Origin: Altererythrobacter sp. KTW20L
GTDB lineage: Bacteria > Pseudomonadota > Alphaproteobacteria > Sphingomonadales > Sphingomonadaceae
Direction: 5' to 3'
Assembly (NCBI RefSeq): GCF_023501975.1
Contig: NZ_JAMFLH010000006.1
Span: 1 to 64,000 of the forward strand
Length of the DNA stretch: 64,000 nucleotides
The position numbers and the translations under genes were made by a program. The notes under the pieces are model-generated. The model did no database searches. It saw nothing but the letters and a program-made list of their open reading frames with translations, and was not told the DNA's origin. Below are positions 1 to 64,000 of this stretch, in pieces (the first letter of the stretch is position 1; the number at the start of each line of letters is the position of its first letter).

Positions 1-43
1 GTTGTACGGACAGGATTTATCGTCATTCCGAACTGGTACGCGG

Positions 44-69
44 GGAACTTGTGCACTGCAGCACGCGTT
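44..69 (+). promoter_or_regulatory. EcfG-type stress promoter (exact consensus)
   Basis: GGAAC at 44-48, a 17-nt spacer and CGTT at 66-69 match the consensus of alphaproteobacterial EcfG general-stress sigma factors. It lies about 100 nt upstream of the glycosyltransferase start at 170 and points towards it. An ecfG gene is in this window, so the cognate sigma factor is present. No expression data are available. Confidence 0.75.
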
Positions 70-169
70 ATTCGCGTGACTGCCACGTTTACTCCAAGAC
101 ACCAGATCCTGGCGCCAGTCGGGACCATCGGGCGCGGAGCAATTCTGCTGGCGAACTGGAGGCGCGAGC

Positions 170-2680
170 ATGAAGCACGATGCTGATGACAGGCATCTGC
201 GGGATTTCCCGCAGGACGAAGAAGTGTTTCACACGGCGCTCGGGCATCCCTTGCCGGGCATATTCGAGCCCCGTCTTGACCGCCATCTGGCCATGGTCGG
301 TTGCTTCCGCCCCCGCCAGTGCGGGATCGCCACTTTTACCGCCGATAGCTATGATCACCTGCTGGCCGCAGTGCCGGGCATGAAGGTCGATATTTATGCC
401 ATGCGCTCGGCTCCCGACCAGCCGGGTGACGCGGCTATGGCCATGGCCATCGACGAGCAGGATCGTGCCACTTACCGAACTGCGGCCGATGCGATCAATC
501 GCAGCGGTGCAGCGGCGGTCTGGCTGCAGCACGAATTCGGCATTTTCGGCGGCGAGGCCGGCGACCTGGTGCTCGACCTGGTGGATCGTGTGGCCGCGCC
601 CTTGATCGTCACCTTCCATACGATCCTCGCCCAGCCAAGCGCGCCGCAGCGCCGGGTGGTGAAGCGCCTGGTCGCCCGCGCCTCGCGGCTGGTGGTGATG
701 AGCGGTTTCGGGCGCGATACCCTGGTCAGCGTTTATGGGGCCGATCCTGCCCGCATCGCCCTGATCGAGCATGGGACGCCCGACCGGCCATATGTGGAAC
801 GCTCGCCGTTGCGGGACGGGCTCGGAATCGGCAACCGGCCGGTGCTATCCACCTTCGGGCTGATCGGACAGGGCAAGGGGCTGGAGGCAGCCATCCGCGC
901 CCTGCCGGCAGTCGCTGAACGCCACCCGGATGTGCTCTACCGCATTGTCGGAGCGACCCATCCCAATCTGATCGCGCATGAAGGCGAAGCCTATCGCCGG
1001 AGCCTGGAAGACCTGGCGGAAAGCCTGGGCGTGGCTGGCAACATTGCCTGGGAGAACCGCTTCCTCGACCTGCCCGAACTGCTCGACCAGATCGAACTTT
1101 GCGACATCTACCTCGCGCCGTATCCCAATCTGGCCCAGATCACCTCTGGCACCCTCGCCTATGCCGTTGCCTTGGGCCGGGCGGTGGTGTCCACGCCGTT
1201 CGTCCACGCGCGCGAATTGCTGGCCGATGGGGTGGGCGTGCTCCTGCCCGATACCGACAGCCAGGCGATTGCAGACGCAGTGCTGAAACTGCTGGCCGAT
1301 CCTGGCGAGTTGTCGGCTCTACGCCGACGGGCCTACCAGCGGGGCCGCCAGACCGCCTGGCCCACGGTGGCAGGCGAGTTTGCGCGGGTGCTGCGCGCAG
1401 CGGTCGGCGATGGCCGGCCTGTCCCCGCCACCCGCGCTGCGCCGCCGCTTCACGCGGTGCGGGCAATGAGCGACGCAGTGGGCATGCTGCAGCACGCCTG
1501 TGGCATCGTGCCCGACAGGGCGCACGGCTACTGCATCGATGACAACGCGCGGGCCCTGATGCTGGAGGTGGCCCTCGGTTCCAGCCGTCACAGCCCGAAT
1601 CATGGCCTGTCCTACGCCAGCTTTGTCCAGCACGCATGGAACCCGGACAAGCGCCGCTTCCGCAATTTCATGGGCTATGACCGCCGATGGCTTGAAGACG
1701 AAGGGTCCGAAGACAGCAACGGCCGCGCGCTTTGGGCACTGGGCTGGTGCGCTGGCCGGGCTTCATCTCCCGATCTGGCGGTGTGGGCGCTAGGCTGGTT
1801 TGACAGGACCCGCTTCATGGCGGCGGAATTCACCAGTCCGCGATCGATCGCTTTCGCGATGCTCGGCGCGGCCGAGGTGCTTACCCGTCACTCGGGCAAT
1901 GATGGCGCTCGCGCGATGTTGGCCGACGGATCTGACGCTTTGCTGGGCTGTTGGCACGCATCGTCCACAGAGGGCTGGCAATGGTTCGAAGCAGGCCTGG
2001 CCTATGACAACGCCCGCTTGCCGCAAGCCCTGATCCGGGTCGGCGAAGTGCTCGGCAAACCCGACTACACCCGAACAGGCCTAGCTGGGCTCGATTGGCT
2101 ATGCCGCCAGCAGACCGGCTCGCGCGGCCAGTTCAGGCCAGTGGGTTCCGAAGGCTTTGCCCTGGCAGGCGAGACCTTGCCGTTCGACCAGCAACCGCTG
2201 GAAGCATGGGCCACCATCGATGCCTGCGGTGCCGCATTCCGGGCGACCGAAGATGCCGTATGGAGCAGCCGGGCCGAAAGCGCCTGGCGCTGGTTCCATG
2301 GCGACAACGACCGCAGTCTAGCGCTGGTCGATGGAGCCACAGGGCTGTGCCGCGATGGCCTTACCCCGCACGGCGTCAACGCCAATACGGGCGCGGAATC
2401 GCTGCTGGCATTTCACCTTGCCTATGTCGAAATGAACGCCCTATTCTGGCCCCGAGGGATAGTTGGGGGCAGTGTCGGGGGCATTTCAGGAAAGGCCAGT
2501 TTCACCGATGCAGCTTTGCAGACCCGACCATTCACCCCTGCGATTGCTGGACGAGAAGCTGCGGGCCGATCCATCAAGGGTGGTGCTGCGGCCATTCCAC
2601 CTGGCTTGGCAGGAGAGCGTGGCCGAGATGTCCCGCGCACAGCAGCTGGTCGCCGATATTTCGGCTCTGAGCGAGGATGA
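170..2680 (+). CDS. GT4-type glycosyltransferase with C-terminal glycosidase-like domain
   Basis: The 836-residue product joins a GT-B (GT4-like) glycosyltransferase half (about residues 40-410; nucleotide-sugar side segment LSTFGLIGQGKGLEAAIRAL) to an alpha-helical, probably alpha/alpha-barrel half (about 430-770). The family usually transfers sugars in the cytoplasm; donor and acceptor cannot be read here. The ATG at 170 follows GGAGG at 158-162. Its neighbour is a GH130 phosphorylase gene, a recurrent pairing that suggests synthesis or turnover of a manno-oligosaccharide. The last 58 residues overlap the GH130 gene by 173 nt and look unlike a normal domain end, so the native stop may lie near 2460 and a frameshift is possible. 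An EcfG-type promoter precedes it. Confidence 0.8.
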   Translation: MKHDADDRHLRDFPQDEEVFHTALGHPLPGIFEPRLDRHLAMVGCFRPRQCGIATFTADSYDHLLAAVPGMKVDIYAMRSAPDQPGDAAMAMAIDEQDRATYRTAADAINRSGAAAVWLQHEFGIFGGEAGDLVLDLVDRVAAPLIVTFHTILAQPSAPQRRVVKRLVARASRLVVMSGFGRDTLVSVYGADPARIALIEHGTPDRPYVERSPLRDGLGIGNRPVLSTFGLIGQGKGLEAAIRALPAVAERHPDVLYRIVGATHPNLIAHEGEAYRRSLEDLAESLGVAGNIAWENRFLDLPELLDQIELCDIYLAPYPNLAQITSGTLAYAVALGRAVVSTPFVHARELLADGVGVLLPDTDSQAIADAVLKLLADPGELSALRRRAYQRGRQTAWPTVAGEFARVLRAAVGDGRPVPATRAAPPLHAVRAMSDAVGMLQHACGIVPDRAHGYCIDDNARALMLEVALGSSRHSPNHGLSYASFVQHAWNPDKRRFRNFMGYDRRWLEDEGSEDSNGRALWALGWCAGRASSPDLAVWALGWFDRTRFMAAEFTSPRSIAFAMLGAAEVLTRHSGNDGARAMLADGSDALLGCWHASSTEGWQWFEAGLAYDNARLPQALIRVGEVLGKPDYTRTGLAGLDWLCRQQTGSRGQFRPVGSEGFALAGETLPFDQQPLEAWATIDACGAAFRATEDAVWSSRAESAWRWFHGDNDRSLALVDGATGLCRDGLTPHGVNANTGAESLLAFHLAYVEMNALFWPRGIVGGSVGGISGKASFTDAALQTRPFTPAIAGREAAGRSIKGGAAAIPPGLAGERGRDVPRTAAGRRYFGSERG

Positions 2681-3812
2681 TGCTGAGGCAGAGCTTGGAC
2701 TGATCTGCAAGGATTTTGCCGATCGCCATTGGCAGATCGAGCGGATATTCGAAGCGCGCTTTGCGGAAATCGTCGAAGATACGGGCATTGATCCGTCCGG
2801 TTTTTCGCCTGCCAAGCAGCAGCTTGTGGGCGCATATTTTTGCCATGAGTATTCCTATGCCGCTGCCGCGCTGATGAACCCCAGCGTGGTGCCACATCCG
2901 GACCAGAGCGGCATCGGCCCGCAGATGCGCTTCCTCATGTCGATGCGCGCGGTGGGTGAGGGGCACATCAGTTCGGTCGCTTTTCGCGAGGGTTTCATTG
3001 GGCCGGACGGCGATCTCAAGTTGTGGCCCCAGTCCGGTCCGGCCATGGCTGCCGTGGCGGACGACCGCCACCACCTCGGCCCTGACGATGCGGTCATGGT
3101 CCATCGCAATCCCGACAGTGCGATCTCCAGCACGGTACTGTTCCCGGTGACCGAAGCCCAGCGCAACGGGCTGGAAGACCTGCGGTTGGTCCAGTTTACC
3201 GATGATGACGGCTCGACCGAATTTATCGGCACCTATACCGCCTATTCAGGCCATGCGATCCGGTCGGAATTGCTGCGTACGCGAGACTTCAACAGCTTTT
3301 CGCTGGAGCCGTTGAAAGGTCGCGCCGCACGGAACAAGGGCATGGCGCTGTTCCCGCGCAAGGTGGGGGGGAAATACATGATGGTGGCCCGGCAAGACGG
3401 CAAGAACGTCACCCTGCTGTCGTCCGATGATCTCACCCATTGGGACGACGAGGGCGAGCCGCTGCTGCGTCCGCGCTTCCCGTGGGAGCTCGTGCAGATG
3501 GGCAATTGCGGCAGTCCGATAGAATGCGACGAGGGATGGATTTTGCTCACCCACGGAGTGGGAGCCATGCGCAAGTACAGCCTTGGTGCCGCCCTGCTTG
3601 ACCGCGATGATCCCTCGAAAGTGCTGGGGCGCACTGTTTGCCCGATCCTGGCCGCTGCTGACAGCGACCGGGAGGGCTATGTCCCGAATGTGGTCTATAC
3701 CTGCGGGGCAATGCTAGTCAGGGACGAACTGTTCATCCCTTACGGCATTTCCGACAGCGCCATCGGCTTTGCCACGACCCGGGTGGAGGACCTGCTGCGC
3801 CAGATGGTGTGA
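2508..3812 (+). CDS. GH130 family beta-mannoside phosphorylase-like protein
   Basis: The 434-residue product has the GH130 five-bladed propeller signature, including segments GLEDLRLVQF, RNKGMALFPR and the late HGVGAMRKYSLGAALLD. GH130 enzymes phosphorolyse or hydrolyse beta-mannosides. I chose ATG 2508, which follows an AGGAAAGG ribosome site at 2488-2495 inside the upstream gene; a TTG at 2463 would add 15 residues. No signal peptide is seen, so it is probably cytoplasmic. It is co-directional with and overlaps the glycosyltransferase gene, so the two are almost certainly co-transcribed and translationally linked. The substrate cannot be set from sequence. A second GH130 gene lies at 8144-9262. 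Confidence 0.85.
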   Translation: MQLCRPDHSPLRLLDEKLRADPSRVVLRPFHLAWQESVAEMSRAQQLVADISALSEDDAEAELGLICKDFADRHWQIERIFEARFAEIVEDTGIDPSGFSPAKQQLVGAYFCHEYSYAAAALMNPSVVPHPDQSGIGPQMRFLMSMRAVGEGHISSVAFREGFIGPDGDLKLWPQSGPAMAAVADDRHHLGPDDAVMVHRNPDSAISSTVLFPVTEAQRNGLEDLRLVQFTDDDGSTEFIGTYTAYSGHAIRSELLRTRDFNSFSLEPLKGRAARNKGMALFPRKVGGKYMMVARQDGKNVTLLSSDDLTHWDDEGEPLLRPRFPWELVQMGNCGSPIECDEGWILLTHGVGAMRKYSLGAALLDRDDPSKVLGRTVCPILAAADSDREGYVPNVVYTCGAMLVRDELFIPYGISDSAIGFATTRVEDLLRQMV

Positions 3813-3818
3813 GCGGCC

Positions 3819-4073
3819 TCAGGGGGCCGAAACAATGTCCGGCGTGTTTGCCAGGACCGCCAGCACGATTACCGTGGCGCACAAGTTGCCATATTCGTCC
3901 ACCGCCTCGATCCGGAAGCCGTCGCGATTACAGACGAGATCGGGCTGGTCGCTTAGCAGATCGGCTCCAAACCGCACCGCTTCCCGACGCGCGGCTTCAG
4001 CATCGGGCAGTTCGAGGCCCTGGTCGTCAAGTTCGTCGCCACCGTCCCTGGTGTTGAAAAAGTACCGGGGCAT
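3819..4073 (-). CDS. DUF6894-type small protein
   Basis: An 84-residue protein beginning MPRYFFNTRDGG, the typical opening of small DUF6894 proteins common in Rhizobiales and Sphingomonadales; function unknown. The acidic N-terminal half contains DDQGLELPDAEAARREA. The ATG at 4073 has a strong AAGGAG ribosome site nearby; longer in-frame extension upstream has no support. It lies 28 nt downstream of the Crp/Fnr gene on the same strand, so the two probably form a transcription unit under the EcfG-type promoter at 4949-4973. It is convergent with the GH130 gene, with 6 nt between the stops. Confidence 0.75.
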   Translation of the reverse strand: MPRYFFNTRDGGDELDDQGLELPDAEAARREAVRFGADLLSDQPDLVCNRDGFRIEAVDEYGNLCATVIVLAVLANTPDIVSAP

Positions 4074-4101
4074 GGACCAATCTCCTTCGTGCAACAGGCT
4101 C

Positions 4102-4881
4102 TTACCCGCCAGCACCGCTGTGCAGGTAACGAGGGGAAAAGCCTGCAATCCGATGGAGGCAGGCAATATCGGCGATCCGCACGCGGCGGCCGTGGCGTGA
4201 CAGGGCACCGCGTTCGACCAGAGTCTTGACCGTGCGGTTGATATGCACCGGGGTAAGGCCAAGGAGATCGGCCAGCTGCTCCTGGGTCATCGGGATCTCG
4301 ATCGCTTCGTCCAGGCCGCGCACGGTAAGGCGCATGCGATAGTCGAATTCGCAAAGGAAATGGGCCAGGCGCTCAAGCGCGTTGCGCCGACCGATGTTGA
4401 GTTGCCACTCCCGCCCGATTGAGGCTTCCACCAGGATATCGACCAGAACTGACCGTGCGATGTTCGACCGCGCCGCAACGAGTTGTTCCAGCGCGGCGAG
4501 TGGGAGGACAGCCAGATCGACCGCGGTCAGGGCCTGCAGGCTGTGATCGGCGGTCGCAAGATAGAGCGACTGGAAATCGAGCGGGTCGCCGGGCAGCTTG
4601 ACCGAAACGATCTGCCGCCCGCCGTCCGCCACATGCTTTTGTCGAAAGGCGATGCCCGACAGCAGGATGGGGCACTGGGTAGCCTGGTCCCCCTCGCGCA
4701 GGATGTAGTCATTGGGGGAAAGGCGCCTCATCTGGTGCGGCAACGAAGCCAACAGACGCTGGTCCTCGGTCGTCAGCATGGAATGACTGCGCAACTTGCG
4801 CAGGAAGATGTCGAACACGGATGGATTGTCCGCCCGTGCATATTCCACTTTCCGCACACTTGTAAGGTTCGATCCGTTCAT
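4102..4881 (-). CDS. Crp/Fnr-family transcriptional regulator
   Basis: A 259-residue regulator with an N-terminal cyclic-nucleotide-binding-like beta-roll (REGDQATQCPILLSGIAF, then LPGDPLDFQSLYLA) and a C-terminal winged helix (MTQEQLADLLGLTPVHINRT). The roll lacks the cysteine cluster of oxygen-sensing FNR, so the signal is unknown. I chose ATG 4881; in-frame extension to 5028 looks non-coding and runs through the promoter. An exact EcfG-type promoter lies 68 nt upstream, which suggests this regulator relays the general stress signal. It is divergent from another Crp/Fnr gene at 5226. Confidence 0.85.
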   Translation of the reverse strand: MNGSNLTSVRKVEYARADNPSVFDIFLRKLRSHSMLTTEDQRLLASLPHQMRRLSPNDYILREGDQATQCPILLSGIAFRQKHVADGGRQIVSVKLPGDPLDFQSLYLATADHSLQALTAVDLAVLPLAALEQLVAARSNIARSVLVDILVEASIGREWQLNIGRRNALERLAHFLCEFDYRMRLTVRGLDEAIEIPMTQEQLADLLGLTPVHINRTVKTLVERGALSRHGRRVRIADIACLHRIAGFSPRYLHSGAGG

Positions 4882-4948
4882 AACTACCCACTTTTCGCCC
4901 CGCGAATTGGCCGAGCGATTGGGCTGCAAGCCGCGCTGGCGAACTATC

Positions 4949-4973
4949 AACGGTGTCAGTCGACGCCGGTTCC
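4949..4973 (-). promoter_or_regulatory. EcfG-type stress promoter (exact consensus)
   Basis: On the minus strand GGAAC (4973-4969), 16 nt, then CGTT (4952-4949) match the EcfG consensus exactly. The site lies 68 nt upstream of the Crp/Fnr start at 4881 and points to it. It sits in the 344-nt divergent region between two Crp/Fnr genes; I saw no equivalent site for the plus-strand gene. Confidence 0.75.
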
Positions 4974-5225
4974 TGTTCGAACAGTGCGAGAGAATGCAAC
5001 CCAGGCTTCGTGCGGCGGCGCAAGACATGCGGCAAAGGTGACCGGCTGTTCGTTCCGTCGCGGCTGCAGCACATACTGCCGTGTGTAGCGGACCAATATC
5101 GATGGGCCGCCCGTTTCAATCTCGAGACACCGATACTGATCTAGCCAGGGGAGCGAGAACTTAATCCATGTGAGTGCCGGTCGGAGGGCAGATGCCGATG
5201 TGTGCCAACTTATCGAAAGGTCCTC

Positions 5226-6047
5226 ATGCCGCTCCAAGACATCCTTACCCACTTGCTGGACCCCTCCGAGCGCACACGATGGGACGCTGCACTTGCCCGT
5301 AATGCCCGAGATGTGCCCAAGGGAATGGACATGGCGCGCGAAGGGGAAGAGCCGCAGGCGCTGCGCGTCATGCTGTCGGGCTGGGCAATGAGATACACAC
5401 AATTGCCCGACGGGCGTCGCCAGATCGTGGGACTTTGCCTGCCGGGCGACCTGTGCGATCTTGATCTCTTTACCGTCATGCGGTCGGACCATTCGTTGGC
5501 GACGGTGCGTCGCTCGACAATTGCCGAACTGGGGCTTGGCGAACTGCGGGAAGTCATGGCCGCCTGCCCGGGTCTGTCACAGGCCCTTTGCCGGAGCGAG
5601 ATCGTCTCAAGTGCCATCCAGCGTGAATGGCTGACCAGCCTTGGACAGCGTAGCGCGATCGAACGGGTTGCCCACCTTTTCTGCGAACTGTTCGTGCGCC
5701 AGCGGGGTCATTGGCCCATCGAGGCGGGGCGCAGCAGATCCTGCGACTTTTTCCTCACCCAGTCGCAAATCGCCGAGGTGACCGGATTGACGCAGGTCCA
5801 TGTCAACCGGACGGTCCAGCAGTTGCGGCAATCGCACGGCGTGGAACTGCGCCAGCTGCGGCTCGATATTCCCGATTTCGCAGCACTCGCGCGAAGGGCA
5901 GCTTTCTCTCCCCAGTATCTTCACCTGGCCGAGGCTGGGCCGATGACGGCAATGGCAGAGGTGCTGTTTCGATCTGCCCACCCGCCGTTCCGGGAGGCGT
6001 GGCTTTCCGCCATGTTCGAAGGGCGACAACCGAGCCCCGCAACCTGA
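5226..6047 (+). CDS. Crp/Fnr-family transcriptional regulator
   Basis: A 273-residue paralogue of the divergent regulator. The N-terminal cNMP-like domain includes GWAMRYTQLPDGRRQIVGLC and LPGDLCDLDLF; the helix-turn-helix is FLTQSQIAEVTGLTQVHVNR. A C-terminal tail of about 35 residues extends past the usual end (after FSPQYLHLAEAG). I chose ATG 5226 because GAAAGG lies 5 nt upstream; GTG 5202 would add 8 residues. No FNR-type cysteine cluster is seen. The ligand and targets are unknown. Confidence 0.85.
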   Translation: MPLQDILTHLLDPSERTRWDAALARNARDVPKGMDMAREGEEPQALRVMLSGWAMRYTQLPDGRRQIVGLCLPGDLCDLDLFTVMRSDHSLATVRRSTIAELGLGELREVMAACPGLSQALCRSEIVSSAIQREWLTSLGQRSAIERVAHLFCELFVRQRGHWPIEAGRSRSCDFFLTQSQIAEVTGLTQVHVNRTVQQLRQSHGVELRQLRLDIPDFAALARRAAFSPQYLHLAEAGPMTAMAEVLFRSAHPPFREAWLSAMFEGRQPSPAT

Positions 6048-6104
6048 ATAGGCAACGCCGTGAGAGGGTTAGTGTTGTCGCATCCCGGGACTGACAGTTC
6101 GCAG

Positions 6105-7322
6105 TCAGGCATGGGCCACCTCCTTCGAACGCTTGTGCGCACCTTTAGCCAGCGCGGGCTTTAGGACGATCTTGGTGTAATCGTTCTGCTGGTCGTGCCA
6201 GTGGCGATACATCTCGGCAGCATCTTCCAGCGAGGCGTGGTGCGAAATCATCGAAGTCGTGTCGAACTTGCCTTCCTGGATCATCGTGAGCAGGTCGGCG
6301 GTAAAGGCTTGGACGTGGGTCTGGCCGCTTTTGACCGTTAGGCCCTTTTCCATCAGCGCGCCGAGGGGAAACTTGTCGGCAAAACCGCCGTAAACTCCGG
6401 GAATCGACAGGCGACCGCCCTTGCGGCAGGCGAGGATGGCTTGCCGCAGGGCATGGGGCCGCTCGGTGGTCAGGAACAGCTTGGCCTTGGCATGGTCGAG
6501 CAGATTGTCAGACGACAGGCCGTGGCTTTCCATTCCCACGCAATCGATGCAGGCATCGGGACCGATCCCGCCTGTCATCTCGTCCAGCGCTTCCCGTACA
6601 TCGACCTGGGTGTAGTCGAGCACTTCGGCGCCCATGTTGCGAGCAAGGTCCAGCCGGGCGGGATAGTGATCGATCGCGATTACCCGTTCCGCGCCCAGCA
6701 GCAGCGCCGATTGCACGGTGAACAGGCCAACCGGACCGCAGCCCCAGATGGCCACGGTATCGCCCGGCTCGATGTCCGCATTGACTGCCGCCTGCCAGCC
6801 TGTGGGCAGGATATCGGACAGGAACAATACGTCGTCGTCGGGCATGTCGTCCGGGATCACCACCGGGCCGACATCGGAATAGGGCACGCGGACATATTCC
6901 GCCTGTCCCCCGGCATAGCCGCCTGTCAGGTGGGCATAGCCGAATGCCGAACCCATGGCCTGGCCCATCATGGTCTTGGTCGCCTCGCGGGTTTCGACAG
7001 GGTTGGCATTGTCGCAGGCGCTGAAGAGATCGCGCTCGCAGAAAAAGCATTGACCGCAGCTGATGGTGAACGGCACTACCACGCGCTGGCCCTTCTTCAG
7101 GCTGGACTTGGGGCCGGTCTCGACCACTTCGCCCATGAATTCATGGCCCACGATGTCGCCTGCACGCATACCGGGAATGTAGCCGTCATAGAGGTGGAGG
7201 TCCGAGCCACAGATTGCGGTTGAAGTGATGCGCAGGATGGCGTCGCGCGGGTTGACGATTTCGGGGTCGGGAACGGTCTCGGTGCTGATATTGTGACGTC
7301 CCTGCCAGGTTACGGCGCGCAT
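6105..7322 (-). CDS. Zinc-dependent alcohol dehydrogenase (MDR, formaldehyde-dehydrogenase-like)
   Basis: A 405-residue medium-chain dehydrogenase. Visible are the catalytic zinc region (CGSDLHLYDG, GHEFMGEV), the four-cysteine structural zinc loop (CGQCFFCERDLFSAC) and a Rossmann motif (IWGCGPVGLFTVQSALLLGA). The length and long cofactor-domain insertion resemble glutathione-independent formaldehyde dehydrogenase-like MDR proteins, often annotated as stress-induced; the substrate is not certain. ATG 7322 has GAGGAG upstream. It is the last gene of a three-gene minus-strand run (GH130, SRPBCC, ADH; gaps of 121 and 28 nt) whose first gene has an EcfG-type promoter. Confidence 0.88.
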   Translation of the reverse strand: MRAVTWQGRHNISTETVPDPEIVNPRDAILRITSTAICGSDLHLYDGYIPGMRAGDIVGHEFMGEVVETGPKSSLKKGQRVVVPFTISCGQCFFCERDLFSACDNANPVETREATKTMMGQAMGSAFGYAHLTGGYAGGQAEYVRVPYSDVGPVVIPDDMPDDDVLFLSDILPTGWQAAVNADIEPGDTVAIWGCGPVGLFTVQSALLLGAERVIAIDHYPARLDLARNMGAEVLDYTQVDVREALDEMTGGIGPDACIDCVGMESHGLSSDNLLDHAKAKLFLTTERPHALRQAILACRKGGRLSIPGVYGGFADKFPLGALMEKGLTVKSGQTHVQAFTADLLTMIQEGKFDTTSMISHHASLEDAAEMYRHWHDQQNDYTKIVLKPALAKGAHKRSKEVAHA

Positions 7323-7350
7323 TGGAGGTTCTCCTCGGATTGGGGTCTGA

Positions 7351-8022
7351 TCAGATATGGGGCTTGGTGGGATCTTCGGACTTGCGGGCCGAGGGTGAGG
7401 CATTGGTCGTGACTTCGCCTGTTTCCAGCAACTGCTTGAACCGGTGCAAGTCACGGCGGGCCTGCACCTCGGGTTCGCGCTGGAGCAGTTTGGCAGTGGC
7501 GCGGCCGACAGCGCCAGCCGGCGGGTTATAGGCCAGCACCAGGCTGACATATGTCCCGCGATTGCCCGGGGCATCCTCGAAGCGGATCATGCCGCTGTTG
7601 TCGATATCCGAGCCATCCTCGCTCTGCCAGTAAATCGCCCGGCCGGGATCGGTCTTGGTGATGCGGCTCACAAGGGTGACTTCGCGGCCGAGCGGTGCCT
7701 TGATGATCCATTTCGAGCGGTCATTGCCGAGCGTTTCGACGGCCACGACGTTCTCCATGAATTCGGGGAATCGCTCGACTTTCCAGGCATCGAACACGTC
7801 CTGACGCGGGCGATTAACCAGCACGGCCTTGCCGAATACTGCGCGATCAGACCGGCGCTTCAGGGTCCAGTGTGGAGCGTCGGTCTCAGTGTCGTCGCGG
7901 CGCCGTTGGGCGAGGACCCTGGCTAGCCCAGCGCCAGCGATCACAAGCCCGGCTCCTGCAGCGATGAGGGTGAGCAACGAGGTGCCGCGATTATGGCCTG
8001 GGCGGCCGAATGACGAGTGCAT
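7351..8022 (-). CDS. Membrane-anchored SRPBCC (cyclase/dehydrase-like) protein
   Basis: The 223-residue product starts with a hydrophobic segment (LLTLIAAGAGLVIAGAGLAR, about residues 16-35) followed by an SRPBCC/polyketide-cyclase-like fold (about 65-190; VLVNRPRQDVFDAWKVERFP and IYWQSEDGSDIDNSG). Such proteins bind hydrophobic ligands; the ligand is unknown. It is probably anchored in the inner membrane. ATG 8022 has GAGAGGAG upstream, so longer extensions were rejected. It sits between GH130 and ADH in a probable EcfG-controlled operon. Confidence 0.8.
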   Translation of the reverse strand: MHSSFGRPGHNRGTSLLTLIAAGAGLVIAGAGLARVLAQRRRDDTETDAPHWTLKRRSDRAVFGKAVLVNRPRQDVFDAWKVERFPEFMENVVAVETLGNDRSKWIIKAPLGREVTLVSRITKTDPGRAIYWQSEDGSDIDNSGMIRFEDAPGNRGTYVSLVLAYNPPAGAVGRATAKLLQREPEVQARRDLHRFKQLLETGEVTTNASPSARKSEDPTKPHI

Positions 8023-8143
8023 GGTCGAATCTCCTCTCTGGCCAATCGACGCCCCTGCCCACCCTTCGTTCCAGCGTTGGTGCTTGCACGATCCCGGCTT
8101 GGCCGAAGCGTTGCTGGCTTGCGCCAGCCGGTCGCAAGTCCGG

Positions 8144-9262
8144 TCAGATTGAGAAAGTGGACTTGGGGATATGGGTGATCCGGCAGGCAAGGTCCGCCTC
8201 GCCCGATGCCACCACAAAGTAGTCGCCCGCATCGACCATGCCCGTGGTGAACACCACGTCGCGGACATACATCTGATCTTCCAGCGGGCGGGTCAGGTCC
8301 GGGGCAGCTTCGAGGAGAGGCTGATGCTCGGTATGGATCACCTTCGATGGATCGGTACGGTCGAGCAGTGACCAGTAGGTGCGATAGATGCCGACAACTT
8401 CCTTCGGTTCCACTCCGTGCCACAGGGTCAGCCAGCCATCATCGGTCAGGATGGGCGGTGTACCGCCACCCATCCGCGCCGTGGCAACCGTGTTGACATG
8501 GGCGCGGATGCCGGGCCTCGCGCAAGGCTTCCAGTGCAGCGCGTCGGGCGACGAGGCGAGATTGATCGAAGGCCCGGCGCGCCAGTCGGACCCGGGCGGG
8601 TAGGCAAAGTAGAGATCGCCCAGGGGCCGGGTCTGGGCCCAGTAATGCCCGTCGATCAGGCCTTCGAAGATCAGCATGTCCTTGTTCTGGTGGTCCAGCA
8701 CCATATCCACCAGGTGCCAGTCGAGACCATTGTAGGAGGCATAGAGGACAGTCGAATGGCGTTCGGGGCTGACTGAACAGGTGGTCATCAGCCAGCGGTC
8801 TTCCACCTTGCTGATCCGCGCATCCTCCACCCCGTACATCTGGAAATCGGCCTGGGGGGAAATAGCGCAATCGTAGTGCACCTCTACAACTTCGAGTCCG
8901 TCAGGCGACAGTTCCACCGGCAGCAGCCATGACAATGACGTGAGCGCCACGGCGCTCCATGCACCGCTGCGGACCAGGAACTTGCGCGGATCGGACATAT
9001 CGCACTGCTCGATCGGCCAAGCATCGACGACGTAGCCGCCATCGCTCCAGCGGATCGCGTGGACGTGGCCATCTGTAACCGGATACCGCAGCGCCTCGGC
9101 GATCCGCACCATCATCAACAGGTTGCCGTTGGGAAGGCGTGTGAGGCCGGGATTGAAGGCCCCCAGCACATAGGTTTCGGCAGCAAAGTGCCCGTCCAGC
9201 GGTGAGCGTGTCCGATCGACGTCGGCGGGGCCGAAAACCAGGTGGTCAACCGGACAAGGCAT
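8144..9262 (-). CDS. GH130 family glycosidase/phosphorylase-like protein
   Basis: A 372-residue second GH130-type propeller protein: FNPGLTRLPNGNLLMMVRIA, MYGVEDARISKVEDRWLMT, NKDMLIFEGLIDGHYWAQTR and WHGVEPKEVVGIYRTYWSLL are characteristic. The E-D in GVEDARI is the conserved catalytic area of the family. It diverges from the 2508-3812 copy and belongs to a different subgroup, so the two may act on different linkages. ATG 9262 was chosen because homology starts there and the promoter at 9317-9342 lies 55 nt upstream; a longer reading frame to 9445 would swallow it. It is the first gene of the GH130-SRPBCC-ADH run. Confidence 0.85.
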   Translation of the reverse strand: MPCPVDHLVFGPADVDRTRSPLDGHFAAETYVLGAFNPGLTRLPNGNLLMMVRIAEALRYPVTDGHVHAIRWSDGGYVVDAWPIEQCDMSDPRKFLVRSGAWSAVALTSLSWLLPVELSPDGLEVVEVHYDCAISPQADFQMYGVEDARISKVEDRWLMTTCSVSPERHSTVLYASYNGLDWHLVDMVLDHQNKDMLIFEGLIDGHYWAQTRPLGDLYFAYPPGSDWRAGPSINLASSPDALHWKPCARPGIRAHVNTVATARMGGGTPPILTDDGWLTLWHGVEPKEVVGIYRTYWSLLDRTDPSKVIHTEHQPLLEAAPDLTRPLEDQMYVRDVVFTTGMVDAGDYFVVASGEADLACRITHIPKSTFSI

Positions 9263-9316
9263 GGTGTGGCATGTTCCCGCACGAGTAAATGCCGCCAAGG
9301 CGGCGCATTTCAAATG

Positions 9317-9342
9317 AACGGCGAGTGTCGCAATCGGGTTCC
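9317..9342 (-). promoter_or_regulatory. EcfG-type stress promoter (exact consensus)
   Basis: Minus strand: GGAAC (9342-9338), 17 nt, CGTT (9320-9317). It lies 55 nt upstream of the GH130 start at 9262, in the correct orientation. The divergent sensor kinase at 9526 has no matching site on the plus strand. Confidence 0.75.
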
Positions 9343-9525
9343 TAACGCGCCGCCCATGAAGACCGCAGTGCCGGCGCAAGTGCTTCTGCGCGCTCGGAAA
9401 GTTGATCTGGGATATATTCCCGGCACAAATCTTGTCCTTTTGCATTCCATGTTATTGACTGGCGTCATCCCCGCCCGCAGGCGGAAGGTTGCTGTGGTTG
9501 CCGCATCGGACGGAAGAGGTGTGTA

Positions 9526-12138
9526 GTGGCTGATTCCCAAGCCAGTTTCGGGCCCGCGCCTTCATTCCTGCGCACTGCTGGAGAGATGGGCTGGCGCATT
9601 GCGGAGCATGACTGGACCCGCACTTCGCTGGGCCCCATATCCCAGTGGCCGGAAAGCCTGTGCGCGATCACCGCATTTCTGGTGAATTCTCCCGTCCCGC
9701 TGGTGATGCTGTGGGGCGAGGAAGGCACGATGATCTACAACGATGCCTACTCGGCATTCGCCGGACACCGCCATCCACGCATTTTCGGCCTGCCTGTGCT
9801 GGAGGCATGGCCCGAAGTAGCCGATTTCAACGCCAATGTGATGAAGGTCGGCCTGGCCGGCGGCACCCTGGCCTACAAGGACCACCTGCTGCAGTTGAAC
9901 CGCACCGGACAGCTTGAAGATGCCTGGCTCAATCTCGACTACTCCCCGGTGTTTGATGACCATGGCAATCCGGCCGGGGTCATGGCCATCGTGGTGGAGA
10001 CGACCGACACGGTGCGCGCCAACATGGCCTTGCGCGAAAGCGAGGCGCGGCTGCGCTTCCTTGACCGGCTGGGCCGGGCAACTGCTGCCAGCCGCGATGC
10101 CGATGCGATCATGGCGGCAACCACGCGGCTGACCGCGCAGCAACTGGGCGTAGCGATCTGCGCCTATGCCGACATGGACGAGGATGGTGACGGCTTCACC
10201 ATTCGCGGCGACTGGACCGACGAGCAATCGGCCTCGATCATCGGCCACTACAGCCTGGCCGAATTTGGCGAAACGGCGGTGCGCAAGCTCAACGCGGGCC
10301 TGCCGCTGGTGGTCAACGACAATCGCGCCGAACTGTCTCCCGCCGCAGCCGAAGCATTCCGCCGCATCGGGATCGGCTCCACCGTCTGCATGCCGCTGGT
10401 CAAGCAGGGGCGGCTTCTGGCCCTGATGGCGATCCATCACCGCAAGGCGCACCACTGGACCGAAACCGAGATTGCCACCATCCGCGAAGTGACCGAGCGC
10501 AGCTGGGCCCATATCGAGCGCGTCCGGACCGAGGCAGAATTGCGCGCTACCGCGATCAGGCTGCGTGACCTCAACGAGACGCTGGAAATGCGGGTCGAGG
10601 AACGCTCGGCCGCGCTGGAACGCACGCAAACGCTGTTCCGCCTGCTGGTGCAGGGTGTGACCGACTATGCGATCTATGTGATCGACGAACAGGGGCACAT
10701 CACCAGCTGGAACGCCGGCGCCGAACGGATCAAGGGCTATACGCCGGCCGAGGCGCTGGGTCGGCACTTCTCGCAATTCTATCTTGAGGAAGACCGCGCA
10801 GCGGGCGAACCGCAGCGCGCGCTCGATGCCGCCCGGCGCGAGGGGCGGCACGCCACCGAGGGATGGAGGTTGCGCAAGGACGGCTCGCGTTTCCATGCCA
10901 GCGTTGTGATCGACGCCATCAAGGACGAGGATGGCAACCTGCTCGGCTTTGCCAAGATCACCCGCGATATCACCGAGCGGGAGGAAGCTGCGCGCGAACT
11001 GGAACTGGCACGCGAGGCGCTGTTCCAGGCGCAGAAGATGGAAGCCATTGGCCAGTTGACTGGCGGTATAGCACACGATTTCAACAACCTGCTCACCGCC
11101 ATCCGCAGCGGACTGGAACTGCTCTCCAAGCGCGAAATGGCGAACAGCCAGTCGGCCGGTCTGATCGCCAACTGCCAGCGCGCGGTCAGCCGCGGTGCGG
11201 CGCTGATCCAGCGGATGCTGGCCTTTGCCCGGCGGCAGGAACTGGCCACCGAAGTCATCCCTGTCGCCTCGCTGGTTACCGACATGATGGAATTGCTCAG
11301 GAGCTCACTGGGGCCGGGCGTCAGGATAGAGATGCGGCTGCCCGATAACCTGCCGCCCGCTCTGGGAGACAAGAACCAGCTCGAAATGGCGTTGCTCAAC
11401 CTGGCCGTGAACGCCCGCGATGCCATGCCAGATGGCGGACTTATCGTGATCGAGGCAACGGATGAGACTGTCCCGGCAAATGACGACTGCGGCCTGGCAC
11501 CCGGCCATTATGTTTGCCTGTCGGTTACTGATTCTGGCAAGGGCATGGACGCAGAAACCCTGGCCCGCGCCACCGATCCGTTCTTCACCACCAAGGGCGT
11601 AGGGAAGGGCACTGGCCTGGGCCTGTCGATGGTCCACGGCCTCGCCCAGCAGGTCGGCGGGCGGCTGAGCCTCAAGAGCACACCGGGCGAGGGCACGCGG
11701 GCCGAGATATGGCTGCCGGTAGCCACGGCTGGACCAGTCGAGGCCGCCGACATTCCTGCCTCGCCCCATGCGACTGCCGTTGTCGGCGGTCGCCGCATCC
11801 TGGTGGTGGACGACGACGTGATCATCCTGATGAACACTGTCGCCATGTTGGAGGACCTTGGTCACGTGGCATTGGAGGCTGGTTCGGGCGAGGATGCACT
11901 CCGGCTGCTGGAGCAGGGGGAGCGGTTCGACCTGCTGATCACCGACGAGGCCATGCCCGGCATGAAAGGCAGCGAACTGGTGGCTGCAGCACGCGGGATC
12001 GACCCGCAGTTGCCGGTGATCGTCGCCACCGGCTATGGCGAAACACCTGGCGCACTGGGTGGCACTGTGCAGCGGCTGGGCAAGCCGTTCGGGCAGGACG
12101 AACTGCGCCGCGCAGTTGATGGGGCGGGCGTGCGCTAG
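9526..12138 (+). CDS. Hybrid sensor histidine kinase (PAS-GAF-PAS-HisKA-HATPase-REC)
   Basis: An 870-residue soluble hybrid kinase. Domains in order: PAS (about 50-165), GAF (about 175-330), a short coiled coil (about 335-370), a second PAS (about 370-490; IYVIDEQGHITSWNAGAERI), HisKA with the H-box GGIAHDFNNLL (His517), HATPase (DAMPDGG, GKGTGLGLSMVHG) and a receiver domain (ILVVDDDVII; phospho-acceptor Asp807 in LITDEAMPG; Lys in GKPFG). No transmembrane segment is seen, so it senses a cytoplasmic signal. The GTG start at 9526 has GAAGAGG upstream. It is divergent from the GH130 operon. Its partner and output are unknown; the N-terminal PAS is of the type found in LOV-like/PAS_4 hybrid kinases, but the photoactive cysteine motif is absent. 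Confidence 0.9.
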   Translation: MADSQASFGPAPSFLRTAGEMGWRIAEHDWTRTSLGPISQWPESLCAITAFLVNSPVPLVMLWGEEGTMIYNDAYSAFAGHRHPRIFGLPVLEAWPEVADFNANVMKVGLAGGTLAYKDHLLQLNRTGQLEDAWLNLDYSPVFDDHGNPAGVMAIVVETTDTVRANMALRESEARLRFLDRLGRATAASRDADAIMAATTRLTAQQLGVAICAYADMDEDGDGFTIRGDWTDEQSASIIGHYSLAEFGETAVRKLNAGLPLVVNDNRAELSPAAAEAFRRIGIGSTVCMPLVKQGRLLALMAIHHRKAHHWTETEIATIREVTERSWAHIERVRTEAELRATAIRLRDLNETLEMRVEERSAALERTQTLFRLLVQGVTDYAIYVIDEQGHITSWNAGAERIKGYTPAEALGRHFSQFYLEEDRAAGEPQRALDAARREGRHATEGWRLRKDGSRFHASVVIDAIKDEDGNLLGFAKITRDITEREEAARELELAREALFQAQKMEAIGQLTGGIAHDFNNLLTAIRSGLELLSKREMANSQSAGLIANCQRAVSRGAALIQRMLAFARRQELATEVIPVASLVTDMMELLRSSLGPGVRIEMRLPDNLPPALGDKNQLEMALLNLAVNARDAMPDGGLIVIEATDETVPANDDCGLAPGHYVCLSVTDSGKGMDAETLARATDPFFTTKGVGKGTGLGLSMVHGLAQQVGGRLSLKSTPGEGTRAEIWLPVATAGPVEAADIPASPHATAVVGGRRILVVDDDVIILMNTVAMLEDLGHVALEAGSGEDALRLLEQGERFDLLITDEAMPGMKGSELVAAARGIDPQLPVIVATGYGETPGALGGTVQRLGKPFGQDELRRAVDGAGVR

Positions 12139-12156
12139 AGCCGCGATTCCGTGCGT

Positions 12157-12181
12157 GGAACCGTCGCGCCGTTCAATCGTC
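12157..12181 (+). promoter_or_regulatory. Possible EcfG-type promoter (imperfect -10)
   Basis: GGAAC (12157-12161), 16 nt, then CGTC (12178-12181) instead of CGTT, 38 nt upstream of the topoisomerase IB start. Position and orientation are right, but the last base departs from consensus, so this is only a candidate. Confidence 0.4.
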
Positions 12182-12219
12182 ATGTCCCTGATTTTCATAA
12201 ACGATTGCGAGAGGATTGC

Positions 12220-13227
12220 ATGCCGCCGGGGCTGGTTCAGGTGGATGACGACGTGCCCGGCATTACCCGCCGTCGTGTGGGCCGGGGCTGGGCCTACTAT
12301 CGTGCCGATGGCGAACGGATAACCGACCGGGACGAGATCGACCGCCTCAACGCTGTTGCCCTGCCGCCCGCCTATGTCGAGGCGTGGTTTTGCCCTAGCC
12401 CCGATGGTCACATCCTCGCCCGCGGGCTCGATGCGCGGGGTCGGCGGCAGTATCGCTATCATCCCGATTTCCGTGCCGAGAGCGAGGCGCGCAAGTTCGC
12501 CCTGTGCGGCAGCTTTGGCGCTGCCTTGCCCAAGCTGCGGCGGCAGGTGGTCGAGGACTTGGCCAAACGCGGGCTTGCGCACGACACGGTGACCGCCGCC
12601 GCCGTCCGCCTCCTCGATCGCGCGGCCATTCGCGTGGGGAATGAATGCTATGCAAAGGCCAACCGCTCCTACGGCGCGACCACCCTGCGCCAGCGCCACG
12701 CCGAGGTTTCGGGCAAGGCGCTGCGCATCGCCTTCAAGGCCAAGTCGGGCAAGGACAAGGAGGTCGAAGTGACCGATGCCTCGCTTGCCCGGCTGGTCCG
12801 GCGGCTGGGCGACCTGCCGGGCCAGCACCTGTTCCAGTACATCGACGGTGACCAGCGCTGCCCCGTCACCTCCAGCGATGTGAACCGCTATATCCAGGCC
12901 GCCATGGGCGAGGAGTTTACCGCCAAGCATTTCCGCACATGGGCAGGCAGCGTCAAGGCGTTCGAACTGCTCGCCAGCGCCAAGGCGGACCTGCGGCTCA
13001 ATGCCATGGCGGAGGAGGTAGCGGAGTTTCTGGGCAATACCCCGACCATCGCCAAGGCGAGCTATATCCACCCTGCCGTGCTCGGCCTGGCGCGCGGCGC
13101 GCAGGACGGCTCGCAGGCCGAATGGCGCGCCGGGCTGAAGCTGCCGCGCCGCACGAAGTATCTCGACCGCCATGAGCGCGGCCTGATCGCCTTCCTAGCA
13201 GCAGAGGAACGCAAGCCCGCTTCATGA
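12220..13227 (+). CDS. Type IB DNA topoisomerase (poxvirus-like)
   Basis: A 335-residue tyrosine topoisomerase of the bacterial/poxvirus IB family, which relaxes supercoils through a 3'-phosphotyrosyl intermediate. The N-terminal domain has GITRRRVGRGWAYYRADGER; the catalytic core has RLLDRAAIRVGNECYAKANR (catalytic Arg region), KHFRTWAGSVKAFELL (Arg/His) and the nucleophile Tyr282 in KASYIHP. ATG 12220 follows GAGAGGA. It is 28 nt upstream of ku and runs into ligD, so topoisomerase, Ku and LigD probably form one stress-repair unit. This family is frequent in sphingomonads and deinococci. Confidence 0.9.
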   Translation: MPPGLVQVDDDVPGITRRRVGRGWAYYRADGERITDRDEIDRLNAVALPPAYVEAWFCPSPDGHILARGLDARGRRQYRYHPDFRAESEARKFALCGSFGAALPKLRRQVVEDLAKRGLAHDTVTAAAVRLLDRAAIRVGNECYAKANRSYGATTLRQRHAEVSGKALRIAFKAKSGKDKEVEVTDASLARLVRRLGDLPGQHLFQYIDGDQRCPVTSSDVNRYIQAAMGEEFTAKHFRTWAGSVKAFELLASAKADLRLNAMAEEVAEFLGNTPTIAKASYIHPAVLGLARGAQDGSQAEWRAGLKLPRRTKYLDRHERGLIAFLAAEERKPAS

Positions 13228-13255
13228 ATTTTTCTCCTGAACAGGAGGATCGATC

Positions 13256-14119
13256 ATGGCCGCACGCGCATATTGGAAAGGGCAGATCCGGCTGGCGCTG
13301 GTTTCGATCCCGGTGGAAATCTATCCCGCCACCAAGAGCGGCAATGCCATCAGCTTCCGCCAGATTCATGAACCCAGCGGCAAGCCGATCAAGTACGAGA
13401 AGGTGGTGCCCGGCATCGGCCCCATCGACCGGGAAGATATCGTCAAGGGCTACGAGCTTTCGAAGGGCAATTTCGTCCTGCTTGACCAGGAGGAAATCGA
13501 GGCGGTCAAGCTGGAGAGCAAGCACACGCTGGAGCTAGTCCAGTTCGTTGACGCAGGCGACATCGACATCCTCTATTACGAGAAGCCCTATTACGTAGTC
13601 CCGGCCGACGACTTGGCCGAAGAAGCCTATATCGTGTTGCGGGAAGCCCTGCGCAAATCGAAGAAAGTGGGGCTGGGGCAGCTTTCGCTGCGCGGGCAGG
13701 AACAGCTTGTCGGGCTGCGCCCTTGCGGCAAGGGGCTGGTGCTGGAACAGTTGCGCTACGCCGACGAGGTGAACAAGGCAGCCGGATATTTCAGCGATAT
13801 CGGCAGCGACAAGCCCGATGCCGAACTGCTCGATCTGGCTGAAACACTGATCGAGAAGAAGGCGGGCAAGTTCGATGCATCGGACTATCACAACAACTAC
13901 GTCGATGCGCTGAAGCGGGTTATCGACAAGAAGGCCAAGGCCAAGGGCAAGCGCGTGCTGGAGGATGTCGAAGAGCCGGGTGAAGCGAGCGGCAAGTCCA
14001 ATGTGATCGATCTGATGGCAGCGCTGAAAGCTTCGGTCGATGGGAAGAAGCCGGCGGCCAAAAAGGCCCCGGCGAAAAAGCCCGCCGCCAAGAAGGCGCC
14101 GGCCAAAAAGCGCGCCTGA
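13256..14119 (+). CDS. ku: Non-homologous end-joining protein Ku
   Basis: A 287-residue bacterial Ku homodimer subunit that binds DNA ends and recruits LigD. The start is typical (ARAYWKGQIRLALVSIPVEI) and the core beta-barrel includes FRQIHEPSGKPIKYEKVVPG. The C-terminal tail (about 262-287) is lysine/alanine/proline rich with repeated PAKK/PAAKK units, typical of Ku tails that modulate DNA binding. A strong AGGAGG ribosome site precedes ATG 13256. The stop is 1 nt before the ligD start, indicating coupled translation. Confidence 0.95.
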   Translation: MAARAYWKGQIRLALVSIPVEIYPATKSGNAISFRQIHEPSGKPIKYEKVVPGIGPIDREDIVKGYELSKGNFVLLDQEEIEAVKLESKHTLELVQFVDAGDIDILYYEKPYYVVPADDLAEEAYIVLREALRKSKKVGLGQLSLRGQEQLVGLRPCGKGLVLEQLRYADEVNKAAGYFSDIGSDKPDAELLDLAETLIEKKAGKFDASDYHNNYVDALKRVIDKKAKAKGKRVLEDVEEPGEASGKSNVIDLMAALKASVDGKKPAAKKAPAKKPAAKKAPAKKRA

Positions 14120-14120
14120 C

Positions 14121-16631
14121 ATGGCGAAGAAAGCCGATCCCCTTGCCCAGTACAACGCCAAGCGCGATTTCACCGCTACGGCGGAACCGGCGGGTAAGGA
14201 GGAGCAGGGCAAGGGCGACCGGTTCATCGTCCAGAAGCACGACGCCACGCGGCTGCACTGGGATTTCCGAATTGAGGTAGACGGCGTGCTGAAAAGCTGG
14301 GCGGTCACCAAGGGACCGAGCGCGGACCCGGCGGACAAGCGGCTGGCGGTGCGGACCGAAGACCACCCGATGGCCTATGCCGAATTCGAGGGCGCAATCC
14401 CCAAGGGCGAGTATGGCGGCGGCACGGTGATGCTGTGGGATCGCGGCACATGGGCTCCGATCCCGGGCAAAAGCGCAAAAGACATCGACGAGGGCCACCT
14501 GCACTTCACCCTGCAGGGCGAGCGGATGAATGGCGAGTGGCTGCTTGTACGAATGAAGCCGCGCGGCAACGAGAAGCGCGAGAACTGGCTGCTGCGCAAG
14601 ATCGATGACGAGCACGCCGGTGGGAGTGACGATCTGATTGGCCGCCACCTGCCCAGTGTCCTGACCGGCCGCTCGATGGCCGAGATTGCGGCCGACCAGG
14701 GCGGCGACCAGTCGCTCAAGGGCGTTAAAGGCGCAGCGTTCGACGGAAAGATGCAGGCTGCGGCAGAGCACAACAGCAAGGTCGCGAAGAAGCGCAAGAC
14801 CGGGGGCAAGCCGCCAGAATTTCGCCCGCTGCAGTTCGCCACGCTGGTTGATGCGGTGCCCACGGGCAACGAATGGCTGCACGAGATCAAATACGATGGC
14901 TACCGCGCGCTGATATCGGTGGCTGGTGGCAAGGTGCGGGTGTTTACCCGCAGCGGCCTCGACTGGACCAGCAAGTTCGCGCCGCTTGCTGCCGAGATTG
15001 CTGCGCTCGACCTGCCAAGTGCCCTGATCGACGGCGAGATCGTTGCGACAGACAAGCACGGCAATCCCGATTTCTCCTCGCTCCAGGCGGTATTGAAACG
15101 GGGCCACGGCGAGCAGGGAAGTACGAGGCTGCAATTCTTCGCCTTCGATCTGCTGGAACAAGATGGAGAAAAGCTCGACAAGCTGGGCAACCTTGAACGC
15201 AAGGAGCGGCTGGAAGCCTTGCTCAAGGATGCGGCGGGAGCCGTGGCCGTGTCGGACCATGTGATCGGCGCGGGCGAGAAACTCTACCGGGCTATGTGCG
15301 ATGCCGGGCAGGAAGGGATCATCTCCAAGCGGGCCGATGCGGCCTATCTCGGCAAGCGGACGCAGAACTGGGTGAAAGTCAAATGCACCCGGCGGCAGGA
15401 ATTCGTCATTGTCGGCTGGAAGGAAAGCTCGGCCAAGGCGCGGCCGTTCGCCTCGCTGTTGCTTGCCCAGTTCGAGGATGGCGAACTCGCCTATAAAGGC
15501 AATGTCGGCACCGGCTTCGATGATGATACGCTGGCCATGCTGGCAAAGAAGTTCGCCCGACTGGAACGCAAGACCGCGCCGGTCGAAGTGCACAAGGTGG
15601 CGGCGCGCAAGGTCCACTGGCTGACGCCGGAACTGGTGGCGGAGATCGGCTTTGCGGAATTCACTGCCGGCGGTTCGGTCCGCCACGCCAGCTTCATCGG
15701 CTTGCGGGGCGACAAGCCAGCCAGCGAGGTGACGCCCGAAGTGCGCAAGGCCGCTCCGAAACCCGCGCAATCGGCGGTCAGGATCAGCAGCCGCGAGCGG
15801 GTGATTTTTCCCGAAGCCAAGGCGACCAAGGGCGACCTGGCCGACTACTACGTTGCAGTGGCCCCGATCCTGCTGCCGCATCTCGCCCGCCGCCCGCTCA
15901 GCCTGGTGCGTTGTCCGCAGGGGCGGGCGAAGAAGTGCTTTTTCCAGAAGCACGATTCCGGATCGTTCGGCGAAGAGGTCCATCATGTTCCGATCACCGA
16001 GAAGGACGGCGGCACCGAGGATTATCTTTACGTGGACAGTGCCGATGGCGTGCTGGCCTGCGTCCAGATGGGGACTATCGAATTGCACGGCTGGGGCTGC
16101 CACGTGGACGATGTGGAACGCCCGGATCGCATGGTGTTCGACCTCGACCCTGACGAAGGTCTGGACTTCGGCGATGTGAAGAAGGCGGCGGCAGACCTGA
16201 AGGAGCACCTGGCCGACATTGGCCTTGTCAGCTTTGCCATGCTGTCGGGCGGCAAGGGGGTCCACGTGGTCGTGCCGCTTGATGCCGGCCACTCGTGGGA
16301 TGCGCACAAGGATTTCTCCAAGCGCTTTGCCGAAGCCCTCAGCCTGGCCGAACCGGACCGCTTCGTTGCCACCATGAGCAAGGCCAAGCGCAAGGGGAAG
16401 ATTTTCATCGACTACCTGCGCAACCAGCGCGGCAGCACGGCGATCCTGCCTTATGCCGCTCGCGCGCGGGAGAATGCGCCGGTGGCCGTGCCGATCGGCT
16501 GGGACGCCTTGGCCGATGTCGAAAGCGCCCACCGCTGGACCATTCGCGACGCAACGGAACTGCTGGATCGTGCGGCAAGCGCGGAACTGAAAGGCTGGGG
16601 CTTTGCCAGCCAGACCTTGCCCGAACTGTAG
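14121..16631 (+). CDS. ligD: ATP-dependent DNA ligase LigD (PE-ligase-polymerase)
   Basis: An 836-residue multidomain NHEJ ligase. Order: 3'-phosphoesterase (about 10-170; KHDATRLHWDFRIEVDGVLK, KGEYGGGTVMLWDRGTW), ATP-dependent ligase (about 230-520; nucleotidyl Lys257 in EIKYDGYRALI), and an archaeo-eukaryotic-primase-type polymerase (about 550-830; the metal motif is in VFDLDPDEGLDFGDV). This PE-LIG-POL order is the Pseudomonas/alphaproteobacterial type. ATG 14121 was chosen because homology (QYNAKRDFTAT) starts there; the frame extends upstream over the ku tail. It follows ku by 1 nt. Confidence 0.95.
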   Translation: MAKKADPLAQYNAKRDFTATAEPAGKEEQGKGDRFIVQKHDATRLHWDFRIEVDGVLKSWAVTKGPSADPADKRLAVRTEDHPMAYAEFEGAIPKGEYGGGTVMLWDRGTWAPIPGKSAKDIDEGHLHFTLQGERMNGEWLLVRMKPRGNEKRENWLLRKIDDEHAGGSDDLIGRHLPSVLTGRSMAEIAADQGGDQSLKGVKGAAFDGKMQAAAEHNSKVAKKRKTGGKPPEFRPLQFATLVDAVPTGNEWLHEIKYDGYRALISVAGGKVRVFTRSGLDWTSKFAPLAAEIAALDLPSALIDGEIVATDKHGNPDFSSLQAVLKRGHGEQGSTRLQFFAFDLLEQDGEKLDKLGNLERKERLEALLKDAAGAVAVSDHVIGAGEKLYRAMCDAGQEGIISKRADAAYLGKRTQNWVKVKCTRRQEFVIVGWKESSAKARPFASLLLAQFEDGELAYKGNVGTGFDDDTLAMLAKKFARLERKTAPVEVHKVAARKVHWLTPELVAEIGFAEFTAGGSVRHASFIGLRGDKPASEVTPEVRKAAPKPAQSAVRISSRERVIFPEAKATKGDLADYYVAVAPILLPHLARRPLSLVRCPQGRAKKCFFQKHDSGSFGEEVHHVPITEKDGGTEDYLYVDSADGVLACVQMGTIELHGWGCHVDDVERPDRMVFDLDPDEGLDFGDVKKAAADLKEHLADIGLVSFAMLSGGKGVHVVVPLDAGHSWDAHKDFSKRFAEALSLAEPDRFVATMSKAKRKGKIFIDYLRNQRGSTAILPYAARARENAPVAVPIGWDALADVESAHRWTIRDATELLDRAASAELKGWGFASQTLPEL

Positions 16632-16699
16632 GCCGTGGCAAGCTTGCCTCTATAACCTGAGGCCCCTAGGCCAAGGTCGAAGCAACAGGAGCATTGGCC

Positions 16700-17629
16700 T
16701 TGGACGAACCCACCCCCGGACCCCACGGACAGATTGAAGAGGGCGACCACGACCTCGTCACGCGCAAGTTCTATCCTGCGCAGGCCGAGGCCGGCTTTGC
16801 CGAGCGCGCGCCCGGCGACACGCCGCAGACCCGCCACCCGACCTATCGGCTGGCCTTTCGCGATACCGATTTCCTGCTGCGCGAGGAACTGCGCCCGGTG
16901 CGGTTCCAGCTCGAACTGCTGAAGCCCGAGATGGTACTGGAGGAAGCGCGCGTCGGCTCCACCCTTGTGATGTACGGTTCCGCCCGCATTCCCTCGCCCG
17001 AGATGGCCGAGACGATGCAGGCCGGTCTCGGCTACCTGTCCGACCGCGAGCGGACGGTGCAGGAAAACCTCATCGCCAAGGCGCAATACTACGCCGAAGC
17101 CTACAAACTGGCGCGGATGGTGAGTGAGCGAGCGATCGTCGAGGAAGGCCTGCGCCAGTTCGTGGTCTGCTCGGGTGGCGGGCCGTCGATCATGGAAGCG
17201 GCCAACAAGGGCGCGAGCGACGCGGGGGCGGAGAGCATCGGCCTCAACATCGTGCTGCCGCACGAACAGGCGCCCAACCAGTATGTGACGCCCTACCTCA
17301 GCCTGAACTTCCACTACTTCGCGCTCAGGAAAATGCACTTCCTGATCCGCGCGCGGGCCGTGGCGGTGTTTCCAGGCGGGTTCGGCACTTGCGACGAGTT
17401 GTTCGAGCTTCTCACCCTGATCCAAACCGGCAAGATGAAGCGCATCCCGATCATGCTGTTCGGGAAAAAGTTCTGGAACCGCATCGTCGATTTCCAGGGA
17501 CTGGTGGAAGAAGGCACGATCAGTGCCGCCGACCTTGACCTTATCCACTGGTGCGAGACGGCCGACGAGGCCTGGGCCTGCATCTGCGAGTTTTACAAGC
17601 TGAGCAACCCGATCCGCGGTTGCGATTGA
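16700..17629 (+). CDS. LOG-family protein (nucleotide monophosphate nucleosidase-like)
   Basis: A 309-residue LOG/TIGR00730-type protein. The family hydrolyses nucleoside 5'-monophosphates to base and ribose 5-phosphate. The conserved motif PGGFGTCDELFELLTLIQTG and the upstream GGGPSIMEAANKGA are intact. The N-terminal extension of about 100 residues is longer than in minimal LOG proteins and matches the longer bacterial subgroup. The start is uncertain: AGGAG at 16687-16691 is 8 nt from TTG 16700 and only 2 nt from TTG 16694. It follows ligD after 68 nt and may be read with it. Confidence 0.85.
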   Translation: MDEPTPGPHGQIEEGDHDLVTRKFYPAQAEAGFAERAPGDTPQTRHPTYRLAFRDTDFLLREELRPVRFQLELLKPEMVLEEARVGSTLVMYGSARIPSPEMAETMQAGLGYLSDRERTVQENLIAKAQYYAEAYKLARMVSERAIVEEGLRQFVVCSGGGPSIMEAANKGASDAGAESIGLNIVLPHEQAPNQYVTPYLSLNFHYFALRKMHFLIRARAVAVFPGGFGTCDELFELLTLIQTGKMKRIPIMLFGKKFWNRIVDFQGLVEEGTISAADLDLIHWCETADEAWACICEFYKLSNPIRGCD

Positions 17630-17630
17630 T

Positions 17631-17754
17631 CCTCCCCGCTTCGCGGAGGGGGACCGCCCGAAGGGTGGTGGTGGGGGCTGGCAACGGGGCGCTGCGTCGG
17701 CGGTGAGCCCCCACCACCATGTTTCACATGGTCCCCCTCCCCATTCTGGGGAGG
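17631..17754. repeat. Intergenic inverted-repeat element
   Basis: Imperfect terminal arms of 25 nt (17631-17655 and 17730-17754; 7 + 10 matched bases around a variable centre) enclose a second, perfect 14-nt inverted repeat (about 17666-17679 against 17706-17719). It lies between the convergent LOG and thiD genes. It carries no reading frame and looks like a small palindromic repeat of the REP/MITE kind seen between genes in sphingomonads. The paired arms could also act as a bidirectional terminator. Confidence 0.7.
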
Positions 17755-17761
17755 AATCAGA

Positions 17762-18610
17762 TCAGCGCACCGCCTGGTGCCCCATCGGCCCGTTGCCTGA
17801 ACCGAACCCGGGTGCGGCTTCCAGCGCGCGGCGGACGAACAGGCGGGCTTCGGCGATTGCTTCAGGCAATGCTCGCCCTTGCGCCAGCAGCGTGGCAATG
17901 GCGCTGCCGAGCGTGCACCCAGTGCCATGGGTGTGACGGGTATGGATTCGACCGGCTGACCAGCTTCTCTCCGACCAGAAGCCATCGCGAGTTCGCTCGT
18001 AGAGAAAGTCGAATACCAGATCGTCTGTGCTCTCCCGTTCGCCGCTCGAATGTCTGATTTCGCCTCCCGGCCAATGCCCGCCCTTGGCCAGTAGCGCGCG
18101 ACCTTGTGTTCTCGTCAGCAATTTATCCGCAGCATGGGCCTGGTCGATCTCGGTCACGACCCGCATTCCGCTGAGCCGTTCCAGTTCAGGCAAGTTTGGC
18201 GTGGTCACTGTGGCCAACTCCATCAGCCAGTCGAACACGCCAATGGTCGCCTCGTCGGCCAGCGCAGAGCCGCTGGTCGCCACCATCACCGGATCAAACA
18301 CGATGGGGCAAGGCAGGTCTTCCAGCCGGTCGGCCACCACTTCTGCAATATCGGCGCTGCCGAGCATGCCGATCTTCACCGCATCGACCCCGATGTCGGT
18401 CATGCAGGCATCCATTTGCGCTGCGACCATGTCGGGGCTGAGCAGCTCCACGCCGGTGACGCCGCGCGTGTTCTGCGCAGTGACGGCGGTGATCGCGGTC
18501 ATGGCATAGCCGCCGAGCATGGTGATCGTCTTGATGTCGGCCTGGATGCCCGCGCCGCCCGAGCTGTCCGACCCGGCGATCACAAGGATGCGAGGGGGGC
18601 GCGCGCTCAT
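17762..18610 (-). CDS. thiD: Hydroxymethylpyrimidine/phosphomethylpyrimidine kinase
   Basis: A 282-residue ThiD kinase that phosphorylates HMP and HMP-P for thiamine biosynthesis. Conserved motifs: ILVIAGSDSSGGAGIQADIK at the N terminus, FDPVMVATSGSAL, and the anion-hole/catalytic HTHGTGCTLGSAIA. ATG 18610 was chosen because homology begins there; its first bases overlap the stop of the DUF1272 gene by 4 nt, so they are translationally coupled. It ends the glmM-DUF1272-thiD run. Confidence 0.93.
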   Translation of the reverse strand: MSARPPRILVIAGSDSSGGAGIQADIKTITMLGGYAMTAITAVTAQNTRGVTGVELLSPDMVAAQMDACMTDIGVDAVKIGMLGSADIAEVVADRLEDLPCPIVFDPVMVATSGSALADEATIGVFDWLMELATVTTPNLPELERLSGMRVVTEIDQAHAADKLLTRTQGRALLAKGGHWPGGEIRHSSGERESTDDLVFDFLYERTRDGFWSERSWSAGRIHTRHTHGTGCTLGSAIATLLAQGRALPEAIAEARLFVRRALEAAPGFGSGNGPMGHQAVR

Positions 18611-18837
18611 CCGGCCTTGAACCGCCTTGTCACAGACGGCGGGTGCTGCGCGTGATGACGCACTGCCCGCGTCGGACGGTCCAGCAATTCGCCGCCGCAA
18701 TTAGGGCACTGTTCGTCAAGCCGGTCGGCGCAGGCTGCGCAGAATGTGCATTCGAAGCTGCAGATGAAAGCACCCGGCATTGCGGCGGGTAGGTCGGTGC
18801 CACACCCTTCGCAGTCCGGGCGCATTTCCAGGGTCAA
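18607..18837 (-). CDS. DUF1272 small zinc-ribbon-like protein
   Basis: A 76-residue DUF1272 protein. Paired cysteines ([38 protein letters not shown]) suggest zinc binding; function unknown. It overlaps glmM by 4 nt at its start and thiD by 4 nt at its end, so the three genes form a tightly coupled operon. The family often sits next to unrelated housekeeping genes. Confidence 0.85.
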
Positions 18838-20180
18838 GCAGCGGCCTCCACCGCGCGGCAGATCTGGTCCACCACCCGCGTGACAAGCGCCCCGTCGTCC
18901 CCCTCGGCCATCACGCGGATCAGGGGTTCGGTGCCGCTCTTGCGGATCACCAGCCTCCCGCCGCTGCCAAGGTCCGCCGCGCCATCGGCGATGGCCTGCT
19001 TGACCGCATCGGTATCGAGCGGGTCCGCCCCGTCATAGCGCACGTTCTTGAGCAGTTGCGGCACCTTGTCGAACAGGTGGAGCAGTTCGCTGGCGGGCTT
19101 GCCGCTGCGGACCAGCGCCACCAGCACCTGCAGCGCGGCAATCGTGCCATCGCCGGTGGTGGCATGGTCGGTCAGGATCATGTGGCCCGATTGCTCGCCG
19201 CCCACATTGTAACCACCCGCGCGCATGGCTTCGAGCACGTAACGGTCGCCGACCTTGGTGCGCACCAGTTTCAGCCCTTCGGCGGCAAGACACCGCTCCA
19301 GGCCGAGGTTCGACATGACCGTGGCCACCACGCCGCCGCCCCGCAGCAGGCCTTCGCGCGCCAGCGACAGCCCGATCAGCGCCATCAGCTGGTCGCCGTC
19401 CACTTCCTCGCCCTTTTCGTCGATCACGATCAGCCGGTCCGCATCGCCATCCAGCGCAATGCCGATATCGGCGCCTTCTTCCAGCACGCGGGCCTTGATC
19501 GCCCCCAGGTCGGTCGATCCCACGCCGTCGTTGATGTTGAGGCCGTTGGGCGAAACGCCCATCGCCGCCACTTCGGCGCCCAGTTCCCAGATTGCCGTTG
19601 GGGCCACCTGGTAGGCCGCGCCGTGGGCGCAATCGACCACGATCTTGAGGCCATCGAGCCGGATATCGTCGGGCACCGATTGCTTGACCGCGTGGATATA
19701 GCGCCCGCGCGCATCGTCGATCCGGCGTGCGCGACCAATGTGCTCGGCCTGGGCCAGCTCCTGCTGGCGGGCGATTTCGGCCTCGATCGCCAGTTCGTCG
19801 GCATCGGACAGCTTGTAGCCATCAGGGCCGAACAGCTTGATGCCGTTGTCGGCAAACTTGTTGTGGCTGGCAGAGATCATCACGCCGATATCGGCCCGCA
19901 TTTCGCGCGTGAGCAGGGCGACGGCGGGAGAGGGGAGCGGCCCGGTCAGAATTACGTCCATGCCAACGCTGGTGAACCCGGCTGTCAGCGCGCTTTCCAT
20001 CATATAACCCGACAGGCGCGTGTCCTTGCCGATCACTACCCGGTGCTTGTGAGCCCCTCGCAGGAAATGCTTGCCGGCCGCCTGGCCCACTTTCATTGCC
20101 GTGAAGGCATCCAGCTTGCCGGCATTGGCGCGACCGCGGATACCGTCGGTCCCGAACAGCTTGCGTGGCATCGACCCCAT
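18834..20180 (-). CDS. glmM: Phosphoglucosamine mutase
   Basis: A 448-residue GlmM, converting glucosamine 6-phosphate to glucosamine 1-phosphate for UDP-GlcNAc, peptidoglycan and LPS. Visible: start motif [12 protein letters not shown], active-site phosphoserine loop [15 protein letters not shown], metal loop [12 protein letters not shown], sugar-binding GEQSGHMI and phosphate loop [12 protein letters not shown]. The start is either ATG 20180 (AAAGGA very close) or ATG 20171 (better spacing, 3 residues shorter). A near-consensus EcfG site lies upstream at 20231-20255. Confidence 0.95.
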
Positions 20181-20230
20181 GTTCCTTTAGTGCCTGACAG
20201 GATTCCTGCCCTTGCAATGGCGTGGCGCGC

Positions 20231-20255
20231 AACCAATGTCACGCTTCGATGTTCC
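20231..20255 (-). promoter_or_regulatory. Possible EcfG-type promoter (GGTT -10)
   Basis: Minus strand: GGAAC (20255-20251), 16 nt, GGTT (20234-20231), 51 nt upstream of glmM. It differs from consensus in one base of the -10 element. glmM is a housekeeping gene and must also have another promoter, so treat this as a weak candidate. Confidence 0.3.
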
Positions 20256-20347
20256 GGCAGGCGCGCAAATCCGGCACCGATGCGGTGCCTGTGCGTTGGC
20301 GGGACATGGGATCCGTTTACCGCTCACCAGATTGAAGGAATTGTCCA

Positions 20348-20959
20348 ATGGCTTTCGAACTTTTGCCGCTGCCCTACGATAGCGAAGCGTTGGCGCCTGC
20401 CATCAGCGCCGAAACGCTGGGCTACCACCACGGCAAGCACCACAAGGCCTATATCGACAAGACCAATGCCGCCGTGACCGGGACCGACCTTGCAGGCAAG
20501 AGCCTGGAAGAGGTGATCGCCGCCGCGCGCGGAACGAACCAGGGCCTGTTCAACAATGCCGCTCAGAGCTGGAACCACGGGTTCTACTGGCACTCGCTGG
20601 CGCCTTCGACCAGCGGCCCCTCGGGCGACCTGGCCGACAAGATCGACGAGGCTTTCGGTTCGCTCGATGACTTCGCTACCAAGCTTAAGGACCGGGGCGC
20701 GGGCCACTTTGCCAGCGGCTGGGTATGGCTGGCCGAGAAGGACGGCAAGCTGTCGATCGAGGAAACCCACGATGGGGACACGCTGGTGGACCAGGGCTTC
20801 AACCCGCTGCTCACCGTGGACGTGTGGGAGCATGCCTATTACCTCGATCACCAGAATGCCCGGCCGAACTACCTGGCCGCCGTGATCGATGGCCACCTGA
20901 ACTGGGACTTCGCCGCCGACAACCTGGCGCGCGGCACGGCCTGGACCTATCCGGCCTGA
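20348..20959 (+). CDS. sodB: Iron superoxide dismutase
   Basis: A 203-residue Fe/Mn-family superoxide dismutase. Metal ligands sit in GYHHGKHHKAYIDKTN (His), WNHGFYWHSL (His) and DVWEHAYYLDHQN (Asp and His). The glutamine in NNAAQSWNH is the position used by iron enzymes, so I call it Fe-type. It lacks a signal peptide and is cytosolic. ATG 20348 follows GAAGGAA. A strong terminator follows at 20979-21012. Confidence 0.95.
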   Translation: MAFELLPLPYDSEALAPAISAETLGYHHGKHHKAYIDKTNAAVTGTDLAGKSLEEVIAAARGTNQGLFNNAAQSWNHGFYWHSLAPSTSGPSGDLADKIDEAFGSLDDFATKLKDRGAGHFASGWVWLAEKDGKLSIEETHDGDTLVDQGFNPLLTVDVWEHAYYLDHQNARPNYLAAVIDGHLNWDFAADNLARGTAWTYPA

Positions 20960-20978
20960 TCTGGCGACACGAAAAGAT

Positions 20979-21012
20979 GCCCGCCGTGCGATAGTCCACG
21001 GCGGGCTTTTTT
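20979..21012. terminator. Rho-independent terminator, possibly bidirectional
   Basis: A perfect 10-bp stem (20979-20988 with 20997-21006), an 8-nt loop and six T on the plus strand end the sodB transcript. On the minus strand it lies just past the stop of the AI-2E permease gene and may stop that transcript too, with a weaker run of T (from GAAAAG). Confidence 0.9.
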
Positions 21013-21022
21013 GTGCCTGCGA

Positions 21023-22225
21023 TCAGTCCCCGCCCGAAAGTTCCAGCACGTTGTTGGCAAACAAGGGTTCGCCGAACAGGAAGCCGATGAAATTTGGCGT
21101 GCCGAGGTGATCCACCAGCGCGGTCAACGACAAAAGGATCGGTACCGACAGCAGTGCGCCGGTCACTCCCCAGATCCAGGTGAAATAGGCCAGCGCCAGC
21201 AGGATCATTACCGGGTTCATGGTAAACCGCGCGCCCAGGACCGCAGGCGTGATGAAATTCGCCTCGACCGTATGGAGCCCAAGGTAGGCGGCAGCCGGAA
21301 TCAGGCCGACCAGCGGCGAATCGGCCGAGCCGAGGCCAAACAGGGCCAGCAGCGCCACCATCAGCAGCGGGCCGACATAGGGCAGGAAATTGAGCAGCGC
21401 AGCAAGCCCGCCCCACATTACCGGGGCATCCAGTCCCATGGCCCAGGCACCCAATGCCACGACCACACCGACGCCCGAATTGATGAAGCCAACAGTGAGG
21501 ATATAGGCCGCCACCCGGTCCTGCACTGCGCGCATCACCCGCGCCGCCTTCAGGCTGGCGTCCACTGCCGTGCGTTGCAGCAGCAGCCGCCGCCGCAGCC
21601 TCACCCGCGCCTCGATCATGAAGAAGGCCAGCATGATCGTCAGCAACACTTCGAGCAGCACCGTAGGGGTGGCAAAGGCCAATTGTTCGAGCATCGACGG
21701 GCCTGCCAGCACCACTTCACGGCCATCCTGCGTGCCGACGATTTCGGCCACCTGTTCGTTCAGGCGGGTGATCCAGGCAAGGCTGCCCTGCAACTGGCTG
21801 AAGTGATCCCCGACTCGCGCGATCATCGCAGGAACCTGGTCATACAACGACACGGCAGGGCGAAGGACTGCCGTCAGTGCCAGAGCCACGACTCCGATGA
21901 ACACCAGCAGCGATGCGAGCGAGGCAAGCAAGTTGGGCAAGCCCCAGCCGGCCAGCTTGTCGGCCAGCGGAGAAAGCAGGACGGTCAGGATGATGGCGGT
22001 CACCAGCGGCAGGAAAACGACCGCTCCGATCGACAGGACGAAAGGAAGGGCGAGAAACAGGCCGATGGCCAGCAACACGACCAGCGCCGACATCAGGCGC
22101 AGTTCCTGCTCGGCAAAGGCCATTCGCCGGCGATGCGGCGTGGGCGTAGCAGTTGCCGAAGGGCGCGGGGGCGCATTTGCCGGGCTCGGCGATGCAGTTG
22201 TCAGATCATCGACAGGAGCAGTCAT
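21023..22225 (-). CDS. AI-2E family transporter (TqsA/PerM-like permease)
   Basis: A 400-residue inner-membrane protein of the AI-2 exporter family (PF01594). A hydrophilic proline-rich N terminus (about 1-35) is followed by two N-terminal helices (LVVLLAIGLFLALPFVLSIG, VVFLPLVTAIILTVLL), a soluble middle part and a C-terminal bundle ending in PILLSLTALVDHL. Family members export various small solutes, so autoinducer transport should not be assumed. ATG 22225 was preferred over a longer frame lacking a ribosome site. It lies 71 nt downstream of ecfG on the same strand and may be part of the same transcript. Confidence 0.85.
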   Translation of the reverse strand: MTAPVDDLTTASPSPANAPPRPSATATPTPHRRRMAFAEQELRLMSALVVLLAIGLFLALPFVLSIGAVVFLPLVTAIILTVLLSPLADKLAGWGLPNLLASLASLLVFIGVVALALTAVLRPAVSLYDQVPAMIARVGDHFSQLQGSLAWITRLNEQVAEIVGTQDGREVVLAGPSMLEQLAFATPTVLLEVLLTIMLAFFMIEARVRLRRRLLLQRTAVDASLKAARVMRAVQDRVAAYILTVGFINSGVGVVVALGAWAMGLDAPVMWGGLAALLNFLPYVGPLLMVALLALFGLGSADSPLVGLIPAAAYLGLHTVEANFITPAVLGARFTMNPVMILLALAYFTWIWGVTGALLSVPILLSLTALVDHLGTPNFIGFLFGEPLFANNVLELSGGD

Positions 22226-22296
22226 CGTCGCGCCACCATTCCCCCACGTGCCTGCTGTTGTGCATGGCGCGGGCGGGGCGCGCAATCAAGCGGATG

Positions 22297-22959
22297 TCAG
22301 CGCAGGTGCGTCGTTATGCCGTCACCTGCGGCGACCATGTCGAGTTCTTCCAGGATTGCCCTGTGGGCAGAAGGGTCGCTCAGCGAACGATCCGGCACGG
22401 TCCCGTCCTCGATCATGCCGGCCAGCGTGGCCCGGGCACGGCCCACGCGGCTCTTGATCGTGCCCACGGCACAGCCGCAGATTTCTGCCGCTTCCTCGTA
22501 GGAAAATCCGCCTGCACCCACCAGCAGCAGCGCCTCGCGCCGTTCCGGGGGAAGGGTCAACAAGGCACGGTGGAGGTCGGACAGGTGGATGGGTTCTTCC
22601 TGTCCCGCCGGAGCGACCAGAATGCGTTCGGCCACGGTTTCGTCATACTCGCCGCGGAAGCGGTTGCGGCGCATGTCGGTGAGGAACACGTTGCGCAGGA
22701 TCACGAAGGTCCAGGCGCGCATCGAGGTGCCGGGTTCGAAGCGTTCCTGGGCGGCCCAGGCCTTGAGCATGGTTTCCTGAACCAGGTCGTCGGCCATGTC
22801 GGGCCTGCCGCACAGGCCGCGGGCGAAAGCACGCAGGTGCGGTAGCACGTCGGTCAGCTCGCGCTTGAACGCGCGCCTGTCATCGGCGCTGCGCGGCGGG
22901 CGTTCCACCGGCGCTTGCTCCGGCTTTCGCTCGGGCGCTGCTTGCGGTCCAATGCTCAT
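22297..22959 (-). CDS. ecfG: EcfG-type general stress response sigma factor
   Basis: A 220-residue ECF sigma factor. Region 2 (about 37-105) contains LRAFARGLCGRPDMADDLVQ and TSMRAWTFVILRNVFLTDMR; region 4 (about 125-180) contains ALLTLPPERREALLLVGAGG and GCAVGTIKSRVGRARATL. This is the EcfG (ECF15) group that drives the alphaproteobacterial general stress response. It directly overlaps nepR (ATGA), the standard anti-sigma partner order. An exact EcfG promoter upstream of nepR implies positive autoregulation. Its promoter motif recurs through the window. Confidence 0.93.
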   Translation of the reverse strand: MSIGPQAAPERKPEQAPVERPPRSADDRRAFKRELTDVLPHLRAFARGLCGRPDMADDLVQETMLKAWAAQERFEPGTSMRAWTFVILRNVFLTDMRRNRFRGEYDETVAERILVAPAGQEEPIHLSDLHRALLTLPPERREALLLVGAGGFSYEEAAEICGCAVGTIKSRVGRARATLAGMIEDGTVPDRSLSDPSAHRAILEELDMVAAGDGITTHLR

Positions 22960-23150
22960 TTATCGTCGACTTCTTCGTCATCGAGGCTGGCGAGAAGCTT
23001 CAACATGTCGCTGGGCAACGGTTCGCTTACGACTGAATTGTAGATGTTGCGCAATCCGTTGGCCCAATCGGGTTGTGGCACAGGCTTTACGGCCCGGGCT
23101 CCTGCCTTGCCGGAAGCTGCCCCGCTCGTCGGTTTGTGATTTTCGGTCAT
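22956..23150 (-). CDS. nepR: NepR anti-sigma factor
   Basis: A 64-residue NepR protein. The family binds and inhibits EcfG until the response regulator PhyR, once phosphorylated, sequesters NepR. The conserved helix region is WANGLRNIYNSVVSEPLPSD, followed by MLKLLASLD. I used ATG 23150; ATG 23162 or 23192 would add 4 or 14 residues. It overlaps ecfG by 4 nt and is translationally coupled to it. phyR itself, often nearby in other genomes, is not in this window. Confidence 0.92.
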   Translation of the reverse strand: MTENHKPTSGAASGKAGARAVKPVPQPDWANGLRNIYNSVVSEPLPSDMLKLLASLDDEEVDDK

Positions 23151-23302
23151 GGTCTGGTGCATCAAAGTCCCGTCTTTATCCCCAAAGTGCAACTTGCCTG
23201 CGCAACGCTAATGCAGCAAGGCTTCACGTCCCGGTTACCCTTCCGCTGTTGCGGCCAGAATCTGTTCGCAGAACTGTTCGTCGAATCTATTAGTCAGGTA
23301 GG

Positions 23303-23327
23303 GGAACGAAAGACGCGCCATCCGGTT
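23303..23327 (+). promoter_or_regulatory. Overlapping EcfG-type promoter for the CHASE-HWE kinase (GGTT -10)
   Basis: Plus strand: GGAAC (23303-23307), 16 nt, GGTT (23324-23327), 45 nt upstream of the kinase start at 23373. It overlaps the nepR promoter almost base for base, because the -35 of each lies on the -10 of the other. One base differs from the usual CGTT. Confidence 0.55.
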
Positions 23328-23329
23328 CC
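23305..23329 (-). promoter_or_regulatory. EcfG-type promoter of nepR-ecfG (exact consensus)
   Basis: Minus strand: GGAAC (23329-23325), 16 nt, CGTT (23308-23305), pointing to nepR, with a leader of about 150 nt to ATG 23150. EcfG autoregulation through such a promoter is known in this sigma group. Confidence 0.85.
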
Positions 23330-23372
23330 CGAAAGGTGATCAGTAGCGTCTTGGGCGTGGGCGGAGAGAGTT

Positions 23373-25070
23373 TTGGACGGGCGTACCGGCAAGCGCAGCA
23401 AGGCTAACCGATGGCTCGTGAGCTATCCGCGTGGCTTGCCGGTGGGAATCTTCCTGCTGGTGGCCGCGATTACCGTGCTGTCCATCTTTGCCATCGAACG
23501 CAGCGAAACTCAGCGTGCCCAGACCCAGCTGTCAAGCCGCACCACAGCCATCGCTTCGGCTCTTGAACGCCGCGCCAACGCCAGCAGCGCCTATCTGCGC
23601 GCCGGCGCGGCCCTGTTGGCCTCGCTTGACGAAGTCCAGCCCGAGGAGTTCCGTCGTTTCGTATCCGAACTGAAGCTGGATGCCGACTACCGCGGGGCCG
23701 AAGGCGTGGGTTGGGCCATGGTGGTGCGGCCCAACCAGATTGCCGAATTCGAGGCGATCATGGCCAGGGGCGCTGCGATACCGGCCCAGCTCCACCCTCC
23801 CCCCAGTGGGGAGCAGGCCTATTCGGTGCCGGTCACCTATCTCCAGCCGGACACCGAACGTAACCGGCGAGCGCTGGGCTTCGACATGTTTTCCGAACCG
23901 GTACGACGGTTTGCCATGCTGGAAGCTGAACGCAGCGCCCGCCCGGTCGTCAGCGGCAGGGTGGTGCTGGCGCAGGAGCCGACGGGGGATAATCCCGGTT
24001 TCCTGATCTATATGCCGGTGTTCGAGGCCGCGCCCGGTGGCAGGCGGCTGCGCGGCTATATCTACAGCCCGTTCAACGCCTCGGACTTTCTCGCCAGTGC
24101 GCTCGCGATCGAAGACAGCGGGGAGTACGGCGTCAGCTTCTACGACCGCTCGGTGAGCGAAGAAAACTTGATGGCCAGCACATTGGCCACACCCGAGGCG
24201 CGGGCCGACCAGCACGGCGTGACCGTGGCCATCGCCAATTCACCATTCGTGCTGGAAGTCAGCCGCGCGCCGGGTGGCGCATTGTCCGGCCTGTCGATGG
24301 CCACGCTGATCTTCGGCCTGCTGGTGGCCAGCCTGCTGATGCTGTTGGTCCGCATGCTGACCCAGCAGGCGATCGAGGACGAGGCCAGCCTTATATGGTT
24401 CGAGGAGCAGGCCTCGATCCGCAATTCGCTGACGCGCGAGTTGAACCACCGGGTCAAGAACACGCTCGCCAACGTGCTGTCGATCATCGCGCTGACCCGT
24501 CGGCGGGCCGACAGCGTGGACGAATTCGCCAATGGTCTCGACGGCCGGATTCGTGCCCTTTCGGCCACTCACGACCTGCTAACCCGGTCAGATTGGGGAA
24601 CCACCCCGGTGGCCGAGGTTATCCGTGCCGAACTGCGGCCCTATGCGCATGACAGCGACCGGGCAGTGGAAATGGGCGGCCCGCAGATCGAGCTTGCGCC
24701 CAACGATGCGCTGTCACTGGGCCTGGCGGTGCATGAGTTGGCGACCAATGCCGCCAAGTATGGTGCGCTTAGCCAGCCGGGCGGCAAGGTCAGCGTGCTG
24801 TGGTCGCTCGCTGCCCCTGAACTGGTGCGAGTCGAGTGGGTCGAACGGGGCGGGCCGCCAGTGCCGGCACAGCGGGGCCGCGGGTTCGGTACCGATCTGA
24901 TCGAGCGGATCGTGGCCCACGAATTGCGCAATCCGGTCCAGCTCGATTTTGATCCCGAAGGTGTGCGCTGCGTACTGATGATCCCCGTGCGCCAACCGAC
25001 CGAGTTTTCCATACGCGCGGCCCGCGCTCAGGCGCAGGGACGCACGATCCTCTCCGACCCGGCCAAGTGA
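23373..25070 (+). CDS. CHASE-domain HWE/HisKA_2 sensor histidine kinase
   Basis: A 565-residue membrane kinase: TM1 (GIFLLVAAITVLSIFAIE, about 25-43), periplasmic CHASE domain (about 75-290), TM2 (ATLIFGLLVASLLMLLVRML, about 308-328), HisKA_2/HWE dimerisation region with His359 in RELNHRVKN, and HATPase (LAVHELATNAAKYGALS; GRGFGTDLIERIV). HWE kinases with the HRxxN motif commonly phosphorylate PhyR or related regulators of the general stress response. Divergent position next to nepR-ecfG and an overlapping promoter make a PhyK-like role likely, but this is inferred. TTG 23373 follows GGAGAGAG. Confidence 0.9.
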   Translation: MDGRTGKRSKANRWLVSYPRGLPVGIFLLVAAITVLSIFAIERSETQRAQTQLSSRTTAIASALERRANASSAYLRAGAALLASLDEVQPEEFRRFVSELKLDADYRGAEGVGWAMVVRPNQIAEFEAIMARGAAIPAQLHPPPSGEQAYSVPVTYLQPDTERNRRALGFDMFSEPVRRFAMLEAERSARPVVSGRVVLAQEPTGDNPGFLIYMPVFEAAPGGRRLRGYIYSPFNASDFLASALAIEDSGEYGVSFYDRSVSEENLMASTLATPEARADQHGVTVAIANSPFVLEVSRAPGGALSGLSMATLIFGLLVASLLMLLVRMLTQQAIEDEASLIWFEEQASIRNSLTRELNHRVKNTLANVLSIIALTRRRADSVDEFANGLDGRIRALSATHDLLTRSDWGTTPVAEVIRAELRPYAHDSDRAVEMGGPQIELAPNDALSLGLAVHELATNAAKYGALSQPGGKVSVLWSLAAPELVRVEWVERGGPPVPAQRGRGFGTDLIERIVAHELRNPVQLDFDPEGVRCVLMIPVRQPTEFSIRAARAQAQGRTILSDPAK

Positions 25071-25074
25071 GCCC

Positions 25075-25102
25075 GGCCCCTCCCCGTGGCGGGGAAGGGC
25101 AG
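25075..25102. terminator. GC-rich hairpin between convergent genes
   Basis: A stem of CCCTCCCCG paired with CGGGGAAGGG (about 25078-25099) lies between the kinase stop and the convergent molybdenum hydroxylase gene. There is no T run, so it may be a weak terminator or a reduced form of the palindromic repeat at 17631. Confidence 0.4.
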
Positions 25103-25127
25103 GATCGCTATCAGGTGAACAGGCCCG

Positions 25128-27341
25128 TCAAGTGAACAGGGAAGTGTCGATCGGCAGGTTGCGCACCCGCTTGCCGGTCAGGGCGAAAAGGGCATTGGTC
25201 AGCGCCGGAATGACCGGCGGCAGGGCCGGCTCGCCAAGGCCTGTCGGCGAGTTGTCCGACAGCACGAATTCGGCATGGATCACCGGGGTCATCGGCATGC
25301 GCGGCAACTGGTAGTTGTTGAAGTTCGACTGCTTGGCAGCGCCGCCTTCGATCTCCACCGCCAGTTGCAGCGCCTGGCCGATCCCGTCGATGATCGAGCC
25401 TTCGACCTGGTTCATCGCGCCATGCGGGTTGATGATGTGCGCCCCCACGTCGCCGGCGCACCACACATTGTGCACGGCCACCTGGTTGCGGTCGGTCAGG
25501 CTGGCTTCCACCACCTCGGCGAAATAGCCCTGGTGGCTGTAGTAATAGCCAAAGCCCAGCGCGCGGCCTTCGGCCACTGGCTGGCCCCAGTTCGCCATCT
25601 CCATGACCTTGCGGGTCACGGCGCGCAGGCGGCGCGGATCGAACCCGGCAGACGGCCCGGTGAAGCCCATGGTCGATGGCTCGGGTTCGGCTCCTTCGAC
25701 AATGTCGAGCAACAGGGTCGGCAGATCACGGCCGCTGGCATGGGCCACTTCATCAAGGAAGCTCTGGAACACAAAGGCCACGGCATTGGAAGTAGGTGCC
25801 CGCAATGCGCCCATCGGCACGGCCGTCCGCATTTTGGTCTGGGCGTAGCGCACATTGGAAACGTAGCGGGCGGGGAATTCGTCTGCAGGCATGGCAGCCG
25901 GGTTGAACGCGCCGCCGTTGATGTCGAAGGTCACGAAGTGGTCCTCGATGCCGATGATCTTGCCATCCGCATCCAGCCCCGCGCGCAGCTTGTGCCAGCC
26001 GGCGGGCCGGTAGTAATCGGTCCGCACGTCGTCTTCCCGGCTCCAGATGAGTTGCACCGGGGTGCCGGGCATGCGCCGGGCAATGGCCGCCACCTGCATC
26101 ATGTAGTCGTTGTTGAGCCGCCGACCAAAACCGCCGCCCATGCGGGTGATGTGGACCAGCACCTTGTCCTGCGGCACGCCGAGGTAGGCGGCGACAGAGG
26201 CCTGGCCGCCTTGCGGGATCTGGGTTGGCGCCCACATCTCCATCACGCCGTCTTCGCGCATCAGGGCGGTGCAGTTCATCGGCTCCATCGCCACGTGGGC
26301 GAGGAAGGGATAGGAATATTCGCCTTCGATCACCTGCGTTGCCGAGGCCAGGGCGGCATCGACATCGCCCTTGGAAGCAAATTCCTCCTGCGGCTGGCCC
26401 GCAGCCATCAGGGCGCGGGCATCGGCATCATACTTGGCAGACGAGTGGCCAGCCCATTCGCCGGTGTCCCACTGCGGGTTGAGGCGTTCGCGCGCCTTGT
26501 TGGCGAGCCACCAGTTGCTGGCAATGATGGCTACGCCATCGACCAGTTCGGCGGCGTTGCCGTTGCCTTCCACCGTAAAGGCATTGATAACGCCGGGGGC
26601 AGCCTTGGCCGCTTCGATATCGGCCGAAACGAGGCGCGCACCGAACACGCGGCTGCGTTCATAGGCGGCATAGACCATGCCCGGAAGCTGGGTATCCACA
26701 CCGAAAATGCCTTCGCCGCGGACGATCTTCGGACTGTCGATCCCGCCGATGGCGCGGCCGATGATGCGGAAATCCGCGCCGTCCTTCAGCTGGATCGATG
26801 CCGGGTCGGGCACGGCCACATGGGCGGCATCGCTCGCCAGTTCGCCATAGGTGGCGCGGCGGCCCGATGAGGCGTGGACCACGACCGAAGGTTCGGTCGA
26901 GAGTTCGCCTGCCGGAACGCCCCAGCGTTGCGCGGCGGCAGCCAGCAGCATGGCGCGGGCGGCAGCGCCGGTCTGGCGCATGGGGATCCAGTTCATCGGC
27001 GTGGCAAAGCTGCCACCGGCCAACTGCGGGCCATACTTGGCGGCGTTGCTGTCACCCTGGACGATGCGCACCTGGTCCCAGTCGGCATCGAGTTCCTCGG
27101 CAATCAGCATGGGCAGCATGGTCTTGATGCCCTGGCCGATTTCCGGGTTCTTGCCGACGATGGTGATGGTGTTGTCGGGGTTGATGGTGACAAAGGCGTT
27201 CAGTTCCGCAGTTGCCGCAGCCTCTCCCGCCACGGCACGCGCGGCCATCGGGAAACTGGCGGCCAGCGTCAGCCCGCCGCCTGCCAGAGCGGTGACCTTG
27301 AGGAACGAGCGACGGCTCGTGGCGATGCCAGCCTCAAACAT
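25128..27341 (-). CDS. Molybdopterin-binding large subunit, isoquinoline 1-oxidoreductase-like
   Basis: A 737-residue xanthine-oxidase-family large subunit of the isoquinoline 1-oxidoreductase/aldehyde dehydrogenase (IorB) type. A Tat signal (SRRSFLK then hydrophobic ALAGGGLTLAASFPMAARA, residues 9-38) suggests export with its cofactor. Family motifs include VTINPDNTITIVGKNPEIGQ, GGFGRRLNNDYMMQVAAIAR and GAHIINPHGAMNQVEGSIID. It probably oxidises an N-heterocycle or aldehyde in the periplasm; the substrate is unknown. ATG 27341 overlaps the end of the iron-sulfur subunit gene by 8 nt. Confidence 0.9.
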   Translation of the reverse strand: MFEAGIATSRRSFLKVTALAGGGLTLAASFPMAARAVAGEAAATAELNAFVTINPDNTITIVGKNPEIGQGIKTMLPMLIAEELDADWDQVRIVQGDSNAAKYGPQLAGGSFATPMNWIPMRQTGAAARAMLLAAAAQRWGVPAGELSTEPSVVVHASSGRRATYGELASDAAHVAVPDPASIQLKDGADFRIIGRAIGGIDSPKIVRGEGIFGVDTQLPGMVYAAYERSRVFGARLVSADIEAAKAAPGVINAFTVEGNGNAAELVDGVAIIASNWWLANKARERLNPQWDTGEWAGHSSAKYDADARALMAAGQPQEEFASKGDVDAALASATQVIEGEYSYPFLAHVAMEPMNCTALMREDGVMEMWAPTQIPQGGQASVAAYLGVPQDKVLVHITRMGGGFGRRLNNDYMMQVAAIARRMPGTPVQLIWSREDDVRTDYYRPAGWHKLRAGLDADGKIIGIEDHFVTFDINGGAFNPAAMPADEFPARYVSNVRYAQTKMRTAVPMGALRAPTSNAVAFVFQSFLDEVAHASGRDLPTLLLDIVEGAEPEPSTMGFTGPSAGFDPRRLRAVTRKVMEMANWGQPVAEGRALGFGYYYSHQGYFAEVVEASLTDRNQVAVHNVWCAGDVGAHIINPHGAMNQVEGSIIDGIGQALQLAVEIEGGAAKQSNFNNYQLPRMPMTPVIHAEFVLSDNSPTGLGEPALPPVIPALTNALFALTGKRVRNLPIDTSLFT

Positions 27342-27804
27342 TGGCCGTGCCCTCCGCTGCAACCTGGGCGATGGCCCGGCTGATCCTGGTGTAGCAGGCG
27401 CAGCGGCAGATATTGCCCTGCATCGCGCTGTTGATTTCGGTCTCGCTGGGATTGGGGTTGCGGTTGAGCAGGGCCGTCGCGCTCATCAGTTGGCCCGACT
27501 GGCAATAGCCGCACTGCATCACGTCCTCGTCCAGCCATGCCTGCTGCAGGGCCTGGCCCACCGGGGATTGGCTAAGATGCTCGATCGTGGTGATCTGGCG
27601 GTCCCCCACCGAACCGATCGGCAGCGAGCAGGACCGGGTGGCCTGCCCGTCAACGTGGACGGTGCAGGCACCGCACATGCCGATGCCGCAACCGAACTTG
27701 GTGCCGACCATGCCGAGTTCCTGCCGCAGAACCCACAGCAGGGGCATGTCTTCGGGCGCATCGATCTCGCGCGTTTCGCCGTTGATGGTGACCGTATAGG
27801 CCAT
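27334..27804 (-). CDS. (2Fe-2S)-binding small subunit, isoquinoline 1-oxidoreductase-like
   Basis: A 156-residue IorA-type subunit with a plant-ferredoxin 2Fe-2S motif (GCGIGMCGACTVHVDG) and the C-terminal 2Fe-2S motif (MQCGYCQSGQLM and NICRCACYTRI). It passes electrons from the molybdenum subunit encoded downstream. It has no signal of its own and is expected to be carried out with the Tat-signal subunit. ATG 27804 follows CAGGAGAT. No cytochrome c partner, common in this group, is seen nearby. Confidence 0.92.
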   Translation of the reverse strand: MAYTVTINGETREIDAPEDMPLLWVLRQELGMVGTKFGCGIGMCGACTVHVDGQATRSCSLPIGSVGDRQITTIEHLSQSPVGQALQQAWLDEDVMQCGYCQSGQLMSATALLNRNPNPSETEINSAMQGNICRCACYTRISRAIAQVAAEGTANV

Positions 27805-27975
27805 GAGGCATCTCCTGAACTGTTATGGGCGACCTGCCGGAAACTATCAGGGGCGAGGGCGCAGATGATCCTTGTTCGGCAGTCTAGCCTGCTCATTCCC
27901 CCGTGCCAAGTGGCCCAAGGGCCGTGGGCCTGCACCAAATTGTCGCAGGCCCCCGGCTTGAGTCCCCGAAGGGAT

Positions 27976-29061
27976 TTACCGCATCGGGGTGATCGTCTGG
28001 ATCGTCCCGTCGGCGTTGAAGGTCAGCGGCGCCATCATGACGTTGCGCAGGTGCGTCTGACCCGAAAGCTGGGTGTCGTGGTATGACAGGTACCACTGCC
28101 CCGCGATCTCGGTGACCGAGTGGTGGCTGGTCCAGCCCTGCACCGGATTGAGGATGCGCCCGCGATAGGTGAACGGACCATAGGGCGAAGTGCCCGTGGC
28201 ATAGACCACGTAATGCGTGTCGCCGGTGGAATAGGTTAAATAGTAGGTTTCACCCCGCTTGAAGACCCAGGCACCTTCGAAGAAGCGGCGGTCGTTGTCA
28301 CCGCCCAGCAGTGGCTGGCCCAGCTCGTCGAGCAGCATGACTTCGCGCGGTTCCTCGGCAAATTCCAGCATGTTGCCGCTCATCCGCGCAATGCGCGGCA
28401 TGATCGCCGGCTGGTCGGGCTGTTCCAGGTCGCTGACCGAGCCGTTCGCGTCATACTGGCCGTTGGCCCAGCGCTGCAGCTGGCCGCCCCAGATGCCGCC
28501 GAAGTACATGTAGTGCGTCCCGTCGCTATCGCGGAACACGTTGGGATCCATCGAATAGCTGCCGGCAATCGCCTCGGGCTGCGCGGTGAACGGGCCGACC
28601 GGGGTGGTGGACGTGGCCACGCCGATGCGGAACACGTCCTGTTTGTCCTTGGCCGGGAAGTACAGGAAATAGGTGCCATCCTTATAGGCGGCATCGGGTG
28701 CCCACATCTGGCGACCGGCCCATGGCACATCGTCGATGTCCAGCGCCACCGGGTGGACGGTAACCGGTCCGCCGACCCGGTCCATCGACAGCACATGGTA
28801 GTCGCGCATGGCGAAATGGCTGCCAAGGTCATCTTCCGGTATGCCCGATTCGATATCATGCGACGCGTAGATATAGATACGTCCGTCTTCCCACACGTGA
28901 GTGGAAGGATCGGCCGTATATATCTCGCTCACCAGTGGTTCGGACAGGAATACCGGCCCTTCGCCTGCTTCGTCCTGCGCCGCTTGCGAGCAGCCGCTCG
29001 CTCCGAAAAGTATGATAGCGCTACCAATTGCAATCGCCGCTTTCCGCACCTGACTCTCCAT
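27976..29061 (-). CDS. GH43-family glycoside hydrolase, lipoprotein
   Basis: A 361-residue GH43 enzyme (arabinan/xylan-acting family). A lipoprotein signal ends at Cys24 (LFGASGC). The five-bladed propeller carries the catalytic Asp region YTADPSTHVWEDGRIYIYAS, the pKa-modulating Asp in SYSMDPNVFRDSDGTHYMYF and the general acid Glu in RRFFEGAWVFKRG. It is placed in the outer membrane or periplasm and probably removes arabinose or xylose side chains. It is divergent from the hexuronate genes and probably belonged to the same polysaccharide-use locus. Confidence 0.87.
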   Translation of the reverse strand: MESQVRKAAIAIGSAIILFGASGCSQAAQDEAGEGPVFLSEPLVSEIYTADPSTHVWEDGRIYIYASHDIESGIPEDDLGSHFAMRDYHVLSMDRVGGPVTVHPVALDIDDVPWAGRQMWAPDAAYKDGTYFLYFPAKDKQDVFRIGVATSTTPVGPFTAQPEAIAGSYSMDPNVFRDSDGTHYMYFGGIWGGQLQRWANGQYDANGSVSDLEQPDQPAIMPRIARMSGNMLEFAEEPREVMLLDELGQPLLGGDNDRRFFEGAWVFKRGETYYLTYSTGDTHYVVYATGTSPYGPFTYRGRILNPVQGWTSHHSVTEIAGQWYLSYHDTQLSGQTHLRNVMMAPLTFNADGTIQTITPMR

Positions 29062-29264
29062 TTCCTCGTTTTCGGGATAGGCACGATATGCGCGAAGCTG
29101 GCATAAGTGTCAAAGGGAGTTGCGCAGGCGCCCGAGCCGCAACAGGCGCGCATTGGCGTACGGGCTGGCCTTTTGCAGGTGTACGAATGCCTGCTATCCG
29201 CCACCAGGCAGCGTTCAATGAAGCGGGCGCGGCGCAGTCGGAAAGCGCGAGGAGATAACCGAAC

Positions 29265-30674
29265 ATGCCCAGTCTCGCGCTCCATCCCGACCGGCTCTTT
29301 CCGGCCGATCCTGCCGTCCGCAGCCTCGCGAGAGAGCTCCATGCGCTGGTCAAGGGCCTGCCGATCATCAGCCCGCACGGACACACCGATCCTGCCTGGT
29401 TTGCGGGGAATGCGAGCTTCGGCAATGCGACCGAACTGCTGCTGGTACCCGACCACTACGTGCTGCGCATGCTCTATTCGCAAGGTGTACCACTGGAGGC
29501 GCTGGGGGTAGCGCCCAAGGGGCAGGCAAGCACGGCTGATCCGCGCGAAGCCTGGCGTCTGCTGGCGGTCAATTATCACCTGTTCTGCGGCACACCGTCG
29601 CGGATCTGGTTCGACTGGGTGTTTGCCGAGGTTTTCAGGCTGGAGCAGCGGCTCGAAGCGCAAACATCGGACCATTAATACGACCGGATCACCGAAGCTC
29701 TGGCCACCGATGTCTGCCGCCCACGTGCTTTGTTCGACCGCTTCAATATTGAAGTTATCGCTACCACGGAGGGTCCGCTCGACAGGCTGGAGCACCACCG
29801 CACGATTGCCGACAGTGGCTGGGGCGGACGGGTCATCACCGCCTATCGCCCTGACCAGGTAATCGATCCCGAGTTCGAGGGCTTCGCCTACAACCTTGCC
29901 GCATTGTCGGACCTGACCGGTGAGGATTGCCATGACTGGGCAGGCTACCTTGCCGCCCACCGCCAGCGCCGCGCGTTCTTCGCGTCGATGGGCGCCACCT
30001 CGTCCGACCACGGCCACCCGACAGCACGCACCGCCGATCTGGGCGAGGAACAGGCGCGCGCGCTGTTCGGTCGGGTTACCTCGGGCAAGGCAAGCGCGGC
30101 GGATGCCGAACTGTTCCGCGCCCAGATGCTGACCGAAATGGCTGCGATGAGCCTGGATGACGGGCTGGTCATGCAGGTCCACCCTGGATCGTTCCGCAAT
30201 CACAACCGGCTGCTGTTCGACCGCTTCGGGCGCGACAAGGGTGCGGATATCCCGATGCAGACCGAATATGTGTCGGCCCTGCGCCCCTTGCTTGCCAAAC
30301 ACGGCAACGATCCGCGCCTGTCGCTGATCGTCTTCACGCTGGACGAGACCACCTACTCGCGCGAACTCGCCCCGTTGGCCGGCCACTATCCGGCGCTCAA
30401 ACTGGGGCCAGCCTGGTGGTTCCACGACAGCCCCAAAGGCATGCGCCGCTATCGCCGGATGACGACCGAGACGGCTGGCTTCTACAACACCGTGGGCTTC
30501 AACGACGATACCCGCGCCTTCCTGTCGATCCCTGCCCGGCATGACCTGGCACGGCGGATCGATTGCGGGTTTCTGGCCGAACTGGTGTGCGAACACCGGC
30601 TGGAAGAGGATGAGGCGGCCGAACTGGCTGTGGACCTGGCCTATAACCTCGCCAAAGCGGCCTATCGCCTGTGA
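29265..30674 (+). pseudogene. uxaC: Glucuronate isomerase with in-frame stop
   Basis: The full 470-codon frame matches UxaC, which isomerises glucuronate/galacturonate to fructuronate/tagaturonate. Start region (ISPHGHTDPAWFA) and end (LAELVCEHRLEEDEAAEL) are intact, and ATG 29265 has GAGGAGA upstream. A TAA at 29676-29678 interrupts the frame within SDH-stop-YDRITEAL, where the family has an aromatic residue after the His; the frame continues directly afterwards without a shift. Either a nonsense mutation inactivates the gene or there is a base error. Residues beyond the stop remain well conserved, so any mutation is recent. Confidence 0.88.
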
Positions 30675-32065
30675 AGGCTGGCTTGAGGCTGGATCAGAGG
30701 TCGATGGCGCGCCTGGCGCCCGGCGTGGCCCATCCGGGCTATGACCGGACGAGCGAGAACTTCGGCATCGTCCATTTCGGTCTGGGTGCTTTTGCCAGGG
30801 CGCATCTTGCCAGCTATACCGATGCCGCGATGACAGCGGGTGACCGGGACTGAATGATCACCGGCGTGTCGCTGCGCTCGCCCGATGTGGCCCGGCAGCT
30901 CAATCCGCAGGACGGTCTCTATCTCTTGGCGGAACGCTCGGAGGAGGGGACGGCCTATCGACTGAACGGGGCCATCAACCAGGTTATAGTCGCGCCTGAC
31001 GACCCGGCGGCGGTGGTCGCGGCTATTGCCGCACCAGGTACCCGCATCGTCAGCCTTACGGTCACGGAGAAGGGCTATTGCCGCGCTGCCGATGGCTCGC
31101 TCGACGTGGCGCTGGCGGGGGAGGGCAGCTTCTATCCCTTGCTGTGCCGCGCCTTGCGCCAGCGGCGCGATGCAGGACTTGCGGGCGTTACCCTGCTCAG
31201 TTGCGACAACCTTGCTGCCAACGGCAGGGTGCTTGAAAGGCTGCTGCGGGAATACCTCGCCCAGATCGACCCGGACATGCTCGACTGGTTCGGGCAGCAC
31301 TGCACCTGTCCCTCCTCGATGGTGGACCGCATCGTCCCCGCCACGCGCGATACCGATCGCGACGAGGCAGAAGAGGCAACGGGCCTGCGGGATGAAGCAC
31401 TGGTGGTGACCGAGCCGTTCTCGCAATGGGTGATCGAGGACAAGTTTGCCGCCGGAAGGCCGCGCTGGGAGGTCGGCGGAGCGCAGATGGTCGAGGATGT
31501 CCGGCCTTACGAAACGGCCAAACTGCGCATGTTGAACGGCGCCCATTCCGCGCTTGCCTATATCGGCCTGCGGCATGGCCATACGTTCGTGCATAAAGCC
31601 GTGGCGGACCCGGCAATCAGGCCGACCATCGAGAAGCTTATGCGCGAGGAGGCGGCCTCAAGTCTCCGGCCAGCCGCCGGGCAGGACCTGTCAGCCTATG
31701 CCGATGCCCTGCTGGCCCGCTTCGCTAATCCTGCGCTCGATCACCGGCTGGCCCAGATCGCCATGGACGGATCGCAGAAAATCCCCGAGCGCTGGCTGGA
31801 GGTCATGGCCCACCATCAGGCCGCTGGCCGGCAATGCCCAGCGTTGCTCGCTGCCCTTGCGGCTTGGATGCAGCACGTCCGCGGGGATGGACACATTGTG
31901 GATGATCCCATGGCACGCGAACTCGCCGAACTGTGGCTTGAAGTCGGACAATCCGGCATCGCCCGCGCCCTGTTCGGCCGCGATGGCCTGTTTGCGCACA
32001 ACTGGGCCGCCGATGGGGCGGCTCTGGTGGCACTTGATGCCTGTCTTGCGAGCAATTGCACCTGA
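30671..32065 (+). pseudogene. uxuB: Mannitol dehydrogenase family / fructuronate reductase with in-frame stop
   Basis: The 465-codon frame matches polyol/mannonate dehydrogenases (UxuB-like), which reduce fructuronate to mannonate. NAD-binding FGIVHFGLGAFARAHLA and the catalytic region SMVDRIVPATRDTD and KLRMLNGAHSALAYIGLRHG are present. A TGA at 30851-30853 replaces the tryptophan expected before MITGVSLRSP in this family. GTG 30671 overlaps the uxaC stop (GTGA), so the genes are an operon. Restart at ATG 30854 would lose the nucleotide-binding motif. A one-base nonsense mutation or a base error explains it; the symbol is by family and context. Confidence 0.83.
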
Positions 32066-32319
32066 CCCAACGGCCCATTGTCCGAGAACCAGACCAATGC
32101 GCTTCGCCGCGATGCCGTGCCGCGCAGATTGCCCTTTGACGAGACTGGTGATCCGGATGAACCGCAGTGTCATCGGCTTGTAACGGAATTGTCGCTGCCG
32201 TGTCATATACCGCACCTAATGGCGCCCCCAACCAGTGACCGACAGGGTTTCAGCCGGACCGCCAGGATCGGCGAGAAGGCGAACTTCTGATCGTGGGCAG
32301 GAACAGGAGCAATCTACCG

Positions 32320-33201
32320 ATGAAGATCGACTTCCGGCTCGCCGTTCTGGGCGCCATTTCCGCCGCCCTCTTTTCCACCGGCTGCACGGTCCACGCACAG
32401 ACTCCCGATCCCGACCTGGCCCTGCGCTTTGCCGTTCTGGGCGATGCCGAACCCAAGCCGGAAGCCGCCTTTCCCGGCGTCGAGGCCGCGGTGCGGGATG
32501 TAAACGTCCTGGCCGGGCGCGAGCAGATCGACTTCGTGGTGGGTGTGGGAGACCTGGCGCACAAGGGCACGGTGCTGCAGTACGACAACGTCACCCCGGT
32601 GCTCCAGCAGTTGAGCCGCCCGTTCTATCCGATCATGGGCAACGAGGAGCACAACCAGAGTGTTGCCCGTTATCTAGGTTATGCCCGGCAGTGGAATCCG
32701 GAAATCACCAGCGAGAGTTTTGTCCAGGATCACGGCCGCGTCACGCTGGTCTATGCCTCGCCCAACATGGGGCGCGACTTCCATGATGACGGGATCGACT
32801 GGATACTGGAGCAGATGAGGGCGGCGCCGAACCCTGTTTTCCTCGTCGTCCACGCGGCGCAGGTGGGGGTCTATCCGGAGAACGCGGAGAAGGGGGTCGA
32901 GAACGAAAGGTTTGCAGAAGTCATCGCCCAACCCAAACTCGCCGCAGTGATATCCGGCGACCTGCATATGGACATGGACCGGACGGTCCATTCCAAGCAG
33001 ATCGGGCAGGTGCACTATCTCCACATTCCCGGCCTCGAACGCACCAAGATTCCGGACGAGACACGACACACGCCGATGTTCCGCGTGTTCACGATAACGC
33101 AGGCTGACGAGGTGCACGTCCAGACTTACGAGACCGGAAACCCGCAGCCGCTCGAACGCCACGCTTACAGCTTCTCGATTGCGGCGCTCCGCAACAGGTA
33201 G
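32320..33201 (+). CDS. Metallophosphoesterase-like lipoprotein
   Basis: A 293-residue secreted protein with a lipoprotein signal ending at Cys22 (LFSTGC) and a calcineurin-like phosphoesterase pattern: FAVLGDAEPK, GVGDLAHKG, GNEEHNQ, VVHAAQVGVY, SGDLHMDMD. These are the D-GD-GNxxH-H-GxxH blocks, although the first is D-A-E rather than DxH, so one metal ligand differs. ATG 32320 was chosen for AGGAG 9 nt upstream. It follows uxuB after 254 nt and is 12 nt upstream of the propeller protein, so the two are probably co-transcribed. Its substrate is unknown. Confidence 0.75.
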   Translation: MKIDFRLAVLGAISAALFSTGCTVHAQTPDPDLALRFAVLGDAEPKPEAAFPGVEAAVRDVNVLAGREQIDFVVGVGDLAHKGTVLQYDNVTPVLQQLSRPFYPIMGNEEHNQSVARYLGYARQWNPEITSESFVQDHGRVTLVYASPNMGRDFHDDGIDWILEQMRAAPNPVFLVVHAAQVGVYPENAEKGVENERFAEVIAQPKLAAVISGDLHMDMDRTVHSKQIGQVHYLHIPGLERTKIPDETRHTPMFRVFTITQADEVHVQTYETGNPQPLERHAYSFSIAALRNR

Positions 33202-33213
33202 AAGGCACTCCGG

Positions 33214-35544
33214 GTGCGCCACAAGCACGCCTGGCCACCAGCATATGCGGAGAAGACCGTGTCATCACCCCGGAAACGCGCCGTTTACCGCTTGAGGATT
33301 GCTGCGGGGACCATGGTTGTCCTGCTCGCAGCATCCGCCTGCGCCGAGGGTCCGTCTTCCCGCGTCCGCGCCGACTTCCAGGCACCGCTCAATGCCGATG
33401 CAGGCTGGGCGGGCGGGCTCGACGAGCAGGTGACCATCGCGGCCGACCGCCCCTTCCGCCTCAGGATGGAACTGGAAGCGGAGGCAACCGGCGCCGCCCC
33501 GGATCGTCCGGCCGCCTATCTGCTACAAGTGCGGCGGAATACAGGGGCCTGGGAAACGCTTGAGGCGCACGGCTTCCCCTATCCCAAACGCGAACTGGAA
33601 ATGAGCTTTGAGGGCCTGGCTCCCGGTTCGAGCCCGCCGGACTGGACGCTGATTGCCGGTAGTTCGGATAATCTCGCGGTCGTCGCCGGTGATGATCAAC
33701 CGGCCCTGCGCGCCAGCGGGGGGCCGGGCGGGCTGGTGGCCTTGTATAACGCACCATGGCCGCTGCAGGAATTCGCGTTTGGAACCCGCTTCCGCCTTCC
33801 CGCTGGAGCGCGCGACGGATTCAGCATGGTCTTCGCCTATGTTGATGGCGAAAATTACGGCCGTGCAGAAATCACCCTCGATGGCAGGATCCGGATCATC
33901 CGGGTTGCAGAGGGGAACGAGAGCATCCTGGCGGAGCAGCGCACGACAATCATCCCCGGCAATTGGCATGAGGTGGAGCTCCAGCTCGAAGCCGGTCACC
34001 TCGCGGTCAACCTGGATGACGACACGCTCGAATTCACCACGCCGATTGGCGCGGGACTTCCCGTTTCGGACGTAGGAATCATGGTTCCTGCAAACGGCAT
34101 GGTGGAGCTTGCGGATATCGTGGTGGAAGGCCAACCGCGCTCGCCCCTCGTCAGCATCGTGGCCACGCAGGCCTATAATCATGGAGCGGGGACAGAAGAC
34201 CTGCTGCCCGGTTCCAGGGCGCCCTTCACTCCGGGGGCGGGCATCTCGCTCAAGCGGCAGACCCCGCCCTGGGCGGTCGTGAGGCAGCAAGGGCGGCAAC
34301 ATGGCGAATTCGAATGGCCGCTGGTGATCCGCCGCCATGCGGACGGTCCGCTGATGAACGAAGACGGTGACCGGTTCGCCTTTCGCATGGTGGACGATCG
34401 CGGCGCGGCACTGCCCGGCAGTCCGGTGGCGCAGGTCCGCCTGACTGTCCCGCCGGGGCACCTGGGTGGAACATTTGTCGAGACGCCAGGGCGGATCGGC
34501 CCCTGGCAGGCGCGGAACGGTGATCTCTATTTCATCATGGAGCCGAGCGAGACTGACAATCGCTTCATGATGATGAAATCGACCGATAGCGGACGCAGCT
34601 GGCGTGAGGTGGACGGCGCCAACCGTCCGGCCACGGGCGACCTGGAGTCGGTCGACGGCAGGCTGGTCGGCGATACGATCCACATCGTCCACCAGATAAC
34701 GCAGACGGTATTTCATCACGCCTTCCGCATTTCCGATCATCCCGACCAGCCTGACACCTGGGCAATCCGCGACGAGGTTGCGGCCGAAGGCGAAGCCCAT
34801 TCGCAGATGGCCACGCTGGTCGTTCGCCCCGATGGCAGCATGGTGACGGTCTATCTGGCAGACCGCCTGCACTACGCCGTGCGTTCTCCTGACGGCCACT
34901 GGGCGCCGGGCGGGGAAATCGATCCCGGCTCGGCAGTCCGCAATGCCGGACCGCAGGCGGTGCTTGGCCGCGACGGCGTGGTGCATCTGGCCTATTTCAC
35001 TGCCGACGGCGCGATCTGGTATCGCCGCATCCTGCCCGACGGAACGCTGACACCGCGCCAGCAGCTGGCAAGCGGCGCCGGCACCGAAGAGGCGGAATAT
35101 GGCGCGGTACTCCCGCTCGTCTATGATGGGCAGAACGATGTCGTGCACATCGTCTATCGCCTGGCCGACGGCACCTTGTGGCAACGCCGTGTAGGCGGCG
35201 ATAATGTCGCTCAAGCAGCCGTCATGGTAACCGAACGGCCGGTCATCACCCATGCGGTGGATTCGCAGCAGCCTGCGGCCGACCTCATCCTCGATGGCGA
35301 TACTGCCCATGTCCTGTTCGTCGAGCAATCATCGCGCAGCATCTGGAGCACGCGCAACGACGGCGCGAGGTGGCAGGCGCCGGTTCTTCAGGTCGAAGGG
35401 ATAGCCGGTTCGTGGGTGCGCGGCAGCATCATCCGCAAACCCGATGGAACCCGCGCGCTGGCCTATGTCTATGACGCCGGATCCGAAGGCGGCTCGGGCT
35501 TCAACCGCTACGCCGAAATCCCGCTGGATCCTGGGTCGGAGTGA
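33214..35544 (+). CDS. Secreted LamG-like plus BNR-propeller lipoprotein
   Basis: The 776-residue product has a lipoprotein-type signal ending in LLAASAC. The N-terminal part (about 140-310) resembles a concanavalin/LamG-like domain (DGFSMVFAYVDGENYGRAEI, WHEVELQLEAGHLAVNLDDD); the C-terminal half (about 420-770) has BNR/sialidase-propeller repeats (MMKSTDSGRSWREVDG, STRNDGARWQAPV). Such proteins act on or bind extracellular polysaccharides, and similar folds occur in polysaccharide lyases. The start is GTG 33214 or GTG 33259 (GGAGAA nearby, 15 residues shorter). Context with GH43, hexuronate genes and a TonB receptor suggests a uronate-containing glycan. Confidence 0.7.
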   Translation: MRHKHAWPPAYAEKTVSSPRKRAVYRLRIAAGTMVVLLAASACAEGPSSRVRADFQAPLNADAGWAGGLDEQVTIAADRPFRLRMELEAEATGAAPDRPAAYLLQVRRNTGAWETLEAHGFPYPKRELEMSFEGLAPGSSPPDWTLIAGSSDNLAVVAGDDQPALRASGGPGGLVALYNAPWPLQEFAFGTRFRLPAGARDGFSMVFAYVDGENYGRAEITLDGRIRIIRVAEGNESILAEQRTTIIPGNWHEVELQLEAGHLAVNLDDDTLEFTTPIGAGLPVSDVGIMVPANGMVELADIVVEGQPRSPLVSIVATQAYNHGAGTEDLLPGSRAPFTPGAGISLKRQTPPWAVVRQQGRQHGEFEWPLVIRRHADGPLMNEDGDRFAFRMVDDRGAALPGSPVAQVRLTVPPGHLGGTFVETPGRIGPWQARNGDLYFIMEPSETDNRFMMMKSTDSGRSWREVDGANRPATGDLESVDGRLVGDTIHIVHQITQTVFHHAFRISDHPDQPDTWAIRDEVAAEGEAHSQMATLVVRPDGSMVTVYLADRLHYAVRSPDGHWAPGGEIDPGSAVRNAGPQAVLGRDGVVHLAYFTADGAIWYRRILPDGTLTPRQQLASGAGTEEAEYGAVLPLVYDGQNDVVHIVYRLADGTLWQRRVGGDNVAQAAVMVTERPVITHAVDSQQPAADLILDGDTAHVLFVEQSSRSIWSTRNDGARWQAPVLQVEGIAGSWVRGSIIRKPDGTRALAYVYDAGSEGGSGFNRYAEIPLDPGSE

Positions 35545-35911
35545 GGGACCGGCCCGCAAATAAGTTCGTGGAAGCGGGTCGCGTTGGTTGACTGAACACT
35601 TTTTTCAAGGGTGTTGAGGTGGATGGCGTCCCAAAGGGGACCAAGATGGGAACCAACAGATGTGGCAAATTTCTCTGGGGCTCCCGTGACTGGGATTTCC
35701 TTGCCCGCATCCCGGCTATTGGGCCACTTGCTGAATGGCGGGTTCCGGGCGACGAAAGGCGGAAAGCTGCTGTCCGGTCCTCTCCGACTATGTCGCCCGG
35801 GCGAAGCGCGACCGGCCCACAACGGGACTTCATCGATCAATTGTCAGTTTTCAAGGGCAAGCCATCGGACGGCTGACGTTTCCTTTACAGCGCCCAATAA
35901 TCAAATCGGAA
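35545..35911. other. Intergenic region without a supported gene
   Basis: About 370 nt between the propeller gene and the terminator of the truncated TonB receptor. Several frames are open for about 110 codons, but none has a recognisable product, and those on opposite strands exclude each other. I see no promoter match. Confidence 0.6.
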
Positions 35912-35939
35912 GGCGCGTTGGCAACTATGCCAACGCGCC
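35912..35939 (-). terminator. Hairpin downstream of the TonB-receptor fragment
   Basis: A perfect 11-bp stem (35912-35922 with 35929-35939) around a 6-nt loop lies 20 nt past the receptor stop on the minus strand, followed by a T-rich but broken stretch. It is probably the terminator of the former receptor gene. Confidence 0.7.
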
Positions 35940-35958
35940 ATGAGAAGAGATCTCGAAA

Positions 35959-36783
35959 CTAGAACGCGAAGTTCAGCCCGAAGTTGAACTGACGGCCGTA
36001 ATAGGTGACGAGCGTTGGATTCCCACGGTTCCCAACATACTGCACCGTTGGCTCGTCGGTCAGATTCTTCACGTTCAGAAAAAGGCTGTTATCCCCCCAC
36101 ACACGGAACTGGATCACTAGATCCCACACATCAGAGTGTTCGTTGTAGACGTCGAGGGCAGCCCTTGCCCCGACGGATTCGATCCGCTCAGACAAGTAAT
36201 TATATGACACGCGAACGCTCAATGGGCCCTGCACATAGGAGACAACGCCGTTAAGGATGTGCTCCGGCGAATTCACCAGCGGCAGCGCATCGGTCCGGTT
36301 GGGATACACACCTTCGGAGTCGAGGTAGGTATAATTCGCCTCGACCCCGAGGCCCGACAGCAGTCCGGGAAGGCTGGGGAACTGCTGTACCCAGCCAATC
36401 TCGATACCGGTAACCGAGCCACCTTCGCCGTTCTGACGCGTGCGCTCATCCACACCGTCGGCGGTGATGCGACTGGAGCTGAACACGAAGTCGGAGATGT
36501 CCTTGTGGAATACCCCTGCCGAAATCAGGCCCAGCGGCGGCATGAAATACTCGACTGAAGCGTCGTAGTTCCACGAGCTTGCCGGACGCAAGGCAGGGTT
36601 GCCGATGATGCGCTGATTAAGCTGGGCATTCTCCTGGCGGGCCGGGACGAGATCGCCTGGGGGTGGCCGCGAGATCGCTTCGGTGATGCTTGCCCGGAAG
36701 ATCAGCCGATCATTTGCGGCACTATACCGCGCCTGAATGCCGGGCAGGAAGTTCGTGTAGGAGTTCTCGATCGATGGCCGTCT
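35959..36783 (-). pseudogene. TonB-dependent receptor, C-terminal fragment
   Basis: About 270 residues of the C-terminal half of a TonB-dependent receptor barrel: ENSYTNFLPGIQARY, FRASITEAISRP, NPALRPASSWNYDASVEYFM, then strands ending in the usual aromatic FNFGLNFAF. Full receptors in this group have 800-1000 residues, so the plug and about half the barrel are missing. Homology stops near 36783, where a second, unrelated truncated gene starts on the other strand. No start codon with a ribosome site exists at the break. It probably imported oligosaccharides for the neighbouring uronate locus. Confidence 0.85.
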
Positions 36784-37381
36784 CGAGAGTTCGGTCGCTA
36801 CCGCAATCACGCATTGGTGGGAAACGCGGCCGGTCCGTTCGCGGCTCGCATGGCTCGGCGAGGCGCTAGAACTCCTTACAGAACAGAGCGTTGCGCAGGA
36901 CTACCTCGCACTCTGGTATGACGGCGCGGCTCTCATCAAGGTTGATCATGAGGGACTATCCTTTGTTGATCGGCATCTTTGGCACCGGCTGGGCCGCCGG
37001 CATGGACTCGACTCCGCGACTACCGACGAAGCGTTGGGAGGACAGTGGCAGACGCTCGAAGCGACGGGCGATCCACTACTATCCAGCGGATTCAATAAAA
37101 TTGCGATCGTGTCTTTGCACGAACGGGCGGCTCGTGAGGCCGCCGCGCAGATTGAAAAGCTTACCTTGGCGAACGTCATCGTCGTGACTGACCACGCGGC
37201 GGGGGAAGGCACGGCGTCCGCAGCGAGTGCTGATGTCATCCTGTTCGTATGGGGGGCGACAAAGCACGCCGCTTACCGCGCTTTCGACAAGGTTCGCGAT
37301 CGCCTCGAATATGTCCAGGGAACGGGCAGTGCCAGTATCGTACGGGCATTAGAACGTCGGGCGGGCAAGCCTACGCATTGA
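36784..37381 (+). pseudogene. C-terminal fragment resembling DUF2325 proteins
   Basis: The frame is open without a start codon from about 36761 to the stop at 37381 (about 200 codons). The last part (NVIVVTDHAAGEGTASAASA, then DVILFVWGATKHAAYRAFDK and a final ALERRA) resembles DUF2325 proteins, where this block ends the protein. The N-terminal part is missing at the junction with the TonB-receptor fragment. An internal ATG at 37034 gives 115 residues but lacks a good ribosome site. The function of the family is unknown, and my family match is moderate. Confidence 0.55.
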
Positions 37382-37688
37382 GGCTGTTGTCCGTCAAGAG
37401 TCCGCGGCACAGCATCAGAACGGGGTGACGGATCGCCGAGCACGGGCAATGACGTCACCATACGTCGTGGAGTCACTTGAGGAGGGCTAACGCGGCCTCA
37501 GAGCTTGCTTGCTGACTCCCTGCGAGTTCCCTCGATTATCTCGATTGGTGCACCTTCTGCCCGGCAAGCACGGCATCGTTGCGGGCCGCAATCAGCCGTT
37601 CGTGCTTGCGGCCCATCTGACCAACATCGACTACAATATAATAGCCTGCTGTGGCTTGTTTCGACTACGCTGCCCACGCCATCCGCTC
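37382..37688. other. Intergenic region, nothing recognised
   Basis: About 300 nt of mixed composition. On the minus strand a stretch of about 30 codons (around 37540-37650) reads as plausible protein (MGRKHERLIAARNDAVLAGQ) but has no start context or length, and may be another gene scrap. No promoter or RNA is seen. Confidence 0.4.
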
Positions 37689-38414
37689 TCACACTCTCGC
37701 AGCCATGTCTGCGCCAACACCGGCGAGCATCGCTTCCGCATTGCAGCCGGGCCGCTGGCGCAAGTATCCGGCGATCAGTGCGCATATTGGTTCCGGGACC
37801 CGCAGCCCGGGTGCTCCCTCGACCCGGCGCCAAGCCAAGAATGCGATGCTGGCAAACAGGCTGTCCAGCTCGCAGTGCTGGCGCAGCCGGTTCCATTCAG
37901 CCGGTGTCTCGGCCTGTTCCAGGCATGCTTTCTCCAGCAACAAGCCCACCGGGATGTCGAGGCGAATCAGGATTCCAGACAGGTGGTGATACTTGCCGGT
38001 TCTGGCGGTCGTCATGGCCGCCCCCACGTCGACATGCTGGCGTGACCAGCGGCCCGAGTGTTCACGCTGCAATTGCGCCGGCAAAGGAAGATCGTGGCCC
38101 ATGCAGGCCAGCGTGAGCCGGACAACGTCTGCGCTGGCACCACCCCACGTGATAACGACGTGCGATGGTCGGCTGATCAAGTGGTTCGAAAGCTGCCCCA
38201 GGATCTGCGCCTCACTGTGATCGTGTGCGGTCCAGCTGACCAGGGGGCCGGTCGATACACGGCCTTCCTCGTCCAGCTCGAATTCGTAGGCGCTGGCGGC
38301 GGTGATGACGCGGCAGGCTCCGCGGGCCCTTTCCTGGTCCGGTTCGATGCAGCTGTATGCCTCGCGCAAATACGGGTCGAAGCTGCTTTCGGTGTCGATG
38401 GCGACGTATTTCAT
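37689..38414 (-). CDS. DnaQ/PolB-like 3'-5' exonuclease domain protein
   Basis: A 241-residue protein beginning MKYVAIDTES: Asp7 and Glu9 form the DxE of a DEDD exonuclease, and a later acidic site is HCELDSLFASIAFLAWRR. The family resembles predicted 3'-5' exonucleases related to the PolB proofreading domain, often found on plasmids and integrative elements of sphingomonads. ATG 38414 follows TGGAG; the longer frame to 38543 lacks support. It is downstream of an unknown gene at 38498 and forms with it a small accessory pair. Confidence 0.6.
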   Translation of the reverse strand: MKYVAIDTESSFDPYLREAYSCIEPDQERARGACRVITAASAYEFELDEEGRVSTGPLVSWTAHDHSEAQILGQLSNHLISRPSHVVITWGGASADVVRLTLACMGHDLPLPAQLQREHSGRWSRQHVDVGAAMTTARTGKYHHLSGILIRLDIPVGLLLEKACLEQAETPAEWNRLRQHCELDSLFASIAFLAWRRVEGAPGLRVPEPICALIAGYLRQRPGCNAEAMLAGVGADMAARV

Positions 38415-38497
38415 TTCAGTGCTCCAGATACGCCAAGGGCCGCACGATGGCGGCCCTGGCAGGTGTTGTTCTTGGTGATGGAAGGTGCGTTGGCGGG

Positions 38498-38977
38498 TCA
38501 GAACGGCACCCGGGCCACCTCCAGTGCGGACCATGCCCGCCATGCTGCAACCAGCAGGCGCCGATCCTCGATGTCCTCGGCCATGGTGGTGACCCAGGTC
38601 AACCAGACGGCTTGCGCCCGGTCCGGCAGGGTAGCGATGCGCCTGGCCTCATCCACGTCTTCCCACGGCGGGACGTAGGCGAGGCCGAACTCCTTTGCCC
38701 GATCCTCGATCGCGTCGAACACCGCCGCCTGAGCACCACGATCGACCGGATCCGCGCGTTGCGTGACAGGGGCCAGGACGTGCCCGCCCTCCGGCACCCG
38801 CGCCATCATCAGAAGCATGGGGTGCATGTGCGGATGCAGCTGCAGGTGACCCCGCTGCAGGTCGAAGGCGATGGTCTCCAAATCCTCGCGGGTAGCGGTG
38901 AAGGTGGCAAAATCGAGCAGCCTGCCGTCGTCGCCATAGGCGACCGCAAGGATGGTAATGGATTCATGGATGCGCAT
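38498..38977 (-). CDS. Hypothetical protein
   Basis: A 159-residue protein I do not recognise. It starts MRIHESITILAVAYGDDGRL, is rich in acidic residues and tryptophan near the C terminus (WLTWVTTMAEDIEDRRLLVA), and has no membrane segment. ATG 38977 follows AAAGGA. It is on the same strand as the exonuclease-like gene, 83 nt upstream of it, and both resemble cargo of mobile elements. The reading frame has codon use like its neighbours. Confidence 0.6.
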   Translation of the reverse strand: MRIHESITILAVAYGDDGRLLDFATFTATREDLETIAFDLQRGHLQLHPHMHPMLLMMARVPEGGHVLAPVTQRADPVDRGAQAAVFDAIEDRAKEFGLAYVPPWEDVDEARRIATLPDRAQAVWLTWVTTMAEDIEDRRLLVAAWRAWSALEVARVPF

Positions 38978-39007
38978 GGCATGGTCCTTTCTGGACGCCA
39001 GATGCGC

Positions 39008-39043
39008 GAAGGGGCCGGCGGCCTTGCGGCTGCCGACCCCTTC
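39008..39043. repeat. GC-rich palindrome upstream of the 38977 gene
   Basis: A 16-nt arm (39008-39023) is nearly complementary to 39028-39043 around a 4-nt loop, with two G-T type mismatches. There is no T run. It lies 31 nt before the start of the hypothetical gene, and could be a leader hairpin, a protein-binding palindrome or a remnant terminator. The rest of 38978-39236 holds nothing I recognise. Confidence 0.5.
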
Positions 39044-39236
39044 GCTGGTCTGGTTGAGTGGTGGTGAGGTTCAGGCGACCAGGACGAGGCCGTTGTCAAG
39101 AGGAGTTATCCGATGACGACAAATGGGACGGTTGTGGACTGCCAGGTTCTGGATACGTGTGATCTTTGCCGCAATTGAGAAAGGGCCCCCTCGTTCACCT
39201 ACCATGCGCGCGATCGCCTAAGTGGATTGCAAGACT

Positions 39237-40844
39237 TCACCCACCTCCGGGTGACTTCGGTCCACGGGGGCGAGGCTCTCCGGCATGGATGTCCCGCTTG
39301 CGAGCCGTCTTCCAATCGATGCGATAAAGATCGAAGCGGCGGTCGGCCAGATTGCGCACGGTCCCTTCGGCCCTGGCCCAGGTCAGGTCGGCCAGGTTGA
39401 CGTCGGCAATGGTCAGGGTCTCGATGTTCTCGCTCGCCTCTGCCGCGATACCGTCACGTGCAAAGGGGAAGTCGCACGGGGTCAGGATGCACGACTGGGC
39501 GTACTGGATGTCCATGTTGTCAACGCCCGGAAGATTGCCGACATTGCCCGACATGACCACGAAACACTGGTTTTCGATCGCCCGCGCCTGTGCACAATAA
39601 CGCACGCGCATATAGCCCTGACGGTTGTCGGTGCAGAACGGCACGAAGATGATCCGCGCGCCTTCGTCCACCAGCCGGCGGGCGAGTTCGGGGAACTCGC
39701 TATCGTAGCAGATCAGCACGCCGATGGGCCCGACGTCAGTCTGGATGGCGGCCACCGAACTGCCGCCCTTGATCTTCCACCAATAGGCTTCGTTCGGCGT
39801 CGGGTGGATCTTCTCCTGCGAATGGACCGACCCGTCGCGCAGGCAGACATAGGCGATGTTCTGGATGCTGCCGTCCTCGACCCGCGTGGGGTGCGAGCCG
39901 CCGATGATGTTGATGTTGTAGCGCAGCGCCATGCGGGATAGCTCGGCCACGATCGGCTCGCGGTATTCGGTCATCCGGTCGATCGCCGCCATCGGCGACA
40001 GTGTCTCCGGCTCGAACGAGAGCAGCGGCATGGTGAACAGCTCGGGGAATACCACAAAATCCGAACGGTAATCCGCAGCGACATCGACGAAGTATTCAAC
40101 GTTCTTCACAAATTCACCAAAGTCCTCCACTGCGCGGGCCTGGAACTGGACGGTGGCCAGTCGAACGCTCTCGACGTCACGCGGCACGCGGAATGCGGGC
40201 GGCTCGCTGGGATCGACATAGGGATTGCGCCACACCATGTGCGCGGCGAACCCGTCGGATTGCTTGTCGAACGGCAGATATCTTTTCAGCACCCCGATCG
40301 GCGTGAAACCATTGGCAAGCTGGAAATTGATCACCTGGTCGCGGAGCTCGCCCTCGGCCACGCGCCGCAGATAGTCCTCTGGGCCATCGACCTTGTTCTT
40401 GACGCGGGCATAGCCGGGCATGCGGCCGCCGAAGACAATCCCGCGCAATTCAAGCCGTTCCGCAAGCGCACGCCGCACTTCGTATAGGCGCTTGCCGATC
40501 CTGAGGCCACGATGTCCGGCATCGACCGCCATCTCGGTGCCATAGAGCCAGTCGCCCGTTGGATCATGCCGGCTGCCGAACCCGTCGCCAGTGATCGTGG
40601 CCCAGTCGTGGGGCGCCAGCGCGATAGCCTCATCGATACGGGACGAGGCGCAATAGCCGACGACTTTGCCCTCAAACACCGCGACGAACTGCCCCTGGGG
40701 AAAATTGTTGATCTGCCCAATGATCTGGCCGGGACTGTAGTTTTCGACTCCGGGATAGGCCCGGCCGATCAGGGCCAGAATCTCGGCGGCATCGCTCGCA
40801 ACGGCTTCACGCACGTCGAGTGTGGCGGGGGTCTTGCTTGGCAA
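39237..40844 (-). CDS. GNAT acetyltransferase-nitrilase fusion protein
   Basis: A 535-residue fusion: GNAT acetyltransferase (about 8-190; acetyl-CoA loop region GHRGLRIGKRLYEVRRALAE) and carbon-nitrogen hydrolase (about 225-500). The nitrilase triad is visible: Glu in VVFPELFTMP, Lys in EKIHPTPNE and Cys in GVLICYDSEFPE. This two-domain arrangement is a known family of unknown substrate. ATG 40844 follows CAGGAG. There is no signal peptide, so it is cytosolic. It stands alone on the minus strand, 120 nt from the esterase gene upstream. Confidence 0.9.
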   Translation of the reverse strand: MPSKTPATLDVREAVASDAAEILALIGRAYPGVENYSPGQIIGQINNFPQGQFVAVFEGKVVGYCASSRIDEAIALAPHDWATITGDGFGSRHDPTGDWLYGTEMAVDAGHRGLRIGKRLYEVRRALAERLELRGIVFGGRMPGYARVKNKVDGPEDYLRRVAEGELRDQVINFQLANGFTPIGVLKRYLPFDKQSDGFAAHMVWRNPYVDPSEPPAFRVPRDVESVRLATVQFQARAVEDFGEFVKNVEYFVDVAADYRSDFVVFPELFTMPLLSFEPETLSPMAAIDRMTEYREPIVAELSRMALRYNINIIGGSHPTRVEDGSIQNIAYVCLRDGSVHSQEKIHPTPNEAYWWKIKGGSSVAAIQTDVGPIGVLICYDSEFPELARRLVDEGARIIFVPFCTDNRQGYMRVRYCAQARAIENQCFVVMSGNVGNLPGVDNMDIQYAQSCILTPCDFPFARDGIAAEASENIETLTIADVNLADLTWARAEGTVRNLADRRFDLYRIDWKTARKRDIHAGEPRPRGPKSPGGG

Positions 40845-40964
40845 TGCCTGCTCCTGAAAAACTTGAATTGATCCGGCTGCCCGTCAGAAGTGTTCACGGC
40901 CCGGATGTCCAGAGCTATCGCGTCCATCTCCTGCCGGGCGCGACGGTCGCGCGGGGAATGCGCC

Positions 40965-42047
40965 CTACTTCATAAGACCTGCGGCCCGCAGCGCCGCTTC
41001 GATCGTTTCGCCGATTGATGATGACCCGGATGGTTCCGGTTGGCGACGGGGTGATCGCGGCGGTCGCGCTGCCGGAGTGGAAGCACTGGCAGGTGCCGAA
41101 GCCACGCGCTTGCCCAGCAACTGCCATGCCTTGGCGGAATGGATCGTGGACGAGATGCCAACTTCGAGCATGTAGGCTCCCGATATGCCGCAACCGCAAT
41201 CGCCCTTGGTCGAAAGCGGCGTTCCGTGGCCCATACCGGTAACGCGATACTCCTCGATCAGAACCTCCCCCGAAGGCGCGTGCCACGCCCGGTAGGGATA
41301 GGTTTCGACCACCCTGGTTTCCGTCGGAGCGGTGGGCAGGTCATGGATTTCACACCACTGGCGCAGGATTGCATCGGCATTTGACTGGTCAACCACGGTA
41401 TCGGCCGTGCCATGCCAGATCGCGACAGCCGGCCAGCGGCCGCGATTATCCGAAGCCGACCGGATGGCGTGGCCCAATGCGCGGGGTGAAGGCCTGTGAC
41501 CGCGCATCTGTTCGAACGCCTCGCCGACGGAGCCGGCTACGCCATGCGGCAGTCCGGCCAGGATGGCCCCGCCGACGAACTTTTCCGGATAGACCGCAAG
41601 CATTGTCGAAGCCATCGCTCCTCCTGCTGATAGTCCGGTGATGAAGACCTTGGCGGGGTCCACTGCGCCTTGGTCAACAAGTGCGTCGATCATCTGGGCG
41701 ATCGACAACGCTTCGCCGCTGCCGCGCCGGGTATCGGCATCAGCGAACCAGTTGAAACACAGGTTGGGGTTGTTCGCCCGGCGCTGTTCGGGAAGCAGTA
41801 CGGCAAAGCCATAAGCTTGCGCCAGGGCCGACCAACCGCTTCCGCTGTCGTATGCGGCGGCAGTCTGGGTGCAACCGTGCAGCACCACGACTAGAGGAAC
41901 AGGTGGTCCGGACTCCCCGGGCAGATTGGTCCATGCGCCAAGATTGCCGGGGTTGGAGCCAAACCCCGTGAGCGGGCGCAGGTGCGTTTCGCCACCCGCC
42001 CTGGCTAGGCCCGGCAAGCTGCCATTTGATGCCAGAGACCTGTACAT
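40965..42047 (-). CDS. PHB depolymerase-type esterase
   Basis: A 360-residue alpha/beta hydrolase of the PHB depolymerase/LpqC esterase family. Visible: oxyanion region VVVLHGCTQTAAAYDSGSGW, nucleophile Ser in GLSAGGAMAS, acid region IWHGTADTVV and His in GMGHGTPL. The C terminus has a proline/serine-rich tail (ASAPASASTPAARPPRSPRR) before a short helix. I chose ATG 42047; TTG 42062 adds 5 residues. No clear signal peptide is seen, so action on intracellular or short-chain polyesters is possible. Confidence 0.88.
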   Translation of the reverse strand: MYRSLASNGSLPGLARAGGETHLRPLTGFGSNPGNLGAWTNLPGESGPPVPLVVVLHGCTQTAAAYDSGSGWSALAQAYGFAVLLPEQRRANNPNLCFNWFADADTRRGSGEALSIAQMIDALVDQGAVDPAKVFITGLSAGGAMASTMLAVYPEKFVGGAILAGLPHGVAGSVGEAFEQMRGHRPSPRALGHAIRSASDNRGRWPAVAIWHGTADTVVDQSNADAILRQWCEIHDLPTAPTETRVVETYPYRAWHAPSGEVLIEEYRVTGMGHGTPLSTKGDCGCGISGAYMLEVGISSTIHSAKAWQLLGKRVASAPASASTPAARPPRSPRRQPEPSGSSSIGETIEAALRAAGLMK

Positions 42048-42176
42048 ATCGCTCGTCCTCAATAGTGCTAAGACACCATGAACGAAGCAATCGCCCTTTC
42101 GTTGCTGCAGTGCAGCATTAATTCGACCGATATCCGGATTGACCGGGCGGACCTGCCTATCGAGACATGATGGGTC

Positions 42177-42788
42177 TCAGCCGCAAGGACCGTCAGCCAG
42201 CACGATACCCGAAGCCACAAGATCGCTGCGCTGCTCTGGGGAAAGCTCGTGCGGCCCAACAGGTGCAATCAGCGTCACGTCTGCGCTGTAACTGCGAAGA
42301 AACCTTGCTTCGTTGCTACCCTTTTCGCCCGTTCCGATCACGCCGATCCGCTTGTCGGTCACCTCGTAGCCATCGCATATCGGGCAATAGCGGAGCAGGC
42401 CGCGTTCAACTGCACGGTCGTGCACGTCGGGAGCAATATCCGGCCGGTTGTTCAGCACCCCTGTTGCGAGCAACACGGCCTGAGCGACCCATGCCTGATC
42501 ATCCACGCGAACGCGAAGCAACTCACTATCGGGTTCGATCCTGCGCACCGTGCCCAGTTCGAAAGTGGCGCCATAATGCCGGGCCTGCTCCTTCATGCGG
42601 TTAAGCAGTTCAGCGCCCGGAATCCCACCGGGAAATCCGGCGTGATTGTGCGTGCGCGGGATTGTCGCTGCACGACTGTTGCCGCCATCCACCACCAGGA
42701 CGCGCAAATGGAAGCGGGCAAGATATATCGCCGCAGTCAGTCCCGCAGGCCCGGCACCGATGACGACGCAGTTCAGCGGTTGCTCCAT
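42177..42788 (-). pseudogene. Thioredoxin-reductase-like flavoprotein, C-terminally truncated
   Basis: A 203-residue protein matching the first two thirds of NAD(P)/FAD oxidoreductases of the thioredoxin-reductase type: FAD motif [23 protein letters not shown] motif VLLATGV, redox pair CPICDGYE and NAD motif [17 protein letters not shown]. Family members have about 300 residues; here the frame stops right after ADGPCG, and the FAD-closing C-terminal motif (GD near the end) is absent from all frames downstream. It is therefore a 3'-truncated gene, probably inactive. Confidence 0.75.
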
Positions 42789-42832
42789 GGTTTTTTCAGT
42801 TCACGGCGACGGGCCGGGTCCCCGGCGGCGAG

Positions 42833-45085
<2,253 letters not shown>

Positions 45086-45225
45086 GGCTGGATCCTCGGG
45101 TGCTGGGGGAAGCTCTTCAGACTGAACCGTCCGACCGCCGGGAAGTTGCAGTCCCAGAGAAAAAAAGCGCCACTGATCGCCAGGTTGGGGTTTGGTGTGC
45201 ATGTGCCCGGGATGCGTTGCTGTGC

Positions 45226-45582
45226 CTATGGTGATGAGGGGATAAGGCGACGGAAGGCTTCTGTTACACCAACCCCGTCAACCGGCTTTGTCAGTATAGC
45301 GACCGGGGGTTTGCACTGCTCGCAGAATTCGGGGGAGCCGGTTATGAAGATGACCGGAATCTCGCCCAGTTCTGCCCGGATGGTCCTCACGGCGTAAGGG
45401 CCGGTGCCAGCACGCAGGCCAACATCGGAGAAGATTATGCGCGGCTGCTGCTCGCGCGCGGCACGGACGGCCTCGGCTTCAGTGCAAGCACTCGCAATGG
45501 ACGTAGCGCCTGCCTGTTTGGCGAGGTAGCCCAGATACTCGGCGATCAGAAAGTTGTCTTCGATGATCAGAACGTGGCACAT
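45226..45582 (-). CDS. Single-domain response regulator (PhyR-like receiver)
   Basis: A 118-residue stand-alone receiver domain: acidic pocket IIEDN, phospho-acceptor Asp53 (FSDVGL), Thr81 in VIFITGSPE and Lys99 (LTKPV). The VIFITG segment and overall look are like PhyR receivers and the single-domain regulators that modulate the general stress response with HWE kinases. It has no output domain, so it probably shuttles or drains phosphate. It lies 2 nt downstream of a small unknown gene and is therefore co-translated. Confidence 0.85.
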
Positions 45583-45584
45583 CG

Positions 45585-45887
45585 CTACTGCACCATGATG
45601 GGCGGCATCGGGTCATCGAAGTCGTCCCTCTGCAATGACGAGGCGATAGACGACAGAAGCGTATGGGATCGCTGTATCGAACTGTCCGCACCGTCGGCAG
45701 CCGTGAGATTCTCCGCCTGCACCTCGACCGCGCGTTCAACGATATCGATCGCCTCTCCGGTGCTCAGCAATGACTTTTCGCACAGCCCGTGGATCAGGCT
45801 TTCGACCAGCAGCAGCGCAGCATTCCCATGCGGATCTGGAGTCTCGGTCTTGGCATGATTTACAGGAACATTCTCGGGATCGGACAT
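45585..45887 (-). CDS. Hypothetical protein upstream of response regulator
   Basis: A 100-residue acidic protein without a recognised domain, starting MSDPENVPVNHAKTETPDPH. The central helix (LLLVESLIHGLCEKSLLSTG, then AIDIVERAVEVQAEN) looks like a small helical bundle protein. It is 2 nt upstream of the response regulator and must be co-transcribed with it, so a partner or accessory role in phosphosignalling is plausible but only inferred. Confidence 0.65.
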   Translation of the reverse strand: MSDPENVPVNHAKTETPDPHGNAALLLVESLIHGLCEKSLLSTGEAIDIVERAVEVQAENLTAADGADSSIQRSHTLLSSIASSLQRDDFDDPMPPIMVQ

Positions 45888-46067
45888 ATTTAGACCTAAT
45901 GAACCAGGCGGTCGCGGGGGACCGCCTTCAGCCGTAGACGCCTGGTGGTGGTTGCTAACGATGCGATGGGACTACAGCATCCCGTCGCGCGAAACCACAA
46001 CCCACAATAAGATTGGATAATAACATTCATCAATATCCGAGAGGCGGAACGGGCAGTAGGAACAATC

Positions 46068-46802
46068 ATGGCAAATCGCTTCGTCCAGAAATTGAGTGGG
46101 TTGGCCGACCTGGACGCCGATGATGCCGCGGCGCTCGAAAGGGTCACGGCCAAGCCGCGCCGCTATGTCGCGCGGCAGGACCTGATCCGTGAAGGTGATG
46201 AGCCGGGGCCGATGTTCGTTGTGCTGGAGGGATGGGTCTGCCGCTACAAGATCCTGCCCAGTGGATCGCGGCAGATCATGGCTTTCCTTATGCCGGGCGA
46301 TGCCTGCGATCTGCACATCAAGCTGCTGGCACAGATGGACCACGGCATCCAGGCGATCACGACGGCAAGTGTCGCCACAGTAAGCCGAGAGCAGATGGAA
46401 TCGATGATGCGGGACCATCCCAACATTGCCCGTACCATGTACATGGCCCAGTTGGTCGATGAAGGGATTATGCGGGCTTGGATCGTCAGCATGGGTCGGC
46501 GCAGCGCTGCCGAGCGCGTGGCGCATCTGATCTGCGAGCTTTACCTTAGAGCGCGGAGTATCGGCCTGACGGGAGAGGGCGAATTTGCCTTGCCGCTGTC
46601 ACAGCTCGTCCTGGCCGATGCCCTCGGAATGACGGCCGTCCATATCAATCGGGTCTTGAAGGAGCTTCGGCTTGCCGGGGCCATGGCATTGACCAGGGGT
46701 AGCGTAACAATCCTCGATCCGGTCAAACTGGTCCAGATCGCGGGGTTCGACGAGAATTATCTCCACCGCCGTTTGCTTCTCACCGGCTTGAGCGCTCGGT
46801 AG
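46068..46802 (+). CDS. Crp/Fnr-family transcriptional regulator
   Basis: A 244-residue third Crp/Fnr protein: cNMP-like roll (REGDEPGPMFVVLEGWVCRY, LPSGSRQIMAFLMPGDACDL), dimer helix and winged HTH (LPLSQLVLADALGMTAVHIN). No FNR-like cysteine cluster. ATG 46068 lies shortly after AGGAAC; the ribosome site is moderate. It is divergent from the response-regulator pair and convergent with the PAS-HWE kinase. The ligand is unknown. Confidence 0.87.
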   Translation: MANRFVQKLSGLADLDADDAAALERVTAKPRRYVARQDLIREGDEPGPMFVVLEGWVCRYKILPSGSRQIMAFLMPGDACDLHIKLLAQMDHGIQAITTASVATVSREQMESMMRDHPNIARTMYMAQLVDEGIMRAWIVSMGRRSAAERVAHLICELYLRARSIGLTGEGEFALPLSQLVLADALGMTAVHINRVLKELRLAGAMALTRGSVTILDPVKLVQIAGFDENYLHRRLLLTGLSAR

Positions 46803-46869
46803 AATATCTGGCACCTAGCTCGCCAAAACTGCCATTCTTGCCGAAATTTGCGCGGTTGGGCCTATCAGA

Positions 46870-47853
46870 TCATGACTGGAGCGCCGAGATCCTCAGTTTC
46901 AGTTTGGCCACCAGCCCTGTGGCTTTCCAGTCATAGTCTATCGATCCGCGAAGCTGTCCTCCCAGGTTGGACTGCACCATTCTGCTGCCGAACCCTTTGA
47001 GCGCAGGAGGTTCGACGATGGCGGGACCGCCTGTTTCCGCCCACACCAAGGTCAGCGTCTCTTCGTCGGTAGATCCGGTCACCTCCAGGGCCCCTGTTTC
47101 CGATGACAGGGCGCCATGCTTGGCAGAATTGGTCGATAGTTCGTGAAATATCATCGCCAAGGCCGTTGCGGTACGCTCGCCAACACCCATCCTGGGAACC
47201 GCCACCCTGATCCTGCCACTGAACGCGCCCAGATCATCGTAAGGGGCAAGGAGCACGGTGAGCAGATCGCCGAGTATTGCTGCGTGTCCTTGCGAGCCTG
47301 GTAGAGGACGGACAAGATCGTGAGCCCGTCCCAATGCGGTCAGGCGCTGGGTAAGCTCCTGCGCCATATGCTCGATAGTTTCGGTGGATCGAGAGGTAAA
47401 CGCAGTCAGGCTGGTCGCAATGGCCAGCAGGTTCTTGACTCGGTGGCTCATCTCGCCGGCCAGTAGTTCGTGGCCTTCCTCGGCTTGTTTTCGGCCGGTG
47501 ACATTCAGGAAAACACCGAACATTGTCCGATCCCGGATGCCCTCGTCCGCGCCTCGGCCTCGCGCGGAAATCCATCGAATATCCTCGCCTACGAGGATTC
47601 GAAAATCGATCTCGTACGGTCCTTCGACGGAGCGGGTCGCCTCGAAGGCTTCCCGCACCCGGTCACGATCCGCCGGATGGATGTTCGCCGACAAGGTCTC
47701 GAACTCGATCGAGGGGGCATGTTCCAGTCCCCACAGGTCGAACGCCTTTGCGTCCATCCTGAAAATGTTGGTGTCAACGTTCCAAGACCACAGCGCCACG
47801 CAAGCCGCATCGACTGCCTGTTGCAGGTGTTTGTGGCTCCATTCGGAAGTCAT
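46870..47853 (-). CDS. PAS-HWE sensor histidine kinase
   Basis: A 327-residue soluble kinase: PAS/PAC (about 10-130; LWSWNVDTNIFRMDAKAFDL, IHPADRDRVREAFEA), HWE dimerisation (MSHRVKNLLAIATSLTAFTS) and HATPase (ALAMIFHELSTNSAKHGALS, GFGSRMVQSNLGGQL). HWE/HRxxN kinases often feed PhyR or single-domain regulators; the stand-alone regulator at 45226 is a nearby candidate. The start is uncertain: ATG 47853 is used, while TTG 47898 would add 15 residues; neither has a strong ribosome site. Confidence 0.88.
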   Translation of the reverse strand: MTSEWSHKHLQQAVDAACVALWSWNVDTNIFRMDAKAFDLWGLEHAPSIEFETLSANIHPADRDRVREAFEATRSVEGPYEIDFRILVGEDIRWISARGRGADEGIRDRTMFGVFLNVTGRKQAEEGHELLAGEMSHRVKNLLAIATSLTAFTSRSTETIEHMAQELTQRLTALGRAHDLVRPLPGSQGHAAILGDLLTVLLAPYDDLGAFSGRIRVAVPRMGVGERTATALAMIFHELSTNSAKHGALSSETGALEVTGSTDEETLTLVWAETGGPAIVEPPALKGFGSRMVQSNLGGQLRGSIDYDWKATGLVAKLKLRISALQS

Positions 47854-47898
47854 AAGGGGCGTCGCATCGCGGGCCTTGTCGCTTTGGGGAGACGGCAA

Positions 47899-48192
47899 TC
47901 ATTTATCGCCAATACGCTCACTATGGACCGCCGTGGGCCCCTATTCAACGTCCGTCATCATGTGGACTGCCTCACCCTAGCGTTCTTGGGCTTCGGCTTG
48001 GCATCGCCGTTCGCCAATTGCAGAGACATGCATTCGCGCCTTGCCAGTGGGGTTTGGAGGGGCACAGCCCGCTCTATAATGCAGGTTGAAAGCCAGTGTC
48101 GGAGGCATGGTATCAGTTACCTGCTGACTTGCCATCCACCGGATACACATTTCACCTATATCGTAGCACGCAGTCGTCGATGATCTGTCCCA
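47899..48192. other. Intergenic region, nothing recognised
   Basis: About 290 nt between the start of the PAS-HWE kinase and the stop of the DUF302 gene. No EcfG-type site, hairpin with T run or RNA gene is visible. Confidence 0.5.
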
Positions 48193-48579
48193 TCAGATCG
48201 TATCGACGGCCATCGCCAGTAGCTTCCGCACCTCGCCTGCCACAGAAGTCAATTCAGCGTTCTTGATCGCCTGCATCGATTCCACCGGGTCGATGGCGCT
48301 GACCTCGACGCCGCCCTCGACTTCCCGGAGGATGACGTTGCATGGCAGCATTGCGCCAACCCGCGGCTCGATACCGATCGCCTGATGCGCCATCTTTGGA
48401 TTGCAAGCGCCGAGGATGCGGTAGGCAGGCATCTCGACATCCAGCTTCTTTTTCATCGTCGCTTTGACGTCGATCTCTGTCAGGATGCCGAAGCCGTGGT
48501 CCGCGAGAGCCTTGCGAGTGCGGGCGTCCACATCGTCGATAGCCGCGTCGGAGATTATGCGATTGATAGTGTAGGTCAC
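48193..48579 (-). CDS. DUF302 protein
   Basis: A 128-residue DUF302 protein: TEIDVKATMKKKLDVEMPAY, ILGACNPKMAHQAIGIEPRV, and LPCNVILREVEGGVEVSAID are typical of the family, which is soluble and of unknown function (some members bind haem or small ligands). The start is GTG 48579, placed by AAGGA 6 nt upstream; the frame extends further but without a ribosome site. It is divergent from the CheB-CheR hybrid, with an EcfG-like site (TGTT -10) in the shared region. Confidence 0.85.
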   Translation of the reverse strand: MTYTINRIISDAAIDDVDARTRKALADHGFGILTEIDVKATMKKKLDVEMPAYRILGACNPKMAHQAIGIEPRVGAMLPCNVILREVEGGVEVSAIDPVESMQAIKNAELTSVAGEVRKLLAMAVDTI

Positions 48580-48684
48580 AGCGGATCCTTTTACCAAATT
48601 CCGAACACCATTGATCGAGGCTGGGGCTACCGGATCCGAACGCGCAACGGCCAAGATATCGGAGGCCGACCAAGGTCCAGCTAA

Positions 48685-48710
48685 GGAACAAGTTTTGGGT
48701 TAAATTCGTT
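48685..48710 (+). promoter_or_regulatory. EcfG-type stress promoter of the CheB-CheR hybrid (exact consensus)
   Basis: Plus strand: GGAAC (48685-48689), 17 nt, CGTT (48707-48710), 144 nt upstream of the CheB-CheR-PAS-HWE gene and pointing to it. Confidence 0.72.
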
Positions 48711-48712
48711 CC
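48687..48712 (-). promoter_or_regulatory. Overlapping EcfG-like promoter for DUF302 (TGTT -10)
   Basis: Minus strand: GGAAC (48712-48708), 17 nt, TGTT (48690-48687), 108 nt upstream of the DUF302 start. It overlaps the plus-strand promoter in the same mirror arrangement as at nepR. One base departs from consensus. Confidence 0.45.
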
Positions 48713-48853
48713 ACGACATCGTCATTTCCCCCAAGGTTTTACCGCCTGATACAAAAAACGCCCCGGTCAATCGCGGCTCCATAACCACGGGCCTCGCTGG
48801 CTGGCGTCAGAAAAGTTCATTGCATCATTGGGCATCTGGGCCGATTGTAGACC

Positions 48854-51800
48854 ATGACCAAATCCCGCTCGACTTCTTCCAACAAGGTATCGTCGCGCTC
48901 GCCCCCGACGGAACGGCCGATTGCAGCTGACGGCATCACTGATAGCAGTTCATCAAGTAGTGCTCACCTCGTCGTCGGCATCGGCGCATCGGCCGGCGGT
49001 CTCGACGCATTCAGGGCATTCTTCTCCGAGATGCCCGTCGACAGCGGCATGGCCTATGTCCTGGTCCAGCATCTGGATCCCGATTATAACAGCGCGTTGG
49101 CCGAAATCATAAGCGAATGCACCGAGATGCCGGTGGTGAAAGCCGTTGACGGAACTGTCGCTGCGCCAAACACGGTTGCAGTGATCCCGCAAAATGCAAT
49201 TCTTAGGATCGAGGGCGGCGTGTTGCGCGTGGCTATGCCGGAGACCCCAACAGCACGGCGGTCGTCGATCGATACGTTCTTGGTGTCATTGGCGGAGGAT
49301 CAGGGCGCGAACGCTGTCGGGATCATCCTCTCGGGATATGGCAGCGACGGAACGATCGGGATTGAGGCGGTCAAGGAAGCCGGCGGCCTTACCCTGAGCG
49401 AAGCCGCGTTCGATCATCGCGCCAAATTCGGGATGCCGCAAAGCGCGACAGTCGGCGGTTTTGTCGATTATGTCCTCCAGCCCCATGAAATGCCTGCGCG
49501 CCTCCTCGAATACCGCGACTTCAAATCCAGAGAGCCTGACTACGAGGATCCCCTCAATGTGGAACCTGATCTCGCCAAATCTCTGGTGACCATTACCGCT
49601 GTGCTCAACAGCCGTCTGGGCCGCGATTTCGGACAATATAAATCCAGCACGCTTTCGCGCCGCGTCCGTCGACGGATGCAAGTGCTCCATATCGATGACC
49701 CCCGCGACTATATCGAGCAGCTGCGCAAGCTGCCGAGTGAGCCAGAGCTGCTGTTTCGGGAAATCCTGATCGGCGTCACGCGGTTCTTTCGCGACCCAGC
49801 AATGTTTGAAACGCTGGCCAAAACCGTCGTGCCGGAGATTGTCGCCGCTGGGGGGCCTGACGAGCCAATACGAATATGGGTGGCCGGATGCGCACGAGGC
49901 GAGGAAGCATATTCGCTCGCCATCCTGTTCAAAGAAGCTTTGACCAAAGCGGAGTCACCGCGACGCATCACGATCTTCGCTACCGATATAGACGACCTTG
50001 CCATCACGGTCGCACGGACCGGTCTCTATAGTGCCGATATCGAAGCAGACCTTACGAGCGAACGTTTGACTCAACACTTCATAAAGGAAGGTCAGCGCTA
50101 CCGCATTGCCAAACACATTCGTGATATGTGCGTCTTCTCCACTCACGATCTTGTCAAGGATCCGCCGTTCTCGAAGCTCGACATGGTGACGTGCCGTAAT
50201 TTGCTTATATATTTTGAAGCGCCCTTACAAAAGCGCGTTATTTCAACCTTCCACTACGGCATAAAGGCAGGCGGTTTCTTGTGGCTCGGACCCTCGGAAA
50301 CCATAGCCGCAAGTGGTCGCCTGTTTCTTACCTTCGACAAGCGCAGCCGCATCTTCAGACGACTGGATGTGGTGCCTGAAATCCCTCGAACGACGTCCGG
50401 CCGCCGAGCGGGCGCCGTCACCCCCGTCCAGCGAAACGTTGGTGCAGATAGTCTGGACGCCCAGGCCAACCGGATGGTTGCGCAATACGCGCCTGCCTAC
50501 ATAGTCTTTGACAGCCAGCATGAAATCCAACGCTTCTCCGGGCCGGTCGCAAAATTCATGGAACCGATGAGCGGCGGTGCCAGTCTGAATGTTTTTCGGA
50601 TGCTTCACGCGCAACTGCGTCCGCCAGTCCGTAACCTGATCCGCAAAGCGCTAGAAGGTCAAGGACCCGTTCAAGAGACTGTTACATTCCGGGTCTCAGA
50701 CCAGAGCCACACGATAAATCTCATCGCCCAGCCCCTGACGGAGACGGCGGCTGATCAAATTTCAATATTGCTGGTCTTCCAGGAGCTCTTCACGGATGCC
50801 ACAGTAAGCTTTCTCAAAAGCCCCGATGATGACACTCCTTCTGTCGACCTCGCACACGGCGAACTGATCGCGACGCGCGAGAAATTGCAGACGATAACCG
50901 AGGAACTGGAGACGGCGAACGAGGAGCTTCAAAGCTCCAATGAGGAATTCCAATCGGTAAACGAGGAACTACATTCTACTGTCGAAGAGCTTGAGACATC
51001 AAAGGAGGAATTACAGTCGATCAACGAAGAGCTCCAGACTGTTAATGCCGAGCTTAACAACCGGGCAGATAGTCTTGTCAGATCGAACAGCGATCTAGCC
51101 AACCTGTTCGATAGTACCTCGATTGCGACGTTGTTTCTCGATAACGGATCCCATATCCGCCGGTTTACCCCCGCGATCACCGAAATATTCGACATTCGTG
51201 AAGGCGACGAAGGCCGCCTCATCAGCAATTTCTCATCTCGCCTTGCAGGTTCAGCACTGACCCGTGACATCGCAACGGTGTTGCGCGATCTGGGCTCGCT
51301 TGAACGTGAAACAGATTCCGAAGACGGCGAGGCTACCTATCTGGTTCGGGTCAAGCCCTACCGCGACCTCAACAATGTCATCGACGGGGTCGTCATCACG
51401 CTCATCGATATCTCTGAACGAAAGAAGCTGGAGCGTGACCATGCCCACCTGGCGGCTATCGTCACGTCGTCGGAAGACGCGATAATCAGCCACGATCTGG
51501 AGGGCATGATTACCAGCTGGAATGCCGGGGCAGAGAAGATCTACGGATACACGGCAATCGAAATGATTGGTCAGCCGATGGCGACCTTGCTGGACGAAGC
51601 CCAATTTGACGAATGGCCTGGCAATCTGGCCCGCCTGCGTCGAGGCGAGCCGGTTACGGATATCGACATTAGCAGGGTAACGAAAGGCGACCGGGTAATT
51701 TATGTCTCCCTAACCATTTCCCCGATGAGAGACGCGAAGGGTTCCATTATTGGAGCTTCCGCAGTCGCCCGTGACATCGCGCAGCGCAAACTGTCTGAAG

Positions 51801-52432
51801 AGCGCACGCTAATGCTGATGGCCGAGCTTGATCACAGGGTGAAGAACATAATCGCTGTTGTTGCTTCGGTGGTCAATCAGTCGCTCAAAGGGGCTGGCAC
51901 GGCCGATGCAGCGCGAGCAGAGATCGAGGGGCGCATTCAAGCGATCTCGCGAGCGCATAATCTACTTAAGGAAAATGGGGGCCTGGGAGGTTCTCTGCGT
52001 GATCTCGTAGAGACCGAGCTCAGTCCTTATGAGCAGAAGAGCAACGTGAGCAAGTCAGGCGATGACGTCGTGCTCTCATCGCGAGCGAACCTGAACATTG
52101 GCCTGGCCATCCACGAATTGGCGACCAACTCGGCCAAATACGGCGCCCTTTCAACGGACGCGGGCCATCTTGATGTGACTTGGCAGGTTAAGGGGATAAG
52201 CGGCGAGCAGACACTTGAGATCTCGTGGCTGGAAACCGCCGGGCCGCCGGTTGTTGAACCTCTCCGGCGGGGTTTCGGAACCAAGCTCATCGAGCAGAGT
52301 CTGATGCGTGGCCTGAAGGCCAAAGTGATCCGTGAATTTCCCGAGGACGGAGTTCGATGCCATATTTCGATCCCGTTTACCCAAAACATCGGTCGTATTC
52401 GCTCGGAAGCCGGGCCGGATAGGGCTTCATAA
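48854..52432 (+). CDS. CheB-CheR-PAS-HWE kinase hybrid
   Basis: A 1192-residue hybrid. Order: CheB methylesterase (about 30-215; Ser in GIGASAGGLDAF, His in VQHLDPDYN, Asp in GYGSDGTIGI), CheR methyltransferase (about 220-480; IWVAGCARGEEAYSLAILFK, DMVTCRNLLIYF), PAS-like part, a long coiled coil (about 665-740, repeated EEL heptads), two PAS domains (about 745-855 and 870-985; ISHDLEGMITSWNAGAEKIY) and an HWE kinase (His994 in AELDHRVKN; HATPase LAIHELATNSAKYGALS). It has no receiver and lies outside any chemotaxis operon, so it probably integrates signals into the stress network. An exact EcfG promoter lies upstream. Confidence 0.9.
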   Translation: MTKSRSTSSNKVSSRSPPTERPIAADGITDSSSSSSAHLVVGIGASAGGLDAFRAFFSEMPVDSGMAYVLVQHLDPDYNSALAEIISECTEMPVVKAVDGTVAAPNTVAVIPQNAILRIEGGVLRVAMPETPTARRSSIDTFLVSLAEDQGANAVGIILSGYGSDGTIGIEAVKEAGGLTLSEAAFDHRAKFGMPQSATVGGFVDYVLQPHEMPARLLEYRDFKSREPDYEDPLNVEPDLAKSLVTITAVLNSRLGRDFGQYKSSTLSRRVRRRMQVLHIDDPRDYIEQLRKLPSEPELLFREILIGVTRFFRDPAMFETLAKTVVPEIVAAGGPDEPIRIWVAGCARGEEAYSLAILFKEALTKAESPRRITIFATDIDDLAITVARTGLYSADIEADLTSERLTQHFIKEGQRYRIAKHIRDMCVFSTHDLVKDPPFSKLDMVTCRNLLIYFEAPLQKRVISTFHYGIKAGGFLWLGPSETIAASGRLFLTFDKRSRIFRRLDVVPEIPRTTSGRRAGAVTPVQRNVGADSLDAQANRMVAQYAPAYIVFDSQHEIQRFSGPVAKFMEPMSGGASLNVFRMLHAQLRPPVRNLIRKALEGQGPVQETVTFRVSDQSHTINLIAQPLTETAADQISILLVFQELFTDATVSFLKSPDDDTPSVDLAHGELIATREKLQTITEELETANEELQSSNEEFQSVNEELHSTVEELETSKEELQSINEELQTVNAELNNRADSLVRSNSDLANLFDSTSIATLFLDNGSHIRRFTPAITEIFDIREGDEGRLISNFSSRLAGSALTRDIATVLRDLGSLERETDSEDGEATYLVRVKPYRDLNNVIDGVVITLIDISERKKLERDHAHLAAIVTSSEDAIISHDLEGMITSWNAGAEKIYGYTAIEMIGQPMATLLDEAQFDEWPGNLARLRRGEPVTDIDISRVTKGDRVIYVSLTISPMRDAKGSIIGASAVARDIAQRKLSEERTLMLMAELDHRVKNIIAVVASVVNQSLKGAGTADAARAEIEGRIQAISRAHNLLKENGGLGGSLRDLVETELSPYEQKSNVSKSGDDVVLSSRANLNIGLAIHELATNSAKYGALSTDAGHLDVTWQVKGISGEQTLEISWLETAGPPVVEPLRRGFGTKLIEQSLMRGLKAKVIREFPEDGVRCHISIPFTQNIGRIRSEAGPDRAS

Positions 52433-52495
52433 TGAACGGCCGCGCGGCGACTTCCTTCGCCGAGACCAGTCAAATGGCGCAAACGAGGTACGATT

Positions 52496-53077
52496 ATGGC
52501 CGACGATTTCCCCATTGTCTGCGTGGGTGGCTCCGCTGGCGGGCTTGACGCATATACGCGACTGCTCAAGCATTTGCCCGCTGATTTAGGCGTCGCAATT
52601 GTCATCGTGAATCACTTGCGAACGGTATCGACGAGGCTGCACGAGATACTCCCTCGCTTTACGCAAATGCCCGTGGAGTTGATCGAAGATCGGCTGGATG
52701 TTCGCCCCAATTGCGTGTTCATCATCCCGGAGAAACGCGATCTTCACGTGGTGGATGGGGAGTTTCGCCTTAGGCCGATATCAAAGCCCTGGGGGTGGCC
52801 TGACGTGATTACCGTCTTCCTGCGCTCCCTGACCGAGAACTGGTCCGGCCAACTGATCGCAGTCATTGTGTCCGGTTATGATGGAGACGGCGCGGCAGCA
52901 CTGTGCGGCATCAAGGATGTCGGCGGGATTACCATAGCCCAGAAGCTCGACACGGCTGTTCAGCCCGACATGCCACAGAGTGCAATAGAGAGCGGTTGCG
53001 TCGATTTCATTCTTTCGCCAGAGGAAATTGCGCAGGAAATCCGGCGTATCGCATCACGAGAACATTCCACATCCTAG
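52496..53077 (+). CDS. Stand-alone CheB methylesterase domain protein
   Basis: A 193-residue CheB catalytic domain without the usual receiver: Ser in CVGGSAGGLDAYTR, His in VIVNHLRTVSTRLHEILPRF and Asp in SGYDGDGAAALCGI. It normally hydrolyses glutamate methyl esters or deamidates receptors. The gene begins 63 nt after the CheB-CheR hybrid and is probably co-transcribed, although the hybrid already holds a CheB domain. No chemoreceptor is in the window, so the target is unknown. Confidence 0.88.
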   Translation: MADDFPIVCVGGSAGGLDAYTRLLKHLPADLGVAIVIVNHLRTVSTRLHEILPRFTQMPVELIEDRLDVRPNCVFIIPEKRDLHVVDGEFRLRPISKPWGWPDVITVFLRSLTENWSGQLIAVIVSGYDGDGAAALCGIKDVGGITIAQKLDTAVQPDMPQSAIESGCVDFILSPEEIAQEIRRIASREHSTS

Positions 53078-53295
53078 TAATATCTGTCGGCGCAGAATGC
53101 CGGCAGTCTATTCCGCACGGTCCATTATCCAGTGGCGGCACTATCAACGGCCCGATGCGTTCACTCCTGTACAGTCTCTTTGTATTGGATAGGAAGCCTC
53201 ATGACCACGGAATCCTACTGAACTAGCGTTGGATTTGCCGCTGACTTGCATCTTGACGCTGGCTACAACGAGGCGGCCAATCTCCGCCAGGGTCG

Positions 53296-53320
53296 GGAAC
53301 GAACGCAAATCGAGCCCGTT
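53296..53320 (+). promoter_or_regulatory. EcfG-type stress promoter of the two-partner secretion operon (exact consensus)
   Basis: GGAAC (53296-53300), 16 nt, CGTT (53317-53320), 162 nt upstream of tpsB, in a 404-nt intergenic region (53078-53481). The rest of that region holds no supported gene; a 105-codon minus-strand frame is not convincing. Confidence 0.72.
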
Positions 53321-53481
53321 TAAGCTGTAACGCTGTTGCCCGAGCAATTTTCGCGCAACATCAGGTTTACCACGTACCAAGACCCAGCGGACATAATCGG
53401 ACGGCTGGTCGCACTCCCACGATTGGCTGCCCCTGCTCGCTGCGACAGGGGCCAGCCTCACCCGCGGCGAGGTGCGTCATC

Positions 53482-55143
53482 ATGCCCAAATACACTCTGC
53501 TCTTTGCGATCCTTGCCAGCGTCAGCCATGTCGCAACGGCGCAGGTCGATGCCGGAAGCCAAATCCGCCAGTTGCCCCCGCCGCCTGAACGTTCAGAGAT
53601 TGTACCTGAATTGCCCACTGCGGCCCGCGCGTCCGAGGTGGACGCAAGTGCAGCAGGTCCTTCGGTGCAGGTCAACGTGCTGCGCATCTCGGGCCAGACG
53701 CTCTATTCCGAAGCCGAGCTGATCGAGGCGAGCGGTTTCGTGCCGGGCACTTTGCTCAACCTGATCCAGTTGCAAACGCTCGCAGCAGAAATCACCGCAT
53801 TCTACAATTCCCGGGGCTATTTCCTGTCACAAGCCTACCTGCCCGCGCAGGACGTTTCCTCGGGAAGCGTAACGATTGCCGTGGTCGAGGCGCGTTATGG
53901 CGAGGTTTCGATCGACAATGCCAGCCGACTTGATACCGGCGTGGCACAGCGGATCATTTCCGGTCTTGGCGACGGCGACCTCGTTTCCGCCGCCCCGCTT
54001 GAGCGGCGCCTGCTGCTGTTGTCCGACATTCCGGGCGTCATCGTTCGCTCGACACTGTCTCCGGGCGGCGCGGCGGGCACTTCGGACCTGGCAGTGGACA
54101 TCCAGCCCGGCCGCAGCGTGACCGGCAGCCTTGAAGCGGACAACGGTGGTAATCGCTACACCGGCGCCTACCGCTTTGGCGGCAGCGTCAACCTGGAAAA
54201 TCCGACCGGCATGGGAGACCGGCTGAGCTTGCGGGCACTCACATCGACGGGAGATCTGGCTTATGGCCGGATCGCCTATCAGGTTCCCGCAGGTGCCGCG
54301 ACAGTCGGTGCGGCCTTCGCACACCTTACCTATGGCCTCGGCCGCGAATTCAGTAATCTCGATGCCGATGGCAGGGCCAATGTCGCCAGCCTGTTCGGCT
54401 CCTATCCGCTGGTCCGTTCGCGCCACGCCAACCTCTCTGCGCTCGCCAATCTCGACGCGAGCTGGTTCACAGACCGGATCGGCGTGCTCGACAGCACATC
54501 GAAAAAGCGCACCCAGACCGGGACGCTGGGCCTTTCCGGCGAAGCGCAGGACCGGTTTGGTGGCGGCGGCTGGACCACAGGTTCGGTCGGCTTCACTTAC
54601 GGGAACCTCGATCTGCTGAGCCCGGCTGACCTTGCCACGGATTTGCTGACCGCGCAGTCCGATGGCCAGTTCAGCCTCGTGCGCATGGCACTAGCGCGCG
54701 AGCAGGTCATCGCCGGACCGTTGACCCTCTATGCGGCCGTCCGCGGACAGCTGGCATTCGATAACCTTGGCAGTTCGGAAAAGATGGGCCTTGGCGGCGC
54801 TTATGGTGTCCGCGCCTATCCCGAAGGCGAAGCTTACGGCGATGAAGGCTATATCGCCACTGCAGAAGTCCGGTTGTCGCTTGGCCAATTGACCGGGTCG
54901 TTTCCCGGCACTTTCCAGCTCATCGGGTTTGTCGATCATGGCCGCATCACCTTTGCCCACGATCCGTGGCTGGCTGGTTCCAACCATGCCAGCCGCAGCG
55001 GTTACGGTGCCGGGATCAACTGGTTCGGACCAGACAATCTCTCGCTCCGCGCCAGTTACGCCACCCGCCTCGGCAACCAGCCGGTCACTTCTCAGCCCGA
55101 CCACGCAGGCCGTTTCTGGCTGCAGGCTGTGAAACTGTTCTGA
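53482..55143 (+). CDS. TpsB/ShlB-FhaC-family outer-membrane transporter
   Basis: A 553-residue TpsB protein. Signal peptide (1-20, ending VATA before QVDAG), a proline-rich linker, POTRA (about 60-135; VNVLRISGQTLYSEAELIEA; NSRGYFLSQAYLPAQ), a second POTRA-like part and a C-terminal FhaC barrel (about 210-553; GVRAYPEGEAYGDEGYIATA holds the VRGY/F-like motif). It ends with an aromatic LQAVKLF. It secretes its TpsA partner encoded 52 nt downstream. An EcfG promoter precedes it, which is unusual for a secretion system and is a functional hint. Confidence 0.9.
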   Translation: MPKYTLLFAILASVSHVATAQVDAGSQIRQLPPPPERSEIVPELPTAARASEVDASAAGPSVQVNVLRISGQTLYSEAELIEASGFVPGTLLNLIQLQTLAAEITAFYNSRGYFLSQAYLPAQDVSSGSVTIAVVEARYGEVSIDNASRLDTGVAQRIISGLGDGDLVSAAPLERRLLLLSDIPGVIVRSTLSPGGAAGTSDLAVDIQPGRSVTGSLEADNGGNRYTGAYRFGGSVNLENPTGMGDRLSLRALTSTGDLAYGRIAYQVPAGAATVGAAFAHLTYGLGREFSNLDADGRANVASLFGSYPLVRSRHANLSALANLDASWFTDRIGVLDSTSKKRTQTGTLGLSGEAQDRFGGGGWTTGSVGFTYGNLDLLSPADLATDLLTAQSDGQFSLVRMALAREQVIAGPLTLYAAVRGQLAFDNLGSSEKMGLGGAYGVRAYPEGEAYGDEGYIATAEVRLSLGQLTGSFPGTFQLIGFVDHGRITFAHDPWLAGSNHASRSGYGAGINWFGPDNLSLRASYATRLGNQPVTSQPDHAGRFWLQAVKLF

Positions 55144-55195
55144 GCGGTAAGCCCCGCAATTCGGCGTCCATTCGGATCACAAAGGGATTATCGTC

Positions 55196-57640
55196 ATGAT
55201 GACCAACCAAATCGCCAAGTTCACGCAACTTCGCACCGCCCTCTATACGGGCACTGCACTGGCGATTATCGGCGCTTCGCTCGTATTGGCTGACCGGGTC
55301 GAGGCCCAGAGCCTGCCGACAGGTGGCAACGTATCGGCCGGGGCCGCCACAATCGATCGGGCCGGAACCAACGTCACCGTGACCCAGACCACGCAGGCGG
55401 CAGCGATCAACTGGGACAGCTTCAGCATCGCGGCAGGAAACTCGGTCAATTTCGTCCAGCCCGATACCACCTCGGTCACGCTCAACCGGGTGCTCGGGAC
55501 CGACCCATCGGTCATTTTCGGCAACCTGATAGCCAACGGACAGGTCTTCGTGATCAACCCGAACGGCGTTCTGTTCGGCGCCACGTCGCAAGTGAACGTG
55601 GGCGGTCTGGTCGCCTCGACGCTGAGCCTCAGCGATGCTGATTTCATGGCGGGTAACTATGCCTTTTCCGGCACCAGCCAGGCTGCGCTCGTCAACGAAG
55701 GGACGCTGACTGCCCGCAGCGGCGGATATGTCGCCCTGCTCGGTGCCAATGTCGATAATCGGGGCCTCGTCTCCGCGCGGCTGGGATCGGTCGTGCTGGC
55801 AGCAGGCGAGCAGATCACGCTCGATATGGCCGGCGACGGATTGCTCAACGTGGCAGTGACTACCGGAGCAGCGCAGGCATTGGTCAGCAATGGCGGGATG
55901 ATCCAGGCCGACGGTGGGCACGTCGTGCTTACCGCCCAGGCGGCGGGCCAGTTGCTCCACACCGTGGTCAACAACAGTGGCATCATCGAAGCGCGCACGA
56001 TCGGTGAACACAATGGTACAATCCTGCTGCTTGCCGATATGCAGGGCGGGACAGTCGAACTTACAGGCACGTTGGACGCGAGCGCACCCGGCGGCGGCGA
56101 TGGCGGCTTTATCGAAACGTCCGCTGCCCATGTGAACATCCGCGACAGTTCCATTGTCACCACCGAGGCGCCTTCGGGCAATACCGGCGAGTGGCTGATC
56201 GACCCGTTCGATTTCATCGTTGGCAGCGGCGGAAATATCAGCGGGGCGACCCTGTCGGCGCTGCTGGTGACCAACAGTGTCACCATAAGCACCATGCCGA
56301 TGTCCGAAGCGACCGTGGCCGGCACTCCGCCGACCACGAGCATGGGCACCACGATCACCGGCGAAGGCGATATCACGATCAACGAGGCAATTGCCTGGAC
56401 CGCTTCGTCAAGCCCGACAACCCTGCGGCTCGAAGCTTTTCGCGACGTCAATATCAACGCCGCCATTACCGCCACCAATGGCAATTTCGTGGCCTGTTGC
56501 GGGCGCGACATCAACGTTGACGCACCCATCACGACCACCAACGGCAGCATCCTGCTGAACGCCGGGCGCGACGTGAACGTGTACCACGTATTGACCACGA
56601 CCGATGGCAACATCGGGCTTTGCGCAGGCCATGATGTCCATATCGAAGACAAGATCACACTCACCCGCGGTTCGACGATCCCGGCACAAAGCCTTGGTCT
56701 GGCGCCGGGGCTGCTGATCATCGTGGGTGCCGCCGACGGCCGCCCGGGGATCGAAAATGGAGCGCTCAGGTTCGATCCGGCCGCGCCGCCCATCACCGTC
56801 ACCGCAACCAACGTGATGATCCATTATAACCCGGTCGACTATTCGACCGATATGGATTTCGCCGACAACTTCGACCCGACGGAAGGGGCCGAGATAGATC
56901 AGCGCATGTTGCTGTTCCCGGACGCCGACAAGATATTCGACGGCACCACCGATGCCGGACTCGACGGCTTCCTGACCACGTCCACCTCCGGCACGCCGAC
57001 GGGCGTGACTTTGGTCGCAGGTCCATCCAGCGAGGCAACTTATGCGAGTGCCGCAGTTGGCGAAAACATCGCCGTGACCTTCACCGGCTATACGCTGGAA
57101 GGGGCGAATGCGGACCAGTATGCGCTGGCAGTGAATTGCTGCGACGATGTTGGCATGACCAGCGGTACGATCACCGCTGCCACGCCGACCCCAACGCCGA
57201 CACCTACGCCGACACCTACTCCCACGCCTACGCCTACACCGACGCCTACTCCCACGCCTACGCCTACGCCTACGCCGACGCCAACTCCGACGCCAACTCC
57301 GACGCCAACTCCGACCCCGACGCCGACGCCGACGCCTACACCGACGCCTACACCGACGCCTACGCCTACGCCTACGCCGATTGTGCTTGTGCCGATTGAT
57401 GGCGGGATTATCGTGGGTGAGACGATATCCGAGATCCCCTTGGTGCCGATCCAATTTGCCAATCTGACTGTCGAAGAGGGAGGTGTTACGGTGCCAGTGA
57501 ACCAGTACCAGCCAGTGCCGCAGCCAGTGCCGCAGCCGGTGGTCGTGCCTGTAGCGCCGCAACCTGCACCTGTGCCAGTCGCGCCAGTGCAGGCCGCGCC
57601 AGCGCCCATCATCTATGCGCCACGACAGGATCGCAATTGA
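55196..57640 (+). CDS. TpsA-type filamentous-haemagglutinin-like exoprotein
   Basis: An 814-residue secreted protein. Signal-like N terminus (about 1-38), then a TPS domain (about 40-290; [40 protein letters not shown]) needed for TpsB recognition, a short beta-helical part, and YDG-like repeat ([16 protein letters not shown]). A Thr-Pro repeat spans about residues 662-728, and the tail is Pro/Val/Gln rich, ending [10 protein letters not shown]. TpsA adhesins are usually far larger, so this is a short, possibly surface-retained form. No toxin domain is seen at the C terminus. ATG 55196; the stop overlaps the next gene by 4 nt. Confidence 0.88.
57181..57380 (+). repeat. Thr-Pro hexanucleotide repeat inside tpsA
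   Basis: About 200 nt built of near-identical 6-nt units (ACGCCT/ACGCCG/ACTCCG with variants) encodes about 33 Thr-Pro pairs. Mixed third bases reduce slippage, but the number of units could vary between strains in whole codon pairs without a frameshift. Confidence 0.95.
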
Positions 57641-58284
57641 TCCGCCGCGGAGCCTTTTGGCCGGGCCTGCTTGTCGCAGCGGGCAGTCTTGCAAGCATCG
57701 CGGGTCCTGCCCGGGCGCAGTCGGCCACTTCGATCGAAGTGGTATCCGCCGCTTACGCCAACGGAATGAGCCCCCACATCGTAGCTAGCTGGATAAGCGA
57801 AACTGGCGATGCCGGTGGCCGCCCGTTTATCATTGTCGACAAGCTGTCGGCCCGGGTGCTTGCCTTCGATGGCGAGGGCAAGCTCGTGGGGGAAACCAAC
57901 GCCTTGCTCGGGATGGCGGTGGGCGATGTTTCGCCCCCGGGGATCGGTGAAATGCGCCTGGCCGACATCGGCCCGGCAATGCGGATCACCCCTGCTGGCC
58001 GGTTCGAGGCGCATCTTGGGCGCAATCTGGCTGGTTCACTGATCCTGTGGGTGGATTATGATGAGGCGTTGTCGCTGCATCCTGTGGTGACTTCGAATGC
58101 CAGTGAACAACGGCAGCACCGCCTGTCCACACCGACCCCGCTCGACAACCGCATATCGTTCGGCTGCATCAACGTACCGGCGGCATTTTTCACCGAGGTG
58201 GTCGTGTCGCTGTTCGAAAGCGCCAATGGCCTGGTTTACATCCTGCCCGATGATCCCTCCGGCGGCCTTCCCCTATCGCAATAG
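57637..58284 (+). CDS. L,D-transpeptidase (YkuD)-like secreted protein
   Basis: A 215-residue exported protein: signal peptide (about 1-28, [20 protein letters not shown]), then a YkuD-like domain with [20 protein letters not shown], which carries the His...S-x-GC-x-N signature of L,D-transpeptidases; the nucleophile is the Cys in FGCIN. Start TTG 57637 overlaps the tpsA stop (TTGA), with AGGA 6 nt upstream, so translation is coupled. The family cross-links peptidoglycan or attaches proteins to it in the periplasm. The Gly replacing the second conserved residue before the Cys should be checked for activity. Confidence 0.75.
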
Positions 58285-58372
58285 TGCCAAGGCGGCGGGC
58301 CGGGCATAAGCTGTGGTCCGCGTAGTCGACATCCGAAGGAAATTCGGACCCGGCGACATCCACCACGACGGT

Positions 58373-60016
58373 TCAGCCCGCCGGGTAATCTGCGTAAAAA
58401 TCGTTCGGCCAGCGAAAGTTGGTGAATGTCAGCGAGACGCTGAAATCTGCCGCCACAACCTGGTGCCACCATCCCAACGGAATGAACAAGGCTTGCCCGG
58501 GTGCAAGTTCGACGCGGTGGATCGCGATGTCAGCCAGTTCTGGAAACTGATCCAGATCGGCATTCTCAAGATCCTCGAACTGGCTGAAGACGTGGGTATC
58601 GTTTCGCAGTTTTGCGGTTTCGCCTGGCGGCACGAGTAGCACGTGCTTGGTGCCGGTTATCTGCACCAGCAGCTTGTTGGTCAGATCGTGATGAAGCGGC
58701 GTGAAGGTGCCTGCTGCACCAATCCAGATCATTCCTTTTGCATCGGGCGACTGAGGATCGAGAAGGTGTTCGATCGTGCCGATGTCACTGCCAAGAGGCG
58801 CGAATGCTGCCCGGTTGGTGGCGCTGTTGTAGGCCGTGATATAGGCATCATTTCCGTCCGCCGCCCCTTCGACCAGGTCGATGAAGTCATCGAATGGCAT
58901 GGCATTGCGGTGATGATCCTTGTTGCGCTCATACCGTTCTGCACCCGAGCGGTTGCTCTGGAATTCGATTGCCGACGAACCAACTTTCTCCTTCAGATAG
59001 GACGGTGTCCACAGGCTGAGCGCAGGCCAGTTTTCGACTTCTCCAGTCAGTACGACCGGAAGATTCAGCGCATAGTGCGTGGCGAGGAAGTCGTCCGCCG
59101 ACATGGTATGGTGCTGCACGACCGCAGGATTGCGAGGCGCGAGCCCGCGCAGCCTAAGGAGCGAGCGCTGAAGCCACTCCCGCTTCCCCTGCGCCAGATC
59201 AGGAGGGGCAACCTGAGGTATGGTGGGAAGCAATTCCTCGCCTTGCAGTCCGGTCGAACCGGCCTGTTGCAGCACTTTGACGGCGCCTTGAAACGCGGGC
59301 GACCTCAGCTTTGCCTGATGGTCCGGCACATGGGGGCATCCCGATGCATCGAGGCCGCGGTAATAGAACTTCTGCCATTTTTCTGATGGCGAGGCAGGCG
59401 GGTCGGCTTCCATCCGCTTCTGGAATGCGTCCCGGCTCCTGCTCCATTCTGCAAATTGTTCCTCCAGCTGCGGTGCTTCGCCCAGCGGAACCACGCGCGG
59501 TTCGAATTGCTCGATGACACCGCGCTGCACGGGGAAGAAAAACGCGAACGGTTCGTTTTCCTCGAACTGGATGCGGTGCCCGGGCCGAGTGAAGCGCCAG
59601 TTCATGGTGAAGGTGAAAGGCGACCAGTCAGTCTCGATCACACCAACCAGCGGCGCGATGCCGTCCTTCATGGCGTTGGGCGAACCACCGACGAGGATGT
59701 TCCAACCGGGCGGTGTGCGCAAGATTCCGGCAATGTGGAAAGTGAGGATCCCGCTGCCGAACAGCGCTTCGGGATGGTCCGACTGCCTTGCTCCGGGGTC
59801 AACGGCTATTTCCACGTCGCCAGGTGCAGGCCCGCCGTTCCATTCCGCGCTGAAACCGCACGGCGACAGCATCTCCCACCCATGGCTGTTGGCAATTGAT
59901 AGCGGCAGGCAGCGATAGGCGAAGGATTCGGGCGTCTGGTCCATCCATTCGCGCCGGGACGATGCCGGACGGATCCTCGGCTCCCAACCATCGTGGGTAT
60001 AGCAAATAAGCTCCAT
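58373..60016 (-). CDS. DUF6065-JmjC (cupin_8) fusion protein
   Basis: A 547-residue fusion. The N-terminal part (about 1-235) matches DUF6065 (MELICYTHDGWEPRIRPASS; LPLSIANSHGWEMLSPCGFS; WNILVGGSPNAMKDGIAPL). The C-terminal part (about 290-545) is a cupin_8/JmjC-like Fe(II)/2-oxoglutarate oxygenase: iron ligands in FTPLHHDLTNKLLVQI and in LGWWHQVVAADFSVSL. Similar JmjC proteins hydroxylate proteins or peptides. ATG 60016 begins at the homology; ATG 60043 adds 9 residues. No membrane or signal segment is seen. The function of DUF6065 is unknown. Confidence 0.8.
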   Translation of the reverse strand: MELICYTHDGWEPRIRPASSRREWMDQTPESFAYRCLPLSIANSHGWEMLSPCGFSAEWNGGPAPGDVEIAVDPGARQSDHPEALFGSGILTFHIAGILRTPPGWNILVGGSPNAMKDGIAPLVGVIETDWSPFTFTMNWRFTRPGHRIQFEENEPFAFFFPVQRGVIEQFEPRVVPLGEAPQLEEQFAEWSRSRDAFQKRMEADPPASPSEKWQKFYYRGLDASGCPHVPDHQAKLRSPAFQGAVKVLQQAGSTGLQGEELLPTIPQVAPPDLAQGKREWLQRSLLRLRGLAPRNPAVVQHHTMSADDFLATHYALNLPVVLTGEVENWPALSLWTPSYLKEKVGSSAIEFQSNRSGAERYERNKDHHRNAMPFDDFIDLVEGAADGNDAYITAYNSATNRAAFAPLGSDIGTIEHLLDPQSPDAKGMIWIGAAGTFTPLHHDLTNKLLVQITGTKHVLLVPPGETAKLRNDTHVFSQFEDLENADLDQFPELADIAIHRVELAPGQALFIPLGWWHQVVAADFSVSLTFTNFRWPNDFYADYPAG

Positions 60017-60043
60017 CACAGACAATGATCCGTGTGGCCGCAT

Positions 60044-60715
60044 TTAGTCAAGCGAGCGCGGAGGAAGCTGGGCTACGGCTATCCCATCTGCGCACATCAC
60101 CGCCATTGGCGGGCGCAACCCGGAGGGCTGTTCAATTCGCCTAACCTGCGAAGATTTCGGGAATGATGTGCGATCAAAGGCAGGGAAAATTTTTGCGCAG
60201 TGCGGGGGAGGGGACGCTTCAGAACCCGGAGGGAGAAGACGCAATTTCATGCAAGTCACTCCCCACGGCGATTGTAAGGCAAATCTGGGCGTCGGTGCGG
60301 GAACCTTGCGTCGCGCGATCAACCTGGAGTTTGTATGCCGGGGGGGCTGATCTTGCAGCCGCAACGTGGTTCGGCCCATCCAGCGCCGCATTTCCGCTCC
60401 GGTCAGCCACCGGGCGTCGTCGAATGGCACCGAATTGGTCATGGCATAGAACCGTGTGGCTTCACCCATGGTCATGCCCATTTCGCGGTAATAGACTAGG
60501 TACTTGGCATGTTCGGGCGCATTGGAAGCATAGTCCCATGCGCCCCTTCCGCGATCGTCAAGCCAGGCGTGGACGGCAAACTCCGCGTCGTCGGCAATCG
60601 ATCGGGTTGTGCCGGCCAGGAACAGGTCAACTGCGCCAGAGCGCACCGAACCGCCTGCGGGCACCTCGGCCGTACCGGACCGAGCCCATTCCCAAGCCGT
60701 TGATATGGCGCATGT
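60044..60715 (-). pseudogene. 5'-truncated exported-hydrolase-like gene
   Basis: The frame reads GGSVRSGAVDLFLAGTTRSI, VHAWLDDRGRGAWDYASNAP, YYREMGMTMGEATRFYAMTN and ARWLTGAEMRRW, which match the C-terminal half of a family of exported alpha/beta-hydrolase-like or ClpP-like proteins (COG3904-type). The N-terminal half is missing: upstream of about 60715 the sequence becomes the integrase remnant. After about 60350 the frame runs on into non-family sequence up to the stop at 60044. My family placement is from memory of the motif and is moderate. Confidence 0.5.
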
Positions 60716-60720
60716 CAGTC

Positions 60721-61095
60721 CTACCCATCGCGCGCCACTGGAAGCGCCACAATGTCGGCTTCCCTGCGCAGCTGATCAAGATAGTCCGCCCACCACTGCG
60801 CCATCGCAACCCGTTCCTTCCAGTGCGCGCCGCGATGGTATGAGGCGCATACCTTATCGCTGTCCTAGCGCGCGAGCGCGCGTTCGATCGCATCGGGAGA
60901 CCATTTGTTGGATTCGTTCAGTAGCGTGCTTGCCATTGCCCTGAAGCCATGCGCGGTCATCTCATCGCAACCATAGCCCAATCGTCTCAACGCGCCATTG
61001 ACAGTGTTTAGGGCGAAAAGACCTTTCTCGTCGGTCAGCTTGTAGGGCTTTTCTCGCGGCTTCGCGTTTCGGAGAGCTGTCACTGAAATTGCCAT
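60721..61095 (-). pseudogene. P4-type integrase remnant with internal deletion
   Basis: The first 27 codons (MAISVTALRNAKPREKPYKL at ATG 61095) are the start of a P4-type tyrosine integrase. They are joined directly to the C-terminal end (MTAHGFRAMASTLLNESNKW, containing the H-x-x-R box, then YHRGAHWKERVAMAQWWADY). About 250 central residues are gone, and a TAG at 60865-60867 interrupts the catalytic end where SDKV follows. The final stop is at 60721. The gene is dead but marks a former integrated element next to the tRNA fragment at 61261-61304. Confidence 0.85.
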
Positions 61096-61260
61096 TTGGG
61101 GGCCACGCCGTTTCTGCTTCGCTGAATGGCCCCCGCCATGCCCCCCAATTTTCCCCGATTGCGGGCGTACATTGGCGAGCAACAGTGGATGAGATATTGC
61201 GTAAAATACCAGAAATATTGGGTTTTTGCAACCATTCGCAGGCTTTGACCAATGGGCTGA

Positions 61261-61304
61261 TGGTGCGCTTACAGGACTCGAACCTGTGACCCCCGCATTA
61301 CGAA
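61261..61304 (-). other. Attachment-site copy: 3' half of tRNA-Thr(CGU)
   Basis: On the minus strand 44 nt read as the 3' half of a tRNA: anticodon loop TTCGTAA, 3' anticodon stem TGCGG, variable loop, a perfect T-arm around GGTTCGAGTCC, acceptor strand AAGCGCA and CCA. The 5' half is absent: past 61304 the stem partner CCGCA is missing. The crossover at the anticodon loop fits P4-type integrases, whose remnant starts 166 nt downstream in the same orientation. Confidence 0.82.
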
Positions 61305-61550
61305 GTCCTGGGATAGATCGAATTTTAGGTATGTATTACAGTATATTGCGTCAAATTTGGCGTGGGCAAGGCGGTTTACCCAAACGGTTTCCAAACGCGC
61401 TGAACTTCCGGATCTGGGAGTTGCCTGCTGAAAGTGCTTTCACTTGGGAACGTGGTGATGGCGTGCCCCATACCAGACCCGTTGAAAATTAGGCAAAAAC
61501 CCCGATCGGCCATGGCCTTCAGGCGAAAGGGTTGCCTCACGCCACTGTTC
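61305..61550. other. AT-richer junction region of the island
   Basis: About 245 nt between the attachment-site copy and the GIY-YIG gene, with A+T-rich stretches (for example around 61320-61360) unlike the surrounding chromosome. No gene, terminator or promoter is recognised. Confidence 0.5.
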
Positions 61551-62354
61551 TTAACCTCTGGCAGCCATCATTTCTGCCACTTCGATCATATCTTGCCATT
61601 CGCGGCTGCCGACTCGGAAGGTCCAATCCTGCGGCTTCTGGTACCAAGAAATGTTGCCCCGGAGCCCGTGACGGTACGACTTAGCGTTAAGCCCATAGCG
61701 AAGCGCAATCGCTTCTGCTGTGTCGATCTCTGCTCCGATTGGCCGTCTCAGCGCCAGCGACCGGTCGCTGGGTGGCATTGGTGCTTGCTGGCCAAATCCG
61801 TTGCTGCGGAGAACATCACTTGGGCTAGCAAACCCTCCAGCCGCACCTTGCAGCTTGGCGAAGATCACCCGCCGGGCATCTGCAATCATGCGATGCTGCG
61901 GCGTTTGCTCGCACTTGGTCAGATTCAGTGGCGGAGCAAATTGGTTAACCAGCTCTGTTTCCCGGGCATCGGGGTCCTCGCAAAGCTCTACGGAAAGTTC
62001 TAGATTTGCGTGCATCCAAGAGCTGAGTCGCTGCTCAGAAGGGGCGTCCAACCCCCATGTGTCCGGCGAATTTGGTTTCGGTATCAAAATGGGGATGAGT
62101 CTGAGCTGGTCCATCAACAGGGCCGAGAGACTTTTGCGCGGAGAGTGGTTTCGGGTCCTACCGGCGAAATGGCACCTTCCGAGCAATCCCTTTCGATTGG
62201 CGGCAAGGCCAATGTAAGCAAGACCGAACGGGCCCGGCACCACGCCGGGCAAATCAGCGCCCTCTCGAAGAAACAAGGCGTAAACGCCCTTATCTGTGCT
62301 CAGAGTGATGCTGGACCTAGGTCCCCTGTGCCAGGTTTCCAGTGCTGTCGGCAT
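61551..62354 (-). CDS. GIY-YIG nuclease-like protein
   Basis: A 267-residue protein with a GIY-YIG-type domain: GVYALFLR (residues 23-30), GLAYIGLA (44-51), then an Arg-containing LLGRCHFAGRT and the downstream ETELVNQFAPPLNLTKCEQ, where the Glu fits the metal-binding position. The C-terminal part (about 160-267) is of unknown type. ATG 62354 follows GGGAG by 9 nt; an ATG at 62411 would overlap the divergent TIR gene. It is divergent from the TIR-domain gene with 33 nt between starts. GIY-YIG enzymes cut DNA in restriction, repair or mobility; a defence role is plausible by context. Confidence 0.7.
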   Translation of the reverse strand: MPTALETWHRGPRSSITLSTDKGVYALFLREGADLPGVVPGPFGLAYIGLAANRKGLLGRCHFAGRTRNHSPRKSLSALLMDQLRLIPILIPKPNSPDTWGLDAPSEQRLSSWMHANLELSVELCEDPDARETELVNQFAPPLNLTKCEQTPQHRMIADARRVIFAKLQGAAGGFASPSDVLRSNGFGQQAPMPPSDRSLALRRPIGAEIDTAEAIALRYGLNAKSYRHGLRGNISWYQKPQDWTFRVGSREWQDMIEVAEMMAARG

Positions 62355-62387
62355 AGATGGTCGCTCCCAAAATCCCCTTACGCCCTG

Positions 62388-62732
62388 ATGGCAGATATAT
62401 TCGTAAGTCATGCAACCGCCGATAAGGCGCTGGCCCGCCTGCTCGTGGATTTGCTGAAGGAGGGCATCGGAGTGCCTGGCAGCGCGATATTCTGTAGCAG
62501 CCTCAAAGGACATGGAGTCCCATTTACTGCCGACTTTAACCATTACATGAAGGATCAGATCCAGCAGCCCAAGTTGGTCTTCCTGCTGATGACGCCGGCC
62601 TATTTGGAAAGTTCCTTTTGTCTGATGGAGTTGGGAGCAGCGTGGGCTAAATCGCTCAAGGCTTTGGCGATCGTCGTGCCACCAGTAGGGTTCGACGTGG
62701 TCACCAAAACGTTGGGCTTGAAAGCAGGCTGA
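62388..62732 (+). CDS. TIR-domain protein, short
   Basis: A 114-residue protein that is nearly all TIR domain: MADIFVSHATADKALARLLV, GVPGSAIFCSSLKGHGVPFT, LVFLLMTPAYLESSFCLMEL (the Glu before GAAW is at the usual catalytic position). Bacterial TIR domains hydrolyse NAD+ or make cyclic-ADPR signals in defence systems such as Thoeris and CBASS. The gene lacks a clear ribosome site. It ends at TGA 62732 directly after TLGLKAG; related proteins often continue beyond this point, so it may be 3'-truncated. Its start is only 33 nt from that of the GIY-YIG gene. Confidence 0.78.
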   Translation: MADIFVSHATADKALARLLVDLLKEGIGVPGSAIFCSSLKGHGVPFTADFNHYMKDQIQQPKLVFLLMTPAYLESSFCLMELGAAWAKSLKALAIVVPPVGFDVVTKTLGLKAG

Positions 62733-62826
62733 TGGAGTACCGATGGAAGCTGATGACCTTAGCTTCTGGGAGTATCATCTCGATTTGTGACGACAGGTGT
62801 CGTTCCCCAGATCAGAGGGTAAAGCT

Positions 62827-63432
62827 GTGGGAAGGAAAGTACACTCAGGCGAGGTGAAAAACGGGCTCGATAAGGCGTGGGCGCAGATCGTTTGGATTCG
62901 TGATAACCTTGTCGGCATTGAGATGAAAGGTGATCATCGACATCGCATCCCGTCGCAGCTCCTTGATTTAGCAATTGAACACGCCACGGGCATCCTTAAT
63001 CTAATCGCGGCGAATATCTCTGCGAGTGCTTTTGCGTTGGTGCGCAGTGAGTTCGAGTGTTTCGTACGCGGGGCTTGGCTGTACCATTGCGCCAGCGACG
63101 CCGAGATCGAGACCTTCATCGCCAAGGATCGGATCGACCCATCATTTGGGGCTATGATCGAGGCGATCGAGCAAAAGCCGGGCTTCGACAGCAAGTTTCT
63201 GTCGATGGTTAAGGACAGCGCCATGAAGGCAATGCACGGCTACCAGCCGCGCCACCCAGCTGGTCTTGCCGCACCCTTGCTCGCCCTGGAGCGTGAGTAC
63301 GCCTCTCGACTTGAACCCGCTTGGCTTCAAGGGATTGCCTTGGGAAGTTGCGCTGTTGCAGCGCTTGCCGGAACGCGCTCGGAAGTCTCTATCGGTCGTG
63401 ATGCCGGATGGCGTTCTCTTTCGGGAGACTAA
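62827..63432 (+). pseudogene. DUF6988-type protein, 3'-truncated and fused to other sequence
   Basis: Up to about 63240 the frame matches DUF6988-type proteins associated with phage and defence loci: LDKAWAQIVWIRDNLVGIEM, LLDLAIEHATGILNLIAANI, FALVRSEFECFVRGAWLYHC and FDSKFLSMVKDSAMKAMHGY. After HGY, where the family continues with a conserved THGG-like segment, the sequence changes to unrelated DNA and runs on to a stop at 63432. GTG 62827 follows GAGGG; GTG 62797 is an alternative. The protein is probably not functional. Confidence 0.6.
63242..63308 (-). pseudogene. P-loop NTPase scrap (VapE/primase-like)
   Basis: On the minus strand about 22 codons read GVLTLQGEQGCGKTSWVARL, a good Walker A (GEQGCGKT) in the context seen in VapE-like or mobile-element NTPases. 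Flanking codons on both sides are antisense to other fragments. It is too short to be a gene and looks like a fossil insert between two other scraps. Confidence 0.45.
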
Positions 63433-63510
63433 AGCGGAGTCCGATTTGCGAAGGTGTCTGGTGGAAGATCACGGCGTGACCGTCATGAGTTTGCCGCCCG
63501 GGGTTTTACG
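63310..63510 (+). pseudogene. DNA-methylase-like fragment (HsdM type)
   Basis: In the plus frame that starts near 63266, SVVMPDGVLFRETKAESDLR and LVEDHGVTVMSLPPGVL resemble the block after the catalytic motif of N6-adenine methylases of type I systems. Both ends are missing: the frame becomes non-family after PGVL, where the hsdR fragment begins in another frame. It is probably the remains of hsdM next to hsdR. The match is by motif only. Confidence 0.5.
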
Positions 63511-64000
63511 AATGGTCCGAGGTGGAGGACTTCGCCATGCGCTATTTCGGAAACGAGGATGCGCAGAAGCTGAGCGTGATCATTGATGTGGCGGCCAGCC
63601 GGTTTACCAGCGGGTTGGAGCTGGAAATCGACGCCCAGATTGACTTCAAGATCAAGGCGAAGCAGTTCGTAAAGATCTACGGCCAGATGGCATCTATCAT
63701 GCCGTTTGAGGTTGTCGCCTGGGAAAAGCTGTTCTGGTTCCTGAAATTCCTGATCCCCAAGCTGAAGATCGATGACCCAACGCAAGTGACGCTCGACGCA
63801 TTGCTGGAAGCCGTTGACCTGTCATCATACGGGCTAGAACGGGTGAAGCTTAATCACGCCATCGGGCTGGACGCTTCTGAAACTGAGCTCGATCCGCAAA
63901 ACCCCAACCCGAGAGGGGCGCATGAGACAGATGAGCAGAAGGACCCGCTAGATGAAATCGTGCGCAGCTTCAATGAACGCTGGTTTCAGGGTTGGAGTGC
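63500..64000 (+). pseudogene. Type I restriction enzyme HsdR, C-terminal fragment (runs off the window)
   Basis: From about 63500 the frame reads DFAMRYFGNEDAQKLSVIID, FKIKAKQFVKIYGQMASIMP, VAWEKLFWFLKFLIPKLKID, GLERVKLNHAIGLDASETEL, DPQNPNPRGAHETDEQKDPL and DEIVRSFNERWFQGWS. This is the C-terminal region of HsdR-type restriction subunits, after the helicase core. The nuclease and helicase parts are missing upstream, and a TGA lies just before. A GTG at 63522 could start a short product. The end lies beyond 64000. It is probably dead, but the unseen 3' end should be checked. Confidence 0.78.

What the first reader, a model, noticed from the sequence alone, without database searches (positions are those of the whole stretch)
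44..53320. A general stress response (EcfG) regulon clustered around its own sigma factor
Seen in sequence: six exact GGAAC-N16/17-CGTT motifs, all intergenic and correctly oriented, precede the GT/GH130 pair (44-69), a Crp/Fnr gene (4949-4973), the GH130-SRPBCC-ADH operon (9317-9342), nepR-ecfG (23305-23329), the CheB-CheR-PAS-HWE gene (48685-48710) and the two-partner secretion operon (53296-53320). Nine fixed bases, two spacers and two strands predict about one chance hit in 64 kb at even base composition, and far fewer in promoter positions. Established: this is the EcfG consensus, and NepR/EcfG are encoded here. Inference: the genes form a stress regulon that groups glycan turnover, Crp-type relays, sensing and surface protein export. 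phyR is absent from the window.
Basis: partly seen in the sequence, partly recalled or inferred. Interest (0 to 1): 0.85.

Follow-up and report, generated by a model that had tools for sequence, protein, structure and literature searches.

The report
Stress-response regulon with two-faced sigma promoter
This stretch of a bacterial chromosome carries the master switch of the cell's general stress response, with several nearby genes bearing that switch's own promoter, and the switch's promoter looks readable in both directions so that it would also turn on a neighbouring sensor gene.

Summary
The six motifs are real and exactly placed: 6 found, 0.9 expected, none of 100 shuffles reached 6. All six are intergenic and face a gene. 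The genome holds 40 hits; 31 lie outside called genes. NepR and EcfG are present; phyR lies on the same contig, 22 kb past the window, under its own motif. The regulon reading is well supported: published EcfG regulons list many of the same gene families. Clustering holds in this genome (scan P 0.0003) but not as a genus rule: in 16 congeners the ecfG-phyR interval has no excess of non-core motifs (9 against 7.8 expected).

The same DNA reads GGAAC-N16-GGTT toward a divergent CHASE-HWE kinase. The two bases this needs (CC after CGTT) follow 57 of 75 related ecfG sites but 4 of 46 phyR sites, although spacers are only 39% alike (26% by chance). I read this as a bidirectional EcfG promoter; there are no transcript data. 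Superoxide dismutase beside ecfG also has an EcfG-type site in 54 of 63 relatives.

The parts
44..69 (+). EcfG-type promoter motif (N17) of the GT/GH130 pair
   Evidence: strict motif upstream of GT in 6 of 30 related loci
170..2680 (+). glycosyltransferase, long form
   Evidence: PF13692, PF00534; match at E<=1e-60 in 113 of 396 genomes of the order
2580..3812 (+). GH130-family protein
   Evidence: PF04041; start from own caller
4949..4973 (-). EcfG-type motif (N16) upstream of a Crp/Fnr-type regulator
4102..4881 (-). Crp/Fnr-type regulator
   Evidence: PF13545, PF00027; start from own caller
9317..9342 (-). EcfG-type motif (N17) of the GH130-SRPBCC-ADH operon
8144..9262 (-). second GH130-family protein
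   Evidence: PF04041
7351..8022 (-). SRPBCC/polyketide cyclase-like protein
   Evidence: PF03364
6105..7322 (-). zinc-dependent alcohol dehydrogenase
   Evidence: PF08240, PF00107
12220..16631 (+). topoisomerase IB, Ku and LigD genes; no strict or relaxed motif found upstream
20229..20255 (.). relaxed two-faced site between glmM (-) and superoxide dismutase (+): GCAAC-N16-TGTT / GGAAC-N16-GGTT; weak
20273..20297 (+). degenerate GGCAC-N16-CGTT at the place where 54 of 63 relatives have an EcfG-type site; read by eye
20348..20959 (+). Fe/Mn superoxide dismutase
   Evidence: PF02777, PF00081
22297..22959 (-). ecfG sigma factor
   Evidence: 80 related loci
22956..23192 (-). nepR anti-sigma factor
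   Evidence: PF18557
23305..23329 (-). EcfG motif (N16, CGTT) toward nepR-ecfG
23303..23327 (+). second face of the same site (GGAAC-N16-GGTT) toward the kinase
23373..25070 (+). CHASE-HWE histidine kinase, HRxxN motif, ATPase boxes intact by eye
   Evidence: PF03924, PF07536; sequence
45125..45149 (-). weak EcfG-like site (GCAAC-N16-GGTT) 40 bp upstream of catalase
42833..45085 (-). catalase, long form
   Evidence: PF00199, PF18011
48685..48710 (+). EcfG-type motif (N17) toward the CheB-CheR-PAS-HWE gene
48687..48712 (-). second face (GGAAC-N17-TGTT) toward the DUF302 gene; weak
48854..52432 (+). CheB-CheR-PAS-HWE kinase fusion
48193..48654 (-). DUF302 protein
   Evidence: PF03625
53296..53320 (+). 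EcfG-type motif (N16) upstream of two-partner secretion genes
53482..57640 (+). two-partner secretion pair: ShlB/FhaC-type transporter and TPS-domain exoprotein
   Evidence: PF03865, PF05860

Best explanation
The window is the EcfG side of an alphaproteobacterial general stress response locus in an Erythrobacteraceae-like genome. Shown by sequence: nepR-ecfG, phyR 63 kb away on the same contig, and EcfG-type promoters in front of the core genes and of several accessory genes. Inferred mechanism, from the established pathway: HWE kinases sense stress and phosphorylate PhyR, PhyR~P takes NepR off EcfG, and EcfG-RNA polymerase fires these promoters. The nepR-ecfG promoter is two-faced: one 27-bp stretch reads GGAACC-N16-CGTT toward nepR-ecfG and GGAAC-N16-GGTT toward a divergent membrane HWE kinase, so EcfG would raise both itself with its anti-sigma and a likely input kinase. 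The other targets (glycan enzymes, Crp-type regulator, ADH, secretion pair, CheB-CheR kinase) are largely accessory genes wired in by their own EcfG sites; a block of them is shared with other genomes.
For: Six exact sites against 0.9 expected; 31 of 40 genome hits outside called genes; in 127 stretches (2.33 Mb) 209 of 236 strict motifs lie in intergenic gaps against 10 of 55 for the reversed pattern. ecfG site in 75 of 80 related loci. Two faces: CC after CGTT in 57 of 75 ecfG sites (52 of 69 distinct ones) against 4 of 46 phyR sites in the same loci (Fisher 9e-14, not corrected for kinship); in 16 congeners 16 of 16 ecfG, 0 of 16 phyR, 0 of 25 other sites (at least two of the 16 are also among the 80). 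Spacers of the 57 share 39% on average (26% by chance) and 52 are distinct. A kinase homologue lies on the other strand in 71 of 75 loci, two by partial matches. Strict two-faced pattern: 70 in divergent gaps, 2 in tandem gaps, while one-way motifs are 107 and 94; nearly all of the 70 are the ecfG site. GGTT as -10: among the commoner variants in S. granuli (PMC7083833, passage), and the EcfG consensus is given as GAAC-N16,17-C/GGTT in PMC4814048 (passage). The S. melonis EcfG list holds Crp-type, Ku, GT, glycosidase, CO-dehydrogenase-type, topoisomerase IB, catalase and Zn-ADH genes (PMC6599016, outline and passages).
Against: No transcript or binding data. Outside the ecfG locus two-faced sites (looser form) show no clear excess: 13 in divergent and 12 in tandem gaps; whole-genome counts of the palindrome are below the control in 34 of 40 genus genomes (own genome 9 against 7). 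CC could serve ecfG transcription itself: one of four loci without a kinase hit (L114) has CC. Eighteen ecfG loci lack CC and show no other reverse site. GGAACC, half of the symmetry, is also common at phyR sites. The nearest CheB-CheR relative has no strict motif and at E<=1e-200 the gene is in 4 of 298 family genomes, own included; secretion relatives are at most 33% identical. Ku-LigD has no motif here. In S. melonis the Zn-ADH promoter is called a putative indirect target and the catalase motif scores below the authors' cut-off.
Confidence: 0.67

Rival explanations
1. Ordinary one-way EcfG promoters: the CC after the -10 of the ecfG site is a strength or start-site feature of nepR-ecfG, and the kinase has a different promoter.
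For: The reverse -10 is GGTT rather than CGTT; GGAACC is also common at phyR sites, so half of the symmetry comes free; CC also occurs in L114, where no kinase hit was found.
Against: CC absent at 42 of 46 phyR sites and at all 41 phyR and other sites of 16 congeners; divergent kinase in 71 of 75 loci; an HWE kinase next to phyR2 is reported as directly GSR-regulated in S. granuli (PMC7083833, passage).
Confidence: 0.25
2. The clustering is chance: a few EcfG sites happen to lie near the core locus.
For: Without the core sites, a scan simulation gives P 0.11 for five and 0.015 for six of 27 in 86 kb; congener intervals show no excess.
Against: With core sites the scan P is 0.0003; several neighbours belong to families listed in EcfG regulons.
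Confidence: 0.35
3. The accessory genes came in as a pre-wired stress block shared between genomes, rather than being captured by the host regulon one by one.
For: Two genomes of another genus of the family (G140, G312) share GT, both GH130, SRPBCC and ADH at 60-84% identity within 12-14 kb, G140 with the catalase too, with EcfG-type sites by the relaxed pattern; a conjugative Novosphingobium plasmid carries SRPBCC-ADH and GT-GH130 within 12 kb.
Against: No strict motif in those two blocks, and only one on the plasmid stretch, at the start of a DUF4142 gene; no mobility gene among the window proteins scanned by Pfam (not every ORF was scanned) and no tRNA gene.
Confidence: 0.5

Closest known systems
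PhyR-NepR-EcfG general stress response of Alphaproteobacteria (S. melonis Fr1, S. granuli TFA)
   Same: nepR-ecfG operon with an EcfG-type promoter, phyR with one too, HWE kinases, GGAAC-N16/17-CGTT motif, and many of the same target families.
   Different: phyR is 63 kb from ecfG with other genes between; the ecfG site also faces a kinase with intact-looking ATPase boxes, whereas S. melonis has PhyP/PhyT with a degenerated ATPase domain at its phyR locus (PMC5898713, passage).
Pseudo-symmetrical bidirectional promoters of E. coli (PMC12825309, abstract)
   Same: One DNA stretch engages RNA polymerase in two orientations and serves divergent genes.
   Different: Here the elements fit an ECF sigma factor, the two sites overlap almost wholly with an offset of 2 bp, and the genes are a stress sigma factor and a likely input kinase.
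hrpL-hrpJ divergent region of Pseudomonas syringae (PMC5263251, passages)
   Same: An ECF sigma factor gene shares its upstream region with a divergent gene that the sigma factor drives.
   Different: There hrpL itself is sigma-54 dependent and the elements are adjacent, not one overlapping ECF site.

Membership tests
EcfG general stress response locus | EcfG sigma factor gene | tested here: met
   sigma r2/r4 and PhyR_sigma2 hits; 80 related loci at 57-89% identity
EcfG general stress response locus | nepR directly upstream of ecfG | tested here: met
   PF18557 at 22956-23192; the ORFs overlap by 4 bp
EcfG general stress response locus | phyR in the genome with an EcfG-type promoter | tested here: met
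   C32:85752, motif 85674-85698
EcfG general stress response locus | phyR at the same locus as ecfG (usual, not universal) | tested here: not met
   63 kb apart; both on one contig in 23 of 40 genus genomes, 22 of them 16-85 kb apart; 67 of 80 related loci have phyR in the fetched stretch
EcfG general stress response locus | EcfG-dependent transcription of the targets | not testable with these tools
   needs RNA data
Bidirectional promoter | overlapping promoter elements on both strands facing divergent genes | tested here: met
   23303-23329 and relatives
Bidirectional promoter | RNA made in both directions from the site | not testable with these tools
   no transcript data

The most novel reading that the evidence does not exclude
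In Erythrobacteraceae and Novosphingobium the general stress sigma factor and a divergent membrane HWE kinase are fired from one overlapping, nearly symmetrical EcfG promoter, so that a polymerase bound one way for the sigma/anti-sigma pair excludes one bound the other way for the kinase. This would tie the ratio of switch to sensor to one DNA element. The second face is missing mainly in loci named Qipengyuania (12 of the 18 sites without CC), a ready natural experiment.
Probability: 0.57. Interest if true: 0.62.

Novelty: new variant of a known kind. Interest (0 to 1): 0.48.

Why it matters
The regulon itself is a known kind. The two-faced ecfG promoter, if active, is a compact feedback design in which competing polymerase orientations could set the balance between a stress sigma factor and its sensor. 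Symmetrical promoters have been studied in E. coli (PMC12825309, abstract); three searches of an open-access library found no report of one for EcfG. It also warns that one-strand scans with a strict motif miss likely targets such as the kinase and superoxide dismutase.

Tried and rejected
Genus-wide clustering of the regulon between ecfG and phyR: rejected, 9 non-core motifs against 7.8 expected in 571 kb from 16 congeners; five of those nine sit at a like place some 3-4 kb before phyR, so truly accessory sites are fewer still. Two-faced EcfG sites as a general design: not supported outside the ecfG locus. Kinase as a PhyT-type degenerate protein: I judged by eye that the ATPase boxes are present; not tested by alignment or structure. 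Conservation of the secretion and CheB-CheR sites: no support. Loci without a divergent kinase in other families: searches gave 0 of 7 and 0 of 29 genomes; my E-value limit was probably too strict, and they show nothing. My gene caller is home-made and misses short genes; 'intergenic' depends on it. The relaxed patterns match often by chance, so single relaxed sites (catalase, glmM) weigh little. I did not look for Ku, LigD, topoisomerase or catalase across congeners; I know only that they are not near ecfG in 80 related loci.
Full report
OBSERVATION. The six GGAAC-N16/17-CGTT motifs are at the stated places and strands; 100 dinucleotide shuffles give a mean of 0.90 and at most 4. The window is the first 64 kb of contig C32 of a 3.09-Mb genome. 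EcfG relatives place it in or near Erythrobacteraceae: among the best of 80 loci are Erythrobacter UBA2510, Croceibacterium and Altericroceibacterium records at 85-89% identity.

GENOME TEST. The string itself is not over-represented: 40 hits against 85 for the reversed pattern. Its positions are not random: with a home-made gene caller, 9 of 40 lie inside genes and 24 of 40 within 350 bp upstream of a same-strand gene. In 127 stretches from this genome and relatives (2.33 Mb, 89% called coding or unassigned; some overlap in species), 209 of 236 strict hits are in intergenic gaps, against 10 of 55 for the reversed pattern. So the condition is not met.

GENES. Pfam supports a glycosyltransferase, two GH130 proteins, Crp/Fnr regulators, SRPBCC, ADH, topoisomerase IB and Ku, LigD, NepR, EcfG, a CHASE-HWE kinase and superoxide dismutase, catalase, a CheB-CheR-PAS-HWE fusion, DUF302 and a two-partner secretion pair. 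The S. melonis EcfG list (PMC6599016; I saw the abstract, headings that carry table rows, and passages) contains Crp-type, Ku, glycosyltransferase, glycosidase, CO-dehydrogenase-type, topoisomerase IB, catalase and Zn-ADH genes; the ADH is called a putative indirect target there. In S. granuli (PMC7083833, passages) nepR-ecfG, both phyR genes, an HWE kinase beside phyR2, two catalases and ku-ligD are listed as directly regulated; GCAAC is the second commonest -35, and TGTT, CATT and GGTT are the commonest -10 boxes after CGTT. PMC4814048 (passage) gives the consensus as GAAC-N16,17-C/GGTT.

PHYR AND THE SPLIT LOCUS. phyR lies at C32:85752 with a motif just upstream. Of 40 genus genomes, 23 have ecfG and phyR on one contig, own genome included: 22 at 16-85 kb and one at 638 kb (one of the 22, G392, has two ecfG-like genes and I took the longer). 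In 67 of 80 ecfG loci phyR lies inside the fetched stretch, mostly about 3 kb from ecfG. So the interval is widened in this genus. I fetched it for 16 of the 21 congeners with 16-85 kb (left out: four of 75-85 kb, and G392). The ecfG and phyR motifs are there in 16 of 16, a gene near phyR has one in 13 of 16, and only 9 other motifs occur against 7.8 expected from each genome's rate. Clustering of accessory targets is thus particular to this genome. Here 8 of 30 distinct non-coding sites fall in 86 kb (scan P 0.0003); without three core sites P is 0.015 for six or 0.11 for five.

TWO-FACED PROMOTER. The ecfG site reads GGAACC-N16-CGTT toward nepR-ecfG and, offset by 2 bp on the other strand, GGAAC-N16-GGTT toward the CHASE-HWE kinase. 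The reverse -35 needs CC after CGTT. Of 80 related loci 75 have the strict ecfG site; 57 of 75 carry CC (52 of 69 distinct site sequences); a kinase homologue lies on the other strand in 71 of 75, two by partial matches. The matched control in the same loci is phyR: CC in 4 of 46. In 16 congeners CC follows 16 of 16 ecfG sites, 0 of 16 phyR sites and 0 of 25 others (the 25 include two sites inside the ecfG gene). At least two of these 16 (G013, G018) are also among the 80 loci, so the sets are not independent. Spacers of the 57 sites share 39% on average against 26% by chance, and 52 are distinct; I infer that CC is held by selection. Fisher's test (9e-14) ignores kinship.

AGAINST IT. Eighteen ecfG sites lack CC and have no other reverse site in the stretch examined; 12 of the 18 are in loci named Qipengyuania, while one Qipengyuania locus (L083) keeps CC. 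L114 has CC but no kinase hit. GGAACC is common at phyR sites too, so only the CC half of the symmetry is special. The strict two-faced pattern is found 70 times in divergent gaps and twice in tandem gaps, but nearly all are this one locus: in the looser form 72 of 98 gap sites are the ecfG site, and the other 26 split 13 divergent, 12 tandem, 1 long gap. Whole-genome counts of the palindrome are below the control in 34 of 40 genus genomes. The second window case (48685/48687) is therefore weak. The kinase keeps an HRxxN motif and the N-box, WxE and G-box by eye, unlike PhyP/PhyT of S. melonis, described as having a degenerated ATPase domain (PMC5898713, passages and author summary).

OTHER SITES. 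Upstream of superoxide dismutase, next to ecfG, 54 of 63 relatives with a usable upstream region carry G(G/C)AAC-N16/17-NGTT, nearly all GCAAC-N16-CGTT about 70 bp from the start; the reversed pattern hits 0 of 64 on that strand and 2 of 64 on the other (64 includes the window). In this genome the matching place reads GGCAC-N16-CGTT (by eye) and a different relaxed site lies about 45 bp further out, so the local copy is uncertain. A relaxed site lies 40 bp before catalase. Ku-LigD has none.

ORIGIN OF THE ACCESSORY GENES. A strong GT match is absent from 24 congeners and present in one of 16 other genomes of the order; a wider draw finds it at E<=1e-60 in 113 of 396 genomes of the order, own included, and in 2 of 12 congeners drawn. 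Of 30 such loci examined, 6 have the strict motif just upstream of GT and 0 the reversed control, though over the whole loci the counts are 12 and 10. Two genomes of another genus hold GT, both GH130, SRPBCC and ADH at 60-84% identity in one block, one with the catalase, with relaxed EcfG-type sites but no strict ones. A conjugative Novosphingobium plasmid carries SRPBCC-ADH and GT-GH130 with one strict motif, at the start of a DUF4142 gene; two further plasmid stretches have GT-GH130 and no motif. I infer, with middling confidence, a shared stress block that joins EcfG regulons.

VERDICT. The finding is right in its observation and main reading, over-general about clustering, and incomplete about the promoter. 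Searches for a bidirectional promoter of EcfG or of an ECF sigma factor gave no matching report (open-access library only; of the five papers listed I looked into one, PMC5263251). That nepR-ecfG is most often divergent from phyR, both with EcfG promoters, is stated in PMC4814048 (passage).

Noticed in passing
G000:C31:18773-18925 (L117): A further ECF sigma factor whose PhyR_sigma2 hit scores slightly above EcfG's (49.3 against 47.3 bits), followed by a 232-aa protein that by eye could be an anti-sigma factor; no EcfG-type site before it.
   Followed up: partly
62010-62732, 62797-63432 and L172:885-1895 (contig 64384-65394): Possible anti-phage genes: a TIR protein like SpbK, and matches to candidate defence families PDC-S52 and PDC-S19, in a lower-GC stretch at the window's end.
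   Followed up: partly
29265-30674: Glucuronate isomerase (UxaC) appears split over two ORFs, 29265-29678 and 29730-30674: perhaps a broken gene or an assembly error.
   Followed up: no
G000:C12:144952-144979: A perfectly symmetrical EcfG site (GGAACG...CGTTCC) with strict hits on both strands, another strict hit 400 bp away and two more within 24 kb: a second small group of sites.
   Followed up: no
L279:7274-7300 and L280:8060-8086: An identical relaxed two-faced site in two genomes of another genus, between a Crp-type gene and catalase or GH130.
   Followed up: partly
35959-36810: A 283-aa ORF matching only the barrel end of a TonB-dependent receptor, possibly a remnant.
   Followed up: no
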